64,000 nucleotides of DNA, taken from NCBI GenBank assembly GCA_032358255.1, contig JAULBX010021520.1, positions 1-64,000 of the forward strand, in the 5' to 3' direction. Origin of the DNA: Heterotrichella gracilis. Taxonomy: Eukaryota > Sar > Xanthophyceae > Tribonematales > Xanthonemataceae. The stretch's first letter is position 1; the number at the start of each line of letters is the position of its first letter. Of this stretch, positions 1 to 64,000 are shown piece after piece. Made by a program: the position numbers and the translations under genes. The notes below the pieces were generated by a model. That model saw nothing but the letters and a program-made list of their open reading frames with translations. It made no database searches and was not told where the DNA came from.

Positions 1-603
1 CTCCCGGGTGGCCTCTGTCCCCCCTGCTCTGCTGCCGACTCCCCCAGCTGCCGGCTGCCGGTGGGTGGAAAATAGCAAGGTGGTATCAAGCCAGCCGATG
101 CCAACTTTGCACCCTTTTGACGCGTCGGTTCTTTCACCACCACCACCACCGCTGCCGGCTGCCAGCTCCAAGGCCCCGGGTGCGGCCATTGGTGAAAAAG
201 TAGCCTGTGAAACAACCAGCCGGTGCTCGTTTGTGCACCCTCTCCACGAATCGGCTTGCTGTCCCGGCGCTGGATCTGCTCCCGGGTGCGCCATTGTTGC
301 AGTAAGCCAAATCATTTCCAAGGGCTGAAGCCCAGCTGGTTCCCAAGGGCCAGGTAGAGTTTATGCACACCAATAAAACCAACAAAATGTATTGAACAGC
401 ACCATTAAAATTAGTGGTGTTTGTTCATGCCTGCCATACCCAGGCTTGCCTCCCTCGTGGATGATCCTAGGGTAGGCCTACGTGTATACATCACGGTGGA
501 CAAGGTCCCAGCGATGGGAACCTTGTTTGGAAGGCGCTTGAAGGGGCTGCCAGTTGCGCATTTTTATGGCTCCCCTTGGTGGAGTTAAAATCAATTGAAT
601 TAC

Positions 604-704
604 AACCTCCACCATTGTACCCCACCAATCCCCGTGGGCGATGCTCAACAGCTTTTGCATGTCAGCCAACTCAAGGGGGTTTGGTGGGGTACATGGTGGA
701 GGTT
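604..704. repeat. Foldback with 24-nt arms
   Basis: The arm at 604-627 is the reverse complement of 681-704 except for one unpaired base, separated by about 53 nt. It could form a stable hairpin. No coding role is visible. Confidence 0.75.
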
Positions 705-821
705 GAAATCTACCGCGCAATATTGCATGTTGAAATAACTGCGTGGTGTACGGCAATACTTGACAAGGAATTCCAGACTGGGGAGCTGCTGCAGGGTGGG
801 AGTACTGAAGTGCATTGCGGC

Positions 822-851
822 TGCAGCATGCAGTGATCACTGCATGCTGCA
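822..851. repeat. Perfect 30-bp palindrome
   Basis: The 30 bases read identically on both strands, with the centre between 836 and 837 (tga|tca). There is no loop, so it is a true dyad and not a transcript hairpin. It could be a recombination remnant or a dimeric binding site; the sequence does not decide. Confidence 0.8.
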
Positions 852-1030
852 TTATTCAACCCTGGCCATATGTCATTCTTTGCAATGCCTGATCGCATCA
901 TATGTGTGGCGCACGCAGAATTGTCTATGGTCCTCCATTTCTCGGCAACCACCGCAGCTGTCAAAATAAGGAATTGTCTCCCACATATTGTCTCCCACAC
1001 CAACTGATGGGCAACCCTGCCAACCCTTCC

Positions 1031-4000
1031 CTACCATCCCCCTCGCCACTTGCCCCACACCACCCGCCCCACCACCACCGCCATGGCAAAGCTGGCGGTG
1101 ATGAGCACCCCCCCCACCAGCACCCCCTGCTCCGCTCCCGGCTGCTCCTCTTGAAACAGCGACAGGTGGGGGCTAGAGGTTGGCCAGTCACTCTCCGCCC
1201 ACACAGGGTCATCAGGCCAGCCCAATGCGGCCTCCCAATCCTGCAGGTGGTGGGTGGTGGGGTGTCAACCAAGTGTGCGAGTGGGGGGGGAGAGGGAGGT
1301 GGAGGGATGCGTCAAAAAGGGGAACTGTAAATCCCTCATGCGCCAAGACATAAACCGCTACTAACCCATACACATGGGCCACAGTACACAGTCCAAATCT
1401 GGAACCCATGCCCGTCCCACCCCCTCCCCCCCACTCTACCCTATGTATTAAATCCACCCAACAATCCCTGGGACGAAGGACAGCGCCACATGACCCCTAG
1501 CATGGCCTTCCATCAACCCCCTGGCACTCTAATTGGGTGGAGTAGGATGGCAAGCTACACACACTGGCCGCACCAGCACCCAGACCCTGATGAGACCCTA
1601 ATAAACCCCCGAAGAAAGCAAGTCCGAAGCCCATATGCTCACCTGTGACGCGTTGCTGATCTGCCAGCGCCATATGTCCCCTAGCGTGGCATCCCCATCA
1701 CACCCCTGGCACTCCAGTCGAGTAGAGTAGGAGGGCACATAGCGCACGCTGGCCCGCACGCACCGCCCAGACCCTAAGGGTTTTGGCAGGCCCGGTCGAA
1801 ACCCTAGGCACACGGATCCAGGGGCGCACTTGGCGCGGTAAGGATCGCAGCCCGTGGATTGGTTGGTGCCTGCAAGAAGGTGGAGGTGGTGGGTTGTAAG
1901 GGAGAGGGGGGTTGCGGTATGTGTGCAACGGGGAGGGAAGGGGGGTTGGGAGGTGGGGGTGTGGGGTGCTCACGGGGAAAAGATAGCGGGATGCGGCGAG
2001 CAGGGAACCGGGACGATAACAGAATGAGGTTTGCCAATAAAAGAATGGGGAGGAAATTGGTGGGTAGAATGGGGGGCGCGCAGGGAAGCGGGTAGGGAAA
2101 TATGGTTGCATTTGGTGCATGGCGAGGCGTGATTGTGTAAGTGGAGTGGAACGCCACACCCTAGTTCTTTACCAGTTGAGAGGGCCATGCGGAGCCCCTA
2201 GCCTAGGTTTTGGCCAGTAGAAGTGCTAGGGTTTACACATGGGCGGGTGCTGTATATCTATTGTTGCTACAACGGTGCCTCCATGTCCAGGATTTAGGCA
2301 TTTAAGGTTTTTAGCTTTTCACCACCGGGTTCTGGTATGCACCTGATGCAGCCTTGAGCAGGGCCCGCAGCCAACCAGGTTGTCAGCTATTGCCACGAAA
2401 ATAACTCCAAACAGATTTCCACGTCTGGGGATGGTCCTGAGATGAACTCTGCGCCCTAACCCCTGGGATCCTCGGTCAGGAACTACGCTCACGTAGCGAT
2501 CCGCCGCACCATAATCTAGGGCTATAGAGCTATCGCAGTAGGGTTGTGGGTGCGCACCTGCTGCGCCCTCACCAGGGCCTGCAGCTGTCTTGCTGGCCAA
2601 GTAGTTCCACAAAAACCGCTCCATGTTATTCTTCACATTTGGGGATGGGTCCTGGGGATCCCCAGTGGTGGTCCGCAGCACGCTCACGTAATGCTCCGCC
2701 ACCGTCCCGTAGGCGGTCATGAAACCCTTAGCTAGGTCACACCCCAGCCCGGGGTCCTTCTGCACCAGGCACTGGAGGAGTGCGGTGACCTCCCCTTGCA
2801 CTTGTGTCACGTTCACCTGGAATTGGGAGGAGGTTTGGTGTGAGCAAGGTGGATGACACGTCCTCACTGTTGTAACGGCCTTATATTCCTTTGAGCAGCA
2901 GCGCCGTTACCTCCCCTTGCACACATGTCACATTCAGCTGGGTTGGGGGAGGGGGAGAGGTGGCAAGGTTGACCAATCTGTTGCCGTTGGATTTCTTGTA
3001 ATATTAATTAGGCATGTGGTGCGGGCACAAGCACCACTGCTGCCGCTGCGATACACATAGGCGATGCATTACTGGAAGACAACACAGCAAAGCAATCCTC
3101 CTTAAAACTCACATTCAGCCTCTTCCGTCACATTCCCACATAAGATCCCGCACCATCTCTGCCCTCTCCTTACCCAGAGCATGCAGCGCGCGCACAAGTA
3201 CCCCCGCTGCCGCCACTATGGCTCCAGGCGATATCCTACCCTGAAAACCCTGATCAGAAACACCTTGCCCTTGTGCCTGGAAACCCGCCATCATGCCAAG
3301 CTCTTCCCACACTTGCAATTTGCTTCTATCCCCCACATAGACACCCACCTGCAGCTCCGGCACCTCCCCCGCCCCCTCCATAGCCAGCGCATGCAGCGCG
3401 CGCGCAAGCACCACAGCCGCCGCTGCTATGCTGTGGGGCGATACGTTGCCCGCATCGTCGAATCGGCTCTGATACACCTTGCTCTTGTACCTAATAACAA
3501 GCAGAGCACGCCAAACGGACATGAAAACCATCTATCACAGAGGGGGATGTTTAAAATACGCAGCAATCAAGGCCTCAAGCTGTTGCAGGAACAACCAGAG
3601 ACCTGTTAAAAGGACAAAATGTGTTTCATTTATCATCCATTTCCTGGTATTGCACAAATGGTTTTTAGGGTTTGCCAGCAGATACCAGCTCAGAAATTGT
3701 GCATAAAAAATGCAGGATCTACAGGGTGGGGTCCGTGGTGGTTGGCGTGCACATGTGCAAGACTGGACGCTACCCTGGTGGTACCGCTGGATTGCGTGTA
3801 GGCGGCAAAATTGCTCCTAGGTTCCTCATCTGGCTGTACTGCTGAAATGCACGTAGCCAACTCGCTAGCAGGCAACCCTGGACTCAGATTCGGCGAGTAC
3901 CAGTGCTGTCAGGGGGCGCACCCTGAACCCTAAACAGCACGTTAACCACATCCTTAGGTGCATGCATGTCATCATGCATTATAGTGTACCTCTGGCTGCC

Positions 4001-7000
4001 AACGTGGCTGTACCGCTGAAGTGCATGCCTACCAGCTATTGCACTGGTGGTTGTGCCCACCCGCTGGAATGCATGTAGCCAACTACCTTCTGGCTGGCTG
4101 TATCACTGGAATGCATGCAGGCCATGCTGGCCAGGTACAGGGCATCCCTGCAGCTGTAGACGGTGACGGCTAGGGTGCGGGGTAGGGTTTGGACCAGGGT
4201 TTGGGTAGGGTTTTAGGGTCTTTTGGACTGCACCGGAGTGCCTATACTCAGCCAATCTAGTCCTGGCTGTACTACTGGAAGGCATGCAGCCAACTGCCTT
4301 CCAAACTAGTGACATAACTGTACTGCAGAAATGCATGCAAGTTACAATCGAACATACCTGGACTCGAATTCCGTGAGCAATAGCCCTGGTAGCTGGTCAG
4401 AGGGTAACCCTAAACCCTAGATAGCCAGATGATCCGTCAGACATCCACCTTAAACCCTAAATCAACCAACATACCTCGACTCAAACTCAGTAAGCACTAC
4501 TCCTGCCAGGGGGGGCGCGTTATCCAGTGCCTGGTGTGCGCGTAGGAAGGAGAAGAGCGAGGAGGGGGGGGGACCTGGGGTGCCGCTGCGTACCGCGCGC
4601 ACCTGGTGGGGAGTGGGGTTGGGGATTAGGGAGAAAGGTGGGGGGGTTTCAATGCGTGGGTACCTCGTGAGGTGGGTAGGGCAGGGGTTAGGAGTGTGCG
4701 GGGGAGGTGAGGATTTTGACGCCGTGGGGGTGAAGACCAGAGGGTGGATGGGCTGCACCAAAGCTGTGGAGTTGGAGGGTGTGGCTGCTGGTGCGCGTGA
4801 GATGTTGCAGGTGTGTGATGTGCAGTCGGTGCAACCCCAGTGGACAGTGGCAATCGCAAACTCTAATGCCCTACAATGCAATATTTGACACCTACAGCTC
4901 AAACCCTAAACCCTACAACAAAAACTCTAACACCTGCAGCGCAAACCTAGCAACCTCCCCCCCCCCGCGCACCTCCACCTCCACTTCGCTGGTGTTGGCA
5001 GCCGCCTCTTGGAAAACCCTCACCAGGGTATTCACCCCCGCTGCTTGGTTGCGCTCCCTGTGCATGTAGAATATCGCACCCGTACCCTCCCCTTTGTCTT
5101 CACCTATTGCGCGCCCCACCTGACCCACCTCCACCACCTGTACGCCACATTCGAATCAGAGGTCTAGGGTATACGGCGGTGTTTTGGGAATCAAGCTAGG
5201 GTTGCCTGTCGTATGGTACCGTCCCCATGCCTTGGCCTAATGCGCGCCCCACCTGATCCATCCCCACCACCTAAACACAAAACTGGGGATTTAGGATTTA
5301 CGGCAGGGTTTAAGGGTGTGCGCTGGGGTGTTGTACTTTTGCACTGCCCGCCCTGGCCCTGGCCCACAGGCCATCCCAGCAACAGGCCCTGCAATACCCT
5401 AATTGACAACCCCCTTCACCCTGTGTGAGCCAATCCATGCTTAGCCCAGGCGGCAAATCCCCAGATCCCAAATCCCCAGCCAATTTCCCCCCCGGTGCAC
5501 CACACACACCATGCCATTGTCACCTCGGCTACCCACACACCACTCTGCCACCAAAGCGTGGCCTATCTGACAAACAACCCCCCTCCATCCCTCCCACCCC
5601 CAATTCCACCCCACCCCCCACCTGTGCGATCCGTTCCATCCCCAGCCCCCGCGCGGCGTTTCCCCCATGCTGTACATCCCAAACCATGCCCTTGCCACCC
5701 TCACCTATTCAACCAAACACCCTCTGTGAATCGACCTAAACCCAAAACCCCCATCTCGATTCTCGCTTCCCCCAAATACCCCCCACCAAAAAAGAAAGAT
5801 CAGCATCCCCCCACCCCACCTGTGCGATCCGTTCAAAGCTTAGCCCCCGAGTGGCGTTCCCCCCCTGATGCATATCCCACAGCAGGCGCTTGGATCCCAT
5901 GTAACCCCACGCCTCCCCCGATAGGGCGCACCACACCAGGTGGCGGCGATACTGGGGGGCAAAACCAGAGGAGGAAAGGATGTCGGCTGCTGCCAGCATT
6001 GCTATGAGGCCTGACAGGGGGGCATTGGCACCCTGCGCAATGGGGAGGAAACGGGCGGTGGGTGGTGGGTGGGTGGAGGGCTTTCGATATAATATAATAC
6101 GAAATTGGATAGGTTCCTTGCCCAACATACTTCAGTTTGCGGTGCTGGGGAAGAGTGGGCAGGGACAACGCAGTGAGGGTGGGATGGGGTTGGCAGGGGG
6201 GTAGGGATTATATTTAGGGTTTTGGGTCACACATTCCTTGCCACACCCCTCACTCCCTGTACCCCTAGAACCACACCATGTCTTACACACAACACATTCA
6301 GTGGGATTATGCATCCAAACACACGGCATCTTGCTTAACCCTGGATCAAAACCAACATCCAGGCACCCCACCAGCAACCAAAGCCACGCATTGCAGCAAC
6401 AAGAAAATAAATATCTGCATGCTAACATGTCACACACCACCAGCACGACAACAGCAATCTTCAAGGCAGAGTGCTGCAAGCCTCCCGCTTCCAATGCCCA
6501 CTTCATGCATGTCAACCCCTCCACCTCCCCTCTCCAGCCCAATGTGCCAAAACCGTAAGCCCTAGACCTTTGTGCCAAAACCCTAAACCCATACCATCCC
6601 CTCCCCCGCCCCATACCTGCGCCTGGTAGTTGAAGAACGCAGCAGAGTCCATTGTACCCACCACCAGCACCACCGGCATGCCATTCCCCTCCCCACCACC
6701 CCCACCATCACCACCATCAGTCTCTGGCAGTGGTGGCTGTGCCGCCCACACGCTGTTCCCCCCCAGAGGCTTGCACGTGTGGCGCGCCAGGCAGTTGAGT
6801 GAGGTGCTATGTGCCGACATGGTCAGCTCCATGCGTGCCATGTGGAGGGGGCCCTGGTAATCCTGAGGTGGTGGGGAGTGGGGGGAGGGGGTTGTGCGGG
6901 TGTATGGTGACATGGGGTTGGAGATTTGGGGGGCCTAAGGTTGGAGGATATGCGGGGATGTGTGGCGCACCAGGCAGTTGAGTGAGGTGCCATGTGCTGA

Positions 7001-9317
7001 CATGGTCAGCTCATTCGCGCCATGTGGAGGGGCCATTGGTAATCCTGTGGGGGGTTGGAGAGCAAGATGAGAGGATACCCATACGTGTGTGTAGCTTTGA
7101 TGGTAGTGGTGGCAGAGGGAGGTAGAATTATGCAGGAAAACGATGAAGTTCTTTGGGGCCCGTTAGGGTAAGTGGGGCTGTTAGGGTACTAATGGGGCAG
7201 TTCACGTACCCTGGCTGCATTCCTGCGCCCCCGGTGTAGCGCTGCAAGGGAGGTAGCGTTGTCGAGCAAGAAAACGGGGAAGGGGAACATGTGCGAGCTG
7301 ATGGCGCTCCCGCTGGGGTTCCAATCAAAACCCTTCTCAGGGTATGGCGCAAACTGGGACTGGGGGAAGCGCTCGGCAGGCGAAAACTCCTCGGGCCGGC
7401 CTGTGGGCACAGGGTTTAGATTAGGGTTTGCGGCTAGGGTGGGCAGTCAGGGGAAGCGGTTAGGGTTGCGGTAGGGTTTGGGTTTGAATGTGGTGAGTGT
7501 GGCACCATCCTTTGTGGTGGAGGGTTTACGGTTAGGGTTTGGCGTAGGTGGTGCAGCCCCGTGCATCATGGGGTTTGTGGTTAGGGTTTGAGTAGCAAAC
7601 CCTTTTAGGGTAACGGTTTGACATTGCAGCCCACCACCACCACCACTACCACTGGGCCCCACCCACATCCACAACCCCACCACGACCGCCCCACCTGTCT
7701 GCACCAGCACCCCTTCATCAGCCCCTGCAGGGAGCGGTAGCTCATCCATCAACCCCACCATCAGCCCGACCTGTCTGCACCAGCACCCCCTTCAGCAGCC
7801 CCTACAGGGCTTCCGGCTCATCCAACCCACCCACCACCACCACCACCACCACCATCACCAGCATCAGGCCCCAAACCACCACCACCCTCCACCGCGCCCC
7901 ACCCACATCCACCACCACCACCGCCCCACCTGTCAGCACCAACACCCCCTTCACCAACCCCTGCAGCGCCTCCGGCTCATCCAGCCAGCGCTCCAGGAAG
8001 GGTGCCAGGTCACGCGCAGCCACCACCACTGTCACCTGGCCTGGGAGGGGGGGGAGAAGGGTGTGGGTATGCTGCTGGGGGTGGGAGGGTAGGGTTTTGC
8101 AGGCGTTTAGGGTTTAGGGTTTTGCATGGCGTTTGGACGGAGTGAGCCCCACGCGTAAACGGGCCCTGATCACTGTCGTTGCACTGTGGTTTGGTCTCAC
8201 AGTTATTTACATTGCGGATAAGACAAATCCTCTTTTATGCTGGGTATGGCCATGGTGCACTCACGCGTGTGGGAGGCGGGTGAGTGGCGATGAATTTCAA
8301 CATATGAGGGAAGTATGGCAGGAGGTGGGAGGGGGGTTGAGGGGACTGCGTGTGCATGCACGTGTGGGTGAAGTGGCGGGTGTATACCAACGCATCTGGC
8401 AGCTCCTGGAGCATTGTTCCCATTTTGAACAGCGACGCATTGACCTTCTCCTTGCCAAATGCTGCAGGGCTTCAGGTTTAGGGTTTGATTTAGGGTATTC
8501 GCCGCACCTGGCAGCTCCTGCAATACTGTCTCCAGCTTGAACAGCGGCGCGGTCACCTTGTCCTTGCTGGGGGCTGCGCATGGGGTTGGTGGTCAGCAAC
8601 ACGCACATCGCCATTGTGACAAACCCTAAACAAATCCATGATCAAACCCTACAGATACCCTAAACCTTTAACCCTAAACCTATTAACAGCGCGAAGCTCA
8701 ACCTGCTAAGAACGAAAAATGTATAATAACGTTTGGCACCCGGTTCGATTCTTGCATGCAGATTGGGCATGACAGACGTTTGGCATACAGAGGGCATATG
8801 CTCATAACTGCACACCCCACGTCCCCGCGTTGTTTATTGCACAATAAAGCGTGGCTGTCCTGCATACAGCCAGTTTACTGCCTATACCCACATTGGACGT
8901 AGGGGGTTAGAGCTAATCTGCACATCCACCTCCCCTTGTGCAAGGCGCAGCTTTAACCAGGCGGGCCCCCCCTGGGTTGTTCTAGGAAACCCTGTGCAGG
9001 GTTATTGTGGTCCCACAGGCAGATACCTATCTCTATCAAGGTGCACCCTATAAGGCGCAGGATGGGGTATTGGCTTGTGCACACTGCCTGTGCAAGAGAG
9101 GGGATTGGGTCGTACCTGCACAACCCACCTCCCCTTGTGCATTGAGCAGCTTGAAGCAGGCGTCTCCCCCTTGCATATCCTGGTACAGCAGCTTCTCAAG
9201 CGTCTGGGAGGAGGATATCACCCCAGTGGTGCCATCTGACAGCAATTGCGCACTCATCACCACCCACACCAGCCCCATGACCGAAGTGCAAAAGAGCCAT
9301 GGCTTGACCAGGGCCAT
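1031..9317 (-). CDS. NCSTN: Nicastrin, gamma-secretase substrate-receptor subunit
   Basis: Twelve exons on the minus strand: 9317-9116, 8573-8508, 8040-7930, 7400-7210, 6862-6617, 6032-5820, 5137-4973, 4602-4475, 3490-3349, 2816-2573, 1773-1643 and 1240-1031. Together they give 682 aa, close to plant nicastrin. The protein starts with a signal peptide (residues 1-23), followed by a Cys-containing segment typical of the family start (DACFKLLNAQGEVGC). Exon 4 has FSPAERFP and FPVFLLDNATSLA, exon 5 CKPLGGNSVW and GTMDSAAFF. Exon 6 carries the peptidase-like core, with E312 and GYMGS at 315-319 matching the DYIGS region. Exon 11 has RYVPSYSTRLEC. The last exon has DDPVWAESDWP and one membrane span (about 652-674) before a short tail. 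Nicastrin is the glycosylated ectodomain subunit of the intramembrane gamma-secretase protease and acts in the secretory/endolysosomal membranes. The exon 10 donor is ambiguous: GT at 2572 or at 2557 keeps the same phase. The introns contain decayed copies of nearly every exon. Confidence 0.93.
1497..5695 (-). repeat. Further nicastrin pseudo-exon copies in introns
   Basis: Partial copies seen: exon 6 3' end at 5617-5695 (GMVWDVQHGGNAARGL) with a poorer one near 5490-5520; exon 7 start at 5213-5270; exon 8 3' end at 4346-4395 and 3883-3925; exon 9 at 3160-3290 with a remnant near 3020-3090; exon 10 5' end at 2898-2940 and its 3' half at 2385-2520; exon 11 at 1497-1595. Each sits in the intron next to its parent exon. 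CCCTAAA or TTTAGGG heptamers occur between several copies. Confidence 0.72.
6961..7053 (-). repeat. Decayed copy of nicastrin exon 5 5' end
   Basis: It lies directly upstream (in transcript sense) of real exon 5 (starts 6862) and begins with an acceptor-like CAG followed by GATTACCA, as the real exon does. It continues through the segment encoding MELTMSAH..SLNCL but has lost one base, which breaks the frame. Confidence 0.8.
7690..7830 (-). repeat. Two decayed copies of nicastrin exon 3 3' end
   Basis: Just downstream of exon 3 (8040-7930), two successive segments read on the minus strand as LDEPEAL*GLLKGVLVQTG and MDELPLPAGADEGVLVQTG. They match the exon end LDEPEALQGLVKGVLVLTG and are followed by the same GT-rich intron start. 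A stop codon or indels show they are not coding. CCA/GTG microsatellite sits between copies. Confidence 0.78.
8396..8465 (-). repeat. Decayed copy of nicastrin exon 2
   Basis: On the minus strand this reads like exon 2 (8573-8508): GKEKVNASLFKMGTMLQELP against SKDKVTAPLFKLETVLQELP. The position of the donor GT is GA here, so it should not be spliced. A similar remnant of the exon 1 end lies at about 8910-8975. Confidence 0.8.
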
Positions 9318-10145
9318 GACAAGGTTGCCAGGTGTTTTTTGGCAGTCCCAGAGTTCAGGGTGCCAGCCCTGGGATCTAAAGCCTGTTGGAGGGACTGAAT
9401 GAAGGGTTCCTCTTGCTTACTACATATTCTGTGGATCACACGGCCTGACAGGAGCCATCACGAGGCTGTCATGGTCAGCCTTGGGTGGGGGGTTGCGGGG
9501 GTGAGGTGCAATAGCTTGTACTGTGTGTACGTGTAGTCAGTATTCTATCGCTCTTATTCTATACTGTTCAATTACCCATAAACGTGGCTGGTGTGGAGTC
9601 CAAAGATAAGAGGTCGCACTAGTGTATATCAATGCATTGCAATGCATATATGCGTAAACACTAATCGGGAAGCAACACGACTGCGTTAAACATCAAAACA
9701 GGCAAGGAAACCGAAAGTGCTGCCAAAGCGTTGCTTTTCAGTACTGTGTTGTGTTTCAGAGAGCAACACACTGGGACACTGACTAGTCGCGACTCTTGCA
9801 GCCTGGACGACACCTACTTTCTAGCGGAAAAGTTGGTACAGCAAGTTTCTTGAAAATCGACGAAATTACTGTACTTTCGCCACGCCCCCCTGTTGCCCTC
9901 CCCATATCTAATAGTCAACTATCCCCCCTCAGCCCATCGCCGAAAGCTGCGTGCCCAACTTATGCTGCTGCTTCTGCAGTGTTGTCGCACTCCTCGCTAA
10001 ACAGCAAACCTTGTAGCGTGGGGCTGCGGTAGGCACAGGCCTTTGGCACGTTCCCAAGTGGGCATCCGTGGGTTGGGGCATGGCCTAGGCTGCGGAGGTC
10101 AGCAGGCTGCACATGTCTGCACACGCGATTTGAGGAACTTGCACC
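9318..10145. promoter_or_regulatory. Shared upstream region of nicastrin and OGDH
   Basis: This 828-bp stretch separates the divergent start codons of nicastrin (9317, minus) and OGDH E1 (10146, plus). No exon is recognisable, so it should hold the 5' UTRs and promoters of both genes. I see no clear TATA box that would decide a transcription start. The assignment rests on gene geometry only. Confidence 0.55.
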
Positions 10146-13100
10146 ATGACGTTGTTCGCCGCAACCCGGCGGGCCCTGGGCCAGTTGAGGCCCAGTCAGC
10201 TTGTCGTAAACCGGGTGTTTCAGAGCTCTGCCGATGCGGGGCAGCAGGCCCCCAAGGCGGTGCCCTTGTCCAAGCTGAAAGACAGCTTCATCGATGGCAC
10301 CAGCAGCGCCTATCTGGAGGAGCTGGAGGAACGTTACAAACACGACCCTGGGAGCGTGGACAAAACCTGGGCCAGTTTCTTCAGGAGCCTGGGTAGGTCT
10401 CCGAGTTTTGTCGTTGTTTTGGAAAACGGCTGAGTGCGCATGGTGGTCTGTATTGACTGATGTGCTGGGACCAGGTTTTTCATGTTATGTGCACTTGTTT
10501 GTTTTGCTTGCGACTCTGCAATTAACTGCTTGGATGCTGCCCCTGCTCCAACGTAGTACTCTTATGACTTATCTAGTGCTTAGTGCACTAGAACATTTTG
10601 TTAAGCTGATCGGATGCTTACTGGTGCTCGAGATACTATGGCCTAGTATTGTTACCTCCTGGTTGACTGTTCTGGGTCTTTCCGTTATCTTGGGATTTGG
10701 CTGGGTACTTTTGGTGCAATGGCTGGTTTATGTATCACTTTGCAATGGATGCACCACCAGGGAAGCTGCCCCCGTTTGTGTCGCCTGTGGGTAGTAAGAA
10801 CCGCACTTCACTATGGGGACTCACCAGTACCCTTATTTACTTTACGGGGAGTGTTTTGGGGAGTGGTTGGTGTCCTACTGAGATGGTGGCTATTATTTAT
10901 CTTCTTACTGTTTCCTGGGTACCTTCATTGTCAATTGAATGGGATGGGTCTGTGTCTTGGGCAGAGGCTGGCGTGCCTGCTGAGGCTGTGGCTGAGGCCT
11001 ACCACGAGTTTGAGATGGGGCGCACCTCCTCCCCCCTCACCATGGCGGCGGTGTCAAACCAGACCATCCAGGAGAGCATGAAGCTCATGATGCTGGTCAG
11101 GGCATATCAGGTAGGGAAAAGAGGCGCACTCTGGTGATAGAGGGAGGGTGTTGGGTGTGGGATGAGGGCATATGGGGTTAGTGGGTGGGTGGGGGGGTTC
11201 ACGGCTGGAATGTGGTTAGCGGACTTGTACCCAGGCCCACCGTGCATATGCATGCATATGATGGGTCGCTTGTATGGGTGTTTTCGAATGCCTGGATGGT
11301 TGTTCAGAGCGTTGCATTGCCATTCTGAGACGTGAATTGGGTGTGCCCTATCTATTCGCCTGGGTAGAGTTAGTGGGCACTGAAAATGCGAAGCCGCCCT
11401 TTTTCCCTGTGCGCCTCGCCAGATGATATGACTGCAACCGTCCAGCACGTCACCGATTAGCCCCAAAGCTTTGGTCCTTGCACCCGATGTGGTGTCCCTG
11501 AAAGCATAGCAGACACCCTAGCTGGGGCAGAGTTTCCAGGACTAACCCATTGCCTTGCCCTTGACCACCAACTATCCACCCCCTCTATCCGCACCCATAA
11601 CAACCACCCATCCGGGCACTGGCCCACCTCCATTGCAGGTGGGGGTCATTACAGCGCCATGCTGGACCCCCCACCATTGCCCTCCTTTCGTGTACCTCCA
11701 ATTCCCCCGCCACCAGCCACCACACCCACCACCACTACCTCTTGCAGGTTGGGGGCCACTACAGCGCCATGCTTGACCCCTTGAAGCTTGAGGCGCACCC
11801 CACCCGACCCGGAGTCACGGAGCTTGACCCCGCCTACTACGGATTCACAGAGGCGGACCTCAACAGAGAGTGAGTACAGCTTTTGTACATGGAAGGGGTA
11901 ATTCAGGCAATTGTGTAAGGGTAGCTAGGGTGTGCGCTAGGGTTCACAGGACCTGCATACTGTGGGTTCACAGAGGTATGTAGTACCGGTTGTGGCTCCC
12001 ATGTCAACATCTGGTCCCTTCCCCACACCGCACATTATTGGAACCAACCCCACCAGTTCATCCGCTTCCTCCCCATTCATTTGACCCACCCCGCCCGCTG
12101 CTTCTCACCCCCTCTCCCACGCCCCCCAGGTTCTTCATCGGCACCTGGGACATGGAGGGTTTCCTTTCCGAGGGGCGCCCCATCCGCACCCTAGGGGAGA
12201 CGGTCAAGCGGCTGCGGGAAACCTACTGCGGCACCATTGGCTATGAGGTGAGTGGTAATGGGGGTTATGGTTAATCTGACATGTTACATACAATGGTACT
12301 ACCCATGATATGTAAGCACGGGAAGAGGCACGATTGGTTAGCCACCATCTGCCACATTGGAAAGTGGCAGTGTCAGTCAGGCCTTGCGTCTTGGACTGGG
12401 GCGAGGCATACCCAGGCATGCTAATCTAGCTTGTAAGGCTGGAATGCACTTACTTATGGTGCGTAAACAACGCTGCCCAACCACCGCATGGGTACATAGT
12501 GCATACAATTTTAGCGGCTGCAGTACTTGTTGGGCAATGAGGAGGGGAGCGGGCAGCGGATATGCAGCTGAACAGAAAAGATCCGGCTGTGCCGCCGCCA
12601 CCCACCCTTACCACCCGCGCCACCACCACCATACCCCCGCATTGCATGCAACCCTCCAAACGCCACATTCGTCGTGGTAGGAAAATCCCAGTCCATTTTT
12701 GACACCATTGAGAATTGCCCAAAGTTTGCCTCCCACCCCCCGCAGTACATGCACATCCCCGACCGCCACATGTGCAATTGGCTGCGCGCGCGCATCGAGA
12801 CCCCCGAGCAGTACTCCTTCTCGCCCAAGCAGCGCCTCAACATCCTGGACAGACTGGCGTGGTCCGAGATGTTTGAGGCATTCCTGGCAAACAAGTACAG
12901 GTGGGTGGCGCAGGGCAGGGCCTGTCAGAGGGTCTCGTCAGAATCATAAAAGACGGGGGGGGAACCAATGCCATGTCAAATGGATTGTTTTTGCACACAC
13001 ATGAAAACAGCTCAGCTCAGTTTGGTGACTTTTCCCTGCAGCGCCGCCAAGCGCTTTGGGCTGGAGGGTGCCGAGGCGCTTGTGCCTGGACTCAAGGCGC

Positions 13101-16100
13101 TCATCGACCTGAGTGCTGACCAGGGGGTGGACAGCGTGGTCATCGGCATGCCGCATAGGGGTGGGTGGTGGTGGTGGATGCCTGTGGGTGGGGGGGTGGG
13201 GGAGGGAGGGGTTGGGGGTGGAGGGGGAGGGGGTGATTGGCATGTCGCACGGACGTGGGTGGGTGGGTGGGTGGGGGGTTGTAGGTGTGGTGGAAGGGGG
13301 TGGTGGAAGGGGGTAGTGGGAGTGCACATGCACCTACGATGACTCCCCGTTTTTGCACCCTATTGTACTTGCATGCCATTTTGAGCCCTGAGCGCGCGTT
13401 GCTACTGATCCTACCGCAACGTATTACCGCCATGTGGTACCGCTGAACTCCAGAACCCAACCCCCAACCCTCCCCCTTGCAGACGACCCCTAAACCGTAA
13501 GTGTTGAACCCTTAACCCACTCTGCAGGTCGCCTGAATGTGCTCGCCAACGTGGTGCGCAAGCCCATGCGCCAGATCTTCAGCGAGTTCAGCGGGGTCAA
13601 GCCGGGGGCAGGGGGAGGGTACACAGGCACAGGTGAGGGTCAAGAGTGCCTAGGGTTTTGGGTTGTTGTGCTTAGGGTCTGGGGTGCGATCTAGGTTGAT
13701 TTGGGGGTGGGGGGTGTCTAGGGTCCGGGGTACTGTGCCCAGATTTCTATAAAGTGGTGCGCAAACCCATGCGCCGGTCCTTCAGCATGCTCAAGATTGG
13801 GGTACACCGGGAGGTGATGGTGTGAGGACGGAGAGGAGGACAGGTGAGGAGGGTTTGTGAGCGGGGTTAGAGATTAGGCGTCGCCGCCTAAAGTCTGGCA
13901 GGATTTTTGTTGGTAGTTTGTCTGGTCATCTCAGCAAGTTTTGGTACTGATCCTGGGAATTCTCGCCCACCATATTCGCCACCCCCCCAATTGGGGCAAA
14001 TCTGTCGCCATCCACCACATACAAACACACTCACTAAACTTCCACACCCACCACTGCAGGCGATGTGAAATACCACCTGGGCACCTCCTACGATCGCCCA
14101 ACCCTCTCTGGCAAGCGCGTGCACCTCTCCCTTCTGGCCAACCCCTCCCACCTGGAGGCAGTCGACCCCTGCGTGCTGGGCAAGAGCAGGGCCAAGCAGT
14201 ACTACATGGGCGAGGGGGGGCGCACGCGCGTGCTGCCACTGCTGCTGCATGGTGATGGCGCCTTCTCGGGGCAAGGGGTGGTTTATGAGACGCTGGATAT
14301 GAGCCAGCTGCCTGACTATACCGTGGGGGGCACCATCCATGTGGTGGTCAACAACCAGGTGGGTGTGGTGGTGTGTTGAGGTGGGGCTGTTGATGTTAAT
14401 AGTGGGGTGGTGGCGGTGGTGGTGGCGGTGGCGGTGTAAATTTGGAAGGGGTGGTTGAAATGAGGTGCTGGATATGAGCCAGGTATTTTACTACATGGGT
14501 GTTGCTTGTACCATGAACCATGGCCTGGCTTTGAACCCTAACCCAGCCCTAACCCACACTTCCAATCCCCAGGTTGCATTCACCACGGATCCCAAGAAAT
14601 CCCGGTCCAGCCCCTACTGCACCGACGTGGCCAAGGCGCTCAACGCACCCATCTTCCACGTGAACGGGGATGATGCGGAGGCGGTGGTGCGGGTGTGCGA
14701 GCTGGCGGCCGAGTGGCGCCAGACATGGAAGAGCGATGTCATTGTTGACCTGGTGTGCTACCGGCGCTATGGCCATAATGAGATCGATGAGCCCATGTTC
14801 ACCCAGCCGCTCATGTACAAGGTGGGGTTTTAGGGTTTAGGGTTTATGGTATTGGGCTTAATCAAAGGGTTTGAATGGTGGGGGTCTCGGGAGTTGGAGG
14901 AGTGGAGGTGGTTTGCAGGGGGACGGGGCCGATAGGGATTGTACCAGGGATGCTAATTGCGCTATGGGCACAATGAGATTGGTGAGCCCATGTTCGCGCA
15001 GCCACTCATGTACAAGGTGGTGTTTTAGGGTCGAGGGTGGGTATCGCCTGCTGTCAAGCTTTGGGAGGGTGGAGGCGGATGGGTGCATGGGGTAGGGGGC
15101 AGAGTGGCGCCAGTAGCCCTGCTCAGCAGATCAGTGCAAGCCGCGGCGGGTAATTCTGTCTTAATCTTATTCAATTCTTTTTCTGTCTTTTGCAGGAGAT
15201 CCGCAAGCACAAGAACCCGCATGACATCTATGTGGAGCGTCTGATGAGGGAGGGGGCGGTGACAAAGGAGGAGGTGAGCTGTTGTGGAGGGGTGGTGGCT
15301 TGCCCGGGAGTAAATTTATATCTAAAATTTAATTCGGGTTTTTAAGCATAGTCGTGTTACAATTTCATGTGGCTGGGGTGTCAACTGCTTGCAGCCAGCA
15401 AAGGACAATGCGTGTATAATTGCCATCCCTCATCAGCCACGCCACAATGCACCACCTCCACCACCCACGCCCACGCCCTCCCTTCAACCCCAACCCTGTC
15501 ATTTCCAACCCCTGCTTTCCTCGTCGCCCATCCCCAGGTGCGCAGCATCCACGACGCTGTGCAGAACATCCTGCACACCGAGTTTGAGGCCAGCAAGGAC
15601 TACAAGCCCTCACCCGCAGACTGGCTGTCCAGCCATTGGGACGGCTTCCTCAGCCCCAGGCAACTGTCGCAGATCCGCAACACAGGTGCGGCAGGGGTGG
15701 GGTAGGCCTGCAAGGACATTGGTAGGGTTGTGGTAGGCCTGCACCGACCCTGGTATCGTTGTGGTAGGGTATCTGATAGGGTTGTAGGCATTCAGGGATG
15801 CGCCGGCAGTTTGGCTGTCCAACCTCTTGGAATGGCTTCCTCAGCCCCAGGCAGCTGTCGCAGATCCGCAACACAGGTGGGGCAGGGTTTTCGGGAGGGT
15901 TTTGGGTTTTTGGAGGGTGTAGACAGGCACCCCAAAGGTGAATGGGGGTTTGTGTACTCTACTGTGTTTGTTTGGTGCAAGCCGCTGGGATGACTCCATC
16001 CCACCTGGTGTGCAACAGAATATTGTGAAGGAGGTGAGCGATCATAATCCATGATGATCAACTCATTTCTTGCTTATATGATTGTCCGTTCCCTTGTGCA

Positions 16101-19100
16101 GGCGTGCGCCAGGATGTTTTGAAGGAGGTTGGCTCCGCCATCACCACCATTCCAGACACAGTCAACGTGCACAGACAGGTGGGTGGAATGGAAGGGTTCG
16201 GGTTTCAGGGTTTAGGGATCTGCTTGTATTGTCGATGGCTGGGCGCTGCTAGGGGCATATATTGACATCACACAGGGACGTCAATTGGAAAGGAAACTCA
16301 TTGGGATGTAAGGAATGTGAAGTGGGGTTGTAAATAGGGATGGGTGAGGTTGTTCATATATGGCCGGTAGGAGTGATTTCCAGGGAGGGGGCTGCAGCTG
16401 ATTAGGGTTGAGGATGTCATTGTGTGGGCATGGAGTGTGTATATAGGTACCATTGCTGAATGCAGAGGCTCCAGGTACAAAATGAACGGAAACTGGCGCT
16501 AGGTTAGGTCGTGCCTTTGCATTGTAATCCTTAAGACCCTTTTCTTTCGACCCTACTCTTCAAATCAACTTCCCCTTCCTTTCAGGTTCGCAAGGTGTAT
16601 GAGGCACGGCGCCAGATGATCGAGACAGGGGAGGGCGTGGACTGGGGCACGGCTGAGGCGCTGGCATTTGGAACCCTCATCAGCGAGGGTAAGGGAACAC
16701 AATACCCTAAATTTCTAGCTGGATGTCATGTGGAGCGGCACCTTCAGCCACCGCCATGGAGTGGGGCATGACAGACTATGGGGAACAAGTACTGCCCTCC
16801 TCCTGCCCGCTCTCCTGCGTGTACATTGGGCAACATTAAGCATACTAGGGTTCCGGTTGTGTGGCCTAGGGGGCATGTGGCCTACCACCACCACCCACCA
16901 CCACCAACCCCCACCCGCAGGCAACCACGTGCGCCTGAGCGGCCAGGACGTGGAGCGCGGTACCTTCAGCCACCGCCACGCGGTGGTGCACGACCAGACC
17001 ACGGGCGACAAGTACTGCCCCCTGTCTCACGTGTACAAGGGCCAGAAGCCCGGCCAGTTCACCGTGTGCAACAGCTCGCTCAGCGAGTTTGGGGTGCTAG
17101 GGTTTGAGCTGGGGTACTCCCTGGAGAACCCCAACAGCCTGGTCCTGTGGGAGGCGCAGTTTGGGGATTTCTGCAATGGCGCACAGGTGGGTGGGGGGCC
17201 GGTGGTGGGGTGGTGGTAGTGGTAAGGGGGATTCCAGAGGAGAATGCAAGGTTGTGCACTTTTGGAGACGTGCAGATGCTTTATCTTCATGCCCCCTTCT
17301 GGCAGTCAACACCAACTTCTGTTTTCACATTTACAAGTAAACTACAAAAAAAGGATTTACCCCTCTTCCCTCTCCCTCCTAGGTCATCATTGGCATTTAC
17401 CTTCTATGTTAAATCCCCTTCTTACATGTACATTTTTCCTATTTAGGTCATCTTTGACCAGTTCCTGTCCAGTGGCGAGGCCAAGTGGCTGCGCCAGTGC
17501 GGCCTGGTGGTCCTGCTGCCTCACGGGTATGATGGCCAGGGGCCGGAGCACTCAAGCTGCCGCATCGAGAGGTTCCTGCAGGTGAGGAAGGGGGGTTGGG
17601 GGTGGGACGGTTTGTAGGGTATGCTGGCGCGGTGGGTGCTGGTTGCTAGTCTCTGAATGCAATTCTTGCTGCATCCCTCACACACTTATGATGAAATGCG
17701 TGCATTCCAACACTGCCCCCCATACCTCCTCAACCCCCCTACCCACCCACTCCCTACCCCCCACTGCAGATGGTTGATGAGGACCCCTACTCGCTGCCCG
17801 AGTGGGACGAGAGCCAGTGGTTTGGCGGGGGCCACCTGGGGTCTCAGATCCAGAGGGTGAACTGGCAGGTGGTCAACTGCACCACGCCAGCAAACTACTT
17901 CCACGTGCTGAGGAGGCAGGTGGGTGGCGGGGTGGAACCCTGCACAATACTATAGATAGTCAGTTCCAGCAACCCTACGTGAAATTGCATCTGCTGCAAC
18001 CCCACACAAAACCCTGTAGAACGCCCTGGGTAATTGAATCGCACCTCCTCAAACCTCACACGCCCAATGCAGGCTGCAACTGGGACCTGCACTAGACACC
18101 CCTGGTGCAAAAACTTATTATTCTCATCAAATATGCTGTTGTTGGAACGAAAAAAGTAGTACAAGCATGGGCTTTGGGCGTCTTTTTAAAACTCATTACG
18201 GTTTTAAAGAAGAAACGGTCCACTTGGCTTCTCAACACCACACACTATAAATCCTCACCAACCCTAATCCTGCCCCCACAGATCCACCGCCAGTTCCGCA
18301 AGCCCCTGATCGTCATCGCCCCCAAGAACCTGCTGCGCCACCCGCTGGCCAAGTCCCCCCTGTGGGAGTTTGACGACGTGCCTGATGACAAGTACATCCA
18401 GGGGGTGCGATTCAAGCGGGTGATCATGGACGAAAGCGCAACTGACAGGTCGCCAAACCCGCCAGAGGTGGGTGTCGAGGGGTTTGGTAGGGTTTGGTAA
18501 GGGTTTCCGGGGTGCCTGATGACAAGTACATCCAGGGGGTGCGCTTCAAGCGGGTGATCATGGACGAAAGCGCAACTGACAGGTCGCCAAACCCGCCAGA
18601 GGTAAATGTGTACCCCTTTACAATTATAGCGCCTGGTGCATTTGCTCTCAGGCAAGGTGTACTACGAGCTGCCGGCTGAGCACGCGCCACTGTGCGTTTA
18701 CTGAGCAACACCATCCTTTGACATCGCACCTTGCCGTGATCCCCAATTTGAAAACCAGCCGGTCCCCATTTTCCGTGGTTTCACCCCCTGCAGGAGCCCA
18801 ACTTCAAGCGCCTGGTGCTGTGCTCCGGCAAGGTGTACTACGAGCTGGCGGCTGAGCGCGCGCGCCAGGGCAAGCAGGGCGAGGTGGCCATCGCCCGCGT
18901 GGAGCAGATGGCGCCATTTCCATACGATCTGGTCATGCGCGAGCTGCGCCGCTACCCTAACGGTAGGGTTCCTTAACCCTAAAGAACCTAGGGCAAAGGT
19001 CATATACCCTAGGCAGGTGGCGCTAGCTCAGCGGTATGGTGGTGTGAACCCTGAAACTTTGCATTGACTGGCGCCATTTCCAGGCGCTACTCTAACGGTA

Positions 19101-19949
19101 GGGTATTCGAGACGTTAACCAAAGACCCTGAAATATACTGATCGCTAACCAGGTGCACTTTTGGTATTGGATTTAAATCAATCCTGTGAATTTTGACACA
19201 GTGCGGGAGCTGCAGCACTACCCCCAGTTGGGTGCCCGACAATTTAAATAGTAAACCGTAAATGTAAGCAAGTGGCGCCCTTTCATACAACCCGGCCATG
19301 CGGGGGCTGCGGCATGGCGGCATTACACACGTGATGTGCGCAACCCCTTGCCACCACCTTTAGCGCTGACCCTGCTGTTTGCCTGACCTGCAGCTGAGGT
19401 CCTTTGGAGCCAGGAGGAGCCGATGAACATGGGTGCATACCAGCACATGGTGCCCAGGCTGGAGACGTGCATGCGGGCGGTGGGGCGCAAGGTGGGTGGG
19501 CGGGGTGGGGTATACTTGAATAATGTATAAAGGCTTAGAGTAAAGGGTGAGGCGCAAGGTGGGTGGGGTGGTGGGGGATGGGGGGACGGGAAATGGGGGC
19601 ATAGGGCTTGTGGCCCCCAGGCTGGAGGCGAGCATGCTTGCGGTGGGTTGTCTGGTTGTGGTGAAAGAGGTGCATGCACATGATGGTGCTGGAAAGGGCA
19701 TGTGGGTGAGGGAAATAGGCGCATGCACATCACACCATTTTTCATATACTATGATGAGCCCTGCCGCCAATCCCAACCCCCCCCTGCCCTCCCCAGGTTG
19801 AGCGCCACATCAAGTACGCGGGCCGCCCCCCCTCCGCCGCCACCGCCACCGGGTTCGGCGAGGTGCATGCTGCGGAGCAGAACGCGCTGCTGACAGAGGC
19901 GATGGACTTGGCGTTTGAGCACCCCACCTGGGAGCACAGGGGTATGTGA
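10146..19949 (+). CDS. OGDH: 2-oxoglutarate dehydrogenase E1 component (mitochondrial)
   Basis: Twenty exons: 10146-10392, 10965-11110, 11748-11869, 12130-12247, 12746-12900, 13042-13160, 13528-13632, 14060-14358, 14573-14821, 15196-15273, 15538-15685, 16102-16178, 16586-16688, 16921-17186, 17447-17581, 17770-17919, 18282-18467, 18794-18962, 19394-19491 and 19797-19949. The frame is kept throughout and gives 1040 aa (human about 1020). The start [16 protein letters not shown] looks like a mitochondrial presequence. Next comes the E1 N-terminal motif [30 protein letters not shown] (about 299-308), [11 protein letters not shown], the thiamine-diphosphate loop [13 protein letters not shown] (GDG near 402) and [19 protein letters not shown] are all intact. 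The C-terminal half has [22 protein letters not shown] and [14 protein letters not shown]. The enzyme decarboxylates 2-oxoglutarate in the TCA-cycle 2-oxoglutarate dehydrogenase complex and passes the succinyl group to E2. Most introns carry decayed copies of adjacent exons. Confidence 0.98.
11638..19655 (+). repeat. Other OGDH pseudo-exon copies in introns
   Basis: Copies seen: exon 3 start at 11638-11670 (with acceptor CAG); exon 7 at 13745-13800; exon 9 end at 14956-15018, including TACAAG|GTGG; exon 11 end at 15796-15880; exon 12 start near 15985-16034; exon 14 5' part at 16730-16795; exon 18 middle at 18652-18690; exon 18 end at 19065-19105 and 19262-19322; exon 19 end at 19600-19650. 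Copies of exon starts lie upstream of the parent exon and copies of exon ends lie downstream. Most have indels or altered splice dinucleotides. Confidence 0.75.
18512..18603 (+). repeat. Near-identical tandem copy of OGDH exon 17 3' end
   Basis: These 92 bases repeat 18378-18469 with an offset of 134 and one mismatch, including the donor GT. The spacer between exon and copy is telomere-like (ggtttggtagggtttgg). The donor at 18468 keeps the correct frame; use of the copy's donor at 18602 would include extra sequence. The high identity marks a recent event. Confidence 0.93.
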
Positions 19950-21285
19950 GGAGCTTTGATGAGGTTGGATCAAGTTGGATGAGCACAGGTCAGCCCATCT
20001 GGGAGCACCGCGGGATGTGATGTGAGGAGGTTGGATGAGGATGGATCGAGTTGGATGGGCACACATCAGCCCATCTGGGAGAGCGCCGCTGTGATGCGGG
20101 TGGCGCGCGCTGGAGGCTGGCGGATTGAGTTGCCTGGGGATTGAATGTGGCATTGGATGGGGACAGCTTAGGCTGGTTCAGACCCCAGACAGACTGGTGC
20201 TGCTGTAGGCTTGATGCTGGTTTAGGCTGCTATTGAGGGCCAGTGGCATACAACATTTGCAGTGATCGTCTTGCCCTATATGGCGACGAGTTGTGAGAGT
20301 GGTGGCGCAGTGGTTGAGTAAGTGTGGCCGCCATGGCAATTTGGAGCCTGTAGCCTGCAATGCGTACTCAGCTGGTATTGGTCCTTCCTTGGTCTTTTTT
20401 CTCACCGAGGACAGCCTGTGTTTTGAAATGAACTAGTGAACGCGCACTTGTCTTTTTGCACACTGAGTTGTCAGTGACTTTGTCATTACAGTGACACCCA
20501 CACACCAGGACCTGTTTCAGGACAATCGTGTAAACTTGATTACTCCTTACTACCACATATCAGGGCTTTACCTGTGGCAGCAGTGCTGTGCTTTAAAGGG
20601 TTGCAACGTTGAACAGTACAGACTGAGCAAGGGCTATTATTTCAGTGCCCAACCATTCTCAGCAAAAGTCAAGAGATGAGCTCTGAGCAACTCTCAGCTC
20701 AACAGGTGCAACCTGCAACGTCAGTGACTTCAAGTCAACAGCCTTGTAGTGCTACAGGCCTGCTCAGCACAACCCAACTGACAGTGTCCCAAACCAAGAA
20801 GCGTTTTCAAGTTTCAAATATCTCCAGGGGACCACAGCGAATGTGACAGTGAAGTGCGCTCACAAGGCGCTGGAATGCCTGGCTCCGGTACCCATGATGA
20901 GAAGAAAACAACTGGATGATGATAAAAACCGGCAGCAGCAGTCACAACCATAGGCAACGACTTACCCCATCAACGTGGGTCTTGCAGGGGGTATATATAT
21001 TATTATAAATAGTATGGCTGCAAAGATGGTCGCTGTCAATGGTCGCTGTCGTTAAGCGAGTCACCTGTTACCTAACCGTCAAACATAGCGTAGCACGTCT
21101 GCCACTAGGCAGATCAACTGCTGACAACACAGCGTAGCATGCACTGTCAGGATTCACATAATATGGTATGAGTGTATGTGCATGCATACATGCTGCGGCC
21201 AGATCACCCCTGCCTTGTCAATTTTCGCGCATAAAATTACATGAATACATGCTGCCACCAAGACCACCCAGATCACACCGCCCCT
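19950..21285. other. OGDH 3' flank with stop-codon copies; no gene
   Basis: Positions 19950-20100 contain two further copies, about 75-80 bp each, of the final OGDH coding segment (CCCATCTGGGAGCAC... followed by a TGATG-like stretch). The terminal exon end has thus been tandemly duplicated into the 3' flank. The rest, 20100-21285, contains no recognisable gene, RNA or repeat. OGDH and the next gene converge here, so both 3' UTRs should lie within it. Confidence 0.6.
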
Positions 21286-22567
21286 TCACTTCTTCTTGTT
21301 GTTCTTCCTCCTCTTTTTCTTGGCAGCGTTCTTGCTAGGCGATTTGGCCCCTTGGCTGGCCTGCTGGGCGGCGGGGGCAGGGGTCTCTTCCCCTTCTGAT
21401 CCACCCTCTTCCTCCTCCCCCTGCGCATCAGCTGCTGCCGGTGGCGGGGCCCCTTCCGCGGGCGCGGGTGCTGCCGGGGCGTCGGTGGTGGGGGGTGGTG
21501 GTGCAGCACTTGGCCCAGCAGCCTCGGGAGCGGGCGTGGGTGCCTCCTCAGGCGTGGTAGTGGCTGGTTTTGGAGCCTCTGGCGTTGTCTCGACTGGCTC
21601 AGCAGCAGGTGTGGGGGCAAGCTCGGGCGCGGCACTGGTCTCCACTGGTTTTGGAGGTGCTGGTACCTCCTGCGCTGGCTCGGCGGCAGGTGTGGGGGTA
21701 GCCTCGGGCACGGCAGCTGCTTTTGGAGGCTCTGGTTCCTTCTTCTCAGCTGGTTTTGCGGCTGGTTTGGCTGCCGCAGGGCCTGGCTTGTGTGCTGCAG
21801 GCGCCTTCTGGGTAGGCTTGGGAGCTAACTTGGGCGCTGGTTCGGGCGCCTTTTTCTCAGCGGGTTTGGGCGCTGCCTTCGCTGCTGGTGGTGCCTTTTC
21901 TGCTGCCTTGGGGGCCTGCTTTTGTGCTGGCGGTGGTGTGGGTTTCGCAGCTTGCTTTGCTGCTGGCTTTGATGCTTTGGCCTGCACAATAGGGGCGTCA
22001 GCGTTTGGCATGGCTAGTAGTTTTGCCGCTGACTGACTACCGTATCCTGTACCACCTATTTAGGTTCAAAGACCTTGCGTGAACTGGCTTGGGTTGCAAG
22101 CACAAAGTTTGGATCCCTACAACCCAGTTGGGTGATGCACCACCTAGCTGTACAGACCCAGGTGTGCAGACCTTGTATCACCATGTGTATTGAGTGTGTC
22201 CCCTTTGTATGCAGGTTAGCAGCAAAGGAAACGGTGGTAGACCCACCTTGGATGGCTTCCCCTTGAAAGACTTGGCGCTTCCCTTGCTCCCTCGCTTCCG
22301 CAGCCTGCCCCATAGCTTGGTCACCTCGCCCCAACCCCTCTCCCACCCCTTCGAAGCGGCATGCCTGATTTGCTTGCCATGCGTGTTCCACACAGTCACC
22401 GCCACCACTACTCCTGCTGCCAACAGCACCGGCTGGACAGATGCAGCTGCTGCAGTTGTGACTGGTGCGTAGGTGTGTCCCTTCTTGACTGCTTTTATCT
22501 CCCTCCGCACTTCTGTCCGTGCCTGTTGGGTCTTGTGGTCATGTACCACTTCCGACCAGCCCCCCAT
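21286..22567 (-). CDS. Ala/Pro/Lys-rich single-pass membrane protein, unknown function
   Basis: Two exons on the minus strand, 22567-22247 and 22032-21286, joined in phase 0 (AAG|gtgggt ... gtcag|TCA), give about 355 aa. Residues 1-35 are polar and basic. About 38-60 form one hydrophobic span (VQPVLLAAGVVVAVTVW), followed by a basic stretch rich in Lys/Arg/Gly/Ser. The second exon is almost entirely Ala, Pro, Lys, Glu and Thr with AKPAEKK-like repeats, then a Glu-rich patch, and ends in a Lys/Arg/Asn cluster (KKKRRKNNKKK). This suggests a membrane anchor with a long disordered basic tail facing the cytosol or nucleoplasm, but I know no specific family. Coding bias in the low-complexity exon gives a long shadow frame on the other strand. 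The start codon is the first in-frame ATG of exon 1; an upstream exon cannot be excluded. Confidence 0.62.
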
Positions 22568-23098
22568 CGCAACACTGACGCAGCCCTTAAACAGGTGCCA
22601 AGGTTCTTACGCACTTATGGAGGCGTTACTATAATAGGGCTTGCGCTGCGCACACCGTTCAGCTTGCCATCCTGGCTATGGCATGCATGCAGAAAACGGG
22701 GCCCTGGGTAATGGCACAACGAAAAACTGCTACAAATCTGTTGCAATCTACTCGAGAAAGGAACCCAACTCAAATTTTAATCGCCACCGGCTGGTAGGTT
22801 CATATGACAGGCGACGCCTTCCCAAGTGTTGTGAACCTTATCTACAGTACTATTGAATATCAGCTCTTGCCCAGAAACGCTCAGCTAGGCCAGGCGACAT
22901 ATCCGAGTGCCAGTACTTGGGTAGCGGTTCGTACTACATGAGAAACCGCGGACGGACCTCCAGGCAGCTTGTCGCCCACTGGGCAGTTTCGATAAATAGG
23001 CTGTGTATTGCTAGTAGTTAAGAACCGAACTTTGCAATTGCTGCACATCTTGCCGCCGCACAGCACCCTGATCAGACTTGTCCAGACTTCGTCCCAAG
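22568..23098. promoter_or_regulatory. Shared upstream region of membrane protein and AsnRS genes
   Basis: A 531-bp gap between divergent start codons (22567 minus, 23099 plus). No exon is visible, and by geometry it must include promoters and 5' UTRs for both genes. A TATA-like 'gataaatagg' lies near 22990, about 110 bp before the AsnRS ATG; its use is a guess. Confidence 0.5.
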
Positions 23099-26000
23099 AT
23101 GTCCGAGGCAGCCAGTATGGATGTCTCGGCCGTTGCCAACGGCACTCAACAAGAAGAGGCAAGCTCTACACAGGTAGTGGCTCGTGTACACGGTTTATGC
23201 TCTTTGGTGTGCACCCATGCCTATGACTCTTGGAATGGCCCCTGCAATATTGAAAGCGTTCCTAGTTTCTTCCTTTGATCGTACGGTATCTTGTCTTGTA
23301 GGAACAGTCGTCAGCACCTGAGTCTGTTGCTCCCTACTCGAGATCATTTGGACGCACCCTGGTGAAGACCATCCTTGGAGCTGAAGATGGGGGGGTCAGC
23401 TTGGTAAGCACAGTGCAGCAACCTGCTGAAAGAGTAGCACAGAAATAGCACGCTGCGGTTAACAAACAGCCACTGCTGTCCTTTGCAGTGACTTCGACGG
23501 TCCTGCAACAATCTCAATATTCTCAATCAATGCATGCACTGCATGGGACCCTCTCTCTGCAAAGATGCAAGTTTGGGGTGCCAGACACTCCCCGTGGTAC
23601 CACGGCCCAAACATAACCGCTTGTCAACTCCTGCAGGCTGGCAAGATATTGCGAGTGGGTGGGTGGGTGAAGACAGGCAGGGAGGCTGGAGGTGGCGCCT
23701 TTGCTTTCATAGAGCTCAACGATGGCACCTGCTTTGCCAGCCTCCAGGTAGGGTTTAGGGTTAGGGTTAAGGTTTGTCGGGCCAGCTGCCTCTGCCACAG
23801 GTTGCACAAGGGCACTTCCTGGGAACCCTTGATGTTGTTGCAGGGTAACGACAGCGTGTACTGCTGCGGGCTAGCAGGACCCTAAGCAGGGGTTCACCTC
23901 CGGCCACCAGGTCCTCGTTCTCGGATCATGTGTCATAGGTGAACCTCCTCTGGGAGTTCTGCTTGCCCGCAGCAGTACACATTGCCATCACCCTGCGGCA
24001 ACATCAAGGGTGGCCTTGTGCAAGAGGTGCTGCAAACCCTGCAAGGTGCACTGAGTGCTCACCCAGTGCCTCCACTGAGGCTCCAGTCACCCTAAAACCC
24101 TAAACAAATACCAAGGACACCTGCTGCGCAAGCCCGCAGGGAGGGCAACGGTATTGACAAGGCTACAAGTGTATCTGTGCCGTGTATTGCAAGGGCTCCT
24201 ACTACAACCCACTTAATGGCCTTGAGACAGGATTAGGGGTTGGCCACTATTGTTGACTGAAATAATTATTTCGCTGTGGTAGGTCATGGTTGACAAAGGG
24301 CTTGCCGCCGACGTGGGTGTGCCCAAGCCTCAGCGCCCCACTGTTTAGGGTTTGGCTTTAGAGTGTAGGGTCCAGTCGCTTCCCGTGACGGGTGTTTGAT
24401 TGGCTGTGCCAGGTCATGGTTGAGAAGGAGCTTGCCGCCGACGTGGGTGGGCTCAAGACGCTCTGCCTCACTGGTAGCAGTCTGCTGGTAGAAGGCCTGT
24501 TGACGGAAACACCCCCCGGCACGAAACAGGTAGGGGCCCGGCGCAAGCTATGGAACGCAGTCCTTGCAACACAGCCGATGTTGCGGGAGGTGGTGGTACC
24601 CCTCTGTGTGTCATCAATAAGTGGAACCACGCGTGGTGACCATTGCGGTAGCAGTTGGTGATGGGCGCAAGCCATGAGCACGGCAAGTGCTGTTCCAGTT
24701 TTCTTGCTGTGTCTCTCACAAGAGAAATTTGAGCTCAGGCTGGAGGTGGCGCACATCGGCACAGTGGGCGCGCCTGCCATCACCATGGCAATACCACCCA
24801 CCCCCTTTCCACATGCATTTTTTCTTACCAAGTCTGCATGCACCAGCTAGAATGAATGCCATCAGCAGCCTCTTACCTCTCCAATTGTCTTAAATTGTCC
24901 TCATTTCCCCGCCAGAAAGTGGAGCTGAAGGTGACCAAGGTGGCGCACATCGGCACCGTGGACGCCGCCATCTACCCACTGGCCACCCAGCCCCTTTTCA
25001 CATGCATTTTCACATGCATTCCTCCCTTGTAAATATCTGCAACCAGCTGTAAAACAACCTCATCGGTCCCAGCATCCTGCTATTCCCCCCTGTTGCTCAA
25101 AACCGCCCTCATTTCCCCGCCAGAAAGTGGAGCTGAAGGTGACCAAGGTGGCGCACATCGGCACAGTGGACGCCGCCACCTACCCACTGGCCAAGAAGCA
25201 GCAGACGCGCGAGTTCCTGCGCGAGAAGGCCCACCTGCGCCCGCGCACCAACACCTTTGGGGCGGTGGCGCGCGTGCGCAACGCGCTGGCCTACGCCACG
25301 CACAAGTTCTTCCAGGAAAACGGGTTCCTGTATGTGCACACGCCGATCGTCACCACGTCGGACTGCGAGGGCGCGGGCGAGATGTTCCAGGTGGGGAATG
25401 GGGAGCACACAGAACAGTTGTAGGGAGCTGCTATACCAACCACTTGTTGCAACAAATAAGCTAAGTTCTTTAAATAATTGAATTTAGCCGTTGCTAAGAA
25501 AATAATAACATATAACCACCTAAGCTCATTAATCTATCTCCAAAATCGTTGGTTCTAGTAATTCAACTAACATGGCACGCACACACCCAGCTGGCCTACG
25601 CCATGCACTGGTTTTATAAACAAATATGGGTTCCTGTGTGTGTTTACATGCCCATTGCGACCACATCTTATCAAGAGTGGAGGGGCCGCGGTGTTTCAGG
25701 TGGGAAAACGGGCGCACAGTACCTTGAGATCACTCACTACAAGCGTTCCAGCAAAGGAGCCAGAGTAGCATGCAGCCATTTGAATGCTTTCTGAGGTGCT
25801 GCATGGTGTCGAGACGATTGGATGCAAATGCATCACATGCACAATCACGCGGGGGCATCACTTTTGGGGCAATTCAAAACCCTAAACCCTAAAACCCATT
25901 CCATCAAATGGGTGCACCACCCATGCAATCGCAGCGGGAGGCCCCTTTTTGCGGGGCGCTGCCTGCCCGGGTGGCCGCGCCCCCGCCCACCCCGCTGCCA

Positions 26001-29000
26001 CATTACCTCCAAGGAAAGTTGAGCCTGCTGCGCTCCCCCTACGCGGCTAGCTCTGGTTGACCGTGGGACATGCACCGTTTCGCATGCACGTGCACTGCTG
26101 GCCAATCCCCAAAACCCTAAACTGCTATTCTCAAACCCTAAAGTGCTATACCCTAATTCCTGCACTCAATGTCTCTGTCCACAGGTGACGACCCTCATGA
26201 CCGGCATCGACAAGATTGAGGCCAGCCCCCGGCCCAGTGCCGAGGAGGTGGAGGGGCTGAGGGGGGCGGTGGAGGCGCAAGGAGGGGAGGTCAAGGCGGC
26301 AAAGGCGGTGCGTGTGGTGGTGGTGGTGGTGGCGGTGGTGATAGTGATGGTGGTGGTGGTGGTGGTGGTGGGAGGGGGCATGCAGGGAGGGTGGAAGAGG
26401 GTAATGGTGGTTAATCCCATGCATATCATTGGTGCTCAACACGCGTATGTACACTGCTGCCTACTGCACCGCTTGTAGAAGTAAACATCATTGTTAGCCA
26501 TAGCCCTATTCAGGAGCGCATGTGCACCTCGTCAAGACCCTTAACCCAAGACGGCATACACATGCCAACAGTATAGCCAGGTGAGCTGTCAGCGTCACTG
26601 TTCAGAGGTACCCTGGCACGTTTGTGCGATTCTGTTGATATCGCATAGTCCAAGGTCGTCGCATCAAGGCCACAACAGTCCCCTAATTGCAGGCCGCAGC
26701 CGGCGAGCGGAAACCCTAAACGTTTTGCGTGACAAATCCCTAAATCCTAAAGTATGATGCTTAATTGCAGGCCGCTGCTGCCGACAAGGCTAACAAGGAG
26801 CTTGCTGCAGCCTCCAAGGCCCAGGTGGAGAAACTACTACGGCTGAAAAAGGAGCTGGAGGCGGCTGAGGAGCTGACCAGGTAACACATTTTTCTGGTCT
26901 CCTACTGCAGCCCTCATTGTGTTGCTGTTGCAGGCGGCTCTACCGGCGCCATGGCGTCATCGCTAATTCCAGTAGCTACCATGACTCATTTTGATGTAAT
27001 CATTGTTTTAATGTTTCAGAGCTCATTTTAAATATAATCAAGGCGGCATCGCCATTTCCTGTAGCTGCCAATTTTTTTATGTATATTATAAACATTCTAT
27101 TGCAGGTACCAAGGGGGCCTACCAAGGGGGGAGTCTGGGATGGTGGACTACTCCAAGGACTTTTTCGCCAAGCCCAGCTTCCTGACGGTGTCCGGGCAGC
27201 TGCAGGGGGAGTACTACGCCTGCAGCCTGTCCAACGTGTACACCTTTGGACCCACGTTCAGGTGAGGGGGGGAGGGCAGTGGGCAACGTGGCGTGCACTT
27301 CATTGTGGCATGGCGTGGGCGATGATGTGGTCAGGAAGAACCGTAAACTCCCATGCTAAACTTCTGTAGGGCCGAGGATTCTCACACTCAGGGAATACCC
27401 ATCGTGTGTGGGATGAGGGTTGAGCCTTGAATCGTTCCACATTATTGGTTGAGCAGGCCTAAATCAAAGTAATCAATGAAACACTGCCATTCTATGAAGT
27501 GGTTAAACCCAAACCCTAAACCCTGAATCCCTCCCTGTAGGGCGGAGGACTCGCACACCGCGCGCCACCTGGCAGAGTTCTGGATGATTGAGCCCGAGAT
27601 GGCCTTCTGCACCCTGGAGGATGACATGCAGTGCGCCGAGGACTACGTGCGATTCTGCTGCAAGCACGTGCTGGACAACTGCAGGTGGGGGTGGGGGGGT
27701 GGTGTGGAAGGGGGCAAAGCATTGCGCTTGTGGTGGTGGAGATGTGGGGGGGTGGGAGGAGGGATTGGGAAAGGGGGGAGGGTGGTCCTATGCAGGTTTC
27801 AGGGATGACGTGCAGTGCGCAGAGGGCTATGTGCCCACCCATCTGTGTGGCTGCCCCCCTCCCTACCCCACCTCATACAGACCCTGCCTCGACATATTCT
27901 GCATCCGCCTAATCCGCTTTCCTCAATCCCAGGGACGACCTGGATTTCCTGTCCAAGTTCTTCGACAAGGAGGCCATCTCCCGGCTGGAGCACGTGGCCG
28001 CCTCCCCTTTCAAGCGAATATCGTACACCGAGGCGGTGGAGCTGCTGGTGGATGCGGTGAAGAACAAGAAGAAGAAGTTTGAGTTCCCGGTGCGTAGCAT
28101 TTCTGGGGGAAATGTTATTAGAAAATAAGTAACCTAGGAGTAGGGTTTTGTACTTGTGTGTGATCCCTTTTTAGCGCATATTGCACGCCGTTGGCGGTGG
28201 AGCTGCTCATGGACGCGGTGAGGAACAAGAAGAAAGGGTTTGGGTTGCATTGGCAACTTTGGTGGTGCCTATTTTAGGCCGCCCATACGTAGATGGGGCA
28301 CAAGATACCTGATTTTAAATCCTAAACCCTAACCCTAAACCACGCAGGTGTCCTGGGGCGCCGACCTGCAGTCTGAGCATGAGCGCTACCTGACCGAGGA
28401 GATCTTCCGCCAGCCCACCATCGTGTATGTTTTTAAATCCTAAACCCTAACCCTAAACCACGCAGGTGTCCTGGGGCGCCGACCTGCAATCTGAGCATGA
28501 GCGGTACCTGACCGAGGAGATCTTCCGCCAGCCCACCATCGTGTACAACTACCCCAAGGAGATCAAGGCGTTCTACATGAAGCTCAACCCCGATGGCAAG
28601 ACCGTGGCAGCCATGGATGTGCTGGTGCCCAAGGTGGGGGAGCTCATTGGGGGGAGCCAGAGGGAGGACAACCTGCAGGTGAGGGGAACCCTAAACCCTA
28701 CGTAGGCTGGAGGTGAGGGCTTAGGGTGTGGCAGGATGCAACCCTTGTAGGTTTTTGTTGAGGACCCTGCACTTGTAGATAGTACCCAGAGGGTGCTGCT
28801 GCACCAACCCCTAGTAGGCGCCTTTTGGAACCTTGAACCTTTGATTTGTCCAAGGATAGCTGTGGCTGCTCCCATGGACATGTTTGAGCCCAAGGACAGG
28901 GAGTGGGATGGGGGGATATACCACCACACGCAATGCCAACACCCCCCTGCATGACCTTGAAATCCCGCTAGGGTATTTGAACATACTGCCGCATGCGCTG

Positions 29001-29261
29001 TTTCCCAACCGCCATCCACATTGGCCACGCCACCACCAACACCACCCCACCCACCACCCGCAGGTACTGGAGGAGCGCATCCTCGCCTCTGGCATGCCCC
29101 TTGAACCCTACTCGGGGTATCTGGACATCCGGCGCTACGGCAGCGTGCCCCACGCGGGCTTTGGCCTGGGCTTTGAGCGCCTCATCATGTTTGCCACGGG
29201 TCTGGACAACATCAGGGACGTAATACCCTTCCCGCGCTGGCCAGGGCATGCAGACTTCTAG
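23099..29261 (+). CDS. NARS1: Asparaginyl-tRNA synthetase, cytosolic plant type
   Basis: Twelve exons: 23099-23173, 23302-23403, 23637-23747, 24413-24529, 25124-25390, 26185-26307, 26771-26880, 27106-27261, 27541-27684, 27933-28089, 28466-28678 and 29064-29261. They give 590 aa. The N-terminal OB-fold (about 60-135) has [24 protein letters not shown] and binds the anticodon. Residues 225-302 are an Ala/Lys/Glu-rich, probably coiled-coil insertion between FQVTTL and DYSKDFF, as in plant cytosolic enzymes. The class II catalytic core follows: [34 protein letters not shown] (motifs 1-2), [32 protein letters not shown] and motif 3 [27 protein letters not shown]. The final [10 protein letters not shown] is typical of AsnRS rather than AspRS. 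The enzyme charges tRNA-Asn with asparagine. No transit peptide is evident. Introns contain many partial exon copies. Confidence 0.97.
23825..24011. repeat. Inverted duplication inside AsnRS intron 3
   Basis: The segment starting at 23825 (acccttgatgttgttgcagg) recurs in reverse complement ending at 24011, with about 70-nt imperfect arms that include gtgtactgctgcggg on each side. The loop is about 50 nt. Arm identity is clear but has numerous mismatches. It could form a long hairpin in the pre-mRNA. Confidence 0.75.
24283..24345 (+). repeat. Decayed copy of AsnRS exon 4 5' end
   Basis: It begins with AG|GTCATGGTTGACAAAGGG and continues through CTTGCCGCCGACGTGGGTG, matching the true exon start at 24413. 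It then runs into a TTTAGGG-like stretch (gtttagggtttgg). It lies just upstream of its parent. Confidence 0.85.
24722..24990 (+). repeat. Two upstream copies of AsnRS exon 5 5' end
   Basis: Copy b starts at 24916 after CCCCGCCAG, exactly as true exon 5 starts at 25124 (offset 208). It stays nearly identical for about 70 bases ([23 protein letters not shown]) before diverging. Copy a, 24722-24795, is older. The preceding intron sequence (ctcatttccccgccag) is duplicated too, so copy b has an intact acceptor. Confidence 0.88.
26312..26372. repeat. GTG/GGT trinucleotide tract at intron 6 start
   Basis: An imperfect (GTG)n tract begins within a few bases of the exon 6 donor at 26308. Similar GTG/CAC tracts lie next to donors in nicastrin and acetate kinase. 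Confidence 0.8.
28313..28545 (+). repeat. 115-bp tandem duplication at AsnRS exon 11 acceptor
   Basis: 28313-28427 and 28431-28545 match at 113 of 115 positions, offset 118. Each unit holds the same polypyrimidine and telomere-like tract (cctaaaccctaaccctaaa), the same CAG acceptor and the first 80 bases of exon 11. Only the second unit continues into the rest of the exon. If the first acceptor (28347) were used without removing the unit, the frame would meet a TAA within 'aaatcctaaaccc'. Confidence 0.95.
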
Positions 29262-30556
29262 GCGCGGGGGCCTCACCTGGGACACTGGGACTGTGTGTAG
29301 TGTCGAGCACTGGAAGGAAAACGATAACAGGGCTTTGGTTCCTGCCACTTGTCGCCATGCGGCAGTTGCCATCACCACTAATGCGCCAGTGCCTCGCCAG
29401 TGCCTCGCCATGTTGCCGCTGGTTTGGGCAACATCAGGGACGGCATACCCTTCCCACGCTGGCCGGGGCATGCAGACTTCTAGGCGCCGGGGGCGCAGTA
29501 AATTATATAAATGTTGTTAACACGAATTCGGCGCACATGGAGGGTTTGTGCGCTTTGGCCAGAAGCCTTTCTCGGAGCAACTCTTATTGCTGCAATTTGT
29601 GCAATGGTGCAGCAGCACTCATTCACTTTGTGCAATGGTGCATGCTGTATTTTAACTCTGCGCCTATAGGTGGACAGCTGAACGCTCCTTGGGCAATGCC
29701 ATGTACATCTGATGCCAGACGATGGGTCGCACCATGACAATGCATTACTGGTAGTTGTTGCAACAGTTCACTTTAAGCTATCCATAGCCATGGCCATCAA
29801 TCTATAGGTATACCATAGCTCTAGTATCCTAACAGCTTTGTGAGCTGAACTGGCAATGCCATGTCGTACCTAACGCATTAGGTTTTTTTGCCTTAAAAGC
29901 CAGGCTGGTACATTTCATCATGTGTACCAGTGCCCGCGGCACTCAGTCTGGTGCTTGTAACGTTGAACCCAAAGTGGAATGTCCGCTGCAAATGTATGGC
30001 TTGCGACTTGCAAGCCTTGGTCGGACCTGGCCTCACCAGCGTGCGCTTGACCAAAAGCATCAGCTGTGCAACCACAGCACTGCAACACACTGGAGCGCTT
30101 GCCCTGGGGGCCCCGTTTATGTGGGAGGGGCATTGCACTGACTATGCGGCAGTGTGTTCATGTGTATTATATCATTTCTACAGCCTGTGGCTTGGGAAGA
30201 CACTGCCCCACACGCCACGCTGGAAACAAGATGACTTGTTCCCACTGACAAAGCTACTAGTTCACAATATTGCCATATCAATACACTGCCAACAACGCGT
30301 TGCCTGCATTCTAGCTGATTTCCTGTTCAGCCTTGGCCGGCTCAGCCCGCACTGCTGCCCAAACTGATGCACATGGCTTTAGGTCCAACTTGCAAATTGC
30401 TAGGTTCTCCCTGAAAGCTACTGGTCCCCCCCCTGCTATTGCTGCACCACAACCGCTGCCTGGACTGCTGCCCAGGGGTGCACAAAACCGTTTCCAACCG
30501 CATGTCCCTTGCTGATTCTTCACCGTTTATACTGCTGCCACAGGGTTTCAGCTGCT
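29262..30556. other. Spacer between convergent AsnRS and CHCH genes
   Basis: Apart from the AsnRS terminal-exon copy at 29400-29482 and a short direct repeat (tttgtgcaatggtgca, near 29597 and 29629), I see no gene, RNA or mobile element. The 3' UTRs of both convergent genes should lie here. Confidence 0.5.
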
Positions 30557-31636
30557 TTACATGGTAGCTGGCAGGTTCAGCCTGCAGGTCTGCATCATCT
30601 CAAAGTACTGCTGGCAGGCGTCCATGCTGCCGTGGTTGTAGGACATGCAGTCGCTGAACATCTTGGCCTGGCTGGAGCAGGGCAGGTCCTCCTTCACCAA
30701 CGTCTCGGCTGCCTGCTGGGCTGCCGCTGGCTCGGGGCGGCCACCACTGGAGAACACCGAGTCGATGGCCCTGTGGGCAAGGGCGCTACCGGTCCCCAGA
30801 GCCATACCTGCACAACAAGGTTGACAGGGGTTTCAGACGGTTTACTCCAGGGCCAAGACACGCTCTGCCACGAGTGTGCTGGTGGATGCAAGCGGCGCTT
30901 ATCCCAGCGGGCAAATATCTGTCAGCAAAGTGTTCCTGTTGCCGGTGTAGTCCTACAAGGGTTTGCAAGAGAGTGCAGACAGGTTGTGATATGGGCTGGT
31001 GGGGGAATTCTTTGAAAGTAACAGGCCCTCTTTCACCCTAGCCAACTATGGGCTGTACATCTCATCGCATACCTTGTGCAACCATCCCTCCCAGGCCTGA
31101 GAGCATACCACCACCGGGCGCATGTTGGGCTGGAGGAGGAGCTGCAGAGGGCGAAACAACCGGGTCAGCTGTGCACGGAACAGTGGGTGGAAACAGTGGA
31201 TGTACAACACAGTGGGTGCACAGCACAGCCGTGGAAACGCAGGTGGAAACAGCGGGTAAGCAATCTACAGAAGAGGATGAGCCGCACAACCTCAGCCATA
31301 CGAAACCGGTCTACTGAGAACGCCACCCAGCTGGTTATACGGGAACCAACAAGGGAGTGAATAAACCATATTAATGCAAGCCTTGAGTGGCGGGCATCGG
31401 GCTCCTTGGGTGGTGCTAGTTTTGCTATATGCGATTTTGGCTCGCACCTTGGGGCCGTGCAGCTGGTGGTGGTGGGGAGCGTGAAGCGGTTGAGTGCTGT
31501 CTTTGAGTAGGCCTGCTTGAGGAGCGGCCTGCGTTACGGAGAACAAGGTTGGTTGCTGCTGCACCCAGGGCACAAATACAACAACCTGGAATGTTCTATT
31601 GCGCCCAAACCTACCTGACGAGCGGCCCCGAGCCAT
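30557..31636 (-). CDS. CHCHD2/CHCHD10-like twin CX9C mitochondrial protein
   Basis: Four exons on the minus strand, 31636-31615, 31528-31448, 31141-31073 and 30807-30557, give 140 aa with the frame kept. The N-terminus is short, basic and Ser/Arg-rich (MARGRSSGRSSSRP), followed by a Pro/Ala linker. Next is a Gly/Met-rich hydrophobic segment (MLSGLGGMVAQGMALGTGSALAHRAID). The C-terminus is a CHCH domain with C101-x9-C111 and C122-x9-C132. This architecture is that of CHCHD2/CHCHD10 and yeast Mix17 (Mic17). Such proteins are imported through the Mia40 disulfide relay into the intermembrane space, where they affect respiratory chain and cristae function. The protein is close to the family's usual length. 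Its start lies 605 bp from the divergent serpin gene. Confidence 0.87.
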
Positions 31637-32241
31637 GGTGCTGTTGCTTGGGAGAAGGGAGGCGATGAGAGAGGAGAGGAGGGCTGCAGACGCGAGGGTG
31701 GACGCGGATGCCGAGTGGGGGTTTTGGAGCAAGGAAGCATCGTTGGAGGTGCTTTCTATGGCTCTTTTGCCAGGAGCTGTCAGGGGGCAATTATAGGTGA
31801 GCTGGGCAAGTTCCAGCAAACATTTGGCGCCAAATTCCTTGCCCAGTTGGCTTTATCTTTGTGAAAGCCTCGAGGCCTGGCTCTATCTGCGTAGATGAAC
31901 AGAGCAACCAACGTACTTTGCTGCTGAACGACGAATCTCTCGCAACATGCCAGCTGCAGTCGGTACAAATTTCCCCAGCAGGCACTCTGAACCATCACGG
32001 AATCTCCGGGATGCCAATGCCCACGCTTCAGTCCTACATCCTTACCGCACCACATGAACGCAGCTAGCGAGTTCTGAATGACGTTTTGTATTCACCGTGT
32101 TTCCCGGCGCATTGGCCTTCTGTCTACCTGTGGGGCCTCCCCCTTGGGAGGCCTCACCTGCACACTCGCCTGTACCAACATACCTAGGCTTCCAGCACCA
32201 AACAGCCTCATACTCGTGCCTGCGACAGCAAACACCACACC
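31637..32241. promoter_or_regulatory. Shared upstream region of CHCH and serpin genes
   Basis: A 605-bp gap between divergent starts (31636 minus, 32242 plus) with no exon recognised. It must carry both 5' UTRs and promoters. No specific element could be assigned. Confidence 0.5.
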
Positions 32242-35200
32242 ATGAAGTCTTTCCGGCCCCTTTCAGCCATCCACTCCACCGCCCTTGCGCTCTGCCTGGT
32301 GGCATTGTCCGTGACTTGTCAGCCAATACCCACCACCACCACCAACGCCACCGGTGCACTCAACAGCCAAAGCCTCCCCGCTGCCCGCCGCCTGCTCTCA
32401 CTCCCCGCCCCCGTCCCCCCCGCCACCGTCACCTTCGGCGTGACCCTCCTGCAAACCCTACGGGGAGGAAATGCAGCAGTGCAGGCAAGGCCATCACAAG
32501 AAAAACCATTTCCATTATTGGTTCACAGTCATGTTTTACCGGACTGTGGCTTGGTACAGGAACATGAGGAGGCACAACCAGTGCCAGGACAGGGTTTAGG
32601 GTTTAGGGTTTGGGGCAGGAGTGGGCACACCTGACCTGGCGGTAGTGCGGGATTGAGAGCGACACCCCCCGGCGCAGGCGTTCATCTCCCCCCTGAGCAT
32701 AAGCGAAGCCCTAGCCTTGCTTCTTAACGGGGCATTACCCACCAGCACCAGCGCTGCCCAGCTGGCTGCTCTGGTGTACCACCAAGGGCCAGCCATCAAG
32801 GCGCGGGGGATGGTCAACACGCAATACAGCCTGCTCCACCAGGTGCGGAAACCCTAAACCCTAGCCCCCTAGCGTGAGAAACCCTTGCCACATTTGCACA
32901 CGCCTAGCCTGGGCTGTGCAGTGTTAGTCTGTTGCATGCAATCCAGCACCAGCGTGGCTTCGCTGGCGGCGTTCATGTACCACCAAGGGGGCCTGCAATC
33001 AAGGCGGTTATCACCACGCAATACAACGCGCTCCAGCAGGTGAAGAAACCCCAAACCCTAGTCAAGGGATGCGCCCTGTAGGGTTAATGGGGCACCCTTC
33101 CAACGCGGCGGCATACTCCTAGTCACATTTCTCTTCACAGAAAAGAATTCAGTAAAAGAAATAATAACAATTCTTTGTTTGATTTTATCCCCGCAGCCGC
33201 AGCCAGCTGGTGAGAACCAACGTGGCAAACTTCATATGGGGTACCCCTGAATCCTTTTAATTTGGTTTTCCTTACATTTTTTTCTATCCATACCCTTTGT
33301 TCGCCGCAGGCGCTGCGCTCCCCCGCAGCCACGGCCAATGGCGCGGTGCGCATCAATCTCGCAAACTCCATATGGGTCAAGGCCCCCTCCAAATTCAGCC
33401 CAGCGTATGCACAGCGGGTGAAGACCAGCTTGGGAGCCGCCAGCTTCCCTCTGGTGACCGCTGCTGGGGTGAATGCCTGGGTGGCAAAGAACACCATGGG
33501 GAAGATAACGGCGGTGGTGAATGACGCGCAAGTGCGCGGCACCACTGCCATACTGGTAGGTGGTGGTGGTGGGTGGGGTGGTTGCGTAGTGTGCATTGGG
33601 GTGGGGGGGGTGTGGAGGTACAAGACCAGCTTGGGAGCTGCCAGCTCTCCGGCTGCTATCTGCGATGCATGCATGGGTGGCAAGAGACAAGGAGGGAGGT
33701 ATTGAAGGTGCGTCCGTCATGGTGGTGAGTGATGCGGCACTGCTACGGCCATCCTGATGGGTAGTGGTGGGTAGAGGCGGAAAGGTGTGTAATGCACGAG
33801 GGGAGAGAAAGCACATTACACAGTGGGTGGGTGGGTGGTGCTGGCATGAGATGCGCAGTGACGCCGGGCAGGTAGGGGTGCCACGTGCACGCATCGCAAT
33901 TGATTAATGCTCAATGTAGGTCCTTCTGCCTGTCCGACCCTCCGACCCCAAAACCCCACCTGCCAACCCCCATCTGCATCTTTACACCCCCAACCACCAC
34001 CCGCAGGTGAATGCGCTGTATTTCAAGGCCGCCTGGTACACAAGGGTCATGTGGACCAACGGGAAGAAGGGGGTGGATGTCACATTTGACCCCCAGGACA
34101 CCCAGATTGCAGATTTCCACTCGGGGCCTAAAGCCGTGCGCAAGGTACGTAATAATGCAATTTACTGGTAGAACAGTACCTTTAGAAATACGTCCTTATA
34201 CATTTCCAATATAGTGAATATGGCATTTTATGGTTTTAATTTTGTGCAAGTCCGTAGCATGACTTCCCAGCAACCCCAGCTGAGCTACGCAGTAAGGACT
34301 TGTTTTTAACCTCCTAAATATTCTTCGTTTTTTTAATGAGGATGACGATCTCCCAGCACCTCCTGGCTCAGTTACAAAGTCTCAGGGGGACTTTAAATTC
34401 ATGTATTTTATTATATTACTTATTCTTCATTTACTTTTTGTGCGCAGGTGAGGATGATGACCTCCCAGCAACCCTGGCTGAGCTACGCAGTTTCTGGTGA
34501 TGGCAAGTGCACCGCTGTGCGCCTTCCCTACGCAGGCCAGCAGTTTGTGGGCCTGTTTGCCCTCCCCACACCGGCCAAGGGGGGCACGCTCAATGACTGC
34601 ATGCGATTCCTGGCCCAGCTGTCCACCGCAGGTAGGGGGCATGCCATCAGAATTATTTTTGGTGTTTTAAATAATATCAACAGGTATTTCTTTTCATCAG
34701 CGCTTGGTGGCCAGCTTGCCCTCCCCGTTGCGCCCAAGGGGGCAATCACCACTATTGCGTGCAATTCCTGTCCTAGCAAACACCGCAGGCATGTGTGGAC
34801 TGTTGGTCAATTGTAATGAAATGGTTAGGCCATATCCCGTCGAACAGCCTCAGACCCAGGGAGCACCCCGTTTTCTTCTACTAATCAATCAACATTGCAA
34901 TGGCGAGCGTGAGGTTTATCAGCGGCGCAATTGTTCATCGTTTGGTTTTCTAGTTGCCTTCGTCTCAATATTTATCGCAGCTGCGGCTGCGAGCGGAAGG
35001 TCCACAAGTGGCGTTAGTTTCTAATGTGATTTTATTATTTAACCTAAATAATATTGGTGTGATATTAAGTATGTATACATGGCCATGAACTTCCTATTTT
35101 TGCATGATGTGCACATAATCATGAATAACCCATTTTTGCAGCGGCGGCGGCAAGCAGGAGTGCTGCGGTCAAGTCGCCCTGGCAGAAGAAGACCATACGG

Positions 35201-35752
35201 GTGGGGTGCGGGTCCCAGCCTGGCCTGGTGGTGATGCTGCCCAGGTTCAAGCTTGAAGGGTCGGTGGATCTGAGTGCCGCGCTCAAGCTCATGGGGCTCC
35301 GAGCACCCTTTACAAATGCGGGGGATTTCAAGGTAATTTTAGCCAATTTGCAGCGACTGGGTTGTTTGGGGTCCCCCACTCATCAGGGTTTAGTACTAGG
35401 GCTTTGATTGCGGTCACTAGCCTGGGCTGGTGGTGATGCTGCAAGGTGCACTTGCAGCTTTGGAGTCATTAACCATAAACCCTTACTGCTATTTTGTGTG
35501 TTGTGCGTGCAGGACACGGGGATCCCCAGCCTGCGGGTATCCAGCGTGCTCCACAAGGTGTACGTGGAGGTTAATGAGCAGGGGACGGAGGCGGCCGCCG
35601 TGACAGCCGTGGTGACAGTCACGGGCTGTTTTGGGGATGAGGCACCCGATGAGGATCCCCTGGTGGTGAATTTCGACCGCCCCTTTGTGTTTAGTGTGAG
35701 CCATGAGCCAACAGGGAATTCGCTGTTCCTTGGAGCGATCGTGAGGCCATAG
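32242..35752 (+). CDS. Secreted serpin, inhibitory-type hinge
   Basis: Seven exons, 32242-32484, 32678-32842, 33310-33555, 34007-34144, 34448-34631, 35142-35332 and 35513-35752, give 468 aa, longer than the usual 370-400. The start has a signal peptide (LALCLVALSVTCQ) and a Thr/Pro/Leu-rich N-terminal extension. Serpin landmarks follow: AFISPLSISEALALLLNGA, ANSIWVKAPSKFSPAYAQRVKTSLGAA, VNALYFKAAW, LPYAGQQFVGLFALP, VVMLPRFKLE, GIPSLRVSSVLHKVYVEV and the C-terminal FDRPFVFSVSHEPTGNSLFLGAIVRP. The reactive-centre hinge NEQGTEAAAVTAVV (about 410-423) has the small residues needed for strand insertion, so it is probably a true serine/cysteine protease inhibitor. The target cannot be read. Exon 1 ends at CAG|gcaagg, so intron 1 appears to be GC-AG. 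An AATAAA lies at 35761-35766, just past the stop. Introns contain partial exon copies. Confidence 0.93.
32945..34790 (+). repeat. Serpin pseudo-exon copies in introns
   Basis: Copies seen: exon 2 3' half at 32945-33041 with GCAG|GTGA donor; exon 3 5' end near 33195-33245; exon 3 3' half at 33619-33760 (TACAAGACCAGCTTGGGAGC); exon 5 5' end at 34262-34306 and 34337-34385; exon 5 3' part at 34700-34790. The copies are interrupted by indels. Start copies lie upstream and end copies downstream of the parents. Confidence 0.8.
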
Positions 35753-36290
35753 AGCTTGTCAATAAAAGTGGTGTATTACAGTTTTTGCAGCCGGATGACA
35801 TGCGTGACCCTTATTTATTAATGCTGGACTAGAATTTAATTGCGAGTAGAAGGTGTGGCCATAGCTGACAGGGAACTTTGACTGGTCGCTTGTGTTCAGT
35901 GTGAGCCTTGAGCCAACAGGCAACTCACTGGTCCTTGGAGCGATTGTGAGGCCATAACGCGTGGCAACCAATATGGTGTCTTACAGTTTTTGCGATGTGC
36001 GTGATCCCTATTCATCACCGTAATGCTCGACTGGAATCGCGTTGCAGGTAGAAGGCGTGGCCATAGCTGGTGGTGAAATTTGACCAATAGTCAAATTTCA
36101 CCGTAGTCGAATGTGTTTAGTGTGAGCCATGAGTCAACTGGCAACTCGTTGTTCCTTCCTGTGGAGCAATTGTGAGGCCAGTGTGTGTTGCAACTCGAGT
36201 GGTGTCTTACAGTTTTTGCAGGCTGAGCCAGATGACGTGCGTGACCCTTATTTATTAACGCTCGGCCGTGGTAAGAGTTGTCACAAGCTA
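35672..36290 (+). repeat. Three tandem copies of serpin terminal exon end
   Basis: The last coding segment (gtgtttagtgtgagccatga...) plus about 120 bp of 3' flank recurs at about 35876-36065 and 36106-36290. The copies keep the motif encoding SVSxEPTGNSL and the following 'gtgtcttacagtttttgc', with increasing changes. A 13-nt-arm hairpin (ggtgaaatttgac/gtcaaatttcacc) sits between copies 2 and 3 at 36072-36102. Confidence 0.88.
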
Positions 36291-37269
36291 AGTTAGCTTG
36301 TGAGAATTGATACTAGCGTAGTACAGTATTGAAACAATTGTGCACATGAGGGCTAGGGCATGTCAGCCATTAATCATTATGGCAATTTGTCAGAACCCAG
36401 TACTCCTCGGAGGAGTCAATGAATGATCACTAGTCTCTAAGAGTAACAGAAAATGGTTTACCCCAGGGGCATGCTGGCAACGACCATGAGCGCCATGACT
36501 ATTTACAAATAGCCATTACCTGCAGCTGCAAAACATACGTTGAATTCCTTCCCGAGGGTGTTGCATCTGACGATGAAGGGGGATTCAATGAGCATGACGA
36601 GCAGGACATACTCGGGCGCCCGCGCCAATCCGACCCCGCGAGCTCGCAATTTTTCTGGGAGCTCGCGCTCGCCATGTGAACTGCAAACAGTCACCTCAAG
36701 TGCGCACACAAACACTCCATGGTTGAGCCTCGGAGGCTCTAGGCGACCTGTCTGTATGTACAGTTCGCATAGTCTGCCAGTTGCTCCAAGTAGTGAGCCT
36801 GGGCTTTTGACAGTGCTGGTCACAACTGCGACTCTCAGACCAACCCTTGGGCAAGCCTTGGCCGAGCCCTGCAAGTTGCAAGTCAGTTGCGCCAACCGCC
36901 GCGGGTTCTTGGGCCCTTGGAATCCGATAAAGTGCACAGCTACTGTTTTGGGGTCAGCTCGAGCTCGGCTGAGTCAGTGTGGCCCACAGGCTGGTTCACT
37001 GTTGACCGTCCTTGTAGACGTCTGCCGTGCTGGTAGGCTACCAGCACGAGTATTACAACTTTCGAGCTTTAGAGGACCTTGGCCAACTTGACCACATGTA
37101 GAGCCGGTCAGGCTGAGGCTCACTGTGCATAGTCCGAACTCTGAGCACTCCGTTCATCACAAGGGCCAGCCAGTGACTGCAAGTGCAAGTTAGCATCCTC
37201 AACTTGAAGAAGGGTTTGCAACCAAGGCCAAACTGAAGTGGCAGCCTCATTGGAACCCCCAGAGGCACC
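36291..37269. other. Spacer between serpin and glycosyltransferase-like genes
   Basis: No gene is recognisable. The longest open frame (36540-37091) has no family similarity I can name, and its start lacks support. The stretch should hold the promoter of the gene starting at 37270. Confidence 0.45.
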
Positions 37270-40200
37270 ATGCAGGCGTCCAGATTTCAAAGCTCATTGC
37301 TGCTGGCAGTGGCAATATGCGCAAGCGCTGTGGGGTGTATGTGCCAAGAGGTGAGCCTCAAGCTGCAGTAATATTATTGATGTTATGGATATTGATGAAG
37401 TAAACCTCTGGTCCAGTGTCCCTTTGCGCTTGTTACATGCCACGCCAACTTACTGCCATGGCATGCATCACACATCCGATAGACAGTGTCGTAACGCAGT
37501 GGTACGCACTCGCATGGACACATGGGTTTTAAACAACTTGGTGGGTTCTGTGCTGGAAAAGTTGAGCGCATGGGAGACCAACATGCTTGGTACACAGCTG
37601 GTATCGTACTTAAAGGTTCCAGCCCACTGATGTAACTGATCTTGAGTGGCCAATGTCACACAAGCCTACAGGTTAATTCTTGCTTGGTCCCCCTGAACCC
37701 TTTGCACCCTTTGCGTGCGCATGCGTATGCACCCTAAATCCTTGGCACCCCTTGCGTGCGCATGCGCAGGACCCTATACCCTGAACCCTTGCGTTCGCAT
37801 GGGCAGACCCTAAGCCCTAAATATAAACCCTTGTGTGGGACCAGGTGAGGGGCAGCTCCTGCTTCATGAGCACAGGCACAACTGAAACCCCAATCCCTTC
37901 AAGAGGACGACACAGCCCAAACCCTAGCCCATAAGGGTTTTGCGCTTGACCCTAAACCCTTCAGGACCACATAACCTAAAACCCACAACACCGGTTGCTG
38001 GCCCAGCCCACATGAAATGAACCCACATGCCACACACATGCTATGCATACCATCGATTTGGGCCCTGGAAAATTGCCACCTGAACCTGGAAAATCCCTCG
38101 CCTTGCACCCCTTGCCTGCGCAGGACTCAAAAGGCGCCCAGCTGCTGCTTCAAGAGCATTGCCACAGCCCACATTCCCTAAACCCTGCAAAAGCACAGGC
38201 ACAATTAAAGCCGTAAATCCTAAAATTATGTGCAGGACTCAGAAGGGGCCCCACTGCTGCTTCCGGAGCACCGCCACAGCCCAAACCCCCACGGCCACGA
38301 GTGCTGACCCAGCCCCATGGACCACATGCCGCACCCATGCTCCACATACCAGGCCTTTGGGCCCAAAATGCAAACTTTGCCATCCCAACCCCGGCGAATC
38401 CCTCGACTCATCGTGCACCCCTTGCCTGCGCAGGATTCAGAAGGTGCTCAGATCCTCCTTCCAGGGCACCGCCACAGCCCAAACCCTGAACCTTGCAAAT
38501 GCACCGACACACTTGAAATCTTGAAAACCCAAACCATGTGCAGGACTCGGAAGGTGCCCAGTTCCTGCTGCCAGAGCACCGCCACAGCCCAAACCCCCAC
38601 GGCCACGGGTGCTGGCCCAGCCCCCACGAGATGGACCACATGCCGCACACATGCTACTCATACCAGCCCCATGGGCCCGAGGTGCACGCCTGGGTGCGCA
38701 ATCCCCACAAGCTGTTCCCGACCCTGGTCCTGTCTGTGGGGCAGTGGCCCAAGAACCTCATCATCGGATACGTGGAGAACTACCACATGGACAGGTAAAT
38801 CACAATAAAATAGCATTTTGATTATATCCTGACAGGTAAATTGCACTGAAAATGGCATCTGCAGTACCTTCTGATGAACAGGTAAATTGCAATAAATGGC
38901 ACTTGGATTACCATTTGGATCATTATACACATGGAGAACTACCACATGAAACAGGTAATGGTAGGGACACGTGAGGGATTGTTAGTAACGTAGTATGTTC
39001 ATGAAACACGCAAAACAATCTTGGGGCTTGGGGTGCATTCCTGATGAGCAATCCCCACAAGCTGTTCCCGTCCCTGGCCCTGCCATTGGGCCAGTTGAGT
39101 TAGCAGTCAGCCCTGTAAAGATTTGTTCTGCGCGCGACCTGCTTACACAAATATTAATCAATGGCAGGCTGAAGATGTTTGTGTGGAGCGCGCATGCCCA
39201 TGTCCCCAGTGCCACCGTGGTCATACTCACACCCACACCAGACCCAGAGTGCCAGCTCCCCTCGGAAACCATCGTGCATGAGTTACCCATCCCAAAATAT
39301 GAATCGGTTCTTTTCTAATTCTCCTTTCTGATTTCTTCACCTATTCATCTACAGGCTGAAGATGTTTGTGTGGAGCGCGCATGCCAATGTGCCCAGTGCC
39401 ACCGTGGTCATCCTCACCCCCACGCCAGACCCAGACTGGAAGCTGCCCTCGGGAACCATCGTGCAAGAGGTCGCCTACCCCAAAGATGTCCCAGACGAGT
39501 TCCAGCTCTCTGGAAATAACGCGCGTTTCTTTGCCATTCACGCCCTCCTGACCCATGTGCGCCACGAGGGGAGTGTGTTACTGGCGGATGTGCGGGATGT
39601 ATACTTCCAGCAGGTGGGTAGCAATCCATATGGGACAGCAACTGCTGCCACATCTGCTACATCATTTCCTTTTGTTACGTCCCATTGCGCTGATTGCAAA
39701 TTGTGCTCTGCAAAGCAACTTGCTTGTAAGCTGCACTCTTTTTGTTGTTGTTCCAGATGATAATGTGTGCACCTTGGGCCCTGCAGGATGTGGTTGAATT
39801 GGTAAAGGACGAGGTGCTCCATTTTCCGATGGAAAACCCTAAACCCTAGACCCTAGACTCATGCACCTTGCGCCCGCAGGATGTCTTTGAGCTGGTGAGG
39901 GATGAGGCTGCAATTCCCGATAAGAAACCCTTAACCCTTAACCATAAATTTTACACCCTAAATTCAAGCACGTTGTGCCCGCAGGATGTGTTTGAGCTGA
40001 TCAAGGATGAGGCGCTGCACTTCCCCATGGAGAACTCCATCTTCACCATGGGCCCAGACACCAACAATAACAAGTGGCTCAACAACTGCTTTGGGCCTGA
40101 GGTCAAGAGGTAAGCGCTAGCAGCTGTTCAGCTTCCTTGCAACCCTCTCTACAGTCTGTTTAAGATTCAAGATTTGTTCCTGCATCCTGCACTTCTTTCT

Positions 40201-41785
40201 CAGGTAAGTTAATGGTAGGGAAATGGAAGTAAATACGGCGGCAAACGTTTTGCTGTAGAATTTTTTTCTTGTCCATCCATTACACCTGTTCAAGGACAAG
40301 CGCGTGGTCGTTGATCGTGATTTGATTACCGTAGTTAACCATGCTTTGATGAACGATGATTTGATATCCCATTTTTGGACCACCTGACAGGCTTCAGCAG
40401 GCCGCGGCGGCGTGCTGATGGGACCCAAAGGGGCCATGATCAAACACTAAATTAAATTTAATATTACATTTCATGTTCTGCATTATGCTGCTGGGATGGT
40501 GTGGGGCCAGATCAGTAGGTTCTCTTTTAACTTCTTTTGGTGTAGTTTGGGACTTTTGTATCGCCACTTTTGCAGGTACCTTGACCACCTGACTGGGCTG
40601 AACAGCGGTGTGCTGATGGGACCCACGGGCCTCATGAACGACTACCTCACCATCCTCCTGCACCAGTTCATGCTGCGCTGGCACTGCGCAGGTAGGGGAC
40701 CATAAACCCTAATTCTTAAACCTCTAAACCCTAAACCTTATTCATTGCACCAGTTCATGCTGTTCATGCTGCTCTGGCACTGTGCAGTCAGGGGACCCTA
40801 GACCCTAAACCCTAAACCTCAAAACCCTAAACCTTATTCATTGCACCAGTTCATGCTGTTCATGCTGCTCTGGCACTGTGCACTCAGGGGACCCTAGACC
40901 CTAATCCTTCAACCATTCATCTTAAACCACAAGCCAAACCATCCTCCTGCAGCAGTTCATGCTGTGGGGGCACTGCGCAGGTACTCTAGACCCCAAACCT
41001 GAAACCTTCAACCAAAAACCAAAAACCCTAAGTTGCGCTGGCACTGTGCAAGTGAGAGGTATATTTGGCAGGATAAGGCGTGAAAGTGGATAGGGTAGTC
41101 CTGCCTCTTTCTCAGGAGAGTGTTACCAATGCCCAGTAACACAAACCCATGTGCAAGTTCAGGGACAGGCTGCACAATTGTCACACACAAAATAAGAAGT
41201 CACTGCTAGTGTAAAAGGCATTTTATTTGCATTATTTGCTACTCATACTGATTACTCTTGGCTCTTTGCAGTCAAAGCGGTGGGCTATGGGTCGGACCAG
41301 ATCCTGCACAACTACATTGTCTACTCTGGCCTGCTCACCCACACCCCCTTGAGATCATGCCCATGGACGCATTTTTTGCCTCTTCCTGGGCACCCCAATC
41401 CCTAAACCCAGTTATTATTGCAATCACTGATATGAAATTAACAAACAACTCTTTTTCCTTGGGTGCAGTCAAACCGGTGGGCTATGGGTCGGACCAGATC
41501 CTCCACAACTACATCGTCTACTCTGGCCTGCTCACCCACACCCCCTTCAAGCTCGAGATCATGCCCATGGACGCCTTTTTCACCTCCTCTTGGGCCCCAG
41601 TGGACCATCCCGGGGCCAGGCTGACCGAGCTGTATAGCGAGTCTGAAGGGCAGCTGAAAGGCATCACCGGCAACGTGTATGCTGTGGTGCACGATCCCTG
41701 GGTCAAGCCCTTCATCCAGGATAGGGTTGTCAAGCCATTTTTGGAGAGGTACAGCAAGGAGCATGAGGGTAATGAAGGGCAGTGA
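37270..41785 (+). CDS. Putative secretory-pathway nucleotide-sugar glycosyltransferase
   Basis: Six exons, 37270-37350, 38544-38794, 39355-39613, 39985-40109, 40576-40691 and 41469-41785, give 382 aa. Exon 1 is a signal peptide (SSLLLAVAICASAVGCMC), so the protein enters the ER/Golgi or is secreted. Exon 2 is His/Pro-rich, then LVLSVGQWPKNLIIGYVENY. Exon 3 ends in LLADVRDVYFQQ (about 186-197), an acidic D-x-R-D element like the metal/sugar-nucleotide site of GT-A-fold transferases. Exon 5 has LNSGVLMGP, and exon 6 has YGSDQILHNYIVYSG and YAVVHDPW, which match the motif order of eukaryotic nucleotide-diphospho-sugar transferases as I know them. No specific CAZy family can be assigned, so substrate and linkage are unknown. 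Frame closure over six exons makes the gene structure reliable. Introns are packed with copies of exons 2, 3, 4, 5 and 6. Confidence 0.72.
38124..38543 (+). repeat. Array of three pseudo-copies of GT-like exon 2 5' end
   Basis: Copies start at 38124, 38236 and 38434, each after an acceptor-like GCAG, with the real exon at 38544 (spacings 112, 198 and 110). All begin GACTCAG/GATTCAG-AAGG and carry 'caccgccacagccc'. The second is the longest and reaches 'atggaccacatgccgcac'. Each loses its frame and passes into intron sequence. A possible fifth remnant lies near 37853. Confidence 0.9.
39168..39300 (+). repeat. Open-frame copy of GT-like exon 3 5' part
   Basis: It starts after GGCAG at 39168 exactly as real exon 3 starts at 39355. 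It encodes LKMFVWSAHAHVPSATVVIL with an open frame for about 130 bases, then a stop. No good donor was seen, so it is probably a pseudo-exon, though its acceptor looks usable. Confidence 0.85.
39787..39928 (+). repeat. Two upstream copies of GT-like exon 4 5' end
   Basis: 39787-39838 (GATGTGGTTGAATTGG...) and 39880-39928 (GATGTCTTTGAGCTGG...) precede the true exon at 39985 (GATGTGTTTGAGCTG). All three follow a GCAG acceptor. The two copies run into CCCTAAA-like sequence (aaaccctaaaccctag and aaacccttaaccctta). Confidence 0.9.
40741..41052 (+). repeat. Array of GT-like exon 5 3'-end copies with telomere-like spacers
   Basis: Downstream of exon 5 (ends 40691), copies of 'caccagttcatgctg...tggcactg(t/c)gca' start at about 40741, 40837 (offset 96), 40949 and 41033. 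The first three are each followed by runs of ccctaaaccctaaac or a degenerate form. The first two are nearly identical. A related copy upstream of exon 5 lies at about 40383-40440. Confidence 0.9.
41272..41396 (+). repeat. Copy of GT-like exon 6 5' part, frameshifted
   Basis: It starts after TTTGCAG like the real exon at 41469 and encodes VKAVGYGSDQILHNYIVYSG. It has lost seven bases (caagctc) after the Thr-Pro codons, which shifts the frame. The acceptor is intact. Confidence 0.88.
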
Positions 41786-41812
41786 ATAGAGATCATGCTC
41801 TAGTGCGCCAGG

Positions 41813-41996
41813 GGACCATCCCGGGGCCAGGCTGACCGAGCTGTATAGCGAGACTGATGGGCAGCTCAAGGGGATCACAGGCAACTTATATGCTGTAGTG
41901 CATGATCCCTGGGTCAAGCCATTCATCCAGGACAGAGTGGTCAAGCCATTCTTGGAGAGGTACAGCAAGGAGCATGAGGGCAATGAAGGGCAGTGA
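41813..41996 (+). repeat. Open-frame copy of GT-like terminal exon end beyond the stop
   Basis: About 184 bases repeat the final coding segment from 'ggaccatcccggggcc' (real copy at 41602) to the TGA. Several substitutions but no frame break are present, so the copy still encodes HPGARLTELYSETDGQLKG through NEGQ and its own stop. It lies in the 3' flank of the gene. Confidence 0.92.
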
Positions 41997-43026
41997 GTGC
42001 AGGTGCCAATGCAGTGGCATTGTGGTTGAATTGCATGACAAGTTTGTTTAATTACAATTTTGTTGACGTACTAACTGTAGACAAGGCCATGGGGCAGTAT
42101 GTAAGTTGAAGTATTGGGGTTGACTTACGAGTGGTGCAGTGCCTTTCAGTTACATGTGCAGTGTCTTCTAATTGAATTAAATTGCAAAGAAGAGGGGAAA
42201 TTACAGCGTTATGGCGGAGAGACACCATGTCATGTACAGGTTGTCCGTACCTTTGCAGCAGCGGGGAACAGTGCTGGCTAGCCATTTGGGAGGACAATCA
42301 GGACAATGGCATGACAATGAAAATGACGTTTTTGCAACTGCGCGGCTCTGCGCGGCTTTATAGTCTGTAGTAGCCCTTCAAGGGCACATAAGGCAATAAG
42401 CCGTCGGCGGCTGGGAATACCTTTCTGTCTGTTTGTTTGTATACCTAGTATACCGCTAGGTGCGGCGTTACATCACTCCCTTTGCAACAGTATTTGGTCT
42501 GAACTCTTGAGGGTTTAATTTAACTTGGAAGAAAACACTGCTTGACCGCATAAGCCGCCCCTTGGCTGATCGACTATACTGGTCCAGGAAGGGGGGGAAG
42601 TCCAGACCGTGTGCCCCATGTTTTTCAGACTGCCTCCCGAACGGCACCCCACTACGCCCCCGCGACAGTTGGGGCCAACTAACAAGGTGGCAAGATGACC
42701 TTTGCCCCTGTCCCAGCGTGTAGTCTATGGCTTTCTGAGCCGCGACGAGTACATTATTATTCTATTCTATTCTACCTTTGCACACTTTTGAAATAGATTG
42801 GCATTTGTATAGGTGGCAACGTGGTGGTGGTTGCAGAAAGTGCTAAAGTTGCGCAGGATTAACCCCAAAAAAAAAAAAAAAAAACACTTTCTAATATTGT
42901 CGTTATTTAGCATGCATGCATATGTTGCATCTCCTGCATACCCCCCCAAGTGTGCTCCTTAGGTCTCAGTGCTGGCCGGTATCTGAGTTTTAAAGTTCTG
43001 CACCACATTCTTCTTTTTATTGATTA
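41997..43026. other. Spacer with simple repeats
   Basis: No gene recognised. There is an 18-base A run at 42867-42884 and a short (ATTCT)-like tract near 42756-42775. Nothing else could be assigned. Confidence 0.5.
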
Positions 43027-43654
43027 CCATCGAGGAGGCAGTAAAGCGTGGCGGTGGCAGTGAAGTCGACCACCGATTTATCCTGACTGATTTGGAAAAG
43101 AAGGGGTACCCACCCACAGGACTAGCTGACTATATAGTTCAGTATTGCTTGGTCGTGGACGACACGAGCAGCTGAACCTTAGGAGGAGGGTCTTGGTCAA
43201 CTTGGCCATCAAGGCTGCGAAAGGTAATGGCTATGTGACTGCCCTCTTTGGAGAACCCATTAGCAGAGCGTGTACACGTCGTGTATGCTCTATTTGGGGC
43301 CACTGCGTCACCACAGGTCTATTCTGCACAAGTGCGTGTACGCTTTTGCCCTTTTGTAGTCTCCTCGCTCGTACAACACCCTTGGTGGTTTAACGTCGTA
43401 TGGTTTGCAGGCGCGGCACGCGAAGGTGACGCGTTGGGCAAGCTCCCAGATATCTTCTGGTGGCTGACAGGTATGACTCTTGGTGACCAGTGCCCTGCAC
43501 GAGGGTTAATTTATTGATTAACGCACGCCTATCCCAGCTATCTGACGCTGACCCTAAACCCTAAACCCTACTGCTACCAGGTAGCTGCTGCAGGAAGCGG
43601 GCTAAGCGGGCTCCTGAGGGCCATACTGCTTTGGACGCAAAGAAGGGGACGTGA
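43027..43654 (+). pseudogene. Frameshifted upstream paralogue of the 111-aa gene
   Basis: It has the same three-exon layout as the downstream gene: about 43027-43223, 43411-43470 and 43581-43654, with matching splice sites (AAAG|gtaatg, tttgcag|GCG, GACAG|gtatga, taccag|GTA). Exon 1 reads ITIEEAVKRGGGSEVDHRF and KKGYPPTGLAD. A one-base deletion near 43174 then gives a stop, where the intact copy reads SSLNLRR. Exons 2 and 3 are still recognisable (KLPDIFWWLTG; EGHTALDAKKGT). Confidence 0.6.
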
Positions 43655-43830
43655 CTGAGGCATTTTGCTGCTGGTCTTAGCATAACCAGCTGACTGGAGT
43701 AGGATTTTAGGGTTTAGGGTCCCTGTGGAGTTTGCAGCCCTCACTCGTGGGGTCCTGAGCTTGATGGGAACTGTGGGTGTTGCTGTTATGAATGGTAACT
43801 GAGACACGTCATACCCACTGCTTGGTCTCC

Positions 43831-44513
43831 ATGATCACCGTCGAGGTGGCAGTGAAGCGTGGTGGTGGCAACGAAGTAGACCACCAGCTAATCCTGGCTG
43901 AGTTGGCAAAGAAAGGGTACCCTCCCACAGGGTTAGCTGACGAAGAGTTTCAGTATTGTTTGGACGCGTACAGCTTGAGCAGCCTGAACCTAAGGAGGCA
44001 GACCTTGGTCATCTTGGCCATCGAGGCTGCACGAGGTAAGCAGGCTAGGTTAATGCCCATTTTGAAAACCCATTGCAGAGCATGTAGTCGCATATGTCCT
44101 ATTTGGGGCCACTGCGTCGCCACAGGTCCATATGTGCACAAATTTGTATGCCCTGTTGCAGCTGCCTGCTGGTAAAACACCTGCCTGCTGGTACAACACC
44201 CTTGGCGATTATGTTATCGTCACTGTGACTCTTGTGACTTGCAGCTGCGGCACGCAAAGGTGACGCTTTAAAGCTCCCAGATATCTTCTGGTGGTTGATA
44301 GGTAGGCATTTTTGCCAAGCTTGTTGGTGCCCAATGCCCAGTGCCCAGCACGAGAGTTGTTCCATCGACTAACTGCATGCCTCGCCTTGCACCTAGCTAC
44401 CTGACACTGACCCTAAACCCTAAACCCCACTGCTACCAGGCAGCTGCAGCAGCAAGCGGGCTAAGGGGCTTCCTGAGGGTCATGCAGCTTTGGACAGAAA
44501 GAAGGGGACGTGA
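43831..44513 (+). CDS. Three-exon gene for 111-aa protein of unknown family
   Basis: Exons 43831-44035, 44245-44301 and 44440-44513 join in frame (CGAG|gtaagc, ttgcag|CTG, GATAG|gtaggc, taccag|GCA) and give 111 aa ending DRKKGT. The sequence begins MITVEVAVKRGGGNEVDHQL, continues with AKKGYPPTGLADEEFQYCLDAY and LRRQTLVILAIEAARG, then LKLPDIFWWLIG and a basic tail. It is mostly alpha-helical in composition with no signal peptide. I do not recognise the family. The conserved exon structure in the neighbouring copy supports a real gene or a repeated element carrying one; upstream exons are possible because the first ATG is not conserved in that copy. Confidence 0.52.
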
Positions 44514-44659
44514 CTGCAGGCATTGCTGCTGGCTTCAGCATAGCCAGCTGGCTGGAGTATGGTTCAACCCTGGTAGGGTTTACCCGGGGTCCATGAGGGG
44601 TAGCAGCCCTCACCGTGGGTGCTGAGCTTGGTGGGCACTAAGTGGGCACCCCTTGAGGA

Positions 44660-44759
44660 GTATCTCAGTATTACTTCATGGCAGCAACACCCACGTGGTG
44701 GGTGCTGAGCTTGGTGGGTATCACATAGGTGTTGCTGCCATGAAGAGAAGCTGAGATAC
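44660..44759. repeat. 100-bp foldback
   Basis: 'gtatctcag...ttcatggcagcaacacc' at 44660 pairs imperfectly with 'ggtgttgctgccatga...ctgagatac' ending at 44759. One arm matches the sequence that precedes the 111-aa gene copies (near 43775-43810), so a piece of that repeat has been duplicated in inverted orientation. Confidence 0.82.
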
Positions 44760-45926
44760 GTCATACCCGCCCCCGGCTCGGAGAGCATCTACCACTTGCA
44801 CAAGGCTTGTTGCGGATTCAGAGCTCCACAACAGGTACAAAGGAGCGTGCTGCCAGGTTATGGTAGGGGAAACAGTGGCAATGCCCTTCTCTTTGCTAAA
44901 TCCTCTTCCTGAAACCAACGCGCCTGTTCAGGGACAGGCTGCGTATATTGATTAAATGTATCTATTAATTTTCGTGCTTCCAGGCCGCCACACCCTCCCA
45001 AGCCCAGAACTGCAGCTGCGCTCGGGCGCCATGACACATCACACCCGCCCTCTGCGCCAGGGGCCAGGAGGCGCCACTGCACTAGACAACCGACGCATGC
45101 AAGCTCAGCAGCACGGCAGCCACGTGGTGGTAGTGGTGGCAAGAAGCGGAGACCAATCAGCCAGCAGAGCACAAGGACGGGCGCAAGCGGTACCCTTTGT
45201 TGGTTAGCCCAGGGTCCGGACTATGCACGCGATATGTCACCACCACCAGCTAGACATTTTGACAGTGTGCATGACGTTTATTTTGCAAGGGCTGATCAGC
45301 GACCGCGGCCGCAGCGACATCATGCACTACGTTACAAGGTCTTGGTGGCAGCACATAACATTTGCAGCAGCTAAAGCCATGTGTAGCACATTTGCTGCAG
45401 CTTCAGCAATGCATGTCAGACGACTTGGGGCAGAAATTTTACATTGGGCACAGCATGGTGTCTTTTTGCATCATGATGATGCCACTGTGCTGAGAATTGG
45501 ATTTGTGACAGTCACTATGTGCCTGCACCCATTCGATTGCTAGAAACTGGCAAGAGCTGCCACATCTATTAGTAATTCATACCGATGTCCATTTACCAAG
45601 TTGACACTGCCAGTGTGGCAGTGCTCTCTGTTACATGGTACTGTTATAGAAAATTGACACAAGTTTGTGAATGCTACAACTGTACAGTGAGCATCATTGA
45701 GCACCATGGAATGACTACTTGATACACATACGTTTATGTTTGATGCCAATGAACGTCCTTGGGCTGGTATGGTGTCCTGGTGCGAGCCGGTGGCCCCCTA
45801 ACTACGCCTGTGTGCGTTCCTTTTCTTTCTTTCTTTCTTTCTTTCTTCTTCTTGTGCACAACATTTTGTAATACCAAATGTTGATCAAATATCGATATTT
45901 GAAAAATGTTTGGACGTGCACGACAT

Positions 45927-46003
45927 GATAGGAGCTGCCAATGTGACATTTGCAAATCTTGATCTGATCAAGATTTGCAAATGTCACATTGGCAGCTCCT
46001 ATC
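45927..46003. repeat. Perfect 38-nt inverted repeat (77-bp palindrome)
   Basis: The arm 45927-45964 is the exact reverse complement of 45966-46003 around a single central T at 45965. The perfect match marks it as recent or maintained. It abuts a second hairpin at 46003-46023. Confidence 0.95.
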
Positions 46004-46023
46004 TTTGAGTGATTCACTCAAAG
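46003..46023. repeat. Second palindrome adjoining the 77-bp one
   Basis: ctttgagtga and tcactcaaag form perfect 10-nt arms around one T. With the preceding palindrome this makes two cruciform-capable units back to back. Confidence 0.9.
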
Positions 46024-46660
46024 AAAGCGGAGATAGATGTATGGCGACCAGCCACCGACTAGTTGCCAATCCTGACTCAGGAGGGCCTTGACTCGTTGAC
46101 AAGTGACAAGGCATGTGCCCCTGCACCAGCTCCCATACCTACTGCGCGATGGACAGCTCCTCATCGGTGCCCACCCAGGTATTTTATCATATAGCATTAA
46201 TATTATATTAAAAAAACATGTTAAAAATCTAATGTAAAAATCTATTACTTTTATGTTTATTTTGGAAAATCACTTGGATTTTGGCCCATGCAGAATCTCG
46301 TGCTTTGGCCAAGCCGTTATACACATGTGACATGGCACGACGCCCACCAGTAACGGTTAGCTAAGGTTGCTGAGCGTACTACGAAAGGGCTCCCACAACC
46401 TTATCCACAATCAGTTGCCCACAAACACCAGCTGAGCTGTGCGTCCAGAGCATACACACATATTTCTATACGCTGAAGCAGGGTTGGTGGGCCACCCAGT
46501 GAGACGTGTCTGGCAGAGTCTTGCTCCCATCAGCCAACTGGGTCTGTTGCCGAGCATACCTCGCGTGTATATCATGCAGTGCACGCCGCCTAGGCCTGTA
46601 TGGGCTTTGGCTGACGTTTTTTCTTGTCCTTTGCACAAGGTGTGTTTCAGACTAGTCCAA

Positions 46661-46715
46661 GGTGTCCACGGTAGAGCCAGGCCGCTTAGATGCGACCTGG
46701 CGCTACCTGGACACC
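46661..46715. repeat. 55-bp foldback
   Basis: 'ggtgtccacggtagagccagg' pairs with 'cctggcgctacctggacacc' with a few mismatches and a loop of about 10 nt. Confidence 0.78.
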
Positions 46716-47837
46716 ACGCTCGGACTCTGCTTAGATTGAGCTCAGCTCCGCCTGTCAGACGTCAATAAGGTCGTAGCCAGGACCTTGCTCCTGTCGTTCA
46801 GTGAACGAGAGGGGTGAGGCCTTCAAGTTGGTGACGGCAGCCACTGCCGTGGGGCGAAGAGGAGGCCGGTAGTAAGGAACTGCTGTTCCACTTTCTCCCT
46901 ATGCAGAAGTGCTGACACGAGCTCTAGGGCTAGCTTCACCAAACCGAGCTAGGTACACTGCTGAGTACACCGCTTCGCCATCCACGAGCCTTTTGCAGGT
47001 GCGTAGCTGCCACCCAATTTATGGCAGCAACTTGGGTGGTTTTGGTGGCCACCTGGGCAGAATTGCCCACCCAAGCCCAAGTGCTCTGGTTGTGTGTGAG
47101 ACAGACTTAGTGCGTGCCTACTTTGCACGATGCTGATCAAATGCTGTAGCCGGCGCTGAGTTTCATGACCAATGTATATGCCTGCTGAGCATTGTTCACG
47201 CAGGATGCATGAGCTGTCTCATCCTGCATGCGCTGTGAATCCGATTCGGTTGAATTATGTACTAAATCTGTCCGCACTTGAGCAAATTTGTCAAAGTGGT
47301 ATGGAGATGCCTCAGGGGTGTTCAAAGCCTGCTTGGGTACCTGCTGACACAGTGTGTCAACCAACACCAACCAGGCTTTTGAAGAGCCACCAAGGCATCT
47401 CTGCTACCCCTTGGCTGGTTGGCTCAACATCAGCAACCCTGGGTGGGTTGTGGGATGGTGTGTGTGGGGTGGGTGGTATTCAATAGTACAATGGAGTTGC
47501 ATGCGATTGGCTGCATTTGTTAGATAGGTGTTACCATAGGGAGCTGCTCAGAAATATCACTGCATGTCATTGCTCAACAACTGTTAGTCCATTTGAAAGG
47601 GAACATAGGAGAGCGTCATATGTACTTTTCATATCTGCCCACCGTTGTGTTTTGCTTCTACTTGGTCATTGTGTGGGTTTACACCTCAGCTAGTGCACCC
47701 AGCAGTACCCCTCATACCTCAGGTTGTGCACCCAACAGCACTCCCCTCTGTCACAGGCTTGTCAGGAAGCACGTAGGGAGTCCAAACCCTAAAAACCCTA
47801 AAAACCCTAAGACGCAGCAGCACCAAGTACCGGTCCC

Positions 47838-47970
47838 GAATGCATGGAGCGGTCCATTGCTAGGCGCGTAGCCATCTCTCAACGGTGCTCCCATCGCCCT
47901 CGTAACTTACGGGGGCAGTGTACCCTTGACTGGTGGCTATGACCCAAGCAACGGTCCGCTCCATGCACTC
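47838..47970. repeat. 133-bp foldback
   Basis: Outer arms of 24 nt (gaatgcatggagcggtccat... and ...tccgctccatgcactc) pair with about three mismatches. The interior of about 85 nt has further weak self-complementarity. Confidence 0.8.
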
Positions 47971-48623
47971 GCTGTGCCAACGCCAGCCAGCCCCTCAGCG
48001 CAAGGTCATACCCTCCCCTGCGCCTAAACCCTAAACCCTAAACAGCTCCTCCCTCCCCTCGCCTAAACCCTAAACGGCTCCCCTCCCTTGAGCCTGCTTC
48101 AATATTGTTTATTGGCTCGCTGAAAGGACGCCTTGAGAGCTTGTGGCTCAGGGCCGGGGTAGCAGCGCTGGTTTCCATCACGAGTCTTACCAGCATGGGT
48201 CCCGGTATGTATGTGCCGGGCATGGCTATGGGGTGGCGAGCAACATATTTGATAGATTCCAGGTGGACACAGCATGCATTGCGTGTCGTGTCACTGGCTG
48301 GTTGCAAAATAATTGATCTTTAAGAAATCATTTTTATTCTGAGAGCATGTCAACTTAGAGCTGACATGGCAATTTGCATAAAAAATTGAATGCTGCAATT
48401 CTACAGCCTGCGCCCCAGTTGCGCATCGGAGCCCTAGGGCTAACTTCCTGGTGTGCATATGGCACTGCGACTCAGGTACACTGCTCAAAGGCAGCTCTTC
48501 CTTTCCCACAGATGATGCCAACCATGGATGTGGTACAAGCTGCATTTCAGGCTGTATGAGGGCTGGGTGTGAACGAGTAAGTATACCTGCATATTTCACA
48601 TGCACACAGACAGTCGCCACTCA

Positions 48624-48767
48624 GTGGCATCGCATCACTGCGCAGCATGCCAAATTTGGATGCAGTGGCTGCATCGCACATATCCCTGCTCATGCTGTAA
48701 CCCAGATGAAAATACCAACAATGTGTGTGGCATGCTGCGCAGCAATGCGATGCCACACACATTGTTG
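48624..48767. repeat. Composite foldback with two alternative stems
   Basis: 48624-48652 pairs with 48728-48756 (27 of 29). In addition 48716-48733 pairs perfectly with 48750-48767 (18 nt, 16-nt loop). The right arm is shared, so two mutually exclusive hairpins are possible. Confidence 0.85.
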
Positions 48768-49910
48768 ACATGTTCACCTGTGCTACAGCACGAGCGTGAA
48801 AATTATCAATGCAGCCACCCATAACTTGCCAAAGTGGTAGAAAAGATGCCTTGGCAATCTGTCAAGAGCCTGCTTGGGTACCTGTTGGCACAGTGCGTCA
48901 ACAACTACCAGCCAGGCTTTTGAAGAGCTGCCAAGGCACCTCCTCTACCTCTTGGCTGGTTGGTTCGACATCAGCAACCCACCTGGTGGGGTGGGTGGGG
49001 GCTAGTCCAATGGAGTTGCATGCAACTGGTTGCGTTTGTTAGACCATAGGTGGCTGTTGAGCAATGTCACTGCATGGCACCACTTACCAGCTATGAATAC
49101 ACTCAGCCCTAAACCCTAAAAAAGCTCCAAGATGCTTCTTTTCCCTGCCTCAAGACCGTTTGTTGGCTCGCTGAGGGACGCCTTGAGAGCTTGTGGATGA
49201 GGCTGGAGTAGCTGCGCTGGCCTCCATCTTGCCAGCATGGGACCAGGTATGGTTTCATGCGGGCATGGCCATGGGGGTTGGTAATCCACGTGGTGTTTTA
49301 TGCAATAGTATTTTAGGTGTGTAAAGTGTGCATGCAGAGCGTGCCACTGACTTATCATGACAAAATGGCCCATCATGACAAAATGGCCCGACGGTCGTAC
49401 TTGCAGGACTTGCTTTGCTGGCCAGGCAAGAAGTTGCATTGGATGTCACAGACTTTGTTTGGCTTGCACTGCATTGCATTGCATTGCGCGTTTGCCTGCA
49501 CTGCATTGAATGTTTGCCCAAGGCTGTAGGTGGTGACTATCTTGCCCCTGCCTTCCAATGTAAAAGCTTACTGCCAACATGGATGACATCTGCGTACTAC
49601 CAACCCTGGCTAGCCACTGGCAGGCCCTGGTCAAATGATCAGAGTCAGGTTAGAGGGTAGTTTCAGAGGTTTGTTTCATTCAATGAATATGTCTGTGGTG
49701 GCAGCCTGTTTGGGTATCAAATCCAATCGGATGACGGTGTTTGAAGTGAACGTTCTTAAGTTATTTATTATTATTTAATTAATTTATCTACTAAGTTTGT
49801 TTATTTATCAACGCAGATGACCTCCCACCCGACGAATAAGGGCAGGCAACCCCAGTCTAGAACCAGTTCCAAGGCGCTGGTCAAGGTGAGGCTGAGCACT
49901 GAAAAGCAAC

Positions 49911-50022
49911 TTGCCACCCACATAGGTATCCATCTCGCGCTGAGCACTCTTGAAGAGGATTATGAAAATCCACTTCAGTGTGCTCGACGCAAAGAAGGGT
50001 ACCTATGTGGGTAGCTGGCAAC
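49911..50022. repeat. 112-bp foldback
   Basis: 'ttgccacccacataggta' pairs with 'tacctatgtgggtagctggcaa', and the pairing continues imperfectly to the centre, giving arms of about 55 nt. Both strands encode the same short peptide motifs (ATHIG, NPLQ, GYLCG), as expected of an inverted duplication. Confidence 0.85.
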
Positions 50023-50706
50023 AGCGCCACACTCCTCCTGCTGGGAGCCCTGCTGCGCCTCTTAGGTGAGCTATTGCATTCCACCGCCATCTTTTGCGTG
50101 GTCAATGAATGTCACATCCAGCACCCACCACATATGTTGGTGGGCCCGTGTGCAAGCACAGTCAGTGCCACCTCTGCACAGTATCGCCAGCTCTGGCCCT
50201 TCACATTGCACATACATTTGGATATCAGTACCTGACAACGCCCCAGCTTTGTCTGTCTAACTTGGTTGTGCCAGCAAAGTACGAGTGCTGTTGTGCTTTC
50301 TGTACGATTGCACACTGTGCCGTGCAGCGCATCTGTAGAGCCTGCCCGCTGCAAACACCGCCATTCCACTGTCACAGTGTAGCTGGTATGCTGGGAGCTT
50401 CAGCCTTGTGCTCGGGCGTACTGACAGCACCGTACATTAATCACGTGTATGTTGCAGTATTGGTGAAAAAACAGGTAACTTCTGTGGCCATCTTGTATGG
50501 CCAGCTGTGAAAGTTGCAAACCCTAATCCGTACACCCTGGCAGGAACTTACTCTGTTCCTGTTTAGGGTTTAGGCCCTAAACCCTAAACTTCAGGGCTTA
50601 AAAACTGTAGGCCCTCAACCCTAAACTTTAAGCTTTAGGGCTTAAAAACTAAACCCTACACTTACTCTGATGTTTGTGTCCATGCAGATCTGTCCAGACA
50701 GAGACT

Positions 50707-50939
50707 CTGGCAGAACCAGGATCGGGTCCTCGATATCTGGAGAGTGCAGGGGAATGGTATATTGGCTCATCAAGCTTCGCGGCTCGTGCTGCATCCTCCG
50801 AGCCGGCTACAAGAGGATCTTGCAGCAGCCCCGGAGGATGCTGCAAGGCCCGAGAAGCTTGATGAGCCAAGATACGCATTCTCCTGCAGTCCCGGGAGGC
50901 TGAATCCAGACACGCAGGACCTATTTATGGTTCTGCCAG
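50707..50939. repeat. 233-bp imperfect foldback spanning an open frame
   Basis: The outer arms ctggcagaacc/ggttctgccag and the strong inner stem 50762-50777/50855-50870 (ttggctcatcaagctt and its complement) frame a nearly continuous imperfect duplex. Open frames on both strands give similar peptides (ILAHQASR, PEDAAR, KLDEP). A plus-strand frame from 50744 runs past the foldback to 51130 without stops, but no family is recognised. Confidence 0.9.
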
Positions 50940-52050
50940 TCACTGCTCCATCGCGCTTTGCCCTAAAGGAGGGTTTGAGGCGGCTTGGCGGCCTCTCTGT
51001 GATCCCGCAGGATGCAGTATTTGCCACCTGGGAGTCCATGTCTGTGCAAGAATTGGCTGTGACGCTGCCCTCCATGGACCCTGCAAGGTACGAGAGATGG
51101 ACCATGGTAATTGCACTTGGGGCGCCATAAGGATGACCCAAGCCTGCTTCAAATTTGAAATTTGAAATTTAATCCTTCCACTCAACACGATGCCATCATA
51201 ACGATTCTAGAAAACCGACATCTGTGCCCAATGGCAGATTTCTGCGCTGAAAATCGTACATCGGGCAGCGCCACAGCATGTTGGTCTTCATAGTACTTAT
51301 GATGTCACTGTGCTGGGGAGAAGGTTTTGGAAGTTGACGGTCAACTCTCTTGGCAGTTTCTGGAAACCAAATCGTGCATGCACCCATTTCCTTGTTAGAC
51401 ACTGTCAACACCTGTCACATAGCAATTGGCACAACTTTTTGAACGCTGCAACTGTACAGCCTGCGCCCTAGTTGCAGATCTGAGTCCTGGGGCTAGCTTC
51501 ATGCCATGCGTGACACTGCAGCTCAGGTACACTGTTGAACACAACTCCTCCTCTTCCCACAGGTGATGCAGCAAATGCAAGTGGTACAAGTCGCTGCTCA
51601 AGCTGTATGAGGGCTGACTGTGCACAAGTATACCTGTAGATGCACACATGCAGCCATTGCAGACAATCACCACTGGCAGCACGTTGCTGACAGTGTGCAG
51701 CATGCCACACACGTTACTGGTGTTTCCATCTCTGACTAATTCACCTGTACACCCAAATTAGCGTGCATCATGTACATTTCAAACATGCATTGGACTAGCC
51801 AGAGCAGGGGCGCCTCACAGTATCAGGAATATCAGGCGCCAATACTATCCATTTATTGAATTCCTTGCATTGTGTCCTACTCAATTTGAATTGGGAATCA
51901 AATCTCTGTCGGCAACAACCGTAAAAATGCGTACCAAACTGGCTTATGTGTAGAAAGGGTGTCACACTTGTCCTGCTTATATGCAGTGTGGTATGCTTTT
52001 CTACGTTTTGCTGACAGAGACTGGACCTTCACTTTGAATTGAGTAGGGCG

Positions 52051-52224
52051 TATGTTGCAGAGATGAGGAAACACAAGTTGCCCTGCTTTTCAGTGGGGTT
52101 TTTTCTTGGTCAAGAACTTTCAATGGCAAATTTTGGATTTGAGATTCAGAATGTGCCATCGGGAGTCTTGTGCCACAGAAACCCCACTGAAGAGCAGGGC
52201 ATCTTTCTTCGTCTCTGCAACATA
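52051..52224. repeat. 174-bp imperfect foldback
   Basis: Arms start tatgttgcagag and end ctctgcaacata. Pairing includes 'ttgccctgcttttcagtggggtt' against its complement near 52175-52203 and continues inward with mismatches, leaving a short terminal loop. The length and the single dominant stem resemble a plant-type small-RNA precursor or a miniature foldback element. Confidence 0.88.
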
Positions 52225-53397
52225 TTATGTCCTTTAGGAGTAGATCCTAGTTGATTGAATACAATCCGGAGGAGCTTTGGCCCATCTGTCAAAAGTCTGC
52301 CTGGTTCCACCTGACCAGGCTCTCCACCACAAGTAAGCAACGTTGAACCCCATCCACCCTCAATAATTTGAGTGGGGACTGGGTCCAATTAGCTTGCTTG
52401 TGGTACAGAGCCTGGTGCGGTGGAAACCAGACAGACTAAGACCAGCGGGCGAGGACTGCCTGCCCAGGATGGAGCAAGAGCATCCTTCCATAACCTTCCC
52501 GAAGAGCAGATGGTGCAACGGTATGGGGGTGGCTGAAACTGTTTTTTAATACAATAAACTATCTGCAAACCTGTTTGATTATCATTGATTGATCTGTTAA
52601 TCCCTTGTATGGTCCCCTTCCTGACACACACTAGGTGCACAGCAGGTTGAATTTGCTTCGAATATGTACATAATATGTTATTGGCATTCTGTCTTGCGCT
52701 CACCCTGGCTTTATCAAACGATATGGCCTGCCTTTGACAAGCTGGTGCTGCACATGAACCCTCAATACCAGACCCTAAACCCTAAATCCCAAACCCTAAA
52801 CCCTACAGTCACCATGGCATCACCAGCACCATGGCCTCCCTCTGACAAGCTGGTGCTGCACATGAACCCTCAACCACAGACCCTCAACCCTGCACACACG
52901 ATCTTGCGTTTGGTGGTCGCCCCTGCAGACGCCGCGTAAACATATTGGTTCATCAACACCCACTTGCTGAGCTCTGCACCCTTCATTCAAGGCTACACAG
53001 CCACACCTGCCGCCCCTGCCGCTGGGTGCTGAGCTCAGCCCTTTGCTGCCTGCATCTAGCAAGCTGGTGCTGTATGTGAACCTTGATCCCAAACCGTAAA
53101 CCCTTCACAAATGACATCCTTTGTGTCATGTTGGCGGCTGTCCCAGCAGCTGCCCATGCAGACTTGAACATCCAGTGCCAGCTGCATCGACACCTCCTTG
53201 CTGAACTCTACACCCTTCAAACCCTAAACCCGAAACACGAACAACCCTTTGACCGAGGTCGACGCCCTTCATGCATGGCTACACAGCCACCCCTCCCGCC
53301 CCTGCCAATGGGTGCTGAGCTCAGCCCTTTGCTGCCTGAAACCCTAAACCCTAATCCCTGCATCCAACAAGCTGGCTCCATGGCATGAGTAATCGTA

Positions 53398-53533
53398 CAG
53401 CAGCCCCAACAAGGCTACTGTATGTAGCGTGGCAAGCCTTGAATAGGCACATTCTACTGGTCACTTGGCCATGGAAAATGTGCCCATTAGAGGGTTACAA
53501 CGCTACATACGGTTGCCTCTGTGGGGACTGCTG
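53398..53533. repeat. 136-bp foldback
   Basis: 'cagcagcccc...ctgtatgtagcgt' pairs with 'acgctacatacgg...ggggactgctg', and an inner pair (ggcacatt/aatgtgcc) extends it. Coding potential is absent. Confidence 0.85.
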
Positions 53534-54025
53534 CGAGAATTCCCATGATGCCATCCCATGATGGAACCGTGGTGCTGTTGTTGAACCCTGGATCCCAAAC
53601 CCTACACCCTACACACAAGATGTCTAGTTGGTGGTTGCCCTCCTAGGCATCATACATTAATATTAAAGCCTCATGAACACCCCCTAAACCCTAAACCCTA
53701 AACACACCTTTGATCAACCCCTACACCCTTCAGGCAAGGCTACACAGCCATCCCACCCGCCCCTTCGGGGGGTGCTTCGTCATCCTTGGCAATCCACCTC
53801 AAGGCAGGCTGGTGCTTCAATGCCATTGTACGGGTCACATTATGCTCTTGATTTTTAAGAGCGCATGATTTGTACTATGGCCATTTGGTGCACCATCCTG
53901 TCTCGAGGTTGACTGTCAAGAACTGCGCGGGCACCCGCGGACGGGGCGGGAGGGGTGGCTGTGTAGTCTTGCATGGAGGGTGTAGGGAGTGGGGTGTATA
54001 ATGGAGGGTTTTGTGTCTGGTTAAA

Positions 54026-54046
54026 ATCAGGAAAGTCTTTCCTGAT
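54026..54046. repeat. 21-bp palindrome
   Basis: atcaggaaag and ctttcctgat are perfect arms around one T. A partial further copy (agtctttcct) follows. Confidence 0.8.
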
Positions 54047-54112
54047 CAGTAGTCTTTCCTAGTATGCGTGCGGTGGCGAGTTATTTATCTTTGTACTCAC
54101 AGTCTGTGCTAA

Positions 54113-54158
54113 GTTGTGCCATTTATTCAATTAACATTGAATAAATGAATGGCACAAC
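54113..54158. repeat. 46-bp foldback
   Basis: gttgtgccatttattcaat pairs with attgaataaat...ggcacaac, with a 4-base bulge on the right arm and a 4-nt loop. Confidence 0.85.
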
Positions 54159-54521
54159 GTAGCATAGGACTGAAAATGAGCATTCTCTATTTAAAGCACA
54201 TTTTCTCCTCGATGGTCATGCTTACAACAGTTAAACTCCCTGCGCTACTAGATGCATTACATTCAGGCATCCATGCACCATTCTTAAAAAACTAGTGGCA
54301 AGAAGGGCTGTTATACTTGTTCATTTATTTTGTACATGTCTGTTGGGACCAGGGTTCAAAGGAGGTTTATGAGGATGGAACAAATGACTCATGTTGAACA
54401 TGATTGAACAGCCATGCTACTAGTGCTTCACTAAACATTTGTTCCCCTTAGTTGTCATACATGGTTGCAGCCCCCACCCTCTCCACATGCCACCTGGGCT
54501 GAGAGTATCAGCCTAGGTACA

Positions 54522-54735
54522 ACCCTTGCTCCTCTATCCCAGTACACCCCTTGCTCCTCTTTCCCGGTACAACCCACGTCCCCCTTTCCCAATGCACCCT
54601 TTGCTCTTCTTTTCCGGTACACCCCCTTATTCCTCTTTCCCAATCCACCCTTTGCTCTTCTTTTCCGGTACACCCCTTGTTCCACTTATTCGATACTCCC
54701 CTTGTTTCTTTTTTCTCGGTACACCCCTTGCTCCC
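54522..54735. repeat. Minisatellite with units of about 26 bp
   Basis: About eight units follow the pattern ttgctcctctttcccggtaca-cccc, with variation inside and between units. It is open in several frames only because the unit lacks stops. Unlike a CRISPR array it has no unique spacers. Confidence 0.85.
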
Positions 54736-55074
54736 ATTCCCCCTAGGGGAGCGTCCCTCTCGCACTGCACCTCAACATGACCATCCACTGGAGCAAAGCC
54801 AGATTGAGTATGGCCTGGCTTCAGTAGGTCGTCATTTTGGGGTGCAGTGCAAGTCGATGGCTCTCCTGAGGGGGAAGAGGTGTGAGGGGTGTGCCAGGTG
54901 ATTGGCAGTGGCACTCAATTGAATCCACTCACCCGGTACACCCTTCGAGTGATCACTCCTCTTACCCCTAAGGCTGTGAATGCAGTGGCATGCTGTTGAT
55001 GGCATTGCATTTTTCACAGGCAAGCAACAGCTTTGCTGCACCTAACACAATGCTCGACAGTCCATCTGCCGCCA

Positions 55075-55152
55075 AGAGGGCGTCACACTGTGTTACAACG
55101 TTCAAAGGGAGCTGTGGACTGCCCCGGGCGGTTGTAACACAGTCGACGCCTT
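55075..55152. repeat. 78-bp foldback
   Basis: 'agggcgtcacactgtgttacaac' pairs with 'gttgtaacacagtcgacgcctt' across a loop of about 30 nt, with one or two unpaired bases. Confidence 0.82.
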
Positions 55153-56559
55153 GTTGTATGTTGTAGTTGGTCTGACTAGCATTGGGGTAGGTGCGGAATC
55201 AATCATCATTCAAATAATTTTTCTATTATTAACATCATTTTCAAGCATATAAATCAGAGTCTGAACCTGACCCCTTGTAGGCGGAGCTGGGGCGTGATGC
55301 AGGTCACATGCGCTTTAGGGTTTGGGGTTTAAGATGGCACATGGCAGCAGCTACAACATCGAGCTGGTGGTGCACATGCAGTTCAGGGTTTAGGGTATAG
55401 GTGCATCCTCACCTCACCCTATAGTATACTCTCACGCTTGTTCATGTTGCTGCAGGTTGAGTTCAACCAGCACCAATGTAGGGTGATCATGTAAGACCCT
55501 CACTCTGTCTCCTCGCATGCGCCTATGTGGCGCTGACCCCTGCACGGTGGGGCCCCGGCATCAAGGGGTTGCATTGTCTGCAACTGGCACGTATGTTCTG
55601 GTGATGGTGGTCCAGGAGGAGAGGGCGGTGTTGGTGGCGGCTGGGGTGATGGCGGTTTTGGTGATTTGATAATAATGGTCGGTGGCGGCAGATACCTTTT
55701 GTTTAGGTCACATGAGCATAAGCCACGATAGCTGTTGTCGCTTTACTTCAAACAGTGTGGCATGGGCACTGTCACAGTTGCGCCTAGTAATTGAACGCCT
55801 AGTGTTTGAAGACCTTTCCTTGTCTGTTTCGGTAGTTACTGCTGTGGTACGTTTTCAAAAGGCTACCAGACATTCCCGCATGGTGTAAACGAGGACCTCT
55901 ATATTCGACAGCCGCTTGTGTACCACTGGTGGCACTACCCTGCCAGCTGGCACCGCATCAGCACCCCCAAACCTTCTGCTGGGGGTGCCAGATGCCATGT
56001 TGGTAACCGCCTGCAGCATACTCTACAACGCACCGCGCATGGCATGCCTCTGCCATATTTCCAGACCGCAAGAATGCAAGAGCACACAAATGCCTGTCAC
56101 GTACGTCTGGAAGGCATCCACATCATGGGAAGGTGTGAACCTGAAAAGGCACCAAGCCACCACATATCACATGGTGATACATGGAACACCGCTGCCATGG
56201 TGCTTTAAATATGCAAAACTGATTGGAAGCGGGTAAAACAGGTTTGGCTTAATCCAGCACAAGAGTGTTAGGCCGAAATCAATCAACCAATCAATCTTAC
56301 ACTTGATGGATGCTGACCAACTGCAATGCAGACACCGTGACGGTAATACTGCTGCATTAATTTTCCGGGAACCCTTGCCAACGATTGAAATGCAATTATT
56401 CACCAGCCTAGCTACAGCTTGTGGCAGATTGTTGTCCCTTGAAAAGCGCAACCCTAAAATCTAAACCCTCAAAAATGGCAGGTTGTCCGTTAAAAGCCCC
56501 ATAACAAGAAAAGTTAAGTACCAAAAATGACACAAATCCAATGCATTATCTCCACCCAA

Positions 56560-56960
56560 CCCTCTCAGGATACCAATGGGGGGGTCAGGGCAGAGGCGCC
56601 ATGCACCAAGAGGTCCCAGGTTTGATCCTTGAAGCTGGCCCCTTTACCTCTGCTCAAGACCCTTTCCCCTGCACCAGCTCTCATGTTTGCTGTGCTAATG
56701 CCAGCTCCCCATCGGTGGGTATCACAAGCACCGCAACGAAAGTCCATTGCTCTGCCATGCCATGGGCGCCAAGGTCCTAGGTTCCATCCCCAGGTTGCAA
56801 AATTCATCCCCCCATCTTTCCAGTCCACACGTCCCCTTAGGTCAAGGCTGACCCCTGCACTACCTCCGGATGGGATCCTGTGCTGGGCGATGGACAGCTC
56901 CCCATTGGTGGGTATCCCCAGCAACTCAAAATAGGAGCCAGGGGACCAAAACGCTGCCCA
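56560..56960 (-). repeat. Decayed copies of acetate kinase terminal exon
   Basis: On the minus strand two successive segments resemble the terminal exon. 'atacccaccaatggggagctgtccatcgcccagcac' (about 56885-56925) and a poorer one near 56690-56725 both match the part encoding [11 protein letters not shown]. They lie beyond the stop codon, in the 3' flank. Confidence 0.75.
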
Positions 56961-57022
56961 AAACACCGCATACCAAGGTCCCAGCTTCCACACCGGGGCA
57001 ATTCCCTCCACGTCAGTAAACC

Positions 57023-60000
57023 CTAAACCCTTAATCCAGGCTGGCCTTGCACCAACTCCCATGCCTGCTGAGCAATGGACAGCTCCTCATCGGTGGGTAT
57101 CACAAGAAGCTCAACGGGGGAGTTGGGGGCTGCAATGCTGCCCGCTGCTCCCCCCACCATGGCCTCATTCTTTGCCTCGTCGAGCCGGATGCCCATACCC
57201 TACGCAAGGGTTTTCAGCACCGATTCAGGGTTTGTGACAGGGGGTAGGGGTTTGTGGGGTGGTGCTGGCCAGAGATTGGGGTAATGTTAACGTTCACACA
57301 CCACCCTGCTCAACCAAAGGCCTTGTTCATGGCCTCGCCCACACCCTATGCAAGGGTTTCGGGGACCAGTTTCCGCGTTTGTGGGTGGTGCAGGCCATGC
57401 ACTGAAGTGGTCACCTACTTGCTGCCAAACTTTCACATTGGATATAACTCAGCATCATGTGCACAAGGGTCAACTTCCAGCAGGTTTTCTCGCAGGGTTT
57501 CCTGCCCAATAACGTTTCCTTGTAGGGTTTTAATATAGGGCTTCAGACCCGCACATCCAGTCCCTCCAGCACCATCCTGCGCATGACCGAGGAATTCTCC
57601 CCTACCCCCGTGCTGAACACAGTTACCCTAACCCTCAGGTGGAAAATTATGCAAGCCCCTAACTGAGTAGGGTTTCAATAGTAGGGTTTCCACGTAGGGT
57701 TCTCGCAGGGTTTTCCGTACCTCCAATCCCTCCAGCACCATCCTGCGCATGTTCGAGGAGTTTTCCCCTACCCCCGCGCTGAACACTATTGCATCCACCT
57801 TGGCCCCAAGATGCACCCAGTATGCGCCGAGGTACTTGCGTACGCGATGGACATACACCTGGGGACACAGGGAACCCTAGCTTAAGGTTTGATATTGGCC
57901 TTTGATGCACAGGCAGGGCCTTGAACAGGGTTTGCATGTCAACAGTTTACGGGGTTTCACATAGTATATGCGCCCAGGCGCTGCAGTGGACGTGTACCTG
58001 CAGGCACAGGCAAACCCTGGGTTAGGGTTTGTATGGCCATAGGAGAACCCCTTTTTTAGGATGTACTTGTGAATCAACATCCTACTGATGCACCCAGATG
58101 CTTGCAGTGGACGCACATTGTAAAGCTTGAATCCTAAACCCTAAAAAATAGATCTGGGGACCACACGCACGCATACATATATGTACACACAAAAAGACTC
58201 TTCATAAAATAAGCCCCCCATGACAGCCCTGGCGCACCTCCATGGCCAGTTGTGCCCTTTCCTCCCCCTTGGCCGCACCCTCCATCACTGTGCGCAGGTC
58301 CCCACTGCCAGCCACCCCCAGCAGCCCGCTCTGCTTGTTGAGGAGCTTGTCAAGCTGCATGAAAGGGGGTGGTGGTGGGTGGTGGGTGGTGAGTGGGTGA
58401 TCCAGATTACCCCGGTGCGGACATTTTCAGGATAGAGTTTTGGAGTTGCATGCAGAGTATTATGTTCAGGGAAATTGGAGGAAATTTTTCCTCCAATCCC
58501 CTGGGGCTATAGCAACTTTCAACCCTAGCCCCTCACCTGTGCGGTGCTCATGCCCAAATTGTCTTGGAGGTACAGAAGCACTGCCGGGTCGATGTCTCCA
58601 CACCGGGTGGCCATCACCAGCCTGCAACATTTAAATAAGCGTTTCTATTCTCAATAATAAGGGTTTTCATGAAGCCCCCATTTGGATTGGGTGGCCATCA
58701 CCATGGGATGCCGTTGTTTCCGGATGGAGAAGCACTGCTGGGTCCAGTCGACTGGTAGCCAGCCAGCCTGTGCCATCCACACAGGGAAATGCAAGGGATG
58801 CGTGAAAACGCGCGTGGAGAAAATGGATCCAGGCGACCCCTGCCAATACCAGCATTCCTATTCCAATGTACATTTAAGAAATTTGAAGCCATGCGCTGTT
58901 GTGTTACCCACCCCCTGGTACCACTTACCCTTCCAAGGGGGTCATCCCCATTGAGGTATCGATACATTCCCCCCCTTGGATGGCGCACATGCTGGCCCCC
59001 GCACCTGCAACCAGGGGGGAGTAGATACAATCAAACATGAATCATGTTACATGGGAGATATAGAAGATTCCAGGCATTCCCTGGGTTCTGAAAGCCATAG
59101 CGGCCTCGATGCCATGCGCCTTGGCATTTAGGGCCATGAGGGTGTTTTTAATGCTTTTCCAGCGTTTTCTACGGGGAAATCGTACCCAACCCTACCTATG
59201 TGGCATGCGATGATGTTGAGCTCTCGAGCGGGTTTACCCAGCATGGCCGCCGCCTGCATAACCAGATACAGGTAGCTGCTGCTTAGGGCAATTTGAAAGA
59301 TTCTTAGAATTTCCACTGAATTCCTGTTATTCCCTATATGTATGACCCCCCAACCCCTTCACCTTGAACCCCCAATAATCCCCTACCTATGTGGCATGCG
59401 ATGATGTTGAGCTCCCGCGCCGGTTTGCTCAGCATGGCTGCCGCCTGCATGACTAAATAGAGGTAGCTGCTGCCGTGGAAGCCATAGCGCCTGATGCCGT
59501 GCGCCTTGGCTAGTTCCCGGGGCAGTGCGTAGGTGTAGGCATGGGGGGGCATGGTTTGGTGGAAGGCGGTGTCAAATACCGCAACCTGAGGGGTTAGAGA
59601 GGGCGGATTTAGCCACCTACATGAATCAGCCAACCAATCACCCAAAAGGCACCAGAATACACACTTGGCACGTTTCCCTATGATACCCAAACATTCAAGG
59701 GCCCCTACCCCCTTCAAATTTGGCTGGGCCCCATAGTGGTGCATAGGTGTAGGTGTGGTGGTGCATGGTTGGGTGGAGCAGTGCAGCTATGGAACTTCAA
59801 AGATATGTCAAACACTGCAACTAAAGAGGTTCAAGAATGTGTCGATACAACTACCACACCAGCACACATCAGATACACACTTGCCGCCCACACACCCCAA
59901 GGAGGTCTTGGCAGCTGCCTATATTTTCCCAAACACACACCACCACCACCCACCTGTGGGCACCCCGCAAAGATCTTGGTCGCCGCCCCTACCCCCATCC

Positions 60001-61799
60001 ACGGCCGCACACCACCACCACCACCACCACCACCACCACCACCACCACCACCACCACCACCACCACCACCCACCTGTGGGCACCCCGCAAAGATCTTGGT
60101 GGCCGCCTCCACCCCTTCAAGGTTGGCGGGGTTGTGCAGGGGCGCAAGCGCAGCCGCATCCTGAATAGCAGCCCTCACCCCCGCACCAATGAGCACAGGC
60201 TGGCTGATGTCCTTGCCATGCACAACCCGATGGCCCACCACGCGCATCTCTTGGGCGATGCTGCGGGTGTGGGGGAAAACCCTAGTCAGAACCCTAACAC
60301 ATGTGCATGGCAACCGCGTCCTGGAAGGCCGCCCTCACCCCCGCGCCAATCAGCACTGGTTGACTTACGTCCTTGCCATGCACAACCCGGTGACCCACCA
60401 CGCGCATTTCCTGGGCGATACTACAGGAGGCAGGGAGACAAGCCTCTAGTGAAACCCTACTGATGCCGTTGGAAAACCCTAATGTCACACTAGTGAAACC
60501 CTAGGGTCTTTGCCGTGCACCACCCGGTGGCCCACCACGCGCATCGCTTGGGCGATGCTGCAGGTGTGCAGGAAAACCCTAGTCAACACCCTAACACATG
60601 TGCATGGCAACCGCGTCCTTGAAGGCCGCCCTCACCCCCGCGCCAATCAGCACTGGTTGACTTACGTCCTTGCCATGCACAACCCGGTGACCCACCACGC
60701 GCATTTCCTGGGCGATACTACAGGAGGCAGGGAGACAAGCCTCTAGTGAAACCCTACTGATGCCGTTGGAAAACCCTAATGTCACGCTAGTGAAACCCTA
60801 GGGTCTTTGCCGTGCACCACCCGGTGGCCCACCACGCGCATCTCTTGGGCGATGCTGCAGGTGTGCAGGAAAACCCTAGTCAACACCCTAACACATGTGC
60901 AAGGGCAGTCACGTCCTGGATGGCTGCCCGCACCCCAGCACCAATCAGCACAGGTTGGCTTATGTCCTTGCCGTGCACAACCCGGTGCCCCACCACATTT
61001 CCTGGGCGATGCTGTGGGGGTGTGGGGAGAACACACAGCATTTAAACCCTAGCCAAAACCTAGCTCCATTGCTCTGCTGGTTGTGCAGCAGAGCAGAGCA
61101 GCGCTGGTGCATCCTGGATGGCCACCCCCACTCCGTCCCTAGCCGAACAAACCCTAGAAAACCCTTACCTTGCCGAGCACGTGTCCTCAAGGTGCGACAG
61201 CAGCAAATCCAACCCCACTGTGTAGTTGGGGATCCCGACCTTGTTCTCGTGTTTCTCGGAGGCCTTGCCATCCCCGTCCAGTTTCTTGGTTGTCATGCTT
61301 GAGCTCCCCACATTGCCAATCTGCTCGAGCAACCCACTGATGCTGGCACGCAGGGTCGAACCTGAACCCCAAAAAACAAAACAATATATTATTATGTATT
61401 ATTATAGAAAAAATAATAATAGTAGTATTATTATTATTATTATCACTGGGGTGCGAGAACATTAGGGGTTTGTCAGGACGCCAAAGGGACCTTTGCAGTT
61501 GATTAGAGGGAGAAAAGAAAAGGTGACTAGGGTTTAGAGTGTAGGGTTTAGGGTTTAGGATCACACCTGGTCCCATAAGGACAAAGAGCTTGAACTTGGG
61601 TGTAGGGTTTAGGGTTTACGGGTTTTGGTTTAGGGTTTATGATCTCCCCTGGTCCCACCACGTCAAAGAGCTTGAACTTGGTTTAGGTTTTAGGTTTTAG
61701 GGGTTTAGGATTTGGGATCGCACCTGGTCCCACCACGTCAAAGAGCTTGAACTTGAGGGAGGAGCTGCCCGCATTGATGACCAGCACGCGGGACGCCAT
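57023..61799 (-). CDS. ACK: Acetate kinase
   Basis: Nine minus-strand exons, 61799-61724, 61361-61169, 60260-60074, 59585-59387, 59004-58929, 58621-58537, 58354-58238, 57858-57721 and 57199-57023, keep the frame and give 415 aa (family about 400). The ASKHA-fold landmarks are present: [17 protein letters not shown] at the start, [58 protein letters not shown] (bacterial enzymes usually have GNG here), [53 protein letters not shown] and [12 protein letters not shown]. The enzyme interconverts acetate + ATP and acetyl phosphate + ADP, with phosphotransacetylase as usual partner in algal fermentation. The first ATG has an in-frame TAG upstream and no transit peptide follows, so this form looks cytosolic unless an extra 5' exon exists. 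The stop codon is read within a TTTAGGG run. Confidence 0.95.
60010..60072. repeat. (CAC)n microsatellite at acetate kinase intron 3 donor
   Basis: About 20 CAC units lie on the plus strand immediately inside the intron, so the transcript reads CAG|GTGGGTGGTGG and on. A copy of the exon 3 end lies on its far side at about 59955-59995. Confidence 0.92.
60292..60885 (-). repeat. 297-bp tandem duplication upstream of acetate kinase exon 3
   Basis: Position 60301 corresponds to 60598 (offset 297), and the two units differ at only a few positions. Each contains two copies of the exon 3 start (CATCGCCCA.. or the variant encoding IAQ(E/A)[13 protein letters not shown]) with acceptor-like CAG or TAG. 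A further copy lies at 60905-61015. Including the true exon at 60260, six versions of this exon start occur within 760 bp, separated by aaaccctaa-type spacers. Confidence 0.92.
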
Positions 61800-64000
61800 G
61801 GCTGCCTAGGGTATGGGCTAGGGTATCGGCGAGGGTTGTGCTAGATAGGGTGCTTGGGTGTGGGGTGGGTGGGCGGTGGGCAGCCCTTCGCCTGTCGCCT
61901 GAGGTGGTGGCTGTGGCTGTGGCTGTGGCTGTGGCTGTGGCTGTGGCCCCAAGTAAGGTGAGGGCTGTGAACTCCCGCACGGGGAGGGACTTTTCCACTG
62001 GCTAGGGCGCCGGGAGGGTTTTCTAAGGAGACCCCCTTGGCTACAGGGCTCGAGTGCGAGGTGTGTCCCTGGGTGTTCAAAACTATAGCCCAATTTCCGC
62101 GACGTCCAGGTGAGGTGGTGTTTTAAAGCTGGCAGATGTGCTCCGGTTCAATCACACGCATGTGTGGGTGGGTGGGTGAATGGCTGGGGTGACAAAGCCG
62201 CTGGCTTGGCTGCAGCAGTGGGATGGGTGGGTGGGAGTCACGTCATGACACGGTGTCGCTTGAACATCAAGCATCAACGGTGTGCAAGGGGTGGAATGGG
62301 GCTTCACAAGGTCCCTAACCCAACTTCATCGCCTGTGGTGACACGGTGCGGTAGAAAAAGCCACCTCATCAACATCACTACGTCACATTCCTACCATGGT
62401 GAAGACCCTGTCTAGATCCCGCACTTGTAGACACCGTCCATGCGCGCAAAGTGCGTTCAGAAGACTGAATTCAGGTGCACATTGAAGTTGCATGTCCAAG
62501 GGTAATAGCATGGATGGAGGGGGGTCAACAGCGCAGGGCCACTGCAGTTGGGCTAGCCTCCACTCCACGCACCCCTTCAGACTATCACCCGCCGCCCCAT
62601 AGCACAACACAGTCACCCATATCCGCGTACACGCGTTTTCGCCCATCTTTGCACATCCCATGGGCAGCCCCAGATACCCCCACCACCCTACCACCCACCA
62701 CCCACACCCCCAACGCACCCACATGCACCCAGCTCCGCCAACTTGTCCACATTGCGCAGGTATGTGCAATCAAATAGCAACATGTGGTCTGCTTACGCCA
62801 GTATCCACAAGAAGCCACAACACATGCCAGTGCATGGGCTAGACCCTACGGATGTATGCATGCATATGGCATCAGGTGGCCCCGCTACGACAATACCTGC
62901 CTGGACAGCACCCAACCGAGACCTATACCGATTCACGTGGCTGTAACGCTCTTTTGTGTCCCACTGCAACTTTGCTGCAAACACCAACGGTTCCGGAGCC
63001 CACCCGCTTCATTTCTCACCCACCCGCTTCGCTAGGCATGGCTATGCAACGACGTTATCTAGATAAGCACTGAACCCCTCGCGTCGAAAGCAGCTGCCAT
63101 ACCTGGGGACGCGCGAGGGAAGACCTTCGCTGGCAACACTTTGCCTCAGGTCCTTGCTACGTGTATAGCTGTGGAGGGCCGAGGTGCTGACCTCGTTGTC
63201 GTGCCACGGGTGGCCCAGCCCTCAACTGGTTTGGCCCTTTGTTTCAAGGTGTGCAAGCAAGGCAGTGAGGAAAAGCAGGTTGACGCACTGGTTTTGGGCT
63301 ATCACGGCTGACTTCGACATCGTTGCCAGGCCTGCAGGCCTAGTAGGGTTCTGGAACTTCTGCCCAAACCCTACCAGATTGCTAACTACACAATCTGTAG
63401 AATGCTGCTGAGTTCAGCCTGGTCACTGCACAACTTGGCGTTGGCGCATGCGTAGCAACACTCTGTGCTGAGAAGTTGCTGCAGATCTGCCAGACATAAT
63501 GATGATGTGAACTTCACCAGTTGACACACACTCCGTGGTACATATGGAAAACCGCTTGCCAATGGCCCTTACGCATCAGCGGGCGTGGGCGGCCACTAAC
63601 AAACAAGCACTGTTACTTGAGTAGTTACAAGGCTAAGACTTCCAGTAGCTTTAGTACAGCCAGGTTAGTAGTGAACTCTTGCACAGCTTGCGCCCTGGTA
63701 ACCCACCTAAATACCATATCTGGGCCAACCGCTGCCTGCAGCCTTGTGGCTCTCTTCCTTCTTAATTGAACATTATTAGGTAAAACACCACACAGCCTGC
63801 CTTGAACATGCGCATAACAGGAGTCAGCGATGAGAAAGGCACTGCCCTCCTGTCTACATATTCCCCTATCACTGCATACGCATACGCCATGGGTGGCCAA
63901 AAAGTCAAATCCTGGCAATACCCTATAACAATAAATACAAGAAACCTGGGGAGCGTTGCAATAGTAGATGTAATGCTATTGCATACACTGCGTTCCGCTG
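61800..64000. other. Upstream flank of acetate kinase; no gene recognised
   Basis: The acetate kinase 5' UTR and promoter should lie in the first part. Six GGCTGT units form a hexanucleotide repeat at 61909-61944. An AT-rich (TTA)n tract occurs inside the gene at about 61380-61442, not here. Open frames in 62100-64000 are short and without family similarity; splicing signals could not be assembled into a gene. Confidence 0.5.

Follow-up and report, generated by a model that had tools for sequence, protein, structure and literature searches.

Copies of exon edges in neighbouring introns are real and widespread in the genome of Heterotrichella gracilis. These duplications are local and direct, have a consistent polarity, are enriched at predicted exon edges and associated with telomere repeats, fall into two insert-size modes, and show a divergence that fits neutrality. 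With moderate confidence, we attribute them to a local duplication of exon edges that lengthens introns, through error-prone break repair at intron edges bearing telomere repeats. The initial annotation had described the copies as boundary-spanning tandem duplications, an interpretation that was incomplete in missing both the telomere-repeat link and the two size modes.

The main dataset of 254 kb consisted of the window, which is the whole 64-kb stretch of DNA analysed, and nineteen sampled 10-kb loci; L001 (within the window) and L016 (GC 36%, bacterial ORFs) were left out of the counts. Pairs were defined as direct repeats found by self-search at E ≤ 1e-5 with a spacing of no more than 600 bp, wider-spaced pairs being excluded. 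The dataset held 170 such pairs, with a median repeat length of 95 bp. With the stricter cutoff of E ≤ 1e-8, self-BLAST of the window yielded 57 direct and 15 inverted pairs (72 in all). A control comparison was run on 25 ten-kb pieces (the window's first 60 kb and the 19 loci), which contained 164 direct near pairs, the orientation that local tandem duplication would give, and a single non-palindromic inverted one; no near pairs were found in dinucleotide-shuffled versions of the same pieces or in 50 kb of E. coli. The self-alignment suggested earlier as a check thus upheld the copies, which occur in all six unrelated genes named at the time. However, the claim that most introns hold them was overstated, since at the threshold used they were found in 28 of the 65 predicted introns of these genes and in 91 of 302 overall. 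These counts refer to pairs rather than events and to predicted exons in one strain's assembly, where the rate of duplication is not easily told apart from ascertainment, and predicted genes with fewer than 250 coding bases were excluded from them. The gene models came from a self-trained HMM with fixed signals, built without RNA data. The HMM fused OGDH with AsnRS and the serpin with the glycosyltransferase-like gene, and added doubtful exons past acetate kinase, so gene limits were placed by hand. Some copies were also read by it as decoy exons, so that introns were broken up and the intron denominator became too large; decoy copies therefore mislead gene prediction, our own models included.

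The identities of nicastrin, OGDH, AsnRS, the serpin and acetate kinase were supported, but that of the glycosyltransferase-like gene was not, two of its exons having no Pfam match. Copies are given below on the strand of their gene. In the nicastrin-like gene (1031..9317, minus strand; Pfam nicastrin lobes and gene model), 6 of 14 predicted introns carry copies. Self-BLAST located a downstream copy (1481..1588) of exon part 1665-1775, a downstream copy (5609..5694) of the 3' edge of exon 5820-6032 (parent 5807-5892), which is outside the 170 pairs, and an upstream copy (6960..7053) of the 5' edge of exon 6617-6862 (parent 6777-6871, 88%) reaching 9 bp past the splice site. In OGDH (E1 component; 10146..19941, plus strand; Pfam E1_dh and Transket_pyr, end set by hand), copies are present in 5 of 21 predicted introns. 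Self-BLAST detected a downstream copy (14938..15038) of the 3' edge of exon 14573-14821, and upstream copies of the 5' parts of exons 16921-17204 (16730..16797) and 18794-18962 (18628..18687). It also detected a 98.9% copy (18512..18603) of the edge 18378-18469, in which similarity stops at about the exon end plus GT; a 42-bp unduplicated spacer of degenerate telomere repeat (18470..18511) separates edge and copy. The asparaginyl-tRNA synthetase gene (23637..29261, plus strand; PDB 6pqh and Pfam tRNA-synt_2, start set by hand) has copies in 5 of 10 predicted introns, including a downstream copy by self-BLAST (28165..28246) of the 3' edge of exon 27933-28089. A complete 118-bp tandem unit of telomere-like tract and exon edge (28310..28427) is 97.5% identical to 28428-28545.

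The serpin gene (32936..35740, plus strand; Pfam serpin, end set by hand) has copies in 2 of 6 predicted introns, and self-BLAST placed downstream copies (35890..36262) of its terminal-exon end region 35685-35993. In the glycosyltransferase-like gene (putative family; 38544..41785, plus strand; gene model), 4 of 5 predicted introns carry copies. Upstream copies of the 5' edges of exon 39355-39613 (39165..39301, 86.9%) and of the exon beginning at 41469 (41267..41394) were found by self-BLAST, and 2.5 units of 96 bp, each of exon edge and CCCTAAA-type tract, occupy 40666..40904. Acetate kinase (57053..61799, minus strand; Pfam acetate kinase and gene model, end set by hand) has copies in 6 of 9 predicted introns. 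Downstream copies derive from the 3' edges of exon 57721-57858 (57549..57620, self-BLAST, with AAACCCT words in the spacer) and of exon 59387-59585 (59190..59282, 89%), the latter with a spacer, 59283-59380, that is unique genome-wide. In addition, 2.7 units of 297 bp with copies of an exon's 5' part (60209..61010) lie upstream of that exon in the gene sense, and the exon-1 edge is copied twice at 61528..61755, where edge and CCCTAAA-type tract alternate three times with a period of 75.

The polarity described earlier, with copies of an exon's 5' part upstream and of its 3' part downstream, was borne out. Among 139 exon-associated pairs, 111 involved the near edge only, 14 both edges, 12 were internal and 2 involved the far edge only, after 28 pairs that met no exon and 3 whose two copies fell in the same exon had been set aside; the unambiguous pairs numbered 89 at the near edge and 0 at the far edge. 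Copies also lie beyond terminal exons, as the initial annotation had stated. Examples from self-BLAST are a copy of the AsnRS terminal-exon end 29176-29270 past the predicted coding end (29399..29492, plus strand; also from the gene model) and a copy of the glycosyltransferase-like terminal-exon region 41587-41785 (90%) beyond the stop codon of the ORF that ends at 41785 (41798..41996, plus strand). The 96 non-overlapping pairs spaced by no more than 240 bp comprised 39 complete units (alignment covering no less than 85% of the spacing) and 57 with a spacer. An exon edge was touched by 80 of the 96 (31/39 and 49/57) against 0.29 expected under uniform placement, in agreement with the claim that copies are commoner at exon boundaries than elsewhere.

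Small tandem duplications might instead arise uniformly, with selection purging those in coding sequence and those touching an exon staying recognisable, edges and telomere repeats having no causal part. Polarity would then arise automatically, the copy divergence is consistent with neutrality, and 29-34% of allowed uniform placements touch an exon edge. Nevertheless, we consider this explanation unlikely. In complete units of comparable synonymous divergence, the aligned intron parts retain a match of about 84%, so duplications internal to introns should be detectable, and yet the exon-edge share is as high as given above; moreover, insert lengths are bimodal and the gaps between edge and copy are enriched in telomere words. 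Selection for an intact exon is sufficient for the polarity, as proposed earlier, but edges are also hot spots beyond uniform placement.

In many pairs the copy runs only about 13 bp past the splice site, and there is no second copy of the spacer. An unduplicated spacer was found in 30 of the 35 pairs of at least 88% identity (a set that still contains a triplet repeat and a few multi-copy arrays), so that simple tandem duplication cannot account for all pairs. The local, direct, boundary-crossing copies of the earlier interpretation therefore stand (near to far edge 111:2, direct to inverted 164:1, neutral-like decay), but plain tandem duplication fails for many pairs. Insert lengths, measured as copy plus spacer, are bimodal (Silverman p=0.006), with peaks near 103 and 200 bp. 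Residual flank similarity was found on the intron side in 21 of 71 pairs and on the exon side in 5 of 71, so part of the apparent filler may be a diverged duplicate.

These structures recall a staggered break, in which two nicks lie tens to about 140 bp apart, one of them a short way into the intron. Fill-in would then leave new filler (made by telomerase or from other DNA) between two copies of the exon edge, which would resemble a long target-site duplication. The unduplicated spacers at high identity are as this would predict, and so is the loss of similarity no more than 25 bp from the splice site in 39 of 53 edge pairs of the unduplicated-spacer class. In addition, two of two spacers searched were unique genome-wide, the 98.9% pair has a telomere-like spacer, and telomere-repeat insertions with target-site duplications are described in mammals (PMC2246262). 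We judge this, too, to be rather improbable, because complete units make up 39 of the 96 non-overlapping pairs, the intron side retains similarity in 21/71, and the modes belong to the copy-plus-spacer sum, which independent filler would blur. It is hardly credible that a mobile introner-like element carries the copies. Insert sizes do cluster, and an intron of a different gene, on contig C120, contains a diverged fragment of the acetate kinase exon-copy region. However, the copies match the adjoining exon, the two spacers searched genome-wide match nothing but themselves, and 31 of 44 spacers have no match elsewhere in the 254 kb (among the 13 listed with a match, local matches number 9 and other matches 6). 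An introner-like source of the spacers thus has no support in these two sets.

The graded decay noted earlier was confirmed, from 98.9% identity (18378-18469 against 18512-18603) down to about 66-70%. Between copies, pS was 0.17, pN 0.05-0.07 and non-coding divergence 0.15-0.16, values that fit neutral decay of the surplus copy. A modest residue persists, pS/pN being 2.7-3.2 against about 2. No identity gradient was seen along the copies when one was looked for. In a three-way comparison of exon, intron copy and dispersed piece, the dispersed piece seemed more changed than the intron copy, on too few sites. If the copies came by exchange with a diverged homologue, be it an allele, a strain or a hybrid, exons would match and introns would not; this would account for the abrupt loss of similarity near the splice site and for the excess of third-codon-position differences in pairs of at least 86% identity (151 versus 59 and 45). 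We regard such exchange as quite improbable, because pS resembles the divergence of non-coding sequence and of complete units, and the third-position excess is therefore mostly a matter of two lineages versus one and of binning by identity. Furthermore, the best candidates in the assembly included no second allele of the acetate kinase region.

Telomere repeats are associated with these introns. The 14 most over-represented intron heptamers (seen at least 25 times) were the 14 permutations of AAACCCT/TTTAGGG, at 7-18 times the dinucleotide expectation, and telomere hexamers were 4-15 times sparser in exons and 2-5 times sparser in intergenic DNA than in introns. The words cluster about 10-50 bp inside splice sites, and their coverage in introns with copies was 2.4-3.7 times that in introns without. 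A telomere heptamer was present in 23 of 37 downstream edge-to-copy gaps (control 7.2, sd 2.5, highest of 500 draws 18) and in 15 of 38 upstream gaps (control 6.6, sd 2.4, highest 17), the upstream count being surpassed by at least one control draw; 14/37 and 23/38 gaps, respectively, had no telomere word. Over the 25 ten-kb pieces, duplicate count and telomere count were correlated (rho 0.65, p=0.0005). Genome-wide, (TTTAGGG)4 gave 209 overlapping matches, some where contigs C70 and C140 begin and others at numerous internal positions, and the reversed control gave 0. At 28313, 40666 and 61528, exon edge and CCCTAAA-type tract together form the tandem unit, and the duplicated flanks of these degenerate tracts are clear. 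Perfect arrays are a weak candidate for a general nucleus of duplications: among 15 distinct internal perfect four-unit arrays, 7 had no flank repeat, 6 had flank repeats of 16-41 bp, which we take to be telomeric though not each was inspected, and only 2 exceeded 50 bp (54-56 bp).

Splice consensus includes branch-point-like CTAAA/CTAAC and pyrimidines upstream of the acceptor and G runs after the donor. The telomere-like words at intron ends might accordingly be selected splice signals, independent of the duplications. The C-strand words reach their maximum 20-40 bp upstream of the 3' splice site, those of the G strand are common past the 5' splice site, and words also occur in 93 of 212 introns without detectable copies, so the repeats may have another role. 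This seems improbable, given that words of either strand are plentiful past the 5' splice site, that introns with copies are the richer in these words, and that perfect four-unit arrays occur at many internal sites.

None of 63 intron copies adjoined the opposite intron end (within 12 bp), and the introns were therefore lengthened rather than gained. Intron gain, to whose tandem-duplication model the initial annotation had related the copies, is ruled out on this count. As for the proposed lengthening, pooled median lengths were 382 bp with copies and 301 bp without (p=0.013), but those of the window alone were 373.5 and 362 bp (p=0.89).

Published systems share some of these features. In tandem-duplication intron gain a new intron arises from a duplicated segment (PMC3443670); local tandem duplication within a gene and the splicing out of a surplus copy are common to both, but there the copy should reach the far intron end, whereas here existing introns are lengthened. 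In Daphnia, intron gain in break repair comes with short direct repeats (as described in PMC3443670). A duplicated gene piece likewise flanks the insert, but short repeats flank a new intron there, and the repeats here have a median of 95 bp inside existing introns. In rice, patch-mediated break repair, for which offset nicks are invoked, makes tandem duplications (Vaughn and Bennetzen, 2014, per PMC7407515). Our 39 complete pairs and 57 pairs with a spacer are likewise small local direct duplications of tens to hundreds of bp, some with extra DNA; exon-edge concentration, modes of about 100/200 bp and a telomere tie are features found here. In mammals, interstitial telomeric sequences are inserted at double-strand breaks, with target duplication in 6/130 rodent and 4/25 primate events (PMC2246262). 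Internal telomere repeats are shared, as may be their occasional target-site duplication, but here the words lie a short way inside the splice sites, and 91/302 introns contain duplicated stretches. By title and opening abstract, none of the papers listed, from a literature with most subscription journals outside its scope, gave an account of telomere-linked exon-edge duplication in introns.

Under the explanation that we prefer, edge duplication by error-prone repair, either a double-strand break or two offset nicks would occur at or just inside the exon-intron boundary, most often where degenerate TTTAGGG telomere repeats occupy the intron edge. Error-prone end joining or fill-in would copy the exon edge, sometimes with telomeric or other filler between the copies, and each step would lengthen the intron by about 100 or 200 bp. 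Purifying selection would retain an event only if one exon stayed intact and its splice site or stop codon still worked, which may be why 5'-edge copies lie upstream and 3'-edge copies downstream, and the surplus copy would subsequently decay neutrally. We infer the break as the cause, the part of the telomere repeats (making the edge fragile or being added in repair) and the repair pathway. A more tentative proposal, possible but doubtful, is that repeats put beside splice sites by telomerase or break repair make exon edges fragile, and that cycles of breakage and fill-in, in steps of about 100/200 bp possibly set by nucleosomes, copy the edge outward and so build introns genome-wide out of telomere DNA and exon copies.

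The origin of intron length and sequence is mostly unexplained, and the exon copies label each insertion, showing its orientation and its approximate age. Intron growth could be read event by event through them. If telomere-seeded edge copying is true, it would be a general and still active mechanism of intron lengthening, and if telomere repeats beside splice sites are its cause, a comparison of strains would make the steps directly countable, and telomere biology, break repair and gene architecture would be linked in one genome.

Exon-edge copying is widespread but uneven across the sampled parts of the Heterotrichella gracilis genome. Self-BLAST of the window at E ≤ 1e-8 returned 57 direct and 15 inverted pairs, and 170 direct pairs were found in the window and the sample at E ≤ 1e-5 with a spacing of up to 600 bp. 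Near pairs in 25 ten-kb pieces comprised 164 direct and 1 inverted, in addition to palindromes, while the same near-pair search found none in shuffled DNA or in 50 kb of E. coli. At least one pair was present in 17 of the 19 sampled loci (density, 0 to 26 per 10 kb); in 2 of those 17 the lone pair sits inside one predicted exon. Of 302 introns between 100 and 1500 bp long, 91 contained duplicated stretches; for the six genes, the count was 28 of 65 predicted introns. Thus, the introns of these genes do hold copies, but the earlier claim that most of them do was overstated.

The sample was drawn from assembly G000 (68.5 Mb, 903 contigs), in which the window is G000:C216, as twenty 10-kb stretches on other contigs. 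One stretch, L016 (G000:C145:20001-30000), was excluded, leaving 64 kb and 190 kb for analysis; it had a GC content of 36% and long unbroken bacterial-type ORFs, by which it seems to represent bacterial contamination in the assembly. Contigs C135 and C145 are each listed at 99892 bases. Gene models were obtained from sequence alone with a self-trained HMM, and limits were set by hand where it fused neighbouring genes. The identities of nicastrin, OGDH, the serpin, acetate kinase, and AsnRS were backed by Pfam and PDB searches, and Pfam gave no match for two exons of the glycosyltransferase-like gene. In the acetate kinase gene (window 60010-60070) and the AsnRS gene (26314-26371), stretches that the HMM called coding contain long runs of (CAC)n/(GTG)n triplets.

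On these predicted genes, the copies showed a clear polarity. Of the 170 pairs, 28 were set aside for lacking a 20-bp overlap with any exon and 3 for lying inside a single exon. Among the 139 left, 111 had a copy with the near-side exon edge alone, 14 had one with both edges, 12 had one of an internal part, and 2 had one with the far edge alone; pairs with a single unambiguous exon parent gave 89 near and 0 far edges. This agrees with the initial annotation, which placed many copies of an exon's 5' part upstream and many of its 3' part downstream. The 107 pairs with a single exon parent split about evenly into 59 downstream and 48 upstream copies. Such polarity must result from any boundary-spanning tandem duplication if the gene survives.

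Self-alignment also bore out a preference for exon boundaries. Among 96 non-overlapping pairs with a spacing of up to 240 bp, an exon was touched by 31 of 39 complete units (aligned part at least 85% of the spacing) and 49 of 57 spacer pairs, against an expected share of 0.29 under uniform placement with coding-disrupting units removed, or 0.34 if whole-exon units were permitted, the exact enrichment being weakened by predicted exons that are decoys created by copies. Detection bias should be limited, because the aligned intron parts of complete units are only about 16% divergent.

The aligned part was below 85% of the spacing in 30 of 35 pairs with at least 88% identity over at least 40 bp, so the spacer was unduplicated in those pairs. 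In the spacer class, 39 of 53 cases lost similarity at most 25 bp from the splice site (median 13 bp), as did 1 of 28 complete units (median 116 bp), a contrast that is partly definitional. Mean divergence looked neutral and was alike in the spacer class and complete units (pS 0.175 and 0.169; pN 0.065 and 0.053; non-coding 0.147 and 0.159), so greater age alone does not set the spacer class apart. In genome-wide searches with two of the spacers, each matched only itself. Residual flank similarity (p<0.05) was found on the intron side in 21 of 71 cases and on the exon side in 5 of 71, and the former speaks against pure filler; on inspection, many of the 21 flanks seem to be multi-copy arrays or telomere-like.

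Other repeats were also observed. Palindromes with almost no spacer, about 77-275 bp long and in one case 98.7% self-complementary, cluster at window 45-54 kb (45927-46003, 47837-47971, 48665-48818, 50742-50891, 51876-52047, 52051-52224, 53398-53533, 53719-53987, and others); none of the 27 in the 25 pieces overlapped a predicted exon by 20 bp. Locus L043 on another contig (G000:C120:66102-66290) is 75% identical to an acetate kinase intron region (exon copy and flank), and several of its changes are found in the intron copy and not in the exon. L043 is placed in an intron predicted for a different gene, so dispersed copying occurs too. Window 46116-46169 is an 87% copy of 57042-57095, which is 10.9 kb away and reaches into the predicted acetate kinase exon 57053-57199. 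Outside the six genes, 43021-43777 and 43832-44646 align in tandem over 829 columns with 74% identity.

The copies were associated with telomere repeats. The top 14 over-represented intron heptamers (at least 25 occurrences) were permutations of AAACCCT/TTTAGGG, at 7 to 18 times the dinucleotide expectation; the corresponding hexamers were seldom seen in exons, and their density in intergenic DNA was 2 to 5 times lower than in introns. At least one telomere word was present in 156 of 302 introns, compared with 68 (sd 6) after shuffling, and the words cluster about 10-50 bp inside splice sites. They covered 11.8% of the first 60 bp of introns with copies and 4.3% in those without. Between an exon edge and its copy, a word occurred in 23 of 37 downstream gaps and 15 of 38 upstream gaps, whereas control counts from copy-free intron ends of matched length were 7.2 and 6.6; as the maxima of 500 control draws were 18 and 17, the upstream excess is weaker. 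Tandem Repeats Finder reported units of an exon edge plus a CCCTAAA-type tract at window 28313-28545, 40666-40904, and 61528-61755. Copy number correlated with telomere count over the 25 pieces (rho 0.65, p=0.0005). Four perfect telomere units gave 209 overlapping genome matches, some of them where contigs C70 and C140 begin, and the reversed control gave none. However, flank repeats >50 bp accompanied just 2 of 15 perfect internal arrays, and telomere words were also present in 93 of the 212 introns lacking copies, where they could be splice signals; both results speak against a simple causal role.

The initial annotation related the copies to intron gain by tandem genomic duplication. None of 63 copies came within 12 bp of the opposite end of its intron, which rules out intron gain. 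Pooled introns with copies were longer than those without (median 382 vs. 301 bp, p=0.013); this came from the sample loci (403 vs. 291.5 bp, p=0.009), and window introns alone showed no difference (373.5 vs. 362 bp, p=0.89). The inserted length, taken as the spacing between pair members, showed two modes, 103 and 200 bp, among 124 non-overlapping pairs spaced no more than 300 bp apart, a set to which 47 kb of extra loci contributed. Bimodality was supported by a Silverman test (p=0.006, 500 bootstraps) that was picked after the histogram had been viewed. A nucleosome link to these modes is speculation.

New introns are known, or have been proposed, to originate from tandem duplication and break repair (PMC3443670, PMC4974935), and insertions in rice are described as duplications arranged wholly or partly in tandem (PMC7407515). 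In mammals, telomere repeats are reported to be inserted at breaks, occasionally with target-site duplication (PMC2246262). Craig and others describe Chlamydomonas relatives with conspicuously long introns of unknown benefit (PMC8226300). A 2025 paper describes direct repeats of 4-30 bp close to intron borders in many taxa (PMC11782384), far shorter than the exon-edge copies here. The combination of exon-edge duplication in introns with a telomere link was not found in the literature searched. Edge-spanning duplication, polarity, neutral-looking divergence, edge enrichment, and the telomere association were shown on predicted genes, and we infer a break, fragility of telomere repeats, and a repair pathway: breaks or paired nicks would arise at intron edges bearing telomere repeats, and repair, sometimes adding filler, would duplicate the exon edge. 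This is the likeliest mechanism, held with about as much belief as doubt, and selection would then filter the outcomes of duplication.
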